Positions 1 through 64,000 of a stretch of 64,000 nucleotides of DNA are shown one piece after another. This DNA comes from Siderastrea siderea (Eukaryota > Cnidaria > Anthozoa > Scleractinia > Rhizangiidae). The translations under genes were made by a program, and so were the position numbers. Where the stretch lies: assembly GCA_964030785.1 (NCBI GenBank), contig OZ034976.1, positions 2,480,001-2,544,000 of the forward strand, written 5' to 3'. Numbering within the stretch: the stretch's first letter is position 1; each line of letters opens with the position of its first letter. The notes below the pieces were generated by a model, which was not told the origin of the DNA, searched no databases, and saw nothing but the letters and a program-made list of their open reading frames with translations.

Positions 1-2863
1 TTCAGCCTCTAAACGTATCTTTGTCATACGTTCATGCGCAAACATTGCCGCCATTTTCTCTTCATCTTCAATAAGACTGGCAAGGGTGCGTTCGTCCTAA
101 GACAGACAAATGAAACCACACCAAGTATTTTAATGTGAGTTAAGCTTTTAATGAAAAAAATCCTTACAAATGAAGATGGAAACAAGACCCTTCTTTTATT
201 TTTAACATTTACTTAAGCAATTTTACAGTCTTACAGTTTCATTATTATAATGCCACTTATCAATTCAGTCGAGAAACCGTAATTTTACCTAACAAAAATG
301 GAAAAACGTCCGTCAAACAACTAAAGACACATCAATCTATAAACATGAGAAATAGAAGGTCGTGATTTCTCCCAGAGGTAATGCAAATCTTGAAACAGTT
401 TTTGTGAAAATCTAAGGCAGGCTAATTTTAATTTTAGCTCGCTATTTTCGAAAAGAATGTCTGAAGATTACTTAAAGAAAGTTTTAAATTGAATTAGCCA
501 GTTTTATGTTGCTTAGTTTAGTTTTACGTTAGCCAGTTTTACATTGGGTAGTTTAGGATTTATTCTAATATATCACATCACATCTCAGTGGATTTTTATT
601 AAGTTCATTTTATTGAAGTTTGTCAATATCTTACGTTTAAATTCTTTTTTGATTCGCTAAAAAAAGAAACTACAGTAGTTTAAAAGTGCCTGTTACTAGT
701 GACTGTTCTATCCTGAGAATGAAATATGTTGTGCTATGTTATCTGGATGCGATGAATGTTAACGGACTGTCATCATTATAATAGGGCAATTGGAAGTTTC
801 TGTAATTAACAACTATTCACCGGAGTGGAGGTGAATAACACTCTACCACTCTTCACCAAACCAGTGGATAGCCAGCACCGAATAGTTACTTTTTTTCTGA
901 GAAACGAAGGAAAACCCGTGCGCGAAATCCAGGAAAATGCTGGGAGATCGACAGCAGATACTATCTCGAGTTTGAGTAGCTAATCAGAGAGCGCAAAAAA
1001 CACTATCCACTGGTTTGGTATATACTAAAACAAGTTGTCGAAACTAACAAGAAAGCAACAGTGTTTAACCGTTGACCGTCTTTCACCGTGAAGGCATTTA
1101 GTTCAAAAGTACCAAAACTCAAAATCGCAAAATCCCACAAAAAGCCATTCCCTTCGACCCTTCCTGGTTGGCCCGGTCCTTAACAAAACAGCTTACACCC
1201 AGTACTGAGAGCGCCGTAGCTCAATCTGTGTCTGTACCTGCTGAAGTAGGGTCCTTAAACGATGGAGCTGAACTTGCAGCTGGTAATTATGCTCCTCAAG
1301 GACCTCCTCCCGTGCCTCCAGACGTTCCCTCTGGTGCCGTAAGTAGGCCTCTTTGGCGGGGTCCTCTACAGGGACGATGCTTTGCTCCTTTTGATTCTGG
1401 CGCTGTAAGTGTTGAATGCTGTTGATTTCGCTCTGTAGTGCTCTGCGTAATTAAGCAACAAATAAAGCAGAAGTGGTTTTAGAGCTGTTTTTCCATCTAA
1501 TGTGAAACTGCATGCTTGGCCATTTTTCTTCCCAATTTGCACAAACATCTATTCATGTTCAGTTAGTTTCTCAGCACGTCAGGAGTCTCCAAGAGACTCC
1601 CTGTTAATCTCAGCGGTCAGAAAATCCAACGGTGTGCGGAAAATCCTGTCTATCAGGGACTTATATACCAGTCAAATTGAAGCTTCAACATTTCCCCGGG
1701 CAACCCCCCCGGGCATTTGAACTTTTGAAGACTGGCTTGTTCAAATTCCCTCCCCTCGGGGCAAAAAGGCTGCTCAAATGCCCCACCGATTAGTACTGAA
1801 ATACCTCTCCTCAAAGACAAATTTCGTCTTCAATCAAACACTGTTCAAGCTGTTCAGAGTGAGATATGCCGTAATAAACTTCAAACTTCTTTTTAAGACC
1901 CATTTGAGAGAGTTATTCACTAACAAAGGCGAAATTCTATCTTGAAAATCCGTCAAACCGTGCAAAGACCAAAAAAACTCACGGGCGTATTACGCTAGAA
2001 CAAGAGTTATATCTGATTCAAATTCCCCACCCTTCCAAGGCAACATTCAAATTGCCCCCTACCCGGGCAAGAATCACAGTCAAATACCCGGGGTATGCCC
2101 AGCGGGGGGATGTTGAAGCTTCGATTTGAACGGTATATTAGATAGATTTTTCTTGAGTTTCCTCGCTAATCACAAACAGAATACACGTTTTCTTAAAACT
2201 ACCAATAGGTCAAAATGAACGGCTCATACAAGAAGTGAACGTCAGCTTTTAACATATCCGTTCTCTGGCTAATGACCGGCAATAAACTGCGTCACTACTG
2301 TGAACGTTGCTGTGGATTATGGACCCGACACACAAATGGTTCCGCAGACAGCTTTGAATCCTTTCTCGTCCAATTCACTTTAGAAATTCTTTTATTTGCC
2401 ACGCCCCAGCGAAACGAAACATCTTGTGCATGTACACATAAAAAATGACAAACTATAAACCTTATACATAAAAGGCCTCCTCAAAAAGGAAAAGATTTTG
2501 TTTGCTGAAAAAAGATCCACCACAAATCACAAACGATAGAATATTTTACAATAACAACCCATATGAAAGATGCAAAATGTCACTTGAGCCAACTTTTGTT
2601 TCTCTCTGAGGAACTGCCATTTTGAGGAAATTAGAAAGAGCTTAACAGCTTGACAATAATCTGACGATGCCTTCTTTTATCTGTCTGTCCTTTTATTTGT
2701 CATGAGAATTAGCCAATGAGAATGCAAGACGTTTGGCAGTTATTGCACAGTCATTCCTTTGGTAAACGTACCTGTTGTCGTTCTCTAAAGTCGAGATCAG
2801 ATCTTCCAGGTCTCGCTTTTCCTGACTGTCCAGGTCTCTCACGATTTGTGTTGGACTAGGGGA
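1..2863 (-). CDS. DMD: Dystrophin-like exons: C-terminal coiled coil (runs off window)
   Basis: Three exons: 2863-2772 (SPSPTQIVRDLDSQEKRDLE, then DLISTLENDNR), 1442-1238 (ALQSEINSIQHLQRQNQKEQ; later RLEAREEVLEEHNYQLQVQL and HRLRTLLQQ) and 96 to the window edge (DERTLASLIEDEEKMAAMF). Dystrophin reads SPAQILISLESEERGELERI and [27 protein letters not shown] at the same places. This is the coiled coil that binds dystrobrevin and lies next to the syntrophin sites in known members. The stop codon is not in the window. Confidence 0.92.
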
Positions 2864-5800
2864 CTGGAAAGAAGATATTGAATTGAAAATCAATATGGAA
2901 ACAGAAGACAATATAACAAGATAAATATTGATAGCGGAAGGTGAATTGAAATAGCTTACTTTGGACCCTCCTAGAGCAATCGAACTCACGATTACACCCC
3001 TAAATACCTATTGTAATTATGTACTGCTAAAAATTATTACATCCTTCTTGAACAGTGGTATTAACAGTGAAATCGAACGTAGCCTGTGTAGCAAGCGTTT
3101 CCGTAGGTTTTTCCACCCGTTCGAGGCATTTTTCGCTTTTTGGCGGCGCGAAAATTGGGGCAAGCGCAACACTGATGGAACCACTCCACAAGAATTTAGT
3201 AAGGTTAAAAGGTGTTTGTTATTGAAACTGCTTGGAGACTCAAGAAGCTGTTGAGTAAGTTTATCAACAAATTTGTGCGTAGTTATACCTTTTTTTGGTT
3301 TCGATAAGTATGTCTCAAGCCCTAAGGAAAACAAAGTAATTCGGAGGTCTCATTATATTAATTTTTCACTGACGTGTGTAAAACGAGGAATACATTTCTC
3401 TGAGTCTTCTTACAATGAGCCACCTGTCTGATATACAACTTTAAACAGCACTGCATGCACACTTTTGGTATTGTAAAAAGAAAATGATAAAAACCTGCTT
3501 TACCAGTGCATTTATAGTATTTTTTTGGTATCGCCGTTAGTCTGTGTACAGCCTTGAGCCGTGAAATCGCAAGAGAGAGGAGCGAGTGACTTTATAGAGG
3601 CCCAATTTTCGCACGTTTAAAAGGCATAAAATGCTTCAAACCTGCGGAAAGCCCTACGGAAACACTTGCTACCCAGGCTAAATAGAACCCTTCATCACCT
3701 TGAATATTAAACAACTAATATATAGATTTAGCCAAGCCTAAACGCGGAGCGATTTCCCGCCAAGAAAAGATGGTATTCTCCACCCTCGTCGGGTTGACTT
3801 GGAACTCCCCTACCCCTCCCCCAGAGTCTGTACGGGTGGGCGTACTCTGACGTCACAACCAAAATTCTCGGACCTCTAGGTTACCAAATTTGCTTAGCAA
3901 TGGTGCTCCGCTGGCACGCTAGCGCGCGGGCTCCGCTAAAAAAGCAAGAAATGTGAAACGTAAAATATTTACCGTTGACTCCGGTTCACCTGTCAAGCTG
4001 CAGAAAGAACAACATCAGATAACTGTTATTTAAGGGTTTGTGTACTGCTACTGGATTGGTAAGCAATTATCTAGGATTTCATCCACAGACTCAAAAGTTA
4101 GAAATGCCTAAATAGCACCACAGAAAAGAACAGCTCAGTAGCTTTCATATGAATGGTTACACTTTCGCGTTTCATACACAGACTCAAAATTTAGAACCAT
4201 ACAAGTACATAGCTCATGCTTGTCGACTCTGGGAATAAAATAATAAGACAACTTGACAAGTTACCTAATACCGTAATGCCGAATAAGACGGTGTTCATCA
4301 TCCCTGTAGATAGTGAAAGGGAAAATAAATTAACATAACAAGTCTTCGTTTAATACCGTAATCGTTGTTGCGTGTACAAAATCAATTCATATAAACTGCA
4401 GAAGAAAAAATTGAAGAGAGTGAGCTCACTGCAGTTATTCAATAGCTTAAGAAGTGGCAAACAGAGCCTGAAAAAAAATTCAGGCTTCAACGGGATTCCA
4501 GCTCATGACCTTTGCGATAGTGGCACACACGCTCTTCCACTTGAGCTATGAAGACATTGACAGTGGGAGGCAGTCATCTTTGAGGGTTCTATCATTCTTT
4601 TCAAATATCATTGTGGCTATATGTATACATGTATGTGTGCAGGAAGTGAATTCAATCGACATATGAATTATGAATTTCGGGAAAAAAGAATTGAAAAGAG
4701 AGAAAGGAGGACATCATTGCAGTTGTTCATATTGCCACTCGAAGCCTGACAAAATTCAAGCCTTTGAGTGGATGTTCTTTGGGCTTGTCACTTACTGCGC
4801 TTGTCACGCAACTGTCTATGGTGTATGAGGCTATAGAACCGGTCGAATGCTTTTGTTTCAAGCCTTTGTTTCTCGACGTCATGTATAGGGTTGCTTTGAG
4901 TGACCAGATACCAATAAATTGGCTTTAGTTTTACAGCACAGAGCATCAAAAGAAGTGGCTTTGGTGTATTTCTTACACGGTAGGTCTTGTCAGAACGGGC
5001 TGTTGCCTAGTTTGTTCCCTAGGTATTTCTTCCTCTTTTTTAGCCTCGTGATTTGCCAGTCTGAAAATCAAAAACAAATGGAAACTTAAAATGAACTAAA
5101 ATTCAACAAAAGCACAATCGAACAAATGAACGGACGAAAAAAAACGAACAAACAATAGAAAGAATAAACAAAGAACAACAAACGAACGAACGAACGAACA
5201 GCATCAAAGAAGGGGTCATGAACACATGAAAATCGTACAATGAAAAACTCTAACAAAATTAAATGACACCCAGGAAAAAATTATCGAGCAACTTCGAAAA
5301 CAGAATACAGAATCTCTAGCGATTCTCAATGATGCACAAACCTTGCGGCGTAACTTCCCAGTTTGTCGTGTGTTCCTGGAAAAACCATCACTGGCGAACC
5401 AGCATCAACAGAATCTCTGCAAACACAAAATAAGCCACATAATCATTTTAATGCTGTTCGTCAAGTAAAATGAGTGATCGAATATCCTTTGAGGCCCTGC
5501 TCAGTGTGATTACAATAAGGTTATTGCTTCCCAACTTAAAGGCTTTCCCTCTTGGAGTTAAACATTGCGTGGTCTGAAGTAGCCCCTAAACTGAGTCTTT
5601 GGAACTACATAATAAGTCTTGCCATGGACTGATGACTGACCGTGATTGAATGCATTCTTCTAGCCGGCCTTGCCCAAGTAGCCTACTGTACAAGTGCCGT
5701 GGGGAGGGCAGGAACGGGTGTCTGTACACGGGCTACGCAGCAATCGTAACAAATATTATAGAAAGAACTACAATAATGTAATTGCTTCTATTGAGTATAA

Positions 5801-8800
5801 GATAGGCCCACGGATAGCATCATTTGTTAGCTTTACCCTATAGTCCTCAAAGGAAGCTGAAAACTTATTACTCAAGAAGGAGCGAAAAAGTTATGGGATA
5901 AGCTGAAATGATTTCAACCGGGGAACAAAGCGCAGAGTCGAGTGTGCTGGTGTGCCGTTGTTGAAGGCCGTTGTTGATCGCTTGTTAAGTTAATACACAA
6001 ATTTAGTCAGATCGCTCCCTTGACGAATCGCCCCAGGTACTAAACCTTGTCGTATTAAGACAACTCTTCTCCTAACATCAGAGAGTCATCCCTAGTTGAA
6101 GTGCTATTCACGTTACGTTTTCGTCAGGGGCAATTGCATAAAATGTTCGGTGAGTGCCATAACAACATCAACCGTCCACAGAGGAATGTTTGAACCTAAA
6201 CCATACTGTATACCCTAAATACTACATTCTTTATTCAAGCGTTCTGCGTTTGGCATTCCGATGCATCAACAGGGCGAGATGTCTGGGGGCGAATTAACTG
6301 ATTCTGGCTTTTACTAACTCGTCCTCTCCTTCAGATGGTGCGGCTTCCTCCTTTTCAATGGGAATAAACCTTCCTTTGGATGGATGTTCTAGCGTCTTCT
6401 TCTTCTTCTTGCTCACTTTGTTCCGCATCACTTTGGCAAAGTCTTTGATGTCTTCTTTTTGCGTCGACTACGGGTATTAAAGGAAAAAAATAGAATTATT
6501 TTCTGTCAAGTGTTAGATCAATTTCTAGGCAAATCCAGTCACTGTATATCGCAGTCATTACTTGACCCTTTAATTCAACCAGACCTTGATTTTTTCCCCA
6601 AACAAAAAGCTTGACCATACGAGACCAGCGATAAATGAAAAAGTGCAGTCAGTGTCAAAACAAATGGCCAGTTCCAAGGTGCTTTTCCTCATATTGGCAT
6701 ATCCAATACACTGTACACGACGATGAAGATGACAATTACAACAATGACAATATTTGCATGGATTATACGCTAACAACAGAGATTTTCGCAATACTACTGT
6801 ACTTTTGTATAAAACGAGTTCAGACGTCAACACACAGACAGTGTAGAAGGCGTGTCTATCTGCCGCTATGAATCCCGTTAAGGACGGCGCCTCCTTTTGT
6901 TGCTGCGCATACGTTCTGCGCACCTCGGGATATTCCTATACAACATTCTTGCGCAGTTTATGACTATGTGGAAAAAGCAGATCTTAGCAAGGGCTACCAG
7001 AATCCAAAAAGAAAATTGGGGGTAACCACGCATTTTTCAGAGATAATTGAGTTTAAATTTGGAAAGAAATTGTCATATATTCTTAGTTTGTGTTTTAACG
7101 CTGTTTTAGAATATCTCCGAAAAATGCGTGGTTACCCACATTTTTCTTTTCGGATTCCAATAACCCTAGCTAAGATCTACTTTTTCCCCACAGTAATAAC
7201 CTTTGCAAAAATACATCTGTATTAGGAGGCACCGTCCTTAAAAGTTGTTTAGTGAAAATGTCAACAGCTTAACGCCAGCGCCGTGTTTGTTATTAAATCT
7301 GGTTTGCGTTTTTCTCCTGTACACCAATGAGAAGGATGCAAACTCTTGGAAGATGGGCTGTCTTGCATTACAAATAGGTGCCTGATCTTAGGATAGTATT
7401 TGACGTCTGAACCCCGAGGGCGCAGTTTACTCAGTATACGACTGCAGGAGGAGGTGCGAACGCCTTTTTTCGGGCCGACAAAAGGCCTTCGCACCTTCCC
7501 AATTTGGGCCTTTTTGGGTTAGAAATTTTCTGGTAAACTTATTTTGGGTACAAAGATTTTGGCAGGACTGTTTTAGGGTTTATAAAAAGCGAGTGTACAT
7601 CAGGGTGACAGATGCATGATGAATAAAGAAAGCTCGAAGCATAAACTGTGTCATTAAACAAGGACTTTTTAAGGTTACGAACTGGGCCGTTGGACTTCTT
7701 TTGGAGCCAGTTTTAGTCTAATGGAACTTTTTTGGGTTTAAAATTTAGCCTCATTCACATCTCTCCGTCACTAGTATACCTGAGAAGCCTCTAGGTATAA
7801 GACAAACTCACCACTAGGCAATACTCTTGAGTAGGGTGTCCTATTTTGTGCTGTTTAGTCACACGACCAGACCAGAAACATCCCTGCAAAAAAACAAGTT
7901 AAACGGTAAATGCAGCATGTAACACACATCGCAAGTCTTCAACCGATAACACACAACATTGACCAATATTGAAGATCAGTGGAAGAAACTGACCAATGAT
8001 AACATAGTCTCTCTCACCTGACAAAGGTCATAATTGAAGCATTTTAGACAACGGTATCTGAGAAAATGAACAAATATTATTAGTTATCTTTTTAAGAACA
8101 TTGGAGGATTTGCTATGGTTCGTTTGAATGGCGGAATATATGAACAACAGGCCGTTCATGGACTCACCTGAAACCAGCTATAGGATACATCTTACAAACA
8201 TTGCATTTCGCCTCGTGTTTAACTGTGAAAAGAAACAATGTGTTTGATGGTGAGTTTTGAGTGCTTTTTTTTTAAATTTAAGTGTCGAAGTGTTCAGCTT
8301 AAATAACTAATTGTGGACAGTGTTTAAAGCTACCGTATAGTAAAAGTACAGTAAGCTTTCCCGAGTGAACGGGTATTGCTAAAAGCCGTGACTTAAAAAG
8401 TACCTTTTAAAATACACGTTTTTGTGTTGTACAGTACCTGTTTCTGACACTGCTAATCTGTGAAGTGTGGGAAGCCATACAATGGTTTGAGGTTCAGCAA
8501 CCATCCAGTCAATAAACTCCTCAGCGGACACTCTTTCTGGAATTGATACCTACAACAGAAGTACAAAATAGCGACATAGACTGAAATACATTTTAATGGT
8601 AGCATGTCACAGGCTATCTGCTATGGGCCTGGTGTAACAGTTTCGTTCACATGCAATCAAGATCCCTTTCCATATGAAAGGCTGTAAACTACATGTAGGC
8701 CTTACTTTAAAAACGAGGCTTAAAGCAACTTGGAAGAGGCCTATTAAGAGTTTCTAATTCTGGTTGTAAAGAATTTAGATGTCAGTAGTAATAAGTGGAA

Positions 8801-11800
8801 CACTTATTCAACACTTTCATATTTGGTCAAAAATAAACTGTCATTTGGTGTAAGAGATCTAAGAAGTGTCACACCCTGCTCCAGGCCCTCACACTCACTC
8901 TGATTATGGGGAACAAAAGAACATTGACAGGAGTAATCTGAAAAAATACCATGAGTACCACCAGAAGTTAGCCTGAGAAAACAGCCAACGTTTTGCGAGG
9001 TCGCCACTTGAGCCCTCCCAAAACGACATCTCAGTGACGAGTGCAGAAATTCCATACTGCTGACGAGCACTACCCAGATCTTGGTAGTGCTTCTGATTGG
9101 TTGTGCCGCAAGGGAATTTTCTTTCAACCAAACAGAAGCACTACCAAGATCTGGGAGTGCACGTCATCAGTATGGAATTTCTGCGCTCGTTACTCAGGCG
9201 TCATTTTGGGAGGGCTCAAATGGTGACCTCGCAAAACATCGGCTGTTTTCTCAGGCTAACCAGAATTATGCTCTCCCAAGTTTAGTTCCAGATCAAAGAA
9301 ATTCTTCACAAAAGAAAATAACTATGTTAGGTTTTGTTTGCAGAAAACAGTGGGTTTCTGTAGTATCTTTTCTTCATACACCACCAACCTAATGTTCTGC
9401 TGCACACAATTTGAATGCTTGGAACAATTGGTACAACAGTGTTTGGGAGCTTTGAAACTAAGTGCTGAACTCACCCTCTCAAAGCAGTTCCTGACAGCTG
9501 GCTCAACACTGGATCCACTGAATGCTGCACTCTCGTAAATATATTTTGGAATCTAAATAAAATTCATGTGACAGAATAAACAAATTGGGCATTAAACATG
9601 CTTCAAATACATGTAACTTCCTTTAACCCACGCTAGGTATCAGCATCTAACTTCTCCTTGAGATAACTATTAAAAATATCTTCATTTATACAACAAAAGG
9701 GAAAGATCACTTCAATTCTCCAGCTGATGAAAAAACAACATCTCCTAAAAAATAAAATGAGAAATATCTGCAAAACTGTGAGGACAACATATGTTTGATA
9801 TTTATTTAGGGGTTATATATACATTTTAAAACTGACCCAGACATAATAGCCACTAGCCTTATAACCATGCCATTTTAGCTGAGCAAACAAATGATGGAAT
9901 TGCTATTTACCTGAAGCATTTCTTGCAAGAATAATTTCAGCCTTTTACTGTCCAAAAATCCTTGGTTATTACAAAGCTGTAAAAACAAGTCTACAAAAGA
10001 ACATGATCGTATGATTATTGAATTGAACACAACCACCCTTGCTATACCAAAAAAAAATCTTAAATGGCCCACAAATTGAAGGGCCCGGTGGAAAAAGGGC
10101 ATAAGTGACGATTTGAGGTTAAAATCGAAATTGCTCCTATTTAGCTGAACATTGGCACACAGGCTGGTTTTCATGTGAGGAACGCCGTTGCGCACTTATT
10201 TCTTGACCTGAGATCTAAAATTTGAACAATTAGCGTATTACTTTTGCTTAAAACTGACACAAAGTAAACAACAGGACTGCGGATTCTAGGTTGAATTCCT
10301 TTGTTTTAGTTCAGGCAGAGAACAAAAGAAATCTTTCACGCATCACTTGAGCGAGTTCAGTTCAACAACACTTTTCACGCAAAAGTAATACGCTAATTCT
10401 TCAAATTTTAGATCTCAGGTCAAGAAATAAGTGCGCAACAGCGTTCCTCACATGAAAACCAGCCTGTGTGCCAATGTTCAGCTAAATAGGAGCAATTTCG
10501 ATTTTAACCACAAATCGTCACTTACGCCCTTTTTCCACCGGGCCCTTCAATTGTAAAGTGCACTGTAAATTGGCCTATAAGAATGAGCCAGCTAATGGGT
10601 CAATAAATTGGTACAAGCTAGCTACATGTAAGTGAAATTAAGCAAATAGACAACCTACTCTTAACTGTATTTTAAACCAACTGCAGTAAATGCCACCTCT
10701 AATTCAAGCATTATTTTGGAATGCTTAATACAATGTAATTAGATATGGCAAATAAATGTAAAGTAAACTCACATCTGTATTTCTCTTGCACCTTTTCAGA
10801 GCACATCACAGCAAGACCAACCTTGAGTGAAAGAATGGGTACAAATCCCACCCTTCCCCTGCAGCAGAAAACAAGCTAAAGTCACATTCAGGACACAGGC
10901 AGCCCAGGCGGCCCATGTTGGTTTCGGTGGCAATAACATGCCAAGGCAAACCACATGTGAACAGGCAACAGGACACCCACATGTTTCTTGCACAAGGACA
11001 AGCCACAGGCAACCCACATACAGTAGGAACAGGCCACAAGTTACCCACATGTTTCTTGCACAAGAGCAGGCCACAGGCAGCTTACATACAGTACAGGTCA
11101 CCCACATGTTTCTTGTCAGTATCCAGTAGGGTAAATTGTGGCCTGACATACTGTATGTAAGCTGCCTGTGGCCTGCTCTTGTGCAAGAAACATGTGGGTA
11201 ACTTGTGGCCTGTTCCTACTGTATGTGGGTTGCCTGTGGCTTGTCCTTGTGCAAGAAACATGTGGGTGACCTGTTGCCTGTTCACATGTGGTCATGCAGT
11301 CTGTGGCCTGTTCATCTGAAAAAATTATGTGGCACATAATGTTTTCAGAAGAACAGGCCACAGACCACCCACACAGAGTATGAACAAGCCACAGGTTATC
11401 CACATGTTTCCTTCACAAGAACATGCCCCAGACTAAACCCATAAATTCCTGTGGTACAAACAGGCCACAGGCAGCCCACAAAGGTTGGATTTTTTTTGTG
11501 ACATGAAACAACTAGGAGTATTATGTACATTCTCCCTAGGACTGGATACCATAGTAGTTCAGGTTACATGTATGCAAAGCACTTTGACAGGTTTCTATCA
11601 TGCTTCCCTGGAACCCATTTTATTTTATTCAACCAATAGGGAAGAAGAAGAAGAAGAAGAAGAAGAAGGAGGAGGAGGAGGAGGAGGAGGAGGAGGAGGA
11701 GGAGGAGGAGGAGGAGAGACAACAGGGAGCAAACTTTCTCTTTTTGGGGAGCAGGAACAGTACAGCGGTGCAGACACTTGCCTCCCATTAATGTGATCCA

Positions 11801-14647
11801 AGTTTTATTCTGGCATATGTGGGTTCAGAGTTTGTTGGTAGTTCTTGTCTTTGCTCTGAGGGTTTTTCCCTGGGTTCTCAAGTTTTCCTCTTTTAACAAA
11901 AACCCACATTTTTAAATTCCAATAATTTAAAATCAGAGGGCCACAGGTTTGTAAATCATAACACTGTCAAGAGTCACACAATCCCAAATTTCATTTGTAA
12001 AATACTGAAATATAAAAAGAGTCATGTGAAAGTACTGCTGAAGAGGTTTCATTTCAATGGTAACACTATAGGATTTAATCCACAGACTCAGATGTCAGAA
12101 TCACCTGAATATCTATAACTGACTCTGGGAGTGAAAGGGTTAAACAAAGTTGATTATTAAAAAAAATAATAATATTTACATTCTTTATTACACTATAATA
12201 GATTTATGCTTACGGGTCATAAACATTGAGGATCCAGTTAAGAACCAGTTCACTGGCAAGAGAGACATCGATGCGATTACTGCTGTGATCTCCACTCTGG
12301 TTGACAAATATTGCAGTTACGATTCTTGTCAGTTCTGATACTGATACGTTTCCCTCAACATAGCCATCTTTGATTCCTTCCTCATCAAGGGATGCTTTTA
12401 TTACACGCAGATCAACCATGTATACTAACAAAAAAACATCACAGTTAAGATAAGAGACGAGTGAAGAACACACTTTATCCATACATGTACATTAAAGAAG
12501 ATCATGGGGACAATGCTCTGGTCAAATTAATGGCAACCACACACACACACACAAAAAAAAACAATAAAATGAAATTTATTGAACGCAACCTTAAAGCTGT
12601 TTAAACTCATTGCAGTAGGTGAGCTTGGGAAATGGTGCCTCGGAGATTGTGGGGGGGGGGGGGGGGGGGCTGTGCCACTTCACTCAGAAATCCTCAGAAA
12701 TTGTCACCTAGATGTGTACACTGTACACCCCCTTTTACACCGGCCAGTCTATAATTATTTTTGTTAGTATTATAACACACACTGTATAATTAATGTACAT
12801 CAATACAGATGCTTACACTGTGTCTTCTTCTGAATGGCTCTCAACTTCATCGCTGTGCGGTATGCAGCATACTTGATGCTACTCAAGCTCTCTACAAATA
12901 GTCATGCACACAAATAAATACACTAGAAAAACACAGTATATAATAACTCACATCCTCCAAGTTTTCATAATCTAGAATTTTGAATTACAAGTCCTGCTTA
13001 CAGAATTATTACAATACCTATTTCCTCCAGTAAACTGATCATCTCTGGGTGATCCCACTTTGTTGTCTCTGTTTCATGGCTGATAAAAAAATTTCCTTAA
13101 CATTACTTTAAATTGCTTGTTTTCTTCTTTTCTTAAGGACGGTGCCTCCTAATACAGAGGTATTTTTGCAAAGGTTGTGACTATGGGGAAAAGTAGATCT
13201 TAGCAAGGATTATTGGGATCCAAAAAGAAAAATGTGGGTAGCCATGCATTTTTCAGAGATAATTAAGCAACCATAATTCTAAAAAAGCATTAAAATACAA
13301 AGAATGTATGGCAATTTCTTTCCAAATTTAAGCTCAATTTTCCCTGAAAAATGCATGGCTACCCCCAAGTTTCTTTTCGGATTCTGATAGCCCTTGCTAA
13401 GATCTGCTTTTTAAACATAGTCACACTTTTGCTGGCCATGTTTGGTGCATGATGACTCAAGATCGTCTACTTTGAAATGGCATTGAATGAATCTTGATTG
13501 TGGAGTTTCAGAAAATATCCATGTACTCCCCTCACAGAAGGTTTTTGTTTTGCACCCCCACATCCCCAGGAAATTCCAGTTTAGCTTCACATTTTTCCTC
13601 TAATTGTTTGGCTTTTGAAACCCCCTTCCCCCTAGGAATTTCCAATGACCTTCCGTGGGGGGAGTATGGATACTTTCTGGAACCACACATAATTTACAAA
13701 TTGAAGCTAATTCATTACAAGTTCGACACCACACAGTGACCTAGAGTAAAAAAAAATTGTCACCACATGATTATCCAAGGCATAGAGTGACATTAACAGT
13801 GCACATAAAAGGCCTCTATCAGTGTTGCCGTACTACCAGGGGAGGGGAGGGAGGGAAATATTTCTGCAACACATCTAGCCACATCTAGTCTGCATTTTCA
13901 AGATTGTAGCTAGGTGAAAGGTGGCCAAATATTTGAATACATTCATTGGAACAATAATTTTACAATCTAGGCTCATCCAACCAAACCATAGTAGCTCAAG
14001 CCACAACAATGCAATGGAAATTATTATTTTTAATCGCCTTAAACTATGATTAGCATGTTTTCAATGCGCTTCTTGCATCGCTACGTTTAATTTCCTAGAA
14101 ATGCAGTTACTTGTCAGCGGGGCTGAATTAAAGAGCCTTGTAATTAATTCATTTAAGTTCTCTATGGGCTGCAAAATTTAATTGCTGGTACACTTAATGA
14201 CGTTATTTGTTTTAGTTGATTATTGGTAAGACATGTATTGGATGCACTGAGATGCAGCTGTGCGGAATCGAAAGAATTTCTGACAAACTGGAACATGTCA
14301 ACTTTCGTCTATCGTATTTTTAACTAATACATACTTGATGTAATATGGAATTCCGTTAGTCGTTTCAGAGCGTTCCCAGCCGTCTGGTAACATACCTATC
14401 ATTAAAATACAGAACGACTATGAGCAAAAAAGAAATCGTTGAGCTAGCTGAGACGCCATCAATTAATTAAGCTTCACAGCAGCAACATTCAGGTCGCTAT
14501 TTCTCACAATTTCACGCAATGGAACCAAACTTACTTGTTATCCCAGGCATTATGCTTTTTCTTTACAAGGCGTTTACGGTATACGGTAGAGATGCCTTTA
14601 AGTTTGTTTACAATGCATGAAAACCCCCATCCTTCGGACACACTCAT
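1..14647 (-). CDS. DMD: Dystrophin-family gene, 3' part (Dp71-like short form plus WW exon)
   Basis: Membrane-cytoskeleton scaffold of the dystrophin complex; the WW/EF/ZZ module binds dystroglycan in known members. Exons read on the minus strand, all phase-compatible: 14647-14535 (alternative first), 14395-14335, 13079-13018, 12891-12817, 12424-12214, 10858-10773, 9990-9911, 9552-9475, 8549-8438, 8222-8168, 8057-8018, 7883-7812, 6467-6319, 5416-5342, 5060-4977, 4303-4265, 3997-3973, 2863-2772, 1442-1238, 96-1. From the alternative first exon, skipping 14395-14335, the reading frame stays open for 583 codons to the window edge; Dp71 of vertebrates is about 617 aa, so little is missing. WW (HETETTKWDHPEM), EF-hand region, ZZ finger and coiled coil follow in the family order. 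Utrophin/DRP2-type relatives cannot be excluded. No spectrin repeats were found upstream in this window. Confidence 0.93.
815..1020. repeat. Dispersed short inverted repeat
   Basis: CAAACCAGTGGATAG near the left and CTATCCACTGGTTTG near the right bracket about 150 bp. Non-coding, in the intron before the last dystrophin-like exon. Confidence 0.55.
1661..2140. mobile_element. MITE with GAAGCTTCAACAT inverted ends
   Basis: The left end has TTGAAGCTTCAACATTTCCC and CCCGGGCA; the right end carries the inverse (GGGGATGTTGAAGCTTC and TACCCGGGG). About 480 bp, non-coding, in a dystrophin-like intron. Confidence 0.65.
3745..3950. repeat. Dispersed repeat
   Basis: The stretch has TGACGTCACAACCAAAATTCTC, and GGTTACCAAATTTGCTTAGC then GGTGCTCCGC. 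It resembles a repeat I associate with anthozoan genomes. No second copy was found here, so the call rests on recognition. Confidence 0.35.
3973..6467 (-). CDS. DMD: Dystrophin-like exons between ZZ finger and coiled coil
   Basis: Five exons: 6467-6319, 5416-5342, 5060-4977, 4303-4265 and 3997-3973. The first encodes EDIKDFAKVMRNKVSKKKKK then HPSKGRFIPI, matching dystrophin DVRDFAKVLKNKF...HPRMGYLPV, with an added lysine run. Its donor is taken as GTTAGT because only that keeps frame. Then come DKLGSYAAR/LANHEAK (dystrophin HYASRLAEME), DDEHRLIRHYGIR (dystrophin DDEHLLIQHY) and a 25-bp microexon, SLTGEPEST. The microexon is supported by acceptor, donor and phase on both sides, and by the dystrophin stretch CQSLNQDSP. 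Confidence 0.86.
4060..4240. repeat. Dispersed repeat family R1, copy 1
   Basis: Shares GGATTTCATCCACAGACTCA and the closing GACTCTGGGA with stretches at 11,950-12,140 and 28,220-28,400. Each copy is about 180 bp, diverged and non-coding. The shared segments appear in the same order. Confidence 0.65.
4430..4565 (-). mobile_element. tRNA-derived SINE, family 2
   Basis: On the minus strand: TAGCTCAAGTGGAAGAGCG (A-box-like), then GGTCATGAGCTGGAATCCC (degenerate B box), then GTTGAAGCCTGAATTTTTTT. A related partial stretch lies at about 4,615-4,770. Confidence 0.6.
6878..7241. mobile_element. MITE family M1, copy 1
   Basis: Ends TTAAGGACGGCGCCTCC and inverse AGGAGGCACCGTCCTTAA. The inner arms form a hairpin (AAAATGCGTGGTTACCC against its inverse). 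A second, partial copy lies at 13,133-13,432. Confidence 0.8.
7812..8549 (-). CDS. DMD: Dystrophin-like exons: ZZ zinc finger
   Basis: Four exons: 8549-8438, 8222-8168, 8057-8018 and 7883-7812. The first carries EEFIDWMVAEPQTIVWLPTL, the helix before the finger. The others carry the ZZ pattern: CNVC (from KCNVCKMYPIAGFR), CLKC (from YRCLKCFNYDL), CQGC (across the 8018/7883 junction), and the late pair HKIGH before TQEYC. All zinc ligands are present. Exon pairs sum to 167 and 112 bp, the lengths I recall for human exons 68 and 69. Confidence 0.95.
8967..9260. mobile_element. Foldback MITE
   Basis: Ends GTTAGCCTGAGAAAACAGCC and its inverse. Both arms carry CAGAAATTCCATACTG and CACTACCAAGATCTGG or near forms. 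About 294 bp with no coding; open frames here come from the palindrome. Confidence 0.8.
9475..10858 (-). CDS. DMD: Dystrophin-like exons: second EF-hand region
   Basis: Three exons: 10858-10773 (86 bp; GRVGFVPILSLKVGLAVMCS), 9990-9911 (80 bp; YLFLQLCNNQGFLDSKRLKL) and 9552-9475 (78 bp; AAFSGSSVEPAVRNCFER). The last matches the dystrophin stretch SFGGSNIEPSVRSCF. The first exon's 86 bp equals human exon 66, and the other two sum to 158 bp, the length I recall for human exon 67, so one vertebrate exon appears split here. The intron after the 86-bp exon contains a foldback MITE at about 10,078-10,548. Confidence 0.92.
10076..10550. mobile_element. Foldback MITE with long arms
   Basis: Ends TTGAAGGGCCCGGTGGAAAA and its inverse. 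The arms of about 175 bp are nearly identical (both contain TTTAGCTGAACATTGGCACA and AGATCTAAAATTTGAA or inverse) around a 130-bp loop. The flanking AATT may be the target duplication. Confidence 0.85.
10880..11480. repeat. Minisatellite arranged as a large palindrome
   Basis: Units such as ACATGTTTCTTGCACAAG, GGCCACAGGC and CCCACATACAGTAGGAACAG recur. The block 10,963-11,096 is repeated inverted at 11,146-11,286, with a short spacer. Open frames on both strands are by-products of the repeat. Confidence 0.75.
11641..11716 (+). repeat. GAA/GGA trinucleotide microsatellite
   Basis: A run of GAA changes into a run of GGA (about 25 triplets). It makes false poly-Glu, poly-Gly and, on the other strand, poly-Leu frames. 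Confidence 0.95.
11750..11940 (+). mobile_element. tRNA-derived SINE, family 1, diverged copy
   Basis: Aligns with the copy at 19,940 through CTTGCCTCCCA, GTGGGTTCAGAGTTTGTTGG and GAGGGTTTTTCCCTGGG. The A/B boxes are decayed. Confidence 0.6.
11950..12140. repeat. Dispersed repeat family R1, copy 2
   Basis: Contains ATGTGAAAGTACTGCTGAAG, then AGGATTTAATCCACAGACTC and CTGACTCTGGGAGTGAAAGG, in the same order as the copy at 28,220-28,400. Confidence 0.7.
12214..12424 (-). CDS. DMD: Dystrophin-like exon: first EF-hand region
   Basis: 211 bp between a TTTTTTTGTTAG acceptor and a GTAAGC donor. It encodes YMVDLRVIKASLDEEGIKDG, continues through SELTRIVTAIF, and ends ELVLNWILNVYDP. Dystrophin reads CLNWLLNVYDT at the same place. 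The stretch before it (QKKTQLYMVDL) is as close to dystrobrevin as to dystrophin. In this family the EF-hand-like domains generally do not keep calcium ligands, and none is obvious here. Confidence 0.92.
12650..12669 (+). repeat. Poly-G run
   Basis: About 20 consecutive G bases. A CA repeat lies 110 bp before it. Possible quadruplex former. Confidence 0.9.
12817..13079 (-). CDS. DMD: Dystrophin-like exons: second WW half and start of EF-hand region
   Basis: Two exons, 13079-13018 (62 bp) and 12891-12817 (75 bp). The first gives NHETETTKWDHPEMISLLEEI, with the second WW tryptophan and the trailing proline. The second gives SLSSIKYAAYRTAMKLRAIQ, the start of the first EF-hand-like helix, where dystrophins read RFSAYRTAMKLR. 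The donors are GTATTG and GTAAGC. The 62- and 75-bp lengths equal those I recall for human DMD exons 63 and 64, which supports an ancient exon layout. Confidence 0.93.
13133..13432. mobile_element. MITE family M1, partial copy 2
   Basis: Starts TTAAGGACGGTGCCTCCTAA and matches the copy at 6,878 in the opposite orientation through AGATCTTAGCAAGG and AAATGTGGGTAGCC. The far terminal repeat is missing. Confidence 0.75.
13493..13690. mobile_element. MITE family M2, copy 1
   Basis: A 200-bp imperfect palindrome with GTTTCAGAAAATATCCATG and ATGGATACTTTCTGGAACC at the ends. The inverse copy lies at 26,752-26,954. Confidence 0.7.
14335..14395 (-). CDS. DMD: Dystrophin-like exon: first half of WW domain
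   Basis: 61 bp, encoding MLPDGWERSETTNGIPYYI with the first WW tryptophan. The acceptor reads TTAATGATAG and the donor GTATGT. It joins in phase to the exon at 13079 to give a full WW domain (GWER...PYYINHET...WDHP). It needs an upstream exon that leaves one base, and none was found in this window. It therefore either belongs to a longer isoform whose upstream exons lie beyond the MTG1 gene or begins at its own in-frame ATG. Human DMD exon 62 has the same length and content as I remember it. Confidence 0.85.
14535..14647 (-). CDS. DMD: Alternative first exon of the dystrophin-like gene (Dp71 type)
   Basis: The exon opens with an ATG (G at -3) and encodes 37 codons beginning MSVSEGWGFSCIVNKLK and ending in AA before a strong GTAAGT donor. 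It leaves two bases over. That phase fits the exon at 13079 (first base C, making AAC, then HETETTKWDHP) but not the exon at 14395, where joining gives a stop within about ten codons. So this exon must skip the first half of the WW domain. Vertebrate Dp71 has the same design: a private first exon spliced to the exon carrying HETQTT. Here the exon lies upstream of the skipped WW exon, a small difference from vertebrates. The splice itself is inferred. Confidence 0.7.
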
Positions 14648-14973
14648 CACTTCGGAATCCAAGCAAAGCGCGTTGTTTATCCGCCTGCGGTTATTTCCGA
14701 TCCTTCAGCGGTATCTGCACAGGTCTCCCATCTAGGCGAGGCGAGAAATTGCAGGGATATTTTTAATTAATTCAACTGTGAACTCTATCATTTTCTGAAA
14801 TTAAATTAACCAGGAAAAACTCACTCGCTATAGCTTTTAAGAAAACTTCCTGGTTGTTAAAGATATCGAAAACAAATTATTGTGCAGTGAGACATTAATG
14901 GTTCCGGAATTTAATGGGATGTCTGTGGTGTTCAAACATTCCCGTCATTCTAATCGCGTAAGGCAAATCCAAG
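14648..14973. promoter_or_regulatory. Divergent promoter region, dystrophin short form / MTG1
   Basis: 326 bp separate the start codon of the dystrophin-like first exon (minus) from the MTG1 start codon (plus). No TATA box stands out. A YY1-like motif overlaps the MTG1 start. The head-to-head layout suggests a shared bidirectional promoter, which is an inference from position. Confidence 0.5.
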
Positions 14974-14981
14974 ATGGCGGT
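14969..14981 (+). promoter_or_regulatory. YY1-like site overlapping the MTG1 start codon
   Basis: The sequence CCAAGATGGCGGT matches the YY1 core AAGATGGCGG, and its ATG is the MTG1 start codon. YY1 sites over the start of genes for mitochondrial and translation proteins are known in animals. Binding in this organism is not shown. Confidence 0.5.
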
Positions 14982-17900
14982 CAGTCCGTACGTCAGTCGT
15001 GCAGAGCTCTGGCTGGCAAATTCAACTTTTCGACCAACATTTCAGCTTCCAAGCCACTTCCATCCCAGTATTTTTCTAAAATGGTTCCCAGGTCATATGG
15101 CCAAAGGTGGGTGACTTGCAATTCTAAGTTTCTTTTACAAAACCACCTTGAGAAAATCTTCTAGCATTGTAAAGAATATTTGTTTGACATATATAAAGCT
15201 AGCTTAAGTTTACAGGTGTGGATTAAGTGTGTCATTGCGTGTTTAAGACTCGTGTTTCACCTCAGTTTCGTGATTTTTAAATCTTTTTTTTTTTTTCGTG
15301 CAAAAGCGCCCTTTATCAAAACAACCAATTCCACCTCAACAATCTTTGGTTCCTCTTTACCTTCACAGTGTAACCCCCTCCCCACCTGCCTCCCCACCCC
15401 CCTCCCCTCCCCCGGCCCCACTACAAGTGGCCAGTATCCTCCATTTTCCAAACATTCAATATTCCAGTGAAAGAGTCTTGAAAATGTAAGTATTCTTTGT
15501 TTGTATTCCTGAAAGGTTTACGTTTGATGCAGCTGCAATTACAGAAATGTGATTGTGTAGTAGAAGTACATGATGCAAGAATATCCTTTACACCTGACAT
15601 AGCCATTGTCACATGTTTACCTTACTGGATCACCTGAATAAATAAATGCCCCACTAGGGGTGCAGCCAGGTTTCCTCACTGGGAGAGGGAGGAGATGGGC
15701 ATATGAAGAGTCACTAAAAACCTTGTGCTATATGTGGCTGTGCAATAAGCACTGTGCCAATTTAAAAACCAGTGTTAGGTCACTGTGGAGAGGGACATAG
15801 CCAGGGTGTCCTGGGGTGCCTGCCACCCCTGCATTGGGAGTTAAAAAAAAAACTACAGCAAATCAAATCGGCTATCTCACGAAAAGCCAGTCAGGCTTTT
15901 TGGATGGAGTTCAGTGATTTACATGTACTGCCGTACAAAATCATTAGAACTATACCTGCAGCGTTTTTTGACCATTTTTTTCTGTGGAGTTTTTGGTCGA
16001 GCTCGACGTTACCTCGACTGGTTTGTTTAGCATATGTGCGTGGTTTTTATTTCCTGTTTTGTTGTGTTGAGGTGAGTTCTGTTGTGTTGTGTCTGTTGTG
16101 TTGCGTTGCATTTTGTTGTAATCCATTATGTTGTGTTGCGTTGTGTTGTGTTGCGATCCATTGTGTTGTGTCTGTTTTGTTGCGTTGTGTTGCATTGTGT
16201 TGCGATCTGTTGTGTCGCTATTGTGTTGTATCTGTTGAGTTGCATAGTGTTGCGTTGTGATCCGTTGTGTTGCGTTGCCTTGTGCTGTGTTGTGTTGTTG
16301 ACAAGTTCAGCATTTCTAGTATTCCGTCTTTGTTAAAGTTGTACATTAGTAGACATACTCAACCAACCTCACGCACTGGCAGACTACACTAGAGAACTAG
16401 ACAAACTCAACCACCATTACCAAATAGAAAAACTCAACATCTTTCACTTACTTTAGGACAGTAAGAACCCCACTACGCGACCAACTCGACAAACTCCACA
16501 ACCCTCACTCACTGCCAGACAAAATCTCCTCATCTCAACACAACTCGACAAACAAAACTACCCTTACTAAACAGACAAACTTAACAATCCTCACTTATTT
16601 TACAGTTGATCCACGTCACGCGTGAACAGAAACTCTAAAATTCAAAACAACGTGACGAGTCACCTTCTCCATATTTGGCCATTCGCCTTCTGTTTCTTGA
16701 GATTCAGAGAGGGATTTCGAAAATCGAAAGGAGATTTCGAACCTGTCACAGATTTTTCGAAATGTTCAGACCTGGTTATGTTAATGCCTTAGGCCGGAAG
16801 AACAGGCCATGTAGGCCTCTCCACAAGGAAATGAGAAGACGAATAATTGATCGTTATTTGACTGGAAAGGGACCGAAAGCGATCTCCACAGCAGCTCGTG
16901 CAACTCCTGGCGCTGTTTATTGTATCATTCGTCATCATGAAACGTTCAGTACATGTGAGGCGTTCAGTCAAGGGGGACGAAGTTATCCTTCTAAAAGTTC
17001 AGACGACGTTACATGTAGAATCTATTGAATTGTTCAAACTAGCGAAACCTAGGATATATGGATGGGAAAGTCGCGAAAGATTGTTGAGCAGTAGGTTATA
17101 CAATAGACGAAGCACAGGTCACCAAAGCGTAATATGAGAGTTTGTATGGAGCTGAAATTCGACTGAAAATAATCGGCAGTTTTCCGTGGAAAATACCTAA
17201 AAATCAAAATAGAGTTTGAAAAACCTTACCTGTTGTGTGTTTGCTGTGTCTTTACCGCTTTTCCGAACTGCTGGAGGCCATTTGGGGCGATATTCTGTTT
17301 AACGGTCGAAGCGACGTCTTGTCACGTACTGGCTTTACTTTGACATGATGTCGCATCAACCGTCAAACAGAAAATCGCCCCAAACGGCCTCCAGAAGCTC
17401 GGAAAAGTGGCAAAAACACAGCAAACACACAACAGGTGATGGTCTTCAAACTCTATTTCGCTTTTTAGGTATTTTGCACGGAAAACTGACCATTTACATT
17501 TTGGATTGAATTTCAGATCCATACAAACAACTCACATTACGCTTTGGTTAACTGTGGACGAAGCGTCGGCTTTGTCTTTAATCAACCTCACAACTAGGAA
17601 AAACTGTCATCAGTAATTACTTGACACGGCAGATGAATCTTGGTTTTCGTCCACTTCCTTCGGAGCTACCGTTCTTACACAAGCGTTCAGCTCCAAGGTT
17701 TGTTCTCGTTTGGTTGAAACAGGAATCACGCGTCAGCAAAATAATTGACATAATTTCACCTCCTTCTAGTCGTCTAAAACATTTTTGATCCACTGACGAG
17801 AAGCGAACCCAGAGAATAACGTGGTCTCTCGATAAAACAAAGATTGTCCTGTCACAACCCCTTGCTTCTACAAAGATAGAAGCTATTTCGGAAATTTCAA

Positions 17901-20900
17901 TGAGATCTTCAATATTTCCCTTGTGATCTCCGTTACGTCACTGAAAGTAGCTTGTTTATTTGAAGACTCGGATCACGTGTTGAGGTTTCCGTTCACGCGT
18001 GACGTGGATCAACTGTAAGACACTACGAACCCACAACGTGACCAACTCAACAAAGTCGACTAATTGTCACGCGCTGAGGCAGACTAAAACTTCACACCTC
18101 GACGCAACTCAACGCAACTCCTCACCAAATAGGCAAACTCAATAATGCTTTCTCTAAGACAGTAAGAACCACACAACTTGACATACTCAACAAACTGCAT
18201 TCACTGGCAGACAAACTCTTTATGCCTCGACACAACTCGACAAACGCAACAACCCTTACCAACTAGACAAACTCAACAAACCTCACTCACTGGCAGACGA
18301 AATTTCCAGACCTTGACACAACTCGAGAAACACAACGAGCCTTACCAAAAAATCGATCAACAATCCTTACATACCATAAGACAGTAGGAACCCCACCACG
18401 CGAACCAACTAGACAAACTCGACCGACCAGCAAAGCATCTCGACAACTCGACAAAGTCAACAGACGGATTTCACCGAACACTGTAAAGTTGGCAAACGAC
18501 CAACTCAACAAACACCGACTCTCCTAGCAATTGTTTCAGACGATCTTACTGTAACTCTTTCACCATTTTATTTTCATCTATGAGCCAACTCATCAGTATA
18601 ATTACTCTTCCGAAAGATTAAACTTTCAACCCTTTAAACCCTCCCTTACCAAACTGAGTGATGTGGGACATATATGGACCGTGTATGGGTCTGATATGGG
18701 ATAATCTATGGCCCATATATGGGTTTGATATGGTTTTGATATGGCACATTACCAACCATATCAAACCCATATTTTGCACATATTGCCATGGGTAACCCAT
18801 TCCCATAGTAAAACCATACAAAGCTTCCCTTTGGCTAAAAAACCCATACTCTTCCCATACCTTGAAATGTTACAAAACTGGGCCCCATATCAGTTCCATA
18901 TAATGGTCTAACCTTCCCATATCTATTCCATGTATGGGCCAGATATGGGCCATTATTTGCCATATCAAACCCATACTTTTTCTTTGGTGAGGGCTGTTGG
19001 CTTTACTCAAAAAGTAGACCAATTTTTTGCAATTGAATATACAGTATTTGTTAAGTTTTTGGGTAAAGGGGTGCCTTGTTAAAGCTTGCACCATATTTAG
19101 AGGGGTTCTGTCACCATGATTTTCAAGTCCAGGTTTCGGTAAAAGAATATTGTGAAAAATATTTCATATATCTTTCTCGTACATGAAATGCTCTTAGAAC
19201 ATTAACGGAATTAAAGGAATATATCTCTTTTAGCTTTTTATAGCAAATCCTAAAAATTGTTTACGGTGCCCCCTTAAGGTTAGCAATTCTTTTTAGCATG
19301 TGAAATGGTCATCAAAATGCGCTTGTTAGTGAAAGAGATGAAATTTTGGCTAGCTTAACCAGGGCAACTGAAGGCACATAAAAAGTCGTGATTACGAAAA
19401 TTCCACGGAGAAAACGGTGTTTGCCTGTGAAGAATACATAGTCAGTGAAAGTTTTTCTTGTTAAGTCTTCGAGTTGGTCGAGCTGGTCGAACTGTTATAC
19501 GTCCGTCTAGTTGTTGCGTCAAGTCATGCAACGAAGGAACAGGAAAACTAAGAAATTTTAAGCCAACAAAGTAGAGTAACAAATAAGAGACATCACAACA
19601 CATAACATCACACCACAACACAACACAATACGAAGCAGCCAACAAAATGCAACGCAACGCAATGCAACACAACCAGTCGAGGTAAAGTCGAGCTCGACCA
19701 AAAACTCCACGAAAAAAATTGGTCAAAAAATGCTGCACATTTGAGTAGAACAGGTTTTTCAATCCCGATTCCTGCCAGTGTTCTTTCTCTTAAAACCAGT
19801 TGTCCCAGACCTCACTATTTGTCTACTCCAGACCTTGTACTTCCTTTTCTTCAGTACTTAAAATGGCAACCATTTGAGTTATGCTAAGATGTGGTGAATG
19901 ACATTCTCATGTATTGAGGGCTGCCTGCGTGTTAATTAGTGGGAGCAGGGATGGCGCGCTGGTGAGAGCACTTACCTCCCACCAATGTGGCCCGGGATCA
20001 ATTCCCGGACTACATGTCAGTGTCAGATGTGGGTTGAGTTTCTTGTTGGTTCTCATTCTTGCTCCAAGAGGTTTTTCTCTGGGAACTTCAGTTTTCCCCT
20101 TTCCTCAAAAACCAACATTTCCAAATTCCAATTCGGTCTAGAGGGCCACCCTAATTAAGCTAGAGTTAACTTGGTGCACCCTCTCTAAACATTGTAATTT
20201 ATTCATTTATTTAATGGCAAATTATTATTTTTTAAATAACTATGCACCTGTAAAATTCCACATACTGTTTTCCTTAACTATGTACTTTAAATTCCATTCT
20301 CTGGAAGAAATCCCAAGTTAAAAGATAAGTTAAGTGGAAGGCCACATGTCTTAGTACTTAACAAGGCAGACCTCTTGAAGAACACAAAAAGGAAACAGGT
20401 GGAGTGTTTTATTTTTGTTGTTAGATACAGTCTCTCCCATCTGGCCTGCATGTACATCACATGGAAGAACTACTTATTAGAACCATTTTACTATCTTCTT
20501 TTTCTATAGGCTTACAGCATCAATTATTTCTTTTTCTAATATGGTAAAATAACCTGTGCTCAAGAATACACATTGTATAGATTCCATACTGGTCTTGTTG
20601 TAAAATTGTCTTTCAGGATATTCTAAGGGGTCTTGAAGATGATGGAATCAGAGCTATGTTTACTGATTGCAAATCACAGTACCATTATAGCATCAAAAAG
20701 GCAAGTTAATGAATGGACCTCAATCTGTTTACAGTGGTTGGGGTGGGGGCATGGGGCCGGTTTAAACTTCCCGCTTCCCATACTCTTTATTCCTGGTTCC
20801 CATCCTGCTATTGTTGGCTCCCACCCCTTTGCGCTTTTTTGATGGCAAACTATTGTGCAATGTTTCCCCTCTCACCCACTTCCTGCTCCTTCTACTCCTG

Positions 20901-23900
20901 CCTCCCGCACACCTCCCACCCCGTTTCTCCCAGGCTGCTGCCCCCCGTCCCCCTCCACTCTACTCTAAGAACGTACTACTCAAGTACAGACCGTACATGT
21001 TACATGGACAGAAGCCTAAAGCAGCCATTGAAATGTTAGGCCAAGAAAGCAGGCAGTCCTTTGCAGTACCATCATTATACCACTGGGTCCCCCGGAAGAC
21101 AATAATTATTTGAACTTGATTCACGGGCGTCCAGTAGCAGTGCCATGAAACATCCTGAATCTCAGGCTAGTAAAGTATTACTCTTGGCTAGTGAAAATCC
21201 TTTAAGAATCTGCAACGAAACTTTAAATACATGTAGTTGCCCAAGGATGTTTTTATGATTCTATATTGTATGGCATGTCCTTTCGCGATTTAACGCATAT
21301 TAAGTAAAAATACAGTGACTGTGATGTAATATTTCTTTTTAGGTCATTCCTGCTGCTCTAGAAGCTATCAAAGATGCTGAATACGAAGGCACATACTTCA
21401 GACCAGTTAGTCTGAATCTTGATTATGATTATCACATTTCAGTACACTGTATATGTATCTGTTCAATGCATATCTAATAATTTGCTCCCATCATTGTAAA
21501 CATATTCACAGGAGCCAGACAAGCCATATAACATTCTGATCTGTGGTTTGCCAAACACTGGGAAATCATCCTTAGTCAATGCTCTCAGGAGAACGTACAT
21601 GAGGAAAGGTAGTGTAAGAGCAATCCTTGTGTAAATATTCCAAGTCTATTTTGTGATCACTGTAAACGTCTGTATCATTTGATGTCTGTTCCATATATTC
21701 CAGGCAAAGCTACAAGAGTGGGTTCAGTTCCAGGAATAACCAAAGCCATTCAAAATAGAATTAAGGTATGTTTAGAATTACAGAGCTGTGCCTGACAGTT
21801 TCCATTTGCACATTAACCCTGCCCTATGGAGACGAAAATGAAATTTCTCCTTACATCATCACCACTTGTTCAAGTGATATGAGAATAAAGGAAATTAATT
21901 ATCACCAAGGATTAGCATGTCTTGATATTTTGACAAAAATTCTCCCTACTAGTTGAGAAATGTATGGAGAACAGTATAGAAAATATGCATTTTAATATCA
22001 TGGATTAAAGGGTTCAAGGTTGTTGATTAGTATTTGATCACATTTTCATATCTTTTTCCTGGTTTCCATGTCATCTGGCTAATTAAAATGAAAAAAACTG
22101 TGAGAAGCAGGGTTGCCAAGTTTCCCATTTATATTTGAGCTTGTATTTCGTCCTCTTTATACACTTATGGATTCCAATGGTCAGTTAAAACAGAAGCAAT
22201 GAAAAAGTTGTCAGAAGTAGTAAACAACTTGATGCAACTCAGGCAACAGAAAGACAAATAGCACTGTGAAAATTAGGAGTTTAGAAAGGTACACGACACA
22301 TTAAGGTGCATGATGTTGAAACAATTAGATGTCTTCACTATGACAAAATCCTAACACTCGAAATAGCAGCTTTTAATTTTCTTTACAATAGTCAATTTAC
22401 CTTCCGTTTTCAACAATGCAATTGTTAAATCCATTTTTTTTTGTTTCACGTCCCCATGCACCAGGTCTGCCTAATGTGCGAGCCAGCGAGCCATGTGAGT
22501 CATGCGAGTCATGCGAGTCACAGTGCGAGCCATGCGAGTCAGGCGAGCCAGGATGCGAGTCATGATGTTAACGCTAGAAAATGTTTTTAAAACATGTTGT
22601 TCAGCAATAGAAATAAAATAAACTAAAATAAAAAAATAGCGACGCTTTCGTGATTCTGAAAACGTGTAAACTAGTACTGCATGCTGTAAATATACTCATT
22701 GCATGTTAGGCTCAATGTATACATTGTGTTTTGCTGCTTGGAACATCAAACGAGCGCACATTTCGACGAAAAATAGCGTCAAAGACGAGTATATGTGTTG
22801 ATTGCAAAACGATTAATCGAGTTTTGGATATACATGTAAACATCAACATATGAAAAAGATATTTAATAAGATTACAGATTACATACACTACCGGAAGTAA
22901 CGCATTCTCTATTAGTCTTTTCAGAACACGGCTGCGACAGTTCGCGGCATTTTGCCAATACTGTTCCATTTTATTGTCTGTTTACTTATATTTTCTATTT
23001 TTGTATTTTTGTCTTCTGTGTGGGTGTGGGGGGGGGGGGAAGCTGGCGGGGCTAAGCGTCTTTATTAGAGGGGTGCACAAATATTGCGTTTCAATTATAA
23101 ATCACAACCTCTAAAAGAAAAGAAATTCTTAAGCATCTGAACTAATGAAAGATGAGTCCGCAATGAAGCTTACAAACCTGTGTCTTTTTTCTGTTGTTCA
23201 GTCAAAGGCGTTTCGATCAACAACATCATTCCAATTTTGTACGGGCAAATAAAAGATTTTCTGGGCAATTTTCCCATGCACGCAGAACGTGGACAAAAGA
23301 AGAATGTTCTTTTAATCCAGGACTTCATTATAGTCCTTTAGATACTTGTGCATACTTATTTTATTTATTTCTTTTCTCTATTTTTTTATTTATTTTTTTC
23401 ATTTTTTGCTTGACTCGCATGGCTCGCACTATGACTCGCATGGCTCGCATGGCTCGCACTATGACTCGCATGGCTTGCACTATGACTCGCATGGCTCGCT
23501 GGCTCGCATGTTAGTAAAACTCCCATGCACCTCTGCCAACAATTTCTTTAGAAACTAGCCTTCTTATTTTTTAATCGTTAGGTTTGAATACAAGATTGTG
23601 TATTGTTTTGTAGGTTTGTGATGAGCCAATAGCATACATGTATGACACACCAGGTACTGTAATGAGCTGCAGAGTTCGTAAGCCATTTTAAATTATTCAT
23701 TCTTGAATTGAATTCAATCATTGATAAAATTGCTTTGACATTGATTAGTTTTTTTCTTTACTTGTCCTGAAGGCATTATGGCTCCGTACATCCCGACTGC
23801 AGAAGTGGGAATGAAGTTAGCTTTAACAGGTTAAAAACTTAAAATAATTTATCAACCTTTTGCTTTGTTACTCCAATCTTTTTTTGTTTGGGTACCTACA

Positions 23901-25805
23901 TGTACATGTATCACAAATTTTGTATTATGCAATATTTATTTATTTATTTTTTACTTTCTTTAGCCCCCTTTCCTTGAGATCCAATATTTTTGCTCCCCCC
24001 CCCCCCCCCACCCTTGAAAAAATATTATTAAAAAATATTCATTTGATTTTCTTTAATTTTCCTGACCAGTGTAACAGTAAGGCATAAATTTTGTAAAAAG
24101 AACTTCTGGAATTTATTCTCTGTTAGTTCCAAGCTTTTGACTGTGTTGTTTAACCTTGAAGCCCTAGAAGCGACAAGCATCTAACTTCTTACAGTTTTAC
24201 TACTTGTTTAAACAGAAAGATCATGAGAATGAGGGTAGTCGTCTTCAAAGTGAACATAGATAAAATGTCTTGATGTTTAATCAAATTCTCTCAACTAGTA
24301 CCATAAGAAATATATATGGAGAACAGTGACTGCAAATGTTGATATTACAGTTTAAATATTAAATCTTTTGATGGACAAACAATTAAACCCTGGTTTTCCC
24401 TTTGAAGCCCCCTTCTACAGTGCAGTGTTCCTTTTTATGTTGTGAACTGCATTCCCTTATTTGAGAACTTTTTCTTTCTTTTGCATGCAGGTTGTTTTAA
24501 AGACCATGTTGTAGGTGAAGATCTGATTGCTGACTATCTGCTGTTTACTTTGAACAAGTCAAAATGTTTCAAGTGAGTTTTAATTTTAATATTGCATAGT
24601 AAAATTGCTGAATTCCAATCTGTGCTCTGTGTGAGGTTCAGATGAAATTATATCTCAGCCAATATTTCTACATGTGGACCTCACAACTGATCAAAACAAC
24701 TCACGATCACTTACTCGCACTCCTAAATAGCAATATCTTTTTTATCCATCTGTGTATTGATATGGAAAGAGTTTATTTTAAAAATTAATATCATATTTGT
24801 TAGTAGTTTTATTGGAATGCTTTTTTTTATTTCTATTTTCAGATATGTGGATATGATTGGCCTCACAGACCCAAGTGATAACATTGACTTTGTTATGAGA
24901 CAGCTAGCTATAAAGCTCAATGCCAAAACGTCAGGTACAAGTTACGTTAATTTGTATTCAAGTGAGCTAGCTAACCTCCCAAACTTAAGATAAGAGAATA
25001 CAACTAGAAGACAACAGAATGTGACTTTCGCCATAATTTTATGGTTGACTTGAATTACATTCAAACCTGTCAATCAGAACCAGTCAACCAAAATTATGGT
25101 AACAAAACTAGTGCTCCCTACAGTGTAGGGGAGACCTGTGTTTCCTAATACAAGGTCTCAAATGTGGTGATAATTGACTGAAAAAGAAAACAAAAACTCA
25201 ATAATTCACTAAAATAAATTGTGCAAGTGTACACTAAAAATTAATAGGTTTGAATGGGAGGGCAGCAGATAGTTTCAAAGGGTATAAATTCAGATGTTTT
25301 CCAGACTGCCGAACAGTCTCCTTTTGCTCTCATTTTTCTTCTGAAATAATTATTAATGCAGATGTTGTGTGATATGCATGTAATAGACAATCCCTGCTCA
25401 TAATTTTCACACTTGATCCATTCGTTGTTGGACCAACAAACTTATGCTAACATTTGTGGACTGTCTGGTAGTGAGAGTAGATCTATTTTCTGAATACAAA
25501 ATTTTGAATTACCCTGTCCCCAAGCTGTATTTTTTTTAGCTGCTTCCCCTTGTCACTTGTTTAAAGTGATTTCAGCAAGCTATCATTGATGGGAATTCCA
25601 GTGCTTGGAAAAAACTGCAAAATTTTGTAGTCAATGATTTTATTGTTTACATTCTTACTCTCTTTACATTTTACTAGGTGGAATACCAGATTTCCTCAGA
25701 GCCAATGTTCATTTCATTTCAAAATTCAGGAAAGGAGAACTGGGTGGTACACTGCTAGATGAACTGCCAGAGAGACATCTGAGACTCATTCAATGCGATT
25801 TATAA
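14974..25805 (+). CDS. MTG1: Mitochondrial ribosome-associated GTPase 1 (MTG1), complete
   Basis: A circularly permuted GTPase of the YlqF/MTG1 family that acts on the mitochondrial large ribosomal subunit. Twelve exons join in phase to 336 aa (human is about 334): 14974-15106, 15516-15580, 20291-20398, 20617-20700, 21343-21405, 21512-21608, 21704-21765, 23614-23653, 23773-23829, 24491-24572, 24843-24934, 25678-25805. The family hallmark WFPGHMAKG spans the exon 1-2 junction. The permuted motifs come in order: [12 protein letters not shown]4 [10 protein letters not shown]1 [10 protein letters not shown]2 region GSVPGIT, G3 DTPG. The C-terminal helices follow ([19 protein letters not shown]). 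The N-terminus has few acids and several R/S residues, as in a mitochondrial presequence. It is divergent with the dystrophin-like gene. Intron 2 looks U12-type and intron 4 has a GC donor. No frameshift or stop was seen. Confidence 0.95.
16603..18015 (+). mobile_element. Degenerate Tc1/mariner-type transposon
   Basis: The ends are CAGTTGATCCACGTCACGCG and its inverse, about 32 bp with one mismatch, flanked on both sides by TA, the Tc1/mariner target. Inside, from about 16,760, a broken transposase N-terminus is readable ([20 protein letters not shown], then [15 protein letters not shown]), which looks like the paired-type helix-turn-helix DNA-binding half. The frame shifts near 17,030 and no DDE catalytic part was recognised. 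A foldback MITE splits the coding remnant at 17,121. Confidence 0.85.
17121..17548. mobile_element. Foldback MITE nested in the Tc1-like element
   Basis: About 428 bp forming a near-perfect hairpin. The ends read ACCAAAGCGTAAT and its inverse, and each arm is about 200 bp, including TGTTGTGTGTTTGCTGTG and CTGGAGGCC on both arms. No coding capacity. Transposase-like coding is present on both sides, so it inserted after the host element. Confidence 0.85.
18640..19000. repeat. Cluster of CCCATAT / ATATGGG short repeats
   Basis: Many scattered copies of ATATGGG and its inverse (for example CCCATATATGGG and CATATCAAACCCAT) over about 360 bp make an imperfect palindrome. It is probably the body of a MITE sitting inside the larger TIR element. 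Confidence 0.6.
19940..20140 (+). mobile_element. tRNA-derived SINE, family 1
   Basis: A Pol III A-box-like GGCGCGCTGGTGAGAGCAC and a B-box-like GGGATCAATTCCC are followed by a body with GTGGGTTGAGTTTCTTG and GAGGTTTTTCTCTGGG. A more diverged copy lies at about 11,755-11,935. It sits in MTG1 intron 2, outside the TIR element. Confidence 0.7.
22470..23513. mobile_element. Non-autonomous transposon with GCGAGYCAT arrays at both ends
   Basis: The left end (TGTGCGAGCCAGCGAGCCAT, then several copies of GCGAGTCAT) is mirrored at the right end (about 23,415-23,513, copies of ATGACTCGC and GGCTCGCTGGCTCGCAT). Between them is about 850 bp of AT-rich DNA with no credible gene. It lies in MTG1 intron 7. 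Exact target duplication is not clear. Confidence 0.6.
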
Positions 25806-26115
25806 AATGACAAGGAAACTGATCAATGATTATAAAATAATATGCGGGACCCCTCAGTACTAGAAGTACCTTTTTTTATCAATTCGCCTACAGTCTAAAG
25901 CCATGGCTACCAATTTCTAATCGCTGTTGCATCGTCAGAGCTCAGAGGTAGAGGAACTCTCATAAAAAAGTGATGCAGGTGCTCATAATTTGGAAATTTT
26001 GAAAGGAGTCCCTATAAAAGGTACCAGAATGTTGTTTTCTGGGTGTGGTTCATGTTCTGTTAAGGATTCACCATGCAGCTCTTCCAGGATGTCTCACCAG
26101 ACTGACCAAGAGAGC

Positions 26116-26121
26116 AATAAA
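26116..26121 (+). terminator. Possible MTG1 polyadenylation signal
   Basis: AATAAA lies about 310 bp past the MTG1 stop codon, in a plain stretch. Several A-rich runs are nearer the stop but lack the exact hexamer. Confidence 0.35.
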
Positions 26122-26751
26122 CCAAGGATAAACAAACAACAGAAACAATGATTTCCAGCTGAAAACTGAAGATCTAATGAAATTAGAGGTTCTAAAAAGC
26201 TACATGATACCTAGAAGAGGTACTAATTCTGACACATTGTTACCAGTACACCTCCTGTGATATTCTTCCTGGCTACTGCACTTAAAGGTACCAATGTAAT
26301 TCCAGCAGTGTTCATTAAGTTTTACACCCTTAGTGGCTGACTCATCCACAGTCGTCTCTCTTGTCTGTTTGGAGTTGTGCGCCAGGGTTGATGAGGGAAG
26401 GGCATGTGAGGTGACTGGAAGGAGGGAGGAAGAAAGGAGATGTGGTCTCTCTCCAGGGCTTTCCCCCTTCTCATCAGCCTTGGCATGCGACTCCAGAAAG
26501 AGAGACAAATGGGCACAAGTCAGGCCTTAGCCACATAGTTTTTCAACCTTAAAGGACTGTACCATGGGCCCGGCCCTGGTCACTTTTATATTTAAGTCCT
26601 CCCTAGGCACCAGTAAAAACGAAATGTGTAGCAATTAACAATCTGGATTACCACTGGACAACACCATGCTTTTGTAAGCTTTTTCTGTACAAAATTTTGT
26701 GTACAAAACATGTGAATACATGTAAAAAGAAAATACCATGTTTATAAAAAT

Positions 26752-26954
26752 GGAAATGTGTAGTTCCACATGAAATCCATACCCACCCTATGGAATGTCA
26801 TCAGAAAATTCCTGGGGGGAGGGGAGTCTTAAAAGCCAAAATGTTTCAAGCAAAGTATGAAGCTTAACTAGAATTTCTTGGGGGGAGGGGGGTGCAAAAT
26901 AAAAAAAAACCTTCCATAGGATGAGTGTGGAAATTTTCTGGAACTGCACAAAAC
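26752..26954. mobile_element. MITE family M2, copy 2
   Basis: Inverse-oriented relative of 13,493-13,690: shares the G-rich blocks near CTTGGGGGGAGGGG and the ends GAAATCCATACCCACCC and GAAATTTTCTGGAACTGCAC. Confidence 0.7.
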
Positions 26955-28219
26955 AATTTATTTATCGATAAAATAGAAGGTGTAAAAACAACCTGGAATG
27001 AGAATATTATGGTGAATTAAAGTGACGCAAAACGATATTTTTCAGACAGGATTGTTTGTGAAGTATGATTTATATAACCACCTTTTGTGTATGCCAGTTC
27101 ATCAATTTGATTTGAAAGAACTTGCACCCTCCTTACATTTTAAACCCCGTTTTTGCTTTTTTAGGTGGTCAACCTGAAATTTTGGCACAGAATATCCTGT
27201 TTTTTCCCCCCTGAAATTTGTGGATTGACATTTTGGCAGGAAAGTGATCTTACCAAATTGGAGTGGTTTCTGAAAGAAAATGTCATTTTAAAAACGAAAA
27301 TTTCTTTTAAATTGTCAATCCAATCAAAGGATACATTTTGAATTTCCAAAAAAGTCACATGAAACTGTCTATTTCTGCCCTCGCACATGCCCACTTGAAA
27401 GTGTACACTGATATTAATTTTTGCACAAGCCTTCAATGTAGCACTGAACAGTTTCCCTTTCATCTGTTTCAAGCTTATGACACAGGAAGACATAGTAAAT
27501 GTGATATCATGCACCACTTGTATGTAACTTGTGATAGCATGTGACAGATTCTGAGTCATTGCAATGTCTTGTGATCACATACCTTGGTACCACAAGAGTA
27601 CCCCCCCCCCCAAAAAAAAACATTTAAAAAGCTGAAAACTGAATAGTTAAGGCCTTCTGCTTAAAATGTTTCGTTTCCCACGTCTCCTCTCTCATGGATC
27701 ACTTGGCCCAGGTTTACAAAAAAAGGACAAGAAAGACACATTGACAAATTTTATAAATAATTCCAAGCGAACCTCAGCCTTCATTAAATCTTCTCAGTGA
27801 CTGCCATTTTGTACTGTGCCCCTACCACTCTAAATTGTGTTCCAACATGTCGTTACAAGGGCTGATTTAGACGTCAGAGTTGCTAAATGGTGTGTACAAA
27901 GCATATTCAAATTGGAAAAATACAGGAAAAGGAAGTGGGCAGTTTAGTCAAGTGATGGGCAACAAAATATTTTACAGTGATGGCCTAATTAAGTATGATG
28001 AGCTGTTATGATGGCTGGTGACAGTAACAATAGAAAATTCCCAAACCATTGCCCCACATTAACCATTTGGGACACGAGAAAGCCAATAAACCGCCGTGGT
28101 CAGAATTTTTTCGTGATATGTTTAAGGCACTATATCACTTTAAAAGGCTTGAAGACACTTTGGAATTATAGTACCGGTAATCTCAAAAACAACATAACAG
28201 TTCAGTTTAACCCTTTCAG

Positions 28220-28400
28220 TCACAAGAGTGCCTAAAATCAAATTCAAGACACATCCCAAATTTCCTTTTGAAGAGTATGTAAAAATAAATAGTACCATGT
28301 GAAAGTACTGCTGGAGAGGTTAATCATTTGGTCACACCATAGGATTTCATCCACAGAATCAAAAGTTATACATGTAACTGACTGGGAGTCACTACTTTTC
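28220..28400. repeat. Dispersed repeat family R1, copy 3
   Basis: Contains CATGTGAAAGTACTGCTGGA, ATAGGATTTCATCCACAGAA and ACTGACTGGGAGT. Same order as the copy at 11,950. Confidence 0.7.
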
Positions 28401-28620
28401 TGAAAGTATAAAAGCTGTCTTTGCCCAGATGGCAATAGCCCAAGATGGCAAGATGGCAATGGGTTGCACCTTGAAAAAAAAAAAACAAAACTGGGTCAAC
28501 TTTTTCCAAGTTCTTTCTTTTCGTCCTAGAAAAATCACTAACAACACATGGTTTGTTCTCCCTTTAGGAAAACCCAATATGTTGCCTGCTACTACAAAAC
28601 ATTTTGACAAGGCTGCATTA

Positions 28621-29275
28621 CATACAGTAGAACAATATCAGTAAAGGAACGCAAACGAAAATGCTGTACGTGTACGTAGGATCTAGTAAACGAGACCTAA
28701 TCAGCCAAAGAAATACTCAAATGACAAACATAACAGCAAGGCTGATCTGACTACGTAGAAAGATTTGACTCTGCAAGACATCAACACGACACTAATAGAA
28801 CTTCAACAGAGCAGGGTTGCAGCCGTAGACAGCTGTTTCGCTCTTCTTAGAGCTCATCAATATGGCATAGCAAGATGGCGAAAATGCCGTAAAAATACCC
28901 GTGCACTCTGTTAAAAGCCCTAAACGAGGACGCACACCCACCAGATCACGCCATCACGTGTATTGGAAAGGTCGAGAGTCCCAAGTGTCGTGTTGATGTC
29001 TCGCAGAGCCAAAGATAGGATGGACAAAACCAACCTTATAAAGAAACATGGATAAAACCATGCTATAAAGAACAGCATATCAGGTCTATAAAAAAGACCT
29101 ACGGTCCAAAAAACATGCATACAGTAGAACAATATCAGTAAAGGACCGCAAATGAAAATGCTGTACGAGTACGTAGGATCTAGTAAACCAGACCTAATCA
29201 GCCAAAGAAATACTCAAATGACAAACAAATCTTTCTACGTAGTCAGATCAGCCTTGCTGTTATGTTCTGCATTAT
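28621..29275. repeat. Direct duplicate with an inverted internal block
   Basis: About 115 bp starting CATACAGTAGAACAATATCA occurs at 28,621 and 29,116 in the same orientation. Right after the shared ACAAAC, a block of about 38 bp (ATAACAGCAAGGCTGATCTG at 28,731) is present inverted in the second copy. Confidence 0.85.
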
Positions 29276-30140
29276 ATAGCCCATTTTATAACAATTTTGG
29301 AGGTAATAAATATGCAAATTTGTTTTCTGCAAGATCAAATTTTCAAGATTAAAAAAAAAAAAGGAAAATGTGAAAAAATTAGATGCCCCCAAAAAAGAGC
29401 TATAAGGTGAATAATAAATCAAGACGAAGGGAAAAAAATCACATAATAGTACCTTGCCATCAAGATCACCCAGAGCACAATCAATATGCCGCTCTTAATA
29501 TGTCAGCTTGTGAACTTAACATAAGCCCAGGGATTAACAAGCTGTATTTTAGGGGATTACAAATCATTACCAGGGAATTTCAAAGACGTGAATTTAATTT
29601 ATTGAATAATTCTCCCACAAAATTATGCCCTTAAATATACTTTATAGCTACACTCTTGGCCAAAGTAAAGCTGCTATCACAACTTGAAATAAAAGAAATA
29701 ACCCTGTCCATCCCCAAAAATTAGTAATTAAAATTTTTAAGCAAGTGATTGCATACCGTACATGTAGATAAGCTATTTACATTTCAAGGGCTTGTTTATT
29801 TGCCTTTCAGAAATTAACCACACAAGACAGAAATGTTATTCCTGTTTCAAAACTACTTGGAAATACTTAACTTGTGAACATCCACCTTCCTTACTGGCGA
29901 TCACTTTTATCATAAATAAGTGCCTTGTATATTTTCTTGGTTAAAATAAATTAAATGCTAATCTATTCAATTTGATACTCGTTTACAAAGCTCAATCGTC
30001 AAGGATTTTTACCACAAAGTCAGAAATATTTAATGTGCTGCAGGGTTAAACCACGACGCTACTTTTTTTTCCTCAGCAAATGTTCATGCCTTGATTTATG
30101 GCTTGATTGAATAAATGAAGCACAAGATGGTGTGAAAAGT

Positions 30141-30955
30141 TTATCTTTCACCGATTATTTCTTCTTGGCTTGCCAATTCCCCACATGGTTCTTCCTCAAT
30201 GCATGTGCTAGAGCAAGGACTGCTCTGAACGCTGTCTTCGCTCGATTCATCTTCTTCTTGAATTTCTGATAAGGCCCTCTGGCGTCTTTGCCGAGTTTGC
30301 CGAGCCAAGTTCAGTAGCTGAACTCGTTGAGCAAACGAAAAAACGATTCGGGTGATTAGATGCTCAACATGTTGCTCAAATTCTTCGAAGCTTTTCTGGT
30401 TCTTCTTCCCCATGAGTTTGTTCATCCATTTCCCTCGGGTAGAGCTTTCCTTGACATGATTTTCAATCTTGTACAATGTCTCTCTCAGATCACTGTAGAA
30501 TTCTGCTTGACGAATAAACTTGACATCTGCTCCGTTTAAAACTTTGGTGATCTGTTTAACTATCGGCACAAATCGAAGGACATAAGCTTTGTTGTGTTTC
30601 GCGCTCGCGATCGCCCAGTGGATGTTGTCCACGATGGAAAAGATGGAGCCAGGCGAGGCGAAGCAGCTTTCAGCGTTGTTTGCCATCGCAGTCTTGGTAG
30701 CCACTTGGTTCTTCATCTGTATTTCAAACTTTGTTCTTGAGCATCAAAAACGAGAATGGAATAGTCTTCCGTTCAATTCAATCCCCGCTAGCTACACCAG
30801 TATAGCAAAACGAAGAAAGTTCAAGTCTTTGTACAAACGCGTTAACTTCCCTCGTCAAAAATTACTTGAAAGATTTCTCGCAGCACCAGAATCCCTCTGA
30901 AGCCACTACTGCCATCCAGGTCGTCCTCGCAATCACCATCAAAAAATTCGCTCAT
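30141..30955 (-). CDS. Two-exon gene, MLKL-like N-terminal four-helix protein
   Basis: Exon 1 is 30955-30866 (MSEFFDGDCEDDLDGSSGFR, 30 codons, donor GTAATT). Exon 2 is 30716-30141 (acceptor ATACAG, 191 codons and stop). The phases match, giving 221 aa. Residues about 50-165 are predicted helical and follow the pattern of the four-helix N-terminal domain of MLKL and related HeLo-like proteins: AIASAKHNKAYVLRFVPIVK, then LRETLYKIENHVKESSTRG, then KWMNKLMGKK and FEEFEQHVEHLITRI. In MLKL this bundle inserts into membranes to carry out cell death. Here no kinase domain follows; a short basic stretch (RQTRQRRQR) and an acidic serine-rich tail end the protein. Function is inferred from pattern only. 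Exon 1 could be untranslated, with the start at 30716. Confidence 0.6.
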
Positions 30956-31254
30956 CTAGGAAGGTAAAATCGCTCTTATGTTTGAAAAAAAGCAGTGTTT
31001 AAAAGGCCAAACTACGGAACAACTCGCTTCTCAGAAACGGAAGACAAGTGAAACCGACAACCGCGCGCGCGTGGTTTAACCATGCAAAACGACATGCAAA
31101 ACGTGATTAGCTTGTTGAGAGCTTATTCACATATCTTCTTGGGTAGGGTGGGGTAGGAAAAAAAACGACAGCAGAAATCATATTCAAGAAACTCAGAACC
31201 TCGTAAATCTTGTTTCAATTGTACTTCCTTGATACTTGGGTTGCATTCAAGAAA

Positions 31255-31272
31255 AATATATATATATATATT
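31255..31272. repeat. TA microsatellite
   Basis: Short TA run followed by a T run, just before segment X begins. Confidence 0.85.
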
Positions 31273-31288
31273 TTTTTTTTGTGGCTGC

Positions 31289-32275
31289 ATTTATTTCAAG
31301 CCTAACCCCTCCCGGTGCGTAGTGAAGAATATTGATTAGCATAGCTGGATTGTATTTTCCTATTGGCGGGTTTTTGATCAACAAAGGGTCACAAAGGAAC
31401 CGCAGATTTCTCGTTCTGATGTAAATATTTTGGCGCCTAGTTACGAAATTTTTATTTTTAGGTTATTGCACAACTGTTCTATAGCGTGGTGAAAATTTCG
31501 ATGCTAGGAGTGCGGTTTGATTCATCCGTGCTTTGTTTTGATTAATTTTTTATTTGCGATTTAGGTGTGAGATACAAAAGTAGAAATGACGCTACTTAGG
31601 GAAATTCAAAATGCCCCAAACAAGTTAGCGAAAACCAGGGAATGGAAAATTTCTCGTTGAAATAATATTCGGCAGATATATTTTCTCGATAAAGAGTCGT
31701 TAGGAGCCGAACCCAAGCGGTCCTGTTAGGCCCAGTTCACTCACGCGCCGTACCTCCCATGTGCCGTACCAAATACATTTTTGCCCCGAGGTCGTATTAA
31801 GCGGCGAGCTTTGCCTTACCCTGAGATGTTACCTTGCCTAATTGAATTCTGTCGAAAAAAAAACTGATTTGGACACCGTTCCACTGCCAAATAACTACGT
31901 ACTACTTGGCACGGCACGTGAGAGGTACGGCGTCTGAACTGCGTTTCGCGGGACCGGTAGGCGGTTAACTGTCGGTCACGGGAACATCACACACGGATGA
32001 CAAATGCCGCCACCATATTGTTTTGAAACTTAACTTGGTGACTTGTTCCTTATTTTACCGTTCGTGATCAAAAAATGATCCAAAATCTCTATTTAGAAGG
32101 AAAATCATGGGCTTCTGCGAAAATCCATCAAGACTCGTATACTTCCTATACTTGGGTGTCCTGTGGTAACAGCCCAAAAATAGTGGTCTTCACGGAAGCG
32201 CGTGAGTAGCAAGCAGTTGACCAGGGCTTTTAGGTGTGACACACAGCACGTTCAATAGAATTTGAAACCGTTCCG
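31289..32275. repeat. Segment X, left copy
   Basis: From ATTTATTTCAAGCCTAACCC onward this stretch is nearly identical to 63,032-64,000 at the right edge. Part of it (from AGGGAAATTCAAAATGCCCC) also begins array units 2 and 3. No coding frame is shared. A MITE with inverted ends AGGCCCAGTTCA... lies inside at about 31,722-31,945. Beyond 32,275 the comparison ends only because the window ends. Confidence 0.85.
31722..31945. mobile_element. MITE inside segment X
   Basis: Inverted ends AGGCCCAGTTCA / GCCGTACCTCCCATGTGCCG on the left and CGGCACGTGAGAGGTACGGC on the right. Copies at about 43,283-43,490, 51,979-52,190 and 63,459-63,672. Confidence 0.75.
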
Positions 32276-34249
32276 TTCTTTCCTCTTTGTTTCCTTTGCT
32301 TCCTGTTTTCCTTCGCTCTATGGTCGAAAATATTTTTGCCAACTATGTGCTGGAACTTGATTGAATTTTATTTTCCACTTCTCAACTTTAATTTTTGATT
32401 TTAGTTTGATTTCGTACTTTACTTGAATTCAGTTTTACTTCATTTTGATTTTGACTAAAATTTATTTTCAGCCTATTTTCTTATTATTTACATTGTAGAT
32501 TTTACTTCATTTTATTCTTTAAAGTAAAATTGTCAGGTAAATAAAAAAAAAATCAACTTTCCGTTGATTTCTCCCTTCGCGTCACGTCTCCTCGAAATTT
32601 CGAGCGCGCGCGCGTGTATATTTCGCCCGCCCCACAATCGCGATCGCCAAAATTAGAGACTACTCGCAGTCTAGATTTCGTATGACAACGACAACAACAA
32701 CGCTTTATTTAACGTGGAAACATGCATTGACCTCCATACTGCTGAACTATTATTTGGCGTGAGACGTAAAATGACTAGTTTTTTTTCTTAAGTTTTTTGA
32801 TGAAATACGGTTTTCAAACCCAAACAGGTTACGCAAAATGTGACCCCTCCCCCACCCCTCGCAACCCCTCCCGATTTACCAGCATCTCTGTTGGTTAAAG
32901 GGTTTTGATTATTCACGAATTGCAATAAACAACAGCGAAATTGAGACAGTGATCAATGAGAGCAAAGAAAACGGGTTAAAAGCGTCATTCTTTCGGTTCT
33001 GAAAAGAGCAGTTCGTTTCAGTGGCATTTTAATTTCATGTGCAGTTCACGTTTAACTATAAAGCGTCTGGATTCTCCATTTCCTGCATTTCGGCCTACGT
33101 CAGTCCAAAACAGCAAAACTTTGTACCCTATTTCCGAAGAGTAAGTAATACATACCATACTTCAAGCCAAACTCTATTCTCTATTCAGACTACCAAACTT
33201 TAATTTACTGTGTAGTCAAAACTCGAAAAAGTGTGACCCTGGTTGGTCCGCTGTTGACTTTTTAACCTGCTACGTTTGGCGCGCGAAAGGGTTGCCTTAG
33301 AGCGAAACCAAATATAAGATTGCTTTATGTTTTTGTTTTTGTTTTTTTTTTTAAACTTAAAATTCAGTTAACTCGACGTTTTCATTGTTAAAATCTAATC
33401 AGGCAAACAGGAGCTCTGAATCAAAACAAAGTATATCAGTCGGTGAGTGTGTTGGTAGGGCCTTGACTGAAGTACTACACAATTAACAGCAGGAACCTAT
33501 AGCTAGGACACCCTAGTTATCTGATACATCAGCGCCTAAAAATAACGAAAGTGTCTCCGACAGAGCACTCTTTCCTCCGCAGAGGATCAAAGGAGCTTTT
33601 CGTACGGAGAGTATCCGTTGAAATAGTGAGCGCAGGCGTAACTTTGGTCTGCGGAGGAGACAGGATCAATGATTCAGCGAAGTTCCTCTCTTGGGAATAC
33701 CGCGAAGATCTCGGGAACATCAGCGAATCTACACGACACCTCACGAAAATAAACACAGGAATGTGCTCAGGAATGCGCTCTACTCCACTACAATATCTCA
33801 TGGTTGCTATCGCAACCACAAGATAAAAACGAAACCAAAACTGGCGTACGTTTCTTAAACTCCCAGAAACATTTCGGGCCTGAAAATCTGCCTGTCTTAC
33901 GTGACCAACTTCACCACTAGAAATCGTTTATTTTTTAGGAAAAGATTTTGGAAGCTAAGCGTTACAGTAAAATCTCTAGAATTTTCAAGAATGATAATAA
34001 TGTGGTAGCATAAAATCAATAATCCTGGAGAGAGGTTAGGAATATTGATTTCATCATACCCGCCATGCTTTATTTATTGTACTGACTTTATTAATTACCC
34101 ACCATGTTGGTGCTCTAAAGACTGAGGGGTTCCAACATGGCGGACGCATACCAACTCTTTTAATTTTCGGAAAATTATTTTTTAAAAAAACTTTGTCTTA
34201 AAGAGCAATGTAGAGCCAGAATTTTTCTACGCTGTCTCCTTTTACCTGT
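32276..34249. other. Intergenic stretch, no gene seen
   Basis: T-rich low-complexity DNA (32,340-32,530), a GCGCGCGCG run near 32,607, and overlapping open frames of about 95 codons at 33,529-33,826 on both strands without recognisable motifs. This part is missing from array units 2 and 3. Confidence 0.5.
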
Positions 34250-34606
34250 TTTTTACCTTAATTTCTTTCTGAATCTTGTTCATGCAAGAAAACTCGTTTG
34301 TCATGTTTAAGGTGGTTTAAAATTAAGCGTCAAAAGTATTTCATGTTTGTGTGGGTTTCTCTTTACTACACGCCGTGATTGGTTAAAAAAAAAACTCGCG
34401 ACACTTTCTCGACCAATTGAAAGTAAAATCAAAACATAATAATAATTAATAATAATAATAATTTATTACTTTTCAGGCGCAAATAAGCATAGGGATATGA
34501 TCAAACCATGACTTGCTCACACGTTTTCCCGCACTTGACCACTGAGGCCTTTTACGACCGGCTCATTTGAAAAACGCTCAATGAGAAGCTAGAGTACTCT
34601 TGGAGG

Positions 34607-34615
34607 AAAAAAAAA
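34607..34615 (-). terminator. Pol III terminator of tRNA-Leu
   Basis: Nine T bases on the minus strand, starting one base after the tRNA 3' end. Confidence 0.85.
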
Positions 34616-34616
34616 G

Positions 34617-34700
34617 TACCAGGAGTGGGGTTCGAACCCACGCGGACAATACGTCCATTGAATCTTAAGTCCAACGCCTTAACCACTCGGCCATCCTGGT
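34617..34700 (-). tRNA. tRNA-Leu, anticodon UAA
   Basis: 84 nt with a complete class II fold: acceptor ACCAGGA / TCCTGGT plus discriminator A, D arm GGCCGAGTGGTTAAGGC, anticodon loop CTTAAGA (UAA), long variable arm, and T arm with GGGTTCGAACCCC. One G-T pair sits in the anticodon stem (TTGGA/TTCAA). Directly after the 3' end is a run of nine T on the transcribed strand, a Pol III terminator. Probably functional. Confidence 0.95.
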
Positions 34701-34708
34701 AATGTTAC

Positions 34709-35738
34709 TTCGGTTGGAAATAATGCAAAGACTGTTCAGACAACGTGCACGAGGCGTAAATGCAATATTTCGGCTGGCCAATACCAGCCTTCTTCAGGTT
34801 TATTGAATGAAATGTGAATTTACATGGTCTTTATATAACGAACCGGAAATAACAGGACAGGGCTACGTGATGTGTTAAAAATACAGAAAAACAATAATAA
34901 TGAAATAAAAGAGGAAATACAGTATAATAGAGATAAGGAAAAAGCTGGTTGGATTACATTTCATCTCTTCTGTTAAGACCTGGAGGCTCCAGTGTGTTTC
35001 CTCGGTGGATGAGGAATGCCTCACGAGCCTTTCTAACTGACTCACGATTAGTATATAATTTTTCAAGTGGTATAAGAAGCAGATGATTAACCGTATGATT
35101 GCCAGTAATAAAGTGTCGTGAGACAGCGGTAGGATTGTAGCTGGAGGTGTTGATAATGGGTCGCTTATGTTCATTAAAGCGTTCTTTGACTTTGAGGCGA
35201 CGTTTAGTTTCTCCGATATATTGAAGATTACATTTAGTACATTGAATCATGTAAATCACATTACGCGTTTCACAAGTAATGTGCGATTTGATTTGATTCA
35301 TTTGTCCAGTACTATTAAAAGTATATTGCGTGCGGCCATCTTCGATATAAGGGCAGGTGGTACAATTATTTTTATTGCACCGAAAAGAGCCAGGAGGAAA
35401 CCGTGAGTTGTCAGTGTTGACAGGTTCCGGTAACTTAGCTCTAACAAGAATGTCACTAACGTTTTCACAACGCCGGTGGGCTACTAGAGGAAGACTAGTA
35501 AAAACCTTTTTACAAGGATCAGATAAGTAGAGAACATGAGAGTGTTTGTGGATTATGCGGGTTATGTTAGGTAAAGCAGGATTGTATGCAATGACAAAAG
35601 GAACAGTATCTGTCTGTCGTTTAGGTTTGGTTTTAAGAGCGTCGTTGCAAGAAACGTAAGAAGCCCGTTGTATTTGGGTTTTAAGAAAATCTAGTCTATA
35701 ACCCCGATTAACGAGGTAGTTCATAAGTACTTCAATCT
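34709..35738 (-). mobile_element. 5'-truncated Penelope-like retroelement with GIY-YIG endonuclease
   Basis: An open frame (35,724-34,954, 256 aa) encodes the C-terminal part of a Penelope-type polyprotein. CNKNNCTTCPYI is a Cys-rich linker. VIYMIQCTKCNLQYIGETKR has the GIY-YIG endonuclease core, followed by R and EH (RFNEHKRP). The reverse transcriptase is missing, so this is a truncated insertion. It lies between GTTACTT and GCTGATAATT, which are nearly adjacent in units 2 and 3. So the element entered only unit 1, or was lost from the others. Confidence 0.88.
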
Positions 35739-36224
35739 GCTGATAATTATTTTAAAATCTCTTATTCCATGCCTTTCTATTCCATGCCTTTGTTATTAGA
35801 GATGTTTCAGGACAGAGCAGTTTAGAGTACGATTTCACGGGCAGCAACATAACTGCAAACTTTTAAAAACAGGGAAGCCACGTGTTCGGCTACCCGCGTG
35901 ACCCATGCGCTGAGAAAAACGCTGTGAAGTTTTGGGTAAAGATAAATTTCTTAAAATGAATAATTTATTTATTCAAAGAAGAATTATCGTAATCCAATAA
36001 AATTATTGGTAGCACCATGAAATCTACAATTGAATCGAATTTTTACACGCTTCATGAAAATTACGTGTAAAGACCATGCCACTTTGTTGTCTTGCACACG
36101 TCCAAGATAGCCAAAGATAGCCGGCAATCAAGGGATTATGAAGGGGAAGTTAGAGCAAGCAAACCCGGAAAGCACAGGACACATCGAGTTCCACACGGGG
36201 GTTAGCAGCTTTGGTAGGGTGGGG

Positions 36225-36640
36225 TGAGTGGGGTGCGGTGGTGTAGTGGTTGCGCGTTGGACTTAAGATCTGAAGGTCGGTGGCTCGACGCCCAGTCCCT
36301 GCCATCGTGTTGTTTCCTCAGACAAGAAACTTTACCCCACATTGTCTCTCTCCACCCAGGTGTATAAATGCGTACTGGTGACATACTTCTGGGGATAACC
36401 CGGCAATGGACATCCAGGGGGAGTAGCAATACTCTCAGTTACTTCATGCTACAGAACCCGGGTTAAGCTCCGGCTCGTGTGGGCCCCCTTGGCTTGTGTG
36501 CGACTTTACCGAGGATGAGGCAAGGTGAGTCCTGACAACAGCAGAAACCTGCTCTCAACGTTTAGTTCAGCTGGTGGGCAAGGCACCGGTATCCCGGGGG
36601 TAATGGGTTCAATTACCGTTACAGTCTTAAAGTTATTTCT
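36225..36640 (+). mobile_element. tRNA-derived SINE pair, unit 1
   Basis: First module: A box TGGTGTAGTGG, B box GGCTCGACGCC, then a body ending near CGTGTGGGCCCCCTTGGC. Second module from about 36,558: A box TAGTTCAGCTGG and B box GGGTTCAATTACC. Two Pol III promoter-like heads lie in the same direction, just before gene A. Confidence 0.7.
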
Positions 36641-36864
36641 TTTTCTTTTTCCTTTTGTTTTTCAGGCTAAAAGGGAGAATTGCTTCAATTGCTTTTACAC
36701 TTCGAAGATCATTCCACTCATTTCAAGTTTGAGCCACAGTTCATATACACGTATGTCTTTTATATATTTTTTTTCAGGTCGGGATTTAATAAATATTTTA
36801 TTGTTTGTTGTCACTTGAACTGTCTGAACTCGTCCTGGTATATCTCAGCCAACGTTTGTTAAAG

Positions 36865-39800
36865 ATGGACGTCTATCAGCTCCTCCTGTTTGCGTTGGCG
36901 ATCATCTTTGCTGAAGGTACGTAAGAAAAACAGAACCACAGGAAGTCAAGAGAGAGAGACAGTCACAGACAGAGAGAGAGATAGAGAGAGAGAGAGAATA
37001 AGAGAGAAAGAGAGAAAGTTGTTCATTCATTGTATCTGGACCGTGATTAGTTCTGAGAGGAGAAAGAAATGAGTAAACGAAAAGGGCGGATGAAAAGGTG
37101 TTTTCCCACCAAATTTTCGAACCTTTTATAAATGGCCACCAAAATGCCCTAACGATGATCGCCTAAAGTAAAGGGGTGGTCGCCTACGAAAAGTCTCAAA
37201 TGTAGCTAGGTTATGAATAGTAAAAGAAATTCGGTATCTTTGACTAGTGATCACGTAAGAGGGGTTGTCAGGTTTAGGACTGGAAATTTAAAAAAACCTG
37301 TGGATAAACTGATGCTATAGTCGCCATCATTTAGTCTTAGATCCTACGGATATAGATCCTTTTCAGTTTGCGCGCCTAAGCTTCGGAATTCGCTACCTTT
37401 TCATATAAAATCTAGCCCTTCAGTAGACGTTTCTTCTCAAGAAAGCTTTTTATCGAACACTTTATTTTTGTGACTGTAGACTTGTAGTTTTTTATTTTTA
37501 TTTATTTTTATTCCCGTCTCAGTAGAATAAACTGGTCACTCAGTTGACGCGGGACTCTTGTGCGACAAAACAGTTGTCTATTACGACCCGTCCTACCTGG
37601 CGTTAAAAATGGTTTTTCATTTATCCGGCACTTTCATCTGTCTATTTCTGATCTTTCTCAAGCAGTAAATCGACGGGTAGGAAGACCGCCGTATCGATCC
37701 GTTGACGAGTATCTAACGTTAGGACGAGTTATTCATCTATAATAAGACGCCGATCATATTAGACGATCGCGCAAGTTATCGATTTGTTTCCATATATAGT
37801 TATCTGTTTTCTTATATATGCAGTCTTCATAGGAGCCAGAACGTTTCAGTATTCTCGCTTTGTCAATGTTATTAAAACACCTGTTCCGTCAAATGGTCAG
37901 TCTGGCCTTTGAGATACCACAAGAAATGCATGTCGGAGTAATAATGCTGCTTATTCCCTTTATGATACAAAACCAGAAAGTCCTAGCACCGATGACTTAA
38001 CAACGACCTACCACGTCTGGTAAAACTTCATTGGCTTCCGATTTCCTACCGTGTTGTGTTCAAGTTACTTTTGTTGGTTTTGAAAGCTCTAAATGGTCTT
38101 TGCCCTCGGTTTTTGGTCGAATTACTTCAGTACCAGAATCTTTCCAGGACACTTCATTCACATTCCTTAGAACTTCTTTTGCAACAGAAATCCAATACTA
38201 AAACATATGGCGACAGGGCATTTTCCATATGTGCCCCTAGACTGTGGAATAGTATTCCCTTAGACATTCGTAAATGGAACAGCGTTTCTATTTAAAAAAA
38301 AAACAATTAAAGACCTACCTTTTTAGGAAATTTATTAATAATGGTTTATATCTTCTTATTTCTATTTTTATTTATTAATATATAGACAAGAGCGTTTTAG
38401 TGAAAAACAGACCACTCGTAACTTTCATACGAAACTACATCCGGAACTCGAGTGGCGTATTTTCCATATCCTCACTAGTGAGGATATCGATGACGTCATT
38501 TCCCGCTTTTACACTGCTGTTTGTGCAAAAATACTCTTTTCTATATAATAAAAAGAAAATTACACGGTGGCTTGAAGATATAAATTTTATTTTCTCGTGG
38601 TAAAAAACAATATTTTACTCACTCGCTGCGCTCTTTCGTAAGATATTGTTTTTACCACTCGAAAATAAAATTCATATCTTCGCACCGCCGTGTAATATCC
38701 TCTATATATTTATTATTATAAAATTATTATTTTTAACATTGTTGTAAAGCACCACGAACAACTAGTGGATTTGAGCGCTATAAAAGTGTTTAACTAATTA
38801 ATTAACCTAACCATTCAAACATTTAGAGTTGTTTTATTTTAACAGGAAAACAAGAAAAATGCAGCACAAAGATTGACCTAGCTATCGTTTTAGACGCCTC
38901 TGGGAGCATTGGCGAAGCGAACTTTAACATGGCCAAAGACTTCGCCAAAGAACTGTGCAGACGATTCGTGATCTCCAGAGACAAAGTTCACGTATCTATT
39001 GTCTCTTATTCTCAGTATGTCCATTTAATGCCTAAGTTCAGTGATTGCTATGATGAGAAGTCGCTCGAAAATGCTTTGAATAACCAGCATCTCTACGAAG
39101 CTTCCTCGACCAGTACTGGCAGGACATTGAAAGTTGTCTATTTTGACGTGTTTAATGAGAAGAGGGGCGGAGCGAGAACTGAGGAGCTTGGTGAGCAGTT
39201 GAGCAGTTCTTTATCGTTCATTCATTTTATGTTCCAGCAATGCTTGCTGTACAGTCCTGTATATACAAACGTAATGCATAGGAAATTCGGCGAAATTCAA
39301 ATAGACGAACTTTCGTTGCAAACAAAATATCGCCGAAATTCCACAGTTTTTTCAGAAATCTATTGTTTACGTTTCGGCGCGGACAATTTCGCGATTGGCG
39401 AAAACACAAATGTCTAAAGACATGGTTAGAGCCTAATTTGCATAACATCTACTCACCTGTTCATAACTTTGGGGACATTTGCTGAAAAGCTCTCAAACTT
39501 TGCACCCATTTAAAACGTGATGGCCTTAACTCAATATTTAAACTTAAGTGCCCAACGCTTGTGTCACGTGACCAGTGAAGGATGATTAAGGGTCAAAATC
39601 TTTAGAGTGAAATGGGGAATATAAAATGAAACAGAATTAAATCTTTTTGGGTGTCATTCTTTTACATCCAAAGAGCTTATAATGAATTCGCCTTGTGAGA
39701 TTGTCTATTTTATTTATATTAGAAATTATTAAAGCATTAATTAAGTCACCTGACCTATTTTCGTGATTTGTAGGATTTCTACTTAATATGGACACGTTTA

Positions 39801-41073
39801 AAAGGCGAATTTATGATGGCCGCTTAGCATGTAAAAGAATGACACCCAAAAAGATTTCTTTTTATCTCATTTTATATTCCCCATTTCACTCTGAAAATGT
39901 TAACTGTGACCCAAATGATTGACACTTGAAGTCAAAACTGAGTTAGGGTTATCAGTTTTCCACAATTGCCAAGTTTGAGAGTTTTTCGGCAGATTTCCGC
40001 AGAGTTATGACTTTTGGGCAAATTTATGCAAATTAGGCCCAAACCTTGCCTTAAGTGGCCTGAGGTTCGCAGTTGTGAACGAAAATTCTCGTGAACTTTC
40101 GTTTGCCTAAAGCAAAAGTTCGTATGCAGGAGCTGAAGGTTCATGAGTGTTAAAAGAAAATTCGCCTACATTCAGCGAAAATTCGCCAGCCGACATTAAA
40201 TGTAACTGTCATTCACTCTCAGAGCTCTGAATTAGCTAGCGCAGAACTTGTGATCATGAAAGACCTTCGGTTCCAAAGCGGTTATCCACGTTGCCGGTGA
40301 GCCAACTTTAAACTAGCATTAACTCATACAATTTTGTTTTGATTTGGCAAAAAAGAAAACGTAAGGTCACCCCATCATTTCATACTTTCCAAGTAAGTGT
40401 CAATGCATGTAAATCATAGCCAGAGGAACCGCCACGTTAATGTATTTTATTTCGAAACTCCATTTCTTAGCACATGCATGGCGATGTCTCGGGCGTTCAG
40501 CAGCCCTCTCTCTGATTGTTTTGAATAAGGTACCTCATGCTTGAGCGAAATCCCGAGCATTTTCCTTTCATAGTTCTCTGAGTAAATGCTAAGTTGTGAA
40601 GTGATCCCTTGCTCAGCGTCCAAGTTTGGCATCCGGCGTACGTTAACTAATGGATAGTACATGCTTTTAACAGTTTCTTATTTGAGTCAGGCTTGGACGA
40701 CTCTCTTTATCCTTGAGGATTACCTGTTTCTCCCAAAGGCAGCAATTTTTGTCTTGTTTTTCAAAACACTTTTGTTCCATTGTATTTTTAACTTCTTCAA
40801 TTTGTTTTCTCTTTCATCACAGATGTAAAAAAGGTGACCGTCGTCGTTACAGATGGTTACAGCACGACCGGAGTCGAATTTGTGAAAGACAATGCCAACC
40901 TTTTGAAGAATGCTGGAATTGAAATATTTGCAATCGGGATTACCAAGAGAATGAGAGACGAAGAATTGGTTATTTTATCAAGTGAACCTGTTAAAAATCA
41001 TTTCTTCAGGCTTTCTGATTCAAACTCTGTTAAAGGAATAGCCGACTCTATCATTAAGCAAGTGTGCAAATAG
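36865..41073 (+). CDS. Secreted vWA-domain protein, gene A copy 1
   Basis: Three exons, 36865-36916, 38846-39190 and 40823-41073, join in phase to 215 aa. Residues 1-17 are a signal peptide (MDVYQLLLFALAIIFAEG). One vWA domain fills the rest: strand IDLAIVLDASGSIG with the metal-binding DASGS, a second site near SSTSTGRTL, and VTVVVTDGYS with the MIDAS aspartate. IEIFAIGITKRM and ELVILSSEPVKNHFFRL follow. Cysteines just before the domain (EKCSTK) and at the end (KQVCK) could form the usual closing disulfide. There is no other domain, so it would be a small soluble extracellular binder. Relatives are matrilin and collagen VI type vWA domains. The ligand is unknown. A 5' UTR intron (about 36,750-36,777) seems likely. 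Confidence 0.9.
36948..37018 (+). repeat. GA microsatellite, unit 1
   Basis: Interrupted GA run in gene A intron 1. The matching runs are longer in unit 2 (45,493-45,590) and longest in unit 3 (54,190-54,318). Confidence 0.9.
37205..37471 (+). mobile_element. LINE 3' remnant in gene A intron 1, unit 1
   Basis: The frame ends in YRSFSVCAPKLRNSLPFHI-like sequence; the family motif in the sister copies is FSVCAPKLWNSLP, typical of the C-terminal end of CR1/L2-type reverse transcriptases. A TAG interrupts the frame here where the others read AAG. Confidence 0.7.
38056..38295 (+). mobile_element. Second LINE 3' remnant, unit 1
   Basis: Encodes VLKALNGLCPRFLVELLQY and AFSICAPRLWNSIPLDIRK, the end of another CR1/L2-like ORF2. 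Shorter homologues lie at 46,816-47,001 and 55,529-55,714. Confidence 0.75.
38559..38700. repeat. Hairpin repeat in gene A intron 1, unit 1
   Basis: ACACGGTGGCTTGAAGATAT and its inverse near ATATCTTCGCACCGCCGTGT flank a core ACTCACTCGCTGCGCTCTTT. Copies at about 47,265-47,402 and 55,980-56,117. Confidence 0.75.
39427..40055. mobile_element. Large foldback element in gene A intron 2, unit 1
   Basis: Arms of about 200 bp (CCTAATTTGCATAA, CTCTCAAACTT, AAATGGGGAATATAAAATGA, TGGGTGTCATTCTTTTACAT on the left; inverses on the right) around an AT-rich centre. Copies at about 48,132-48,750 and 56,838-57,450. Open frames running from the vWA exon into it are read-through. Confidence 0.75.
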
Positions 41074-41674
41074 CGATATATTGCATGAGTTTACAGCTGT
41101 CTTGTTAGAGGGGTCATGCCTTGAACGAAGGTGTTTACCATCGGAGGCGGCAAAATGTAGCCTTCACTCCAGAGAATATGTGCTCTAGAACAAACCCCCT
41201 AGAGCAAGAGGAAAGAGAGCAGGCCTAAATAACTATAAATCATACCTTTTAAATAGCGAAGAAATTATTCGTAAATTTAGTAAATTGCTGTAACTGTTAC
41301 GAACAATTTTCTTATCGTAGAGCCACATCCGAGCCAACAGAAAAAAGGGGGAAAAATAATTCAATCACAAACTTCCGTATATATTGCTTGTCTTTAGAGG
41401 GCGTGATGACTTCAGCGGTAAAAGGGACAAAGTGTTTTGTGTGGTTACTTTATTTGATATTTGTTCGGAAAATGTTCGCCTCTTCAGCCATTGAACACTT
41501 GCAGGGACAAACAAGATTAATTTTGGGTGACTGTTCGATCGTATAACCAGTCTTTAGCACAAGATTATCGATGTAGAGCCGGGGCAACGACGCCCTTGCC
41601 TTTATTCAAATTACCTCCTATGACAGACCGTTTTGTATTTCGCAGCGGCATAACACTTGTTCGTTTAAAACAGC

Positions 41675-41680
41675 AATAAA
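41675..41680 (+). terminator. Polyadenylation signal, gene A copy 1
   Basis: AATAAATAAAATATT about 600 bp after the stop. Matching hexamers lie at 50375-50380 and 59097-59102 after copies 2 and 3. Confidence 0.5.
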
Positions 41681-42040
41681 TAAAATATTATTTCAAGTCC
41701 ACTGCCTCATGTTCTGAATTTAGAGACACATCCTCTTATTTTTGCTTGCATTAGCTTGTTTCGAGTTGGTTGCTGAAAAAAAAATTAGTGTAATCCTATG
41801 GAAGTTTATTCTTTGGTAGCTCTTCTTTGTAAGTCTTTTGTTGACACCCCTATGAAAAGTAATCCATAATATATTAACTTTAGCGCGTGCACATGTTTGA
41901 AGGGGTAGCGGGTAATACCGGCTTCCCCACGCAATTCTTGTAAGTTGTCTCAAGTTGCTTTGTGTTGTTGATCAAATAACAATATTCTACACACGATTAT
42001 CAGATCCCCTGTGGCGTTTTACAGAACGGTTCTCTTTAAG

Positions 42041-42092
42041 ATGGAGTTCTGCCTTTTCTTACTGTTTCTGGTGTCCATTGTTTTCGCTGAAG
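42041..42092 (+). CDS. Orphan signal-peptide exon of gene B, unit 1
   Basis: ATG then MEFCLFLLFLVSIVFAEG, and a GTAAAG donor with one base left over, the same phase as gene A exon 1. No gene B vWA exon follows in this unit; the next vWA exon downstream belongs to gene A copy 2 (47,552). Either a dead fragment or an alternative first exon for that copy. The upstream stretch is kept in all three units. Confidence 0.7.
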
Positions 42093-43938
42093 GTAAAGTG
42101 CCTATTTACAAATTTGTTTGTTTGGTTAAGAAAGAGATCCTGGTAATTGAAAAGACGCATGCAATTTTTAGAGTTTCACAGGTGAAGAAGAGTGCCTGAT
42201 TTTAAAACAGAAAAAAATGGATCAATGACATTGGATGGAATTTTGCCCAGATATTGAAAAAAAAGAAAGTCCCATAGGGAAAAATGCTCGGTAGCTTTGA
42301 TTTGAACGGTGATACGCTGGGATCTTATCAACGGATTCAAAAGTCGGAGAACCACGTTGAACCGTACACTCAAGAGTTATTCTTTTACACAACACAACGA
42401 GGCTCTAGATAGAGTTGGTTGATCGATTACCTCCTCGCTATTGGGATCATTAAATGTTGCCTCTTTCACAGTCAATGAGAGTGATCCTCATAAATTCTTA
42501 CAACAAACTGGTCTGCAGTTTAACAAAATAAAATCACTCGATAAAATTAACGTCTTCAAACTCATGATAATGATTTCAGCATCTCCTGTGAGCGCGTAAA
42601 TTTCTGAAATTTTTTTTCTAGTATTTGTCTTTTTTAGTATTCTTTCAGTCTTTATAATGTTTGAGTGTGAAATTGCTTGTCCAGCAGCTTGTCCTGACAT
42701 TGAAGTAATGAGTGGTTACCAGCATGGGAGAGAAATTAGGCCTCTTTTCTCCTTTTACGAGGAGGTACCTCATTAGGAAGAAAGTCAAATCTCAGCTTTG
42801 TGATAACAACCTCTGCCCCCCCCCCCCCCCAAAAGACAAAAAAATAAACAGATTTACCTTAGTGCCTAAATTGGCGAAATGCTAATCAATACATCGTTTC
42901 ATCTCTCAAAACTTATTGAAAGGTGAAATTAATAATACCTGTTCCAGAGAATTCCAAAACGACACATTTTTTCTCAGTTATTTTCTTTGAATCTTTCTAA
43001 TTTGATTTTGGAAATTGTGAATTTCAGTACCTCTCTTGCCATTAGGTAAGAGTGATTTTACTTTAACCCGTGAAATAGCTAGATACTAAACTATTACGCA
43101 CTGTTATATTACACACTAATTCTATTGTTTTCTTTTGTTCAGCTTTCACTAAGGGAAATTCAAAATGCCCCAAACAAATTAGCGAAAACCGGGGAATGGA
43201 AAATTCTTCTTGAAATAATATTCGGCAGATATATTTCCTCGATAAAGAGTCGTTAGGAGCCGAACCCAAGCGGTCCTGTTAGGCCCAGTGCGGACACCGT
43301 ACCTCCCATGTGCCGTACCAAATACATTTTTGCCCCAAGGTCGTATTAAGCGGCGAGCTTTGCCTTACTCCTGAGATGTTACCTTGCCTAATTGAATTCT
43401 GTCGAAAAAAAACTGATTTGCACACCGTTCCACTGCCAAATAACTGCGTACTACTTGGCACGGCACATGAGAACTACGGCGTCTTAACTGGGCCTTACTT
43501 TCGTTTCGCGGGACTCTAGGCGGTTGACTGTCGGTCACCGGGACATCACACACGGATGGCAAACGCCGCCACCATATTGTTTTAAAACTTAACTTGATGA
43601 CTTGTTCCTTATTTTACCTGCCTTTTTACCTTAATTTCTTTCTGAATCTTATTCATGCAAGAAAACTCGTTTTAGTTTATCATGTTAGGCGGTTAAAAAT
43701 TTAGCGTCGAAAGTATTCCACGTTTGTATGGGTTTCTCTTTACTACACCCCGTGATTGGTTTAAAAAAAAACTCGCGACACTTTCTCGACCAATTAAAAC
43801 TAAAATCAAAACATAATAATAATTAATAATTATAATAATAATTTATTACTTTTTAGGCACAAATAAGCGAAGGGATAAGATCAAACCATGACTTGCGCAC
43901 ACACGTTTTCCCGCACTTGACCACTGAGGCATATTACC

Positions 43939-44012
43939 AACCTCGTTTCCAGGACTTTTTCCCCTTTTTAAATTTGGGGAAAAAGGGAAAAAGTCCTGGG
44001 AACGAGGTTGGC
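43939..44012. mobile_element. Small hairpin MITE, unit 2
   Basis: CCAACCTCGTTTCCAGGACT and its inverse form a hairpin of about 74 bp. Copies at 52,631-52,707 and, with a changed centre, at 61,720-61,805. Absent from unit 1. Confidence 0.8.
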
Positions 44013-44174
44013 CTATTACACGTATTTGTTTCGAGTTCTGATTGGTTTATTACATTGTATAGCTTGCGTCTGCTGTGAATTGGCCAGAGCAATTGCTTTG
44101 GTTTTGGTTTTACGACCGGCTAATTTGAAAACCGCTCAATGACAAGCTAGATTACTCTTGGAGGAAAAAAAGAG

Positions 44175-44222
44175 TGCCAGAGTTGGGGTCCGAACCCACG
44201 CGGACAATTCGTCCATCCTGGT
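44175..44222 (-). pseudogene. tRNA-Leu remnant, unit 2
   Basis: Acceptor stem and T arm remain (CCAGAGTTGGGGTCCGAACC and CATCCTGGT), but the whole anticodon and D region is deleted and the T stem has mismatches. Counterpart of the intact tRNA at 34,617. Confidence 0.85.
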
Positions 44223-44721
44223 AATGTTACTACTGTTGATAATTATTTTCAAAATCTCTTAATCCATGCCTTTCTATTCCATGCCTTTGTTCTTAGAGGT
44301 TTACCGACAGAGCAGTTTAGAGTGCGATTTCACGCGCAGCAACATAACTGCAAACTTTTAAAAACGGGGAAGTGCGTATTCGGCCACCCGCGCGCGTGAC
44401 CATGCGCTAAGAAAAGCGCTGTGAAATTTTGGGTAAAGATGAATTTCTTAAAATAAATAATTTATTTATTCAAAGAAGAATTATCGTAATTCAATAAAAT
44501 TATTGTGTAGCACCATGAAATTTACAATTGAATCAAATTTTTACACGCTTCACGAAAATTACATGTAAAGACCATACCACTTTGTTGTCTTGCACACGTC
44601 CAAGATAGCCAAAGATGGCCGGCAATCAAGGGATTATAAAGGGGAAGTTAGAGCATGCAAACCCGGAAAGTACAGGACACATCGAGTTCCACACGGGGGT
44701 TAGCAGCTTTGATAGAGTGGG

Positions 44722-45130
44722 GTGAGTGGGGTGGGGTGGTGTAGTGGTTGCGCGTTGGACTTAAGATCTGAAGGTCGGTGGCTCGACGCCCAGTCCCTGC
44801 CATCGTGTTCAGTTTCCTCAGACAAGAAACTTTACCCCACATTGTCTCTCTCCACCCAGGTGTGTAAATGCGTACTGGTGACATACGTCTGGGGATAACC
44901 CGGCAATGGACATCCAGGGGGAGTAGCAATACTCTCAGTTACTTCATGCTACAGAACCCGGGTTAAGCTCCGGCTCGTGTGGGCCCCCTTGGCTTGTGTG
45001 CGACTTTACCTAGGATGAGGCAAGGTGAGTCCTGACAACAGGAGAAACCTGCTCTCAACGTTTAGCTCAGCTGGTGGAACAAGGCACCGGTATCCCGGGG
45101 GTAATGGGTTCAATTACCGTTACAGTCTTT
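44722..45130 (+). mobile_element. tRNA-derived SINE pair, unit 2
   Basis: Same insertion as at 36,225, carried along by the unit duplication. The second module has an extra base pair in CAGCTGGTGGAACAAGG. Confidence 0.7.
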
Positions 45131-45410
45131 TCCCCCTTTGTTTTTCAGGCTAAAAGGGAGAATTGCTTCAATTGCTTTCACACTTCGAAGATCATTCCAC
45201 TCATTTCAAGTTTGAGCCACAGTTCATATACACGTATGTCTTTCATATATTTATTACTGATAAACGTTATCGTAATACAAGGCCAGTTTGTTTTATAAGT
45301 GCACTTCTTTTCTTTTTTTTCAGGTCGGGATTTGATAAATATTTTCTTGTTTGTTGTCACTTGAACTGTCTGAACTCGTCCTGGTATATCTCAGCCAACG
45401 TTTGTTAAAG

Positions 45411-45535
45411 ATGGACGTCTATCAGCTCCTCCTGTTTGCGTTGGCGATCATCTTTGCTGAAGGTACGTAGGAAAAACAGATCCACAGGAAGTCAAGAGAG
45501 AGAGACAGTCACAGAGAGAGAGAGAAAGAGACAGT

Positions 45536-45572
<37 letters not shown>

Positions 45573-46164
45573 AGAGAGAAAGAGAGAAAGATGTTTATTC
45601 ATTGTATCTGGACCGTGATTACTTCTGAGAGGAGAAAGAAATGAGTAAACGAAAAGGACGGATGAAAAGGTGTTTTCCCACCAAATTTTCGAACCTTTTA
45701 TAAATGGCCACCAAAATGCCCTAACGATGATCGCCTAAAGTAAGGGGGTGGTCGCCTACGAAAAGTCTCAAATGTAGCTAGGTTATGAATAGTAAAAGAA
45801 ATTCGGTATCTTTGACTAGTGATCACGTAAGAGGAGTTGTCAGGTTTAGAACTGGAAATTTAAAAAAACCTGTGGATAAACTGATGCTAAAGTCGCCATC
45901 ATTTAGTCTTAGATCCTACGCGTACGGATATAGATCCTTTTCAGTTTGCGCGCCTAAGCTTTGGAATTCGCTACCTTTTCATATAAAATCTAGCCCTTCA
46001 GTAGACGTTTCTTCTCAAGAAAGCTTTTTATCGAACACTTTATTTTTGTGACTGTAGACTTGTAGTTTTTATTTTTATTTATTTATTTATTTATTTTTTA
46101 AGATTTGATCACATGTAAAGCGCTTTTGGATGTCTTCAGAAAAGGCCCTATATAAATTGTATAA

Positions 46165-46234
<70 letters not shown>

Positions 46235-49200
46235 TCCCGTCTCAGTAGAATAAACTGGTCACTCAGTTGACGCGGGACTCTTGTGCGAAAAAGCGATTGT
46301 CTATTACGACCCGTCCTACCTGGCGTTAAAAATGGTTTTTCATTTATCCGGCACTTTCATCTGTCTATTTCTGATCTTTCTCAATCAGTAAATCGACGGG
46401 TAGGAAGACCGCCGTATCGATCCGTCGACGAGTATCTAACGTTAGGACGAGTTGTTCATCTATGATAAGACGCCGATCATATTAGACGATCGCGCGAGTT
46501 GTCGATCTGTTTACATATATAGTTAGCTGTTTTCTTATATATGTAGTCTTCATAGGAGCCAGAACGTTTCAGTATTTTCGCTTTGTCAATGTTATTAAAA
46601 CACCTGTTCCGTCAAATGGTCAGTCTGGCCTTTGAGATACCACAAGAAATGCATGTCGGAGTAATAATGCTGCTTATTCCCTTTATGATACAAAACCAGA
46701 AAGTCCTAGCACCGATGACTTAACAAGGACCTACCACGTCTGGTAAAACTTCATTGGCTTCCGATTTCCTACCGTGTTGTGTTCAAGTTACTTTTGTTGG
46801 TTTTGAAAGCTCTAAATGGTCTTGGCCCTCGGTATCTGGTCGAATTACCTCAGGACACTTCATTCAAATTCCTTAGAACTTCTTTTGCAACAGAAATCCA
46901 ATACTAAAACATATGGCGACAGGGCATTTTCCACATGTGCCCCTAGACTGTGGAATAGTATGCCCTTAGACATTCGTAAATCGAACAGTGTTTCGATTTA
47001 AAAAAAAAACAATTAAAGACCTACCTTTTTAGGAAATTTATTAATAATGGTTTATATCTTCTTATTTCTATTTTTGTTTATTAATATATAGACAAGAGCG
47101 TTTTAGTGAAAAACAGACCACTCGTAAATTTCATACGAAACTACATCCGGAACTCGAGTGGCGTATTTTCCATATCCTCACTAGTGAGGATATCGATGAC
47201 GTCATTTCCCGCTTTTACACTGCTGTTTGTGCAAAAATACTCTTTTCTATATAATAAAAAGAAAATTACACGGTGGCTTGAAGATATAAATTTTATTTTC
47301 TCGTGGTAAAAAACAATATTTTACTCACTCGCTGCGCTCTTTCGTAAGATATTGTTTTTACCACTCGAAAATAAAATTCATATCTTCGCACCGCCGTGTA
47401 ATATCCTCTATATATTTATTATTATAAAATTATTATTTTTAACATTGTTGTAAAGCGCCACGAACAACTAGTGGATTTGAGCGCTATAAAAGTGTTTAAC
47501 TAATTAATTAACCTAACCATTCAAACATTTAGACTTGTTTTATTTTAACAGGAAAACAAGAAAAATGCAGCACAAAGATTGACCTAGCTATCGTTTTAGA
47601 CGCTTCTGGGAGCATTGGCGAAGCGAACTTTAACATGGCCAAAGACTTCGCCAAAGAACTGTGCAGACGATTCGTGATCTCCAGAGACAAAGTTCACGTA
47701 TCTATTGTCTCTTATTCTCAGTATGTCCATTTAATGCCCAAGTTCAGTGATTACTATGATGAGAAGTCGCTCGAAAATGCTTTGAATAACCAGCATCTCT
47801 ACGAAGCTTCCTCGACCAGTACTGGCAGGACATTGAAAGTTATCTATTTTGACGTGTTTAATGAGAAGAGGGGCGGAGCGAGAACTGAGGAGCTTGGTGA
47901 GCAGTTGAGCAGTTCTTTATCGTTCATTCATTTTATGTTCCAGCAATGCTTGCTGTACAGTCCTGTATATACAAACGTAATGCATACGAAATTCGGCGAA
48001 ATTCAAATAAGCGAAGTTTCGTTGCAAACAAAATATCGCCGAAATTCCACAGTTTTTTCAGAAATCTATTCTTTACGTTTCGGCGCGGACAATTTCGCGA
48101 TTGGCGAAAACACGAATGTCTAAAGACATGGTTAGAGCCTAATTTGCATAAAATCTACTCAGCTGTTCATAACTTTGTGGATCATTTGCTGAAAAGCTCT
48201 CAAACTTTGCACCCATTTAAAACGTGATGGCCTTAACTCAATATTTAAACTTAAGTGCCCAACGCTTGTGTCACGTGACCAGTGAAGGATGATTAAGGGT
48301 CAAAATCTTTAGAGTGAAATGGGGAATATAAAATGAGTCATGGGTGTCATTCTTTTACATCCAAAGAGCTTATAATGAATTCGCCTTGTGAGATTGTCTA
48401 TTTTATTTATATTAGAAATTATTAAAGCATTAATTAAGTCACGTGACCTATTTTCGTGATTTGTAGGATTTCTACTTTAATAATATCGACACGTTTAAAA
48501 GGCGAATTTATGATGGCCGCTTAGCATGTAAAAGAATGACACCCAAAAAGATTTCATTTTATTTCATTTTATATTCCCCATTTCACTCTGAAAATGTTAA
48601 CCGAGACCCAAATGATTGACCCTTGAAGTCAAAACTGAGTTAGGGTCATCAGTTTTTCCACAGTTGCCAAGTTTGAGAGTTTTTCGGCAGATTTCCGCAG
48701 AGTTATGACTTTTGGGCAAATTTTGTGCAAATTAGGCCCAAACCTTGCCTTAAGTGGCCTGAGGTTCGCAGTTGTGAACGAAAATTCTCGTGAACTTTCG
48801 TTTGCCTAAAGCAAAAGTTCGTATGCAGGAGCTAAAGGTTCATGAGTGTTAAAAGAAAATTCGCCTACATTCAGCGAAAATTCGCCAGCCGACATTAAAT
48901 GTAACTGTCATTCACTCTCAGAGCTCTGAATTAGCTAGCGCAGAACTTGCGATCATGAAAGACCTTCGGTTCCAAAGTGGTTATCCAAGTTGCCGGTGAG
49001 CCAACTTTAAACTAGCATTAACTCATACAATTTTGTTTTGATTTGGCAAAAAAAGAAAACGTAAGGTCACCCCAACATTTCATACTTTCCAAGTAAGTGT
49101 CAATGCATGTAAATCATAGCCAGAGGAACCGCCACGTAAATGTATTTTATTTCGAAACTCCATTTCTTAGCACATGCATGGCGATGTCTCGGGCGTTCAG

Positions 49201-49773
49201 CAGCCCTCTCTCTGATTGTTTTGAATAAGGTACCTCATGCTTGAGCGAAATCCCGAGCATTTTCCTTTCATATTTCTCTGAGTAAATGCTAAGTTTTGAA
49301 GTGATCCCTTGCTCAGCGTCCAAGTTTGGCATCCGGTACGTTAACTAATGGATAGTACATACTTTTAACAGTTTCTTATTTGAGTTAGGCTTGGACGAAT
49401 CTCTTTATCCTTGAGGATTACCTGTTTCTCCCAAAGGCAGCAATTCTTGTCTTATTTTTTTCAAAACACTTTTGTTCCATTGTATTTTTAACTTCTTCAA
49501 TTTGTTTTCTCTTTCATCACAGATGTAAAAAAGGTGACCATCGTCGTTACAGATGGTTACAGCACGACTGGAGTCGAATTTGTGAAAGACAAGGCTAACC
49601 TTATGAAGAACGCTGGAATTGAAATATTTGCAATCGGGATTACCAAGAGAATGAGAGACGAAGAATTGGTTATTTTATCAAGTGAACCTGTTAAAAATCA
49701 TTTCTTCAGGCTTTCTGATTCAAACTCTGTTAAAGGAATAGCCGACTCTATCATTAAGCAAGTGTGCAAATAG
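45411..49773 (+). CDS. Secreted vWA-domain protein, gene A copy 2
   Basis: Exons 45411-45462, 47552-47896 and 49523-49773; 215 aa, intact. Differs from copy 1 at a few residues: SDYYD for SDCYD, KVIYFD for KVVYFD, VTIVVTDG, and KDKANLMKN for KDNANLLKN. The MIDAS residues (DASGS, the TG pair, TDG) and the two domain-closing cysteines are unchanged. All splice sites are kept (GTACG, ACAG, GTGAG, CACAG). The orphan gene B signal exon at 42,041 lies upstream with the same phase and could act as a second start. Confidence 0.9.
45493..45590 (+). repeat. GA microsatellite, unit 2
   Basis: Two ACAGTCACAGAG interruptions, then a longer GA run than in unit 1. Confidence 0.9.
45785..46051 (+). mobile_element. 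LINE 3' remnant, unit 2
   Basis: 88-codon frame with YRSFSVCAPKLWNSLPFHIK. Only the very C-terminal end of a CR1/L2-type ORF2 is left. Confidence 0.75.
46164..46232 (+). repeat. TTA microsatellite, unit 2
   Basis: About 22 TTA triplets in gene A intron 1; about 15 in unit 3 (54,898-54,944), absent in unit 1 together with about 80 bp before it. Confidence 0.9.
46816..47001 (+). mobile_element. Second LINE 3' remnant, unit 2
   Basis: Carries TYGDRAFSTCAPRLWNSMPL. A small deletion removed part of the frame seen in unit 1. Confidence 0.7.
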
Positions 49774-50374
49774 CGATATATTGCATGAGTTTACAGCTGT
49801 CTTGTTAGAGGGGTCATGTCTTGAACGAAGGTGTTTACCATCGGAGGCGGCAAAATGTAGCCTTCACTCCAGAGAATATGTCCTCTAGAACAAACTCCCT
49901 AGAGCAAGAGGAAAGAGAGCAGGCCTAAATAACCATAAATCATACCTTTTAAATAGCGAAGAAATTATTCGTAATTTTAGTAAATTGCTGTAACTGTTAC
50001 GAACAATTTTCTTATCGTAGAGCCATATCCGAGCCAACAGAAAAAAGGGGGAAAAATAGGTCAATCACAAACTTCCGTATATATTGCTTGTCTTCAGAGG
50101 GCGTTATGACTTCAGTGGTAAAAGGGACAAAGTGTTTTGTGTGCTTACTTTATTAGATATTTGTTCGGAAAATGTTCGCCTCTTCAGCCATTGAACACTT
50201 GGAGGGACAAACAAGCTTAATTTTGGGTGACTGTTTGATCGTATAACCAGTCTTTAGCACAAGATTATCGATGTAGAGCCGGGGCAACGACGCCCTTGCC
50301 TTTATTCAAATTACCTCCTAGGACAGACCCTTTTGTATTTCGCAGCGGCATAACACTTGTTCGTTTAAAACAGC

Positions 50375-50380
50375 AATAAA
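50375..50380 (+). terminator. Polyadenylation signal, gene A copy 2
   Basis: AATAAA in the same position relative to the gene as in copy 1. Confidence 0.5.
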
Positions 50381-50739
50381 TAAAATATTATTTCAAGTCC
50401 ACTGCCTCGTGTTCTAAATTTACAGACACATCCTCTTATTTTTGCTTGCATTAGCTTGTTTCGAGTTGGTTCCTGAAAAAAAATTAGTGTAATCCTATGG
50501 ATGTTTATTCTTTGGTAGCTCTTCTTTGTAAGTCTTTTGTTCACACCCCTATGAAAAGTAATCCATAATATATTAACTTTAGCGCGTGCACATGTTTGAA
50601 GGGGTAGCGGGTAATACCGGCTTCCCCACGCAATTCTTGTAAGTTGTCTCAAGTTGCTTTGTGTTGTTGATCAAATAACAATATTCTATACACGATTATC
50701 AGATCCCCTGTGGCGTTTTACAGAACGGTTCTCTTTAAG

Positions 50740-50791
50740 ATGGAGTTCTGCCTTTTCTTACTGTTTCTGGTGTCCGTTGTTTTCACTGAAG
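50740..50791 (+). CDS. Orphan signal-peptide exon of gene B, unit 2
   Basis: Same as the exon at 42,041, with SVVFTEG at the end (Ala to Thr before the predicted cleavage region). The donor GTAAAG is kept. The next vWA exon is gene A copy 3 (56,265). Confidence 0.7.
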
Positions 50792-52630
50792 GTAAAGTGC
50801 CTATTTACAAATTTGTTTGTTTGGTTAAGAAAGAAATCCTGGTAATTGAAAAGACGCATGCAATTTTTAGAGTTTCACAGGTGAAGAAGAGTGCCTGATT
50901 TTAAAACAGAAAAAAATGGATCAATGACATTGGATGGAATTTTGCCCAGATATTGAAAAAAAAGAATGTCCCATAGGGAAAAATGCTCGGTAGCTTTGAT
51001 TTGAACGATGATACGCTGGGATCTTATCAACGGATTCAAAAGTCGGAGAACCACGTTGAACCGTACACTCAAGAGTTATTCTTTTACACAACACAACGAG
51101 GCTCTAGATAGAGTTGGTTGATCGATTACCTCCTCGCTATTGGGATCATTAAATGTTGCCTCTTTCACAGTCAATGAGAGTGATCCTCATAAATTCTTAC
51201 AACAAACTGGTCTGCAGTTTAACAAAATAAAATCACTCGATAAAATTAACGTCTTCAAACTCATGATAATGATTTCAGCATCTCCTGTGAGCGCGTAAAT
51301 TTCTGAAATTTTTTTTCTAGTATTTGTCTTTTTTAGTATTCTTTCAGTCTTTATAATGTTTGAGTGTGAAATTGCTTGTCCAGCAGCTTGTCCTGACATT
51401 GAAGTAATGAGTGGTTACCAGCATGGGAGAGAAATTAGGCCTCTTTTCTCCTTTTACGAGGAGGTACCTCATTAGGAAGAAAGTCAAATCTCAGCTTTGT
51501 AATAACAACCTCCGCCCCCCCCCCCCCCAAAAAAAAAAGACAAAAAAATAAACAGATTTACCTTAGTGCCTAAATTGGCGAAATGCTAATCAATACATCG
51601 TTTCATCTCTCAAAACTTATTGAAAGGTGAAATTAATAATACCTCTTCCAGAGAATTCCAAAACGACACATTTTTTCTCAGTTATTTTCTTTGAATCTTT
51701 CTAATTTAATTTTGGAAATTGTGAATTTCAGTACCTCTCTTGCCATTAGGTAAGAGTGATTTTACTTTAACCCGTGAATTAGATACTAAACTATTGCGCA
51801 CTGTTATATTACACACTAATTCTATTGTTTCTTTTGTTCACCTTTCACTAAGGGAAATTCAAAATGCCCCAAACAAATTAGCGAAAACCGGGGAATGGAA
51901 AATTCTTCTTGAAATAATATTCGGCAGATATGTTTCCTCGATAAAGAGTCGTTAGGAGCCGAACCCAAGCGGTCCTGTTAGGCCCAGTTCAGACGCCGTA
52001 CTTCCCATGTGCCGTACCAAATACATTTTTGCCCCAAGGTCGTATTAAGCGGCGAGCTTTGCCTTACTCCTGAGAGGTTACCTTGCCTAATTGAATTCTG
52101 TCGAAAAAAAACTGATTTGGACACCGTTCCACTGCCAAATAACTGCGTACTACTTGGCACGGCACATGAGAAGTACGGCGGCTTAACTGGGCCTTACTTT
52201 CGTTTCGCGGGACTCTAGGCGGTTGACTGTCGGTCACCGGAACATCACACACGGATGGCAAACGCCGCCACCATATTGTTTTAAAACTTAACCTGATGAC
52301 TTGTTCCTTATTTTACCTGCCTTTTTACCTTAATTTCTTTCTGAATCTTATTCATGCAAGAAAACTCGTTTATCATGTTAGGCGGTTTAAAATTTAGCGT
52401 CGAAAGTATTTCACTTTTGTAGGGGTTTCTCTTTACTACACCCCGTGATTGGTTTAAAAAAAAAAAAAACTCGCGACACTTTCTCGACCAATTAAAAGTA
52501 AAATCAAAACATAATAATAATTAATAGTCATAATAATTTATTACTTTTTAGGCACAAATAAGCGAAGGGATATGATCAAACCATGACTTGCTCACACACG
52601 TTTTCCCGCACTTGACCACCGAGGCCTATT

Positions 52631-52707
52631 ACCAACCTCGTTCCCAGGACTTTTTCCCTTTTTTAAATTTGGGGAAAAAGGGAAAAAGTCCTGGGAACGA
52701 GGTTGGC
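52631..52707. mobile_element. Small hairpin MITE, unit 3
   Basis: Same as at 43,939, with CCTCGTTCCCAGGACTTTTT and inverse. Confidence 0.8.
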
Positions 52708-52869
52708 CTATTACACGTATTTGTTTCGAGTTCTGATTGGTTTATTGCATTGTATAGCTTGCGTCTGCTGTGAATTGGCCAGAGCAATTGCTTTGGTTTT
52801 GGTTTTACGACCGGCTAATTTGAAAACCGCTCAATGACAAGCTAGATTACTCTTGGAGGAAAAAAAAAG

Positions 52870-52917
52870 TGCCAGAGTTGGGGTCCGAACCCACGCGGAC
52901 AATTCCTCCATCCTGGT
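52870..52917 (-). pseudogene. tRNA-Leu remnant, unit 3
   Basis: Same deletion as the unit 2 remnant, with one further base change (AATTCCTCC). Confidence 0.85.
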
Positions 52918-53415
52918 AATGTTACTACTGTTGATAATTATTTTCAAAATCTCTTAATCCATGCCTTTCTATTCCATGCCTTTGTTATTAGAGGTTTACC
53001 GACAGAGCAGTTTAGAGTGCGATTTCACGCGCAGCAACATAACTGCAAACTTTTAAAAACGGGGAAGTGCGTATTCGGCCACCCGCGCGCGTGACCATGC
53101 GCTAAGAAAAACGCTGTGAAATTTTGGGTAAAGATGAATTTCTTAAAATAAATAATTTATTTATTCAAAGAAGAATTATCGTAATTCAATAAAATTATTG
53201 TGTAGCACCATGAAATTTACAATTGAATCAAATTTTTACACGCTTCACGAAAATTACATGTAAAGACCATACCACTTTGTTGTCTTGCACACGTCCAAGA
53301 TAGCCAAAGATGGCCGGCAATCAAGGGATTATAAAGGGGAAGTTAGAGCATGCAAACCCGGAAAGTACAGGACACATCGAGTTCCACACGGGGGTTAGCA
53401 GCTTTGATAGAGTGG

Positions 53416-53825
53416 GGTGAGTGGGGTGGGGTGGTGTAGTGGTTGCGCGTTGGACTTAAGATCTGAAGGTCGGTGGCTCGACGCCCAGTCCCTGCCATCG
53501 TGTTCAGTTTCCTCAGACAAGAAACTTTACCCCACATTGTCTCTCTCCACCCAGGTGTGTAAATGCGCACTGGTGACATACTTCTGGGGATAGCCCGGCA
53601 ATGGACATCCAGGGGGAGTAGCAATACTCTCAGTTACTTCATGCTACAGAACCCGGGTTAAGCTCCGGCTCGTGTGGACCCCCTTGGCTTGTGTGCGACT
53701 TTACCTAGGATGAGGCAAGGTGAGTCCTGACAACAGGAGAAACCTGCTCTCAACGTTTAGCTCAGCTGGTGGAACAAGGCACCGGTATCCCGGGGGTAAT
53801 GGGTTCAATTACCGTTACAGTCTTT
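53416..53825 (+). mobile_element. tRNA-derived SINE pair, unit 3
   Basis: Same insertion as in units 1 and 2, nearly identical to the unit 2 copy. Confidence 0.7.
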
Positions 53826-54104
53826 TTCCTTTTGTTTTTCAGGCTAAAAGGGAGAATTGATTCAATTGCTTTCACACTTCGAAGATCATTCCACTCATTT
53901 CAAGTTTGAGCCACAGTTCATATACACGTATGTCTTTCATATATTTATTACTGATAAACGTTATCGTAATACAAGGCCAGTTTGTTTTATAAGTGCACTT
54001 CTTTTCTTTTTTTTCAGGTCGGGATTTGATAAATATTTTCTTGTTTGTTGTCACTTGAACTGTCTGAACTCGTCCTGGTATATCTCAGCCAACGTTTGTT
54101 AAAG

Positions 54105-54229
54105 ATGGACGTCTATCAGCTCCTCCTGTTTGCGTTGGCGATCATCTTTGCTGAAGGTACGTAGGAAAAACAGAACCACAGGAAGTCAAGAGAGAGAGAC
54201 AGTCACACAGAGAGAGAGAAAGAGACAGT

Positions 54230-54306
<77 letters not shown>

Positions 54307-54898
54307 AGTGAGAAAGAGAGAAAGTTGTTTTTTCATTGTATCTGGACCGTGATTACTTCTGAGAGGAGAAAGAAATGAGTAAACGAAAAGGGCGGATGAA
54401 AAGGTGTTTTCCCACCAAATTTTCGAACCTTTTATAAATGGCCACCAAAATGCCCTAACGATGATCGCCTAAAGTAAGGGGGTGGTCGCCTACGAAAAGT
54501 CTCAAATGTAGCTAGGTTATGAATAGTAAAAGAAATTCGGTATCTTTGACTAGTGATCACGTAAGAGGAGTTGTCAGGTTTAGAACTGGAAATTTAAAAA
54601 AACCTGTGGATAAACTGATGCTAAAGTCGCCATCATTTAGTCTTAGATCCTACGCGTACGGATATAGATCCTTTTCAGTTTGCGCGCCTAAGCTTTGGAA
54701 TTCGCTACCTTTTCATATAAAATCTAGCCCTTCAGTAGACGTTTCTTCTCAAGAAAGCTTTTTATCGAACACTTTATTTTTGTGACTGTAGACTTGTAGT
54801 TTTTATTTTTATTTATTTATTTATTTATTTTTTAAGATTTGATCACATGTAAAGCGCTTTTGGATGTCTTCAGAAAAGGCCCTATATAAATTGTATAA

Positions 54899-54947
<49 letters not shown>

Positions 54948-57900
54948 TCCCGTCTCAGTAGAATAAACTGGTCACTCAGTTGACACGGGACTCTTGTGCG
55001 AAAAAGCAATTGTCTATTACGACCCGTCCTACCTGGCGTTAAAAATGGTTTTTCATTTATCCGGCACTTTCATCTGTCTATTTCTGATCTTTCTCAATCA
55101 GTAAATCGACGGGTAGGAAGACCGCCGTATCGATCCGTCGACGAGTATCTAACGTTAGGACGAGTTGTTCATCTATGATAAGACGCCGATCATATTAGAC
55201 GATCGCGCGAGTTGTCGATCTGTTTTCATATATAGTTAGCTGTTTTCTTATATATGTAGTCTTCATAGGAGCCAGAACGTTTCAGTATTTTCGCTTTGTC
55301 AATGTTATTAAAACACCTGTTCCGTCAAATGGTCAGTCTGGCCTTTGAGATACCACAAGAAATGCATGTCGGAGTAATAATGCTGCTTATTCCCTTTATG
55401 ATACAAAACCAGAAAGTCCTAGCACCGATGACTTAACAAGGACCTACCACGTCTGGTAAAACTTCATTGGCTTCCGATTTCCTACAGTGTTGTGTTCAAG
55501 TTACTTTTGTTGGTTTTGAAAGCTCTAAATGGTCTTGGCCCTCGGTATCTGGTCGAATTACCTCAGGACACTTCATTCAAATTCGTTAGAACTTCTTTTG
55601 CAACAGAAATCCAATACTAAAACATATGGCGACAGGGCATTTTCCACATGTGCCCCTAGACTGTGGAATAGTATGCCCTTAGACATTCGTAAATCGAACA
55701 GTCTTTCGATTTAAAAAAAAAACAATTAGAGACCTACCTTTTTAGGAAATTTATTAATAATGGTTTATATCTTCTTATTTCTATTTTTATTTATTAATAT
55801 ATAGACAAGAGCGTTTTAGTGAAAAACAGACCACTCGTAAATTTCATACGAAACTACATCCGGAACTCGAGTGGCGTATTTTCCATATCCTCACTAGTGA
55901 GGATATCGATGACGTCATTTCCCGCTTTTACACTGCTGTTTGTGCAAAAATAGTCTTTTCTATATAATAAAAAGAAAATTACACGGTGGCTTGAAGATAT
56001 AAATTTTATTTTCTCGTGGTAAAAAACAATATTTTACTCACTCGTTGCGCTCTTTCGTAAGATATTGTTTTTACCACTCGAAAATAAAATTCATATCTTC
56101 GCACCGCCGTGTAATATCCTCTTCATATTTATTATTATAAAATTATTATTTTTAACATTGTTGTAAAGCGCCACGAACAACTAGTGGATTTGAGCGCTAT
56201 AAAAGTGTTTAACTAATTAATTAACCTAACCATTCAAACATTTAGAGTTGTTTTATTTTAACAGGAAAACAAGAAAAATGCAGCACAAAGATTGACCTAG
56301 CTATCGTTTTAGACGCTTCTGGGAGCATTGGCGAAGCGAACTTTAACATGGCCAAAGACTTCGCCAAAGAACTGTGCGGACGATTCGTGATCTCCAGAGA
56401 CAAAGTTCACGTATCTATTGTCTCTTATTCTCAGTATGTCCATTTAATGCCCAAGTTCAGTGATTGCTATGATGAGAAGTCGCTCGAAAATGCTTTGAAT
56501 AACCAGCATCTCTACGAAGCTTCCTCGACCAGGACTGGCAGGACATTGAAAGTTATCTATTTTGACGTGTTTAATGAGAAGAGGGGCGGAGCGAGAACTG
56601 AGGAGCTTGGTGAGCAGTTGAGCAGTTCTTTATCGTTCATTCATTTTATGTTACAGCAATGCTTGCTGTACAGTCCTGTATATACAAACGTAATGCATAC
56701 GAAATTCGGCGAAATTCAAATAGGCGAACTTTCGTTGCAAACAAAATATCGCCGAAATTCCACAGTTTTTTCAGAAATCTATTGTTTACGTTTCGGCGCG
56801 GACAATTTCGCGATTGGCGAAAACACGAATGTCTAAAGACATGGTTAGAGCCTAATTTGCATAAAATCTACTCAGCTGTTCATAACTTTGTGGATCATTT
56901 GCTGAAAAGCTCTCAAACTTTGCACCCATTTAAAACGTGATGGCCTTAACTCAATATTTAAACTTAAGTGCCCAACGCTTGTGTCACGTGATCAGTGAAG
57001 GATGATTAAGGGTCAAAATCTTTAGAGTGAAATGGGGAATATAAAATGAGTCATGGGTGTCATTCTTTTACATCCAAAGAGCTTATAATGAATTCGCCTT
57101 GTGAGATTGTCTATTTTATTTATATTAGAAATTATTAAAGCATTAATTAAGTCACGTGACCTATTTTCGTGATTTGTAGGATTTCTACTTTAATAATATC
57201 GACACGTTTAAAAGGCGAATTTATGATGGCCGCTTAGCATGTAAAAGAATGACACCCAAAAAGATTTCATTTTATTTCATTTTATATTCCCCATTTCACT
57301 CTGAAAATGTTAACCGTGACCCAAATGATTGACCCTTGAAGTCAAAACTGAGTTAGGGTCATCAGTTTTTCCACAGTTGCCAAGTTTGAGAGTTTTTCGG
57401 CAGATTTCCGCAGAGTTATGACTTTTGGGCAAATTTTGTGCAAATTAGGCCCAAACCTTGCCTTAAGTGGCCTGAGGTTCGCAGTTGTGAACGAAAATTC
57501 TCGTAAACTTTCGTTTGCCTAAAGCAAAAGTTCGTATGCAGGAGCTAAAGGTTCATGAGTGTTAAAAGAAAATTCGCCTACATTCAGCGAAAATTCGCCA
57601 GCCGACATTAAATGTAACTGTCATTCACTCTCAGAGCTCTGAATTAGCTAGCGCAGAACTTGCGATCATGAAAGACCTTCGGTTCCAAAGTGGTTATCCA
57701 AGTTGCCGGTGAGCCAACTTTAAACTAGCATTAACTCATACAATTTTGTTTTGATTTGGCAAAAAAAGAAAACGTAAGGTCACCCCAACATTTCATACTT
57801 TCCAAGTAAGTGTCAATGCATGTAAATCATAGCCAGAGGAACCGCCACGTAAATGTATTTTATTTCGAAACTCCATTTCTTAGCACATGCATGGCGATGT

Positions 57901-58488
57901 CTCTGGTGTTCGGCAGCCCCCTCTCTGATTGTTTTGAATCAGGTACCTCAAGCTTGAGCGAAATGCCGAGCATTTTCCTTTCATATTTCTCTGAGTAAAT
58001 GCTAAGTTTTGAAGTGATCCCTTGCTCAGCGTCCAAGTTTGGCATCCGGCGTACGTTAACTAATGGATAGTACATGCTTTTAACAGTTTCTTATTTGAGT
58101 TAGGCTTGGACGAATCTTTTCATCCTTGAGGATTACCTGTTTCTCCCAAAGGCAGCAATTCTTGTCTTATTTTTTTCAAAACACTTTTGTTCCATTGTAT
58201 TTTTAACTTCTTCAATTTGTTTTCTCTTTCATCACAGATGTTAAAAAGGTGACCGTCGTCGTTACAGATGGTTACAGCACGACCGGAGTCGAATTTGTGA
58301 AAGACAAGGCTAACCTTATGAAGAACGCTGGAATTGAAATATTTGCAATCGGGATTACCAAGAGAATGAGAGACGAAGAATTGGTTATTTTATCAAGTGA
58401 ACCTGTTAAAAATCATTTCTTCAGGCTTTCTGATTCAAACTCTGTTAAAAGAATAGCCGACTCTATCATTAAGCAAGTGTGCAAATAG
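54105..58488 (+). CDS. Secreted vWA-domain protein, gene A copy 3
   Basis: Exons 54105-54156, 56265-56609 and 58238-58488; 215 aa, intact. Particular residues: LCGRF for LCRRF, SSTRTGRTL near the metal site, VKRIADS for VKGIADS; like copy 2 it has KDKANLMKN. Splice sites are conserved. Differences among the three copies are few and spread out with no stop or frameshift, so all three look recently made and still under constraint. The orphan signal exon at 50,740 lies upstream. Confidence 0.9.
54190..54318 (+). repeat. GA microsatellite, unit 3
   Basis: Nearly 70 bases of uninterrupted GA after the same interruptions as in unit 2. Confidence 0.9.
54519..54785 (+). mobile_element. LINE 3' remnant, unit 3
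   Basis: Same 88-codon frame as in unit 2. Confidence 0.75.
54898..54944 (+). repeat. TTA microsatellite, unit 3
   Basis: About 15 TTA triplets; on the other strand it makes a false poly-Asn frame. Confidence 0.9.
55529..55714 (+). mobile_element. Second LINE 3' remnant, unit 3
   Basis: Same as unit 2, with RKSNSLSI at the end. Confidence 0.7.
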
Positions 58489-59096
58489 CGATATATTGCA
58501 TGAGTTTACAGCTGTCTTGTTAGAGGGGTCATGCCTTGAACGAAGGTGTTTACCATCTGAGGCGGCAAAATGTAGCCTTCACTCCAGAGAATATGTCCTC
58601 TAGAACAAACTCCCTATAGGAAGAGGAAAGAAAGCAGGCCTAAATAACTAGAAATCATCATACCTTTTAAATAGCGAAGAAATTATTCGTAAATTTAGTA
58701 AATTGCTGTAACTGTTACGAACAATTTTCTTATCGTAGAGCCACATCCGAGCCAACAGGAAAAAGCGGTAAAAATAAGTCAATCACAAACTTCCGTATAT
58801 ATTGCTTGTCTTCAGAGGGCGTGGTGACTTCAGCGATAAAAGGGACAAAGTGTTTTGTGTGCTCACTTTATGAGATGTTTGTTCGGAAAATGTTCGATTC
58901 TTCAGCCATTGAACACTTGCAGGGACAAACAAGCTTAATTTTGGGTGACTGTTTGATCGTATAACCAGTCTTTAGTACATTCAAGATTATCGATGTAGAG
59001 CCGGGGCAACGACACCCTTGCCTTTATTCAAATTACCTCCTTTGACAGACCCTTTTGTATTTCGCAGTGGCATAACACTTGTTCGTTTAAAACAGC

Positions 59097-59102
59097 AATA
59101 AA
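59097..59102 (+). terminator. Polyadenylation signal, gene A copy 3
   Basis: AATAAA in the same position relative to the gene as in copy 1. Confidence 0.5.
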
Positions 59103-60039
59103 TAAAATATTATTTCAAGTCCACTGCCTCGTGTTCTAAATTTACAGACACATCCTCTTATTTTTGCTTGCATTAGCTTGTTTCGAGTTGGTTCCTAAAA
59201 AAAAATTAGTATAATCCTATGGATGTTTATTTTTTGTTAGGTCTTCTTTGTAAGTCTTTTGTTAACACCCCTATGAAAAGTAATCCATAATATATTAACT
59301 TTAGCGCGTGCACATGTTTGAAGGGGTAGCGGGTAATACCGGCTTCCCCACGCAATTCTTGTAAGTTGTCTCAAGTTGCTTTGTGTTGTTGATCAAATAA
59401 TAATATTCTATACACGATTATCAGATCTCCTGTGGCGTTTTACAGAACGGTTCTCTTTAAGATGGAGTTCTGCCTTTTCTTACTGTTTCTGGTGTCCGTT
59501 GTTTTCGCTGAAGGTAAAGTGCCTATTTACAAATTTGTTTGTTTGGTTAAGAAAGAAATCCTGGTAATTGAAAAGACGCATGCAATTTTTAGAGTTTCAC
59601 AGGTGAAGAAGAGTGCCTGATTTTAAAACAGAAAAAAATGGATCAATGACATTGGATGGAATTTTGCCCAGATATTGAAAAAAAAAAGAATGTCCCATAG
59701 GGAAAAATGCTCGGTAGCTTTGATTTGAACGGTGATACGCTGGGATCTTATCAACGGATTCAAAAGTCGGAGAACCACGTTGAACCGTACACTCAAGAGT
59801 TATTCTTTCACACAACACAACGAGGCTCTAGATAGAGTTGGTTGATCGATTACCTCCTCGCTATTGGGATCATTAAATGTTGCCTCTTTCACAGTCAATG
59901 AGAGTGATCCTCATAAATTCTTACAACAAACTGGTCTGCAATTTAACAAAATAAAATCACTCGATAAAATAAACGTCTTCAAACTCATGATAATGATTTG
60001 AGCATCTCCTGTGAGCGCGTAAATTTCTGAAAATGTGAG

Positions 60040-60691
60040 TCACGCCGGGCCAGCAGAGGGCACGAAGCTGCACGCTCGGAAAAACTTTTGCGTCTTTTAT
60101 CCGATAGAGCTCAAACTTTGCACAATGATAGAACTTTTTATTCCAAACAATCGTATCGTTTTTGTTTTTTCATTTTAACGGTTTTTGGCGGGAAAATGAC
60201 GTCACAGTGCTAAAGGCAAATTTTCAATTGTCTCTTATGGCACAAAAAGTATATGATTCTGAAAGAACTCATTGAGATAAAGTGAAATGCGAAGAAATTA
60301 TTGAAAAAGCTCGATCCGTCTTGAAGATATAAAGATCTGAATTTTATAAATGTTCTAAAAATAGTAACAAAATGGCGGAAAATTCAAACTTCCGAACTTT
60401 ATATCTTCAAGACGGATCGAGCTTTTTCAATAATTTCTTCGCATTTCACTTTATCTCAATGAGTTCTTTCAGAATCATATACTTTTTGTGCCATAAGAGA
60501 CAATTGAAAATTTGCCTTTAGCACTGTGACGTCATTTCCCCGCCAAAAACCGTTAAAATGAAAAAACAAAAACGATACGATTGTTTGGAATAAAAAGTTC
60601 TATCATTGTGCAAAGTTTGAGCTCTATCGGATAAAAGACGCAAAAGTTTTTCCGAGCGTGCAGCTTCGTGCCCTCTGCTGGCCCGGCGTGA
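60040..60691. mobile_element. Foldback MITE found only in unit 3
   Basis: TCACGCCGGGCCAGCAGAGG and its inverse end a 652-bp element whose arms are about 290 bp and nearly identical; the centre is about 70 bp (with AAAATGGCGGAAAATTC). Units 1 and 2 have a different 60-bp stretch here (ending TTTATAATGTTTGAGTGTG), so the insertion followed the duplication and removed some DNA. It lies in the gene B intron. Confidence 0.9.
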
Positions 60692-61168
60692 GTGTGAAAT
60701 TGCTTGTCCAGCTGCTTGTCCTGACATTGAAGTAATGACTGGTTACCGGCATGGGAGAGAAATTAGGCCGCTTTTCTCCTTTTATGAGGAGGTACCTCAT
60801 TAGGAAGAAAGTGAAATCTCAGCTTTGTAATAACAACCTCCGCCCCCCCAAAAAAGACAAAAAAATAAATAGATTTACCTTAGTGCCTAAATTGGCGAAA
60901 TGCTAATCAATACATCGTTTCATCTCTCAAAATTTATTGAAAGGTGAAATTAATAATACCTGTTCCAGAGAATTCCAAAACGACACATTTCTTCTCAGTT
61001 ATTTTCTTTGAATCTTTCTAATTTAATTTTGGAAATTGTGAATTTCAGTACCTCTCTTGCCATTAGGTAAGAGTGATTTTACTTTAACCCGTGAAATAGA
61101 TACTAAACTATTGCGCACTGTTATATTACACACTAATTCTATTGTTTTCTTTTGTTCAGCTTTCACTA

Positions 61169-62378
61169 TTAGACGCTAATTGTTAGCAAGAACAGTTCCG
61201 AAAACTTATTAATGCCTCGATTTGCGAAATGCTGACCAATCGAACCATTCATTTTCGTTTAACATTTAGTTTAATTAAAAGTTGAAACATCCTTGTACCA
61301 AATTTCAAAGCGACAAATTTTCAGCAATAATTGAATGGTCATTATAATAATAATAAGTTAGAACCACCGCAATTGTACAGCATCACTATAACGACGGTAA
61401 CCACGGGTCATACTGTACGGTTCTTCCACGGTCTCAAAGTTAGAACCATCTTAAAGTATATGGTAGATTTAGTTAATGATTTAATAAATCAAAACTGCCT
61501 TGATTCTTTTCCTGTTATGCTAGCCGTTTTTAATTTTGAAACAATCAGAGCACAAATAAAAGCCGAATTACTTGCAATAACACAACATGGTGGCCCCATC
61601 AATGTCCGTTTGCCTACACTTCCTGCGGCTTAATTTGACGGTATTATTTTTGGACTCAAGAATCGACCCTCGTACGCACAAGCGAAGTCACACCCCCAAC
61701 GTGGTACAAGGGAGAGGCAACCTCGTTCCCAGGACTTTTTCCCTTTTTTAAATTTGCGGAGGCGGGAAAAATTTAAAAAGGGAAAAAGTCCTGGGAACGA
61801 GGTTAAGGGAGAGGGGTTTGATGAACCCCTCCCCTCTTGGGTTTTCGTTATGTTAGAATATTTCCAAAAGATTTTACCTTCAGTAGAAAGCCTGTGATGT
61901 GTTCTACAAGATGAGGTTCATATTATGGGTTGGCACGCTGCTTGGGGCCTGTGACGTCATCCAAGATAGCCGCCATTTTGGGCGCCATCTTGGATTTTAC
62001 CAAAAAATTAGAAATTGTCAAAAAACGTAAAAATTTGGACCATTTTGATGCTGGACATGAAGAATGTGCCATAATTAAACATTTTGCTGCTTTATGTTGA
62101 CCTTTTTTTGCATTTTTCACCTAAAAAGTGTAAAAAACACGCATTTTTCTTCAAAAATGGCTTGACCACCTGCTACTTATGACCATAGCAACCGGTTTTG
62201 ACCAAACTTATGTCAGAATGTGTCTAAGGGATAAGCACACAGCTACTGAAAACTGCAGGTCTATATAATATTTGATCTAGGAAAAGTTCAAGAAAACCCT
62301 ATTGTGGCATCCATCCCCCCCCCCTTCCCCCTTGTACGCCTGAGGGTTAAAACCTCATTTCACTCTTTTAATTAGCAG
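61169..62378. other. Gene B intron 1, part outside the duplicated units
   Basis: No exon seen. Holds a hairpin MITE copy (61,720-61,805), a short palindrome with GCCGCCATTTTGGGCGCCAT near 61,970 and a C run near 62,320. The open frame at 61,331-61,633 has no recognised motif. Confidence 0.6.
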
Positions 62379-63031
62379 GGAATGGAAACAAATGCGAGAA
62401 GAAGATCGACTTGGCCGTCGTTTTGGATGCATCTGCAAGCATCGGTGAAGAGAATTTCCTTCTGGCCAAAGACTTTGCCAAAGAACTCGCGAAACGATTT
62501 GCATTATCCAAAAACCAGGTTCGCATGTCTGTCATTTCGTACTCCCAGTATATCAAAATAATGGCCAAATTCAGCGATTACTACGACGAAAAGTCGATCG
62601 AAAATACCGTGGACAAGAGTCTCTACGAAGCATCCTCGACCGGCACTGGGAAGACTTTGGAGGCAGTCAATTTTGAGGTGTTTTCGACAAAGACTGGGGC
62701 GAGAATCGGAAGGCCTGGTAAGCAGCGACCCTCTCTGATTGGCTTAGAGATAGCGTTTATCTTCAACTCTAGATAATCATGTTGGAGATAACAAAGTAAG
62801 TAACTGAAAACAGGCGAGGAAACAAATATGAGGGAAACGGCTTTTCTCTCTCAAGAGCGGGAACTCGAATATCCAAGGTTGGAGATATGTGAGGTCTGTT
62901 TTTTTTCTTGATTTTACGAAACGTATTGCAGCTGTTTTTTTAGTCTGATCATTTTTTGTTTACTGGATTTGTTACAGATGCAAGGAAAGTAACCATAGTT
63001 GTTACAGATGGTTATAGCAGATGGTTACAGA

Positions 63032-64000
63032 TGATTTATTTCAAGCCTACGCCCTCCCGGTGCGTAGTAAAGAATATTGATTAGCATAACTGAATTGTAT
63101 TTTCCTATTGGCGGGTTTTTGATCAACAAAGGGTCACAAAGGAACCGCATATTTCTCGTTCTGATGTAAATATTTTGGCGCCTAGTTACGAAATTTTTAT
63201 TTTTAGGTTATTGCACAACTGTTCTATAGCGTGGTGAAAATTTCGAAGCTGGGAAAGCAGTTTGATTCATCCGTGCTTTGTTTCATTTTTTTATTTGCCA
63301 TTTAGGTGTAAGATACAAAAGTAGAAATGACGCTACTAAGGGAAATTCAAAATGCCCCAAACAAGTTAGCGAAAACCGGGGAATGGAAAATTTCTCGTTG
63401 AAATAATATTCGGCAGATATATTTCTTCGATAAAGAGTCGTTACCCAAGCGGTCCTGTTAGGCCCAGTTCAGACGCCGTACCTCCCATGTGCTGTACCAA
63501 ATACATTTTTGCCCCAAGGTCGTATTAAGCGGCGAGCTTTGCCTTAATCCTGAGATGTTACCTTGCCTAATTGAATTTTGTCTAAAAAAAACTGGTTTGG
63601 ACACCGTTCCACTGCCAAATAACTACGTACTACTTGGCACGGCACATGAGAGGTACGGCGTCTGAACTGGGCCTTACTTTCGTTTCGCGGGACTCTAGGC
63701 GGTTGACTGTCGGTCACCGGAACGTCACACACGGATGGCAAACGTCGCCACCATATTGTTTTAAAACTTAACTTGATGACTTGTTCCTTATTTTACCGTT
63801 ACTGATTAAAACATGATCCAAAATCTCTATTTAGAAGGAAAATCATGAGCTCCTGAGAAAATCCATCAAGACTCGTATATTTCCTATACTTGGGTGTCCT
63901 GTGGTAACAGCTCAAAAATAGTGGTCTTCCCGGAAGCGCGTGAGTAGCAAGCAGTTGACCAGGGCTTTTAGGTGTGACACACAGCACGTTCAATAGAATT
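63032..64000. repeat. Segment X, right copy
   Basis: Starts ATTTATTTCAAGCCTACGCC within gene B exon 3 and matches 31,289-32,262 to the window edge, including the part that units 2 and 3 lack (after TTCCTTATTTTACCGTT). Confidence 0.9.

What the first reader, a model, noticed from the sequence alone, without database searches (positions are those of the whole stretch)
34250..63084. Three-copy tandem array of small secreted vWA proteins, made by repeated exchange between two paralogues
Seen: three units of 8.7-9.3 kb, each with an intact 215-aa signal-plus-vWA gene, and a last, different vWA gene after them. The unit joins gene A to only the first exon of gene B, so the array arose by duplication of a segment spanning the two genes. 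All copies keep the MIDAS residues and splice sites. Inference: a growing family of single-domain extracellular binders, perhaps for matrix, skeleton or recognition.
Basis: partly seen in the sequence, partly recalled or inferred. Interest (0 to 1): 0.8.

Follow-up and report, generated by a model that had tools for sequence, protein, structure and literature searches.

The report
Tandem array of secreted vWA genes
Three near-identical copies of a gene for a small, probably secreted protein with an adhesion-type domain lie side by side in a coral-like genome, and their sequence records how the array grew; tandem gene families are common in corals, so this is a clear but fairly ordinary case.

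Summary
The array is real. Three units (34240-43147, 43612-51846, 52311-61180) each carry an intact three-exon gene A (215 aa: signal-like leader plus one vWA domain with MIDAS residues) and an orphan first exon of gene B. Two corrections. (1) The last gene, B, is not whole here: exon 3 is cut at 63034 by a repeat (R) also present at 31289-32262. (2) The founding event was not an exchange between paralogues: both unit boundaries hold a ~460-bp R fragment joined through 4-bp and 7-bp microhomology, suggesting template switching. A second step was homologous: the middle unit is a mosaic, left like unit 3 and right like unit 1 (breakpoint ~40.45 kb; 0 of 2000 permutations), as unequal crossing-over predicts. 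Relatives with one free vWA domain occur in Oculina, Porites, Pocillopora, Stylophora, Nematostella and Actinia. A homologue's predicted fold matches collagen VI N-domains, mussel PTMP1 and integrin I-domains. Most likely role: metal-dependent extracellular binder (inferred). Purifying selection is suggested, not shown. Interest is modest.

The parts
31289..32262 (+). Repeat R, left copy (~970 bp, outside the array); 92% identical to 63034-64000
   Evidence: self-BLAST; sequence
34240..43147 (+). Unit 1 (8.9 kb)
34556..35736 (-). Unit-1-only stretch: tRNA-Leu-like sequence and an ORF with a GIY-YIG domain (34957-35751), probably a Penelope-like element remnant (element name recalled)
36865..36916 (+). 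Gene A1 exon 1 (signal-like leader MDVYQLLLFALAIIFAE)
38846..39190 (+). Gene A1 exon 2 (first part of vWA, DxSxS)
40823..41073 (+). Gene A1 exon 3 (rest of vWA, stop)
42041..42092 (+). Orphan B exon 1 in unit 1 (MEFCLFLLFLVSIVFAE, phase-1 donor)
43148..43618 (+). Junction 1/2 filler R' (inner fragment of R), microhomology ACTA at left and TTTTACC at right
43612..51846 (+). Unit 2 (8.2 kb), mosaic: left like unit 3, right like unit 1
45411..45462 (+). Gene A2 exon 1
47552..47896 (+). Gene A2 exon 2
49523..49773 (+). Gene A2 exon 3
50740..50791 (+). Orphan B exon 1 in unit 2
51847..52317 (+). Junction 2/3 filler R', same breakpoints as junction 1/2
52311..61180 (+). Unit 3 (8.9 kb)
54105..54156 (+). 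Gene A3 exon 1
56265..56609 (+). Gene A3 exon 2
58238..58488 (+). Gene A3 exon 3
59462..59513 (+). Gene B exon 1 (the copy still followed by B exon 2)
60040..60691 (+). Unit-3-only foldback insertion, 306-nt arms 99% complementary
62379..62717 (+). Gene B exon 2 (first part of vWA; 60.5% aa identity to A1 over the aligned part)
62978..63033 (+). Gene B exon 3, only the first ~56 bp, cut by repeat R
63034..64000 (+). Repeat R, right copy, running to the window's end; contains a ~215-bp element with inverted ends (63457-63677)

Best explanation
A three-copy tandem array of an anthozoan gene (A) for a small, probably secreted protein: signal-like leader plus one free vWA domain with a MIDAS. It grew in two steps. 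Step 1 (inferred from junction sequence): a replication or repair template switch joined the intron of neighbouring gene B at ~61.17 kb to an inner 460-bp piece of repeat R (as at 63.34 kb) through ACTA, and that piece to the region upstream of gene A (~34.24 kb) through TTTTACC, giving two units. Step 2 (mosaic shown; crossover inferred): unequal homologous crossing-over between the two units, near the second intron of A, produced a hybrid middle unit. Each unit kept B's first exon, while B itself is cut in exon 3 by a copy of R. The products probably work as extracellular, divalent-metal-dependent binders of matrix or cell-surface ligands (inferred from fold and MIDAS); dosage or expression change is the likeliest consequence because the copies differ by only 5-6 residues pairwise.
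Against: Selection is not significant: 8 nonsynonymous against 6 synonymous variable codons, p = 0.09; nonsynonymous against introns p = 0.11. Chance of three intact copies without constraint is roughly 0.09. A3 has S107R beside the MIDAS threonine and G204R, and A2 lacks C85, so equal function is not given. The two R' copies differ by 2.4%, more than the ~1% between units 2 and 3 in A's introns, so step 2 may involve older haplotypes or gene conversion. 38 unit-2-unique sites were outside the mosaic test. No expression, ligand or population data; no signal-peptide predictor was run. The genome search tool did not complete, so total copy number is unknown.
Confidence: 0.72

Rival explanations
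1. The founding duplication came from non-allelic recombination between the two flanking R repeats, later trimmed.
For: R lies on both sides of the array (31289-32262 and 63034-64000) and a piece of it in both junctions.
Against: The junctions hold only an inner R fragment bounded by microhomology, and lack the 32.06-34.24 kb and 61.17-63.33 kb stretches that R-R recombination would carry along; two separate clean deletions would be needed.
Confidence: 0.12
2. Stepwise variant: one haplotype first lost 61.17-63.33 kb (including B exon 2) by a microhomology deletion, then a plain tandem duplication joined R to 34.24 kb, and crossing-over with an undeleted haplotype restored B at the end.
For: Gives the same end sequence as template switching.
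Against: Needs more events than template switching.
Confidence: 0.2
3. Assembly artefact: haplotypes or reads falsely stacked.
For: 2-3% divergence is within what allelic copies of outbred animals can show (recalled); reads could not be examined.
Against: Units 1 and 3 each have a large insertion of their own (foldback), both junctions contain an R piece with the same new borders, and two other assemblies list two A-type exons with one contig length (58,535: P0004, P0007, plus B-type P0052; 1,872,947: P0005, P0018). That equal lengths mean one contig is inference.
Confidence: 0.07
4. Cnidocyst component: the proteins are part of the stinging-capsule matrix rather than skeleton or tissue matrix.
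For: In Nematostella, vWFA-domain paralogues are differentially expressed between cnidocyte types (PMC12549020, section 7 read), and three Nematostella relatives share one 2.11-Mb scaffold length.
Against: I could not link those paralogues to this family by identifier; three stinging-cell papers searched by word have no vWA mention in the main text.
Confidence: 0.2
5. Skeletal organic matrix component.
For: vWF-domain proteins are a prevalent class in two coral skeletal proteomes (PMC9532382, one passage); two Acropora vWA genes are expressed in aboral ectoderm that later forms the calicoblast layer (PMC3204972, passages); a coral vWA domain was reported to lower CaCO3 precipitation in vitro (PMC12662967, passages).
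Against: The proteins named there are not shown to be this family, and the anemones Nematostella and Actinia, which do not calcify (recalled), have relatives, so calcification is unlikely to be the original role.
Confidence: 0.2

Closest known systems
Free single-vWA proteins of anthozoans annotated 'cartilage matrix protein-like', 'integrin alpha-E-like', 'collagen alpha-1(VI) chain-like', 'predicted' or 'hypothetical' (Porites lutea, Pocillopora verrucosa, Stylophora pistillata, Actinia tenebrosa, Nematostella vectensis, Oculina patagonica)
   Same: 213-245 aa, one vWA domain, bracketing cysteines; 32-57% identity to A1
   Different: Here in a recent three-copy array with an orphan exon of a paralogue in each unit; whether theirs lie in such arrays was not seen
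Mussel proximal thread matrix protein 1 (PTMP1)
   Different: Two vWA domains, mollusc byssus
Collagen VI alpha3 N-domains
   Different: Parts of a large collagen chain; no collagen helix here
Matrilin-1 (cartilage matrix protein)
   Same: vWA domain; source of one automatic name
   Different: No second Pfam domain in the 215 aa; matrilins also have EGF and coiled-coil parts (recalled)
Tandemly duplicated genes in corals (PMC10236652)
   Same: 29.9% and 32.6% of genes in two corals are tandem duplicates; birth-and-death growth proposed (passages, section 15)
   Different: Its main text does not mention vWA genes (word search)

Membership tests
vWA domain (PF00092) | Profile match over the whole domain | tested here: met
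   A1 residues 28-206, profile 1-172 of 174, 128.5 bits; 6 of 6 aligned members match
vWA domain (PF00092) | MIDAS residues DxSxS, T/S, D | tested here: met
   3 of 3 A copies; D, S, S and D columns invariant in 10 of 10 aligned relatives, the T/S column by eye; metal binding itself untested
vWA domain (PF00092) | Rossmann-like fold of strands flanked by helices | tested here: met
   Model of the Oculina homologue, six strands and seven helices, not of A itself
Anthozoan free single-vWA proteins | Signal-like leader, one vWA, ~215 aa, bracketing cysteines | tested here: met
   leader judged by eye, no predictor run
Matrilin / cartilage matrix protein | EGF-like and coiled-coil parts besides vWA | tested here: not met
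   No EGF or other Pfam domain at E 0.01 in the 215 aa; coiled coil not tested
Collagen VI | Collagen triple helix with vWA domains | tested here: not met
   Only vWA in the protein
Integrin alpha subunit | I-domain inserted in a beta-propeller, transmembrane segment | tested here: not met
   215 aa, vWA only
Microhomology-mediated template switching (MMBIR/FoSTeS) | Microhomology at joins and a templated filler, without flank homology | tested here: met
   4 and 7 bp, ~460-bp R filler, no flank match over 22 bp; a stepwise route gives the same sequence
Unequal crossing-over | Middle unit hybrid of the last unit (left) and the first unit (right) | tested here: met
   gene conversion not excluded

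The most novel reading that the evidence does not exclude
The orphan B first exons are not debris: B's leader exon with its phase-1 donor, and presumably its promoter, now sits 5.5 kb upstream of exon 2 of copies A2 and A3 and could splice in frame to it (both give open 215-aa proteins). The array would then have given two of three A copies a second promoter from a paralogue whose own gene is cut, i.e. expression takeover through an exon-carrying tandem duplication.
Probability: 0.25. Interest if true: 0.5.

Novelty: new member of a known kind. Interest (0 to 1): 0.3.

Why it matters
It is a readable record of how a tandem gene family starts (junction with a filler from a nearby repeat) and then grows (mosaic unit), in a lineage where tandem copies made up 30-33% of genes in two species studied (PMC10236652). 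It also points to a family of free single-vWA proteins shared by corals and anemones, for which my word searches found no dedicated study, and gives a testable case of promoter capture by orphan first exons.

Tried and rejected
Exchange between gene A and gene B as the source of the array: rejected for the founding step, since the breakpoint flanks share no match over 22 bp (best 17 bp, E 0.011), although A and B exon 2 are 72% alike in DNA. Gene B as an intact fourth gene: rejected within the window; tblastn with A's exon 3 finds at B only its first 14 residues, so the rest is lost or lies beyond 64000. Other genes inside the units: 10 ORFs in or beside the units (of 159 that one search lists for the window) scanned, none with a Pfam match above its cut-off. 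dN/dS: 0.26, 0.32 and 0.67 for pairs 1-2, 1-3, 2-3, from 5-6 nonsynonymous and 2-5 synonymous changes each, too few to conclude. Stinging-cell papers PMC6161364, PMC10548089 and PMC8773148 had no vWA terms in the main text. In the exon-2 tree 6 of 78 proteins (P0018, P0019, P0068, P0069, P0076, P0078) were dropped for short or missing overlap; it has 113 columns and 31 open forks of 72 inner branches; the B clade is starred (99), the A clade is not (94). In one search, columns within 3 of a gap were dropped (7515 kept). Naming the species: not achieved; the neighbour protein at ~30.15-30.7 kb matches an unnamed ENA protein at 99%. Tools search for related loci, the DNA search and search_dna_similar were not used. 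One search translated A1 exon 3 in the wrong frame and was not used.

Full report
What is there. Self-comparison of the window shows three direct repeats: unit 1 34240-43147, unit 2 43612-51846, unit 3 52311-61180. Over aligned columns they are 97.3% (1-2), 96.7% (1-3) and 98.3% (2-3) identical. Each carries gene A in three exons with GT/AG sites; 3 of 3 copies read 215 aa. The protein is a hydrophobic leader plus one complete vWA domain (A1: PF00092, residues 28-206, E 4.1e-37). DASGS, the T-loop threonine and TDG are kept in all three. Copies differ by 5-6 residues pairwise, all in the vWA part; A3 has S107R beside the MIDAS threonine and A2 lacks C85.

Gene B. Each unit also holds the first exon of a second gene, B (42041, 50740, 59462). 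Only after unit 3 do B exon 2 (62379-62717) and the start of exon 3 (62978) follow. Exon 3 runs into repeat R at 63034; R, with the same left edge, also lies at 31289 in a different surrounding.

How the array arose. The boundaries between units 1/2 and 2/3 both hold the same inner fragment of R, about 460 bp. At its left end the unit's last bases meet R at a shared ACTA; at its right end R meets the unit's start at a shared TTTTACC. The flanks at 34.2 and 61.2 kb share no match over 22 bp. The filler is nearer to the right R (19-20 substitutions in 451) than to the left R (27-28 in 448). The simplest reading is a template switch from B's intron forward to R and back to the upstream side of A; a deletion followed by a duplication would leave the same sequence. 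This is inference from anatomy.

The second step left a clearer mark. On 7515 clean columns, unit-1-unique sites dominate left of 40438-40491 (118 against 23 unit-3-unique) and unit-3-unique sites dominate right of it (56 against 30); LLR 28.4, and 0 of 2000 permutations reached it (highest 11.4). The 38 unit-2-unique sites do not enter this test. So the middle unit is like unit 3 on the left and like unit 1 on the right, as the long product of an unequal crossover between two units must be. The change is not razor-sharp, and the two fillers differ by 2.4% against about 1% between units 2 and 3 in A's introns, so conversion or old haplotypes may be mixed in.

Is it real, and under selection? 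Unit 1 alone has a 1.18-kb stretch with a tRNA-Leu-like sequence and a GIY-YIG ORF; unit 3 alone has a 650-bp foldback with 306-nt arms 99% complementary. Other assemblies list two A-type exons with one contig length (58,535 bp: P0004 at 98% and P0007 at 84%, plus B-type P0052; 1,872,947 bp: P0005 and P0018). An assembly artefact is thus unlikely, though reads were not seen. Constraint is suggested only: 8 nonsynonymous and 6 synonymous variable codons (p = 0.09), nonsynonymous against introns p = 0.11, no coding indel against 16 gap events counted in the two introns, and a rough 0.09 chance of three intact copies under neutrality.

Novelty. Tandem duplicates are 29.9% and 32.6% of genes in two corals (PMC10236652, passages and section 15), and template switching with templated insertions is a known mechanism (search listing with abstract beginnings only). 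The array is a new member of a known kind. The bolder reading is that orphan B exons supply A2 and A3 with a second promoter and leader: the joined frames are open (215 aa, introns of 5.46-5.47 kb), but no transcript was seen.

Noticed in passing
63457-63677 and 31741-31937: Inside R lies a short element with 35-47-nt inverted ends and, by eye, TTA on both sides in the right copy, like a Harbinger-type MITE (type recalled).
   Followed up: partly
60040-60691: Nearly perfect foldback insertion (306-nt arms, 99% complementary) found only in unit 3 of the three, so probably young.
   Followed up: partly
30144-30743 (- strand): ORF of a conserved uncharacterised protein (191 aa from its ATG); 56 relatives found, 99% to an unnamed ENA protein, 62% over 78% to a Nematostella protein.
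   Followed up: partly
34617-34700, 44730-44802, 53425-53497: tRNA-like sequences: a strong tRNA-Leu in unit 1 only, weak ones just above Rfam's cut-off in units 2 and 3, perhaps SINE-derived.
   Followed up: no
37996-38292: Intron 1 of A1 reads, by eye, like a worn reverse-transcriptase fragment of a non-LTR retrotransposon (no Pfam match).
   Followed up: no
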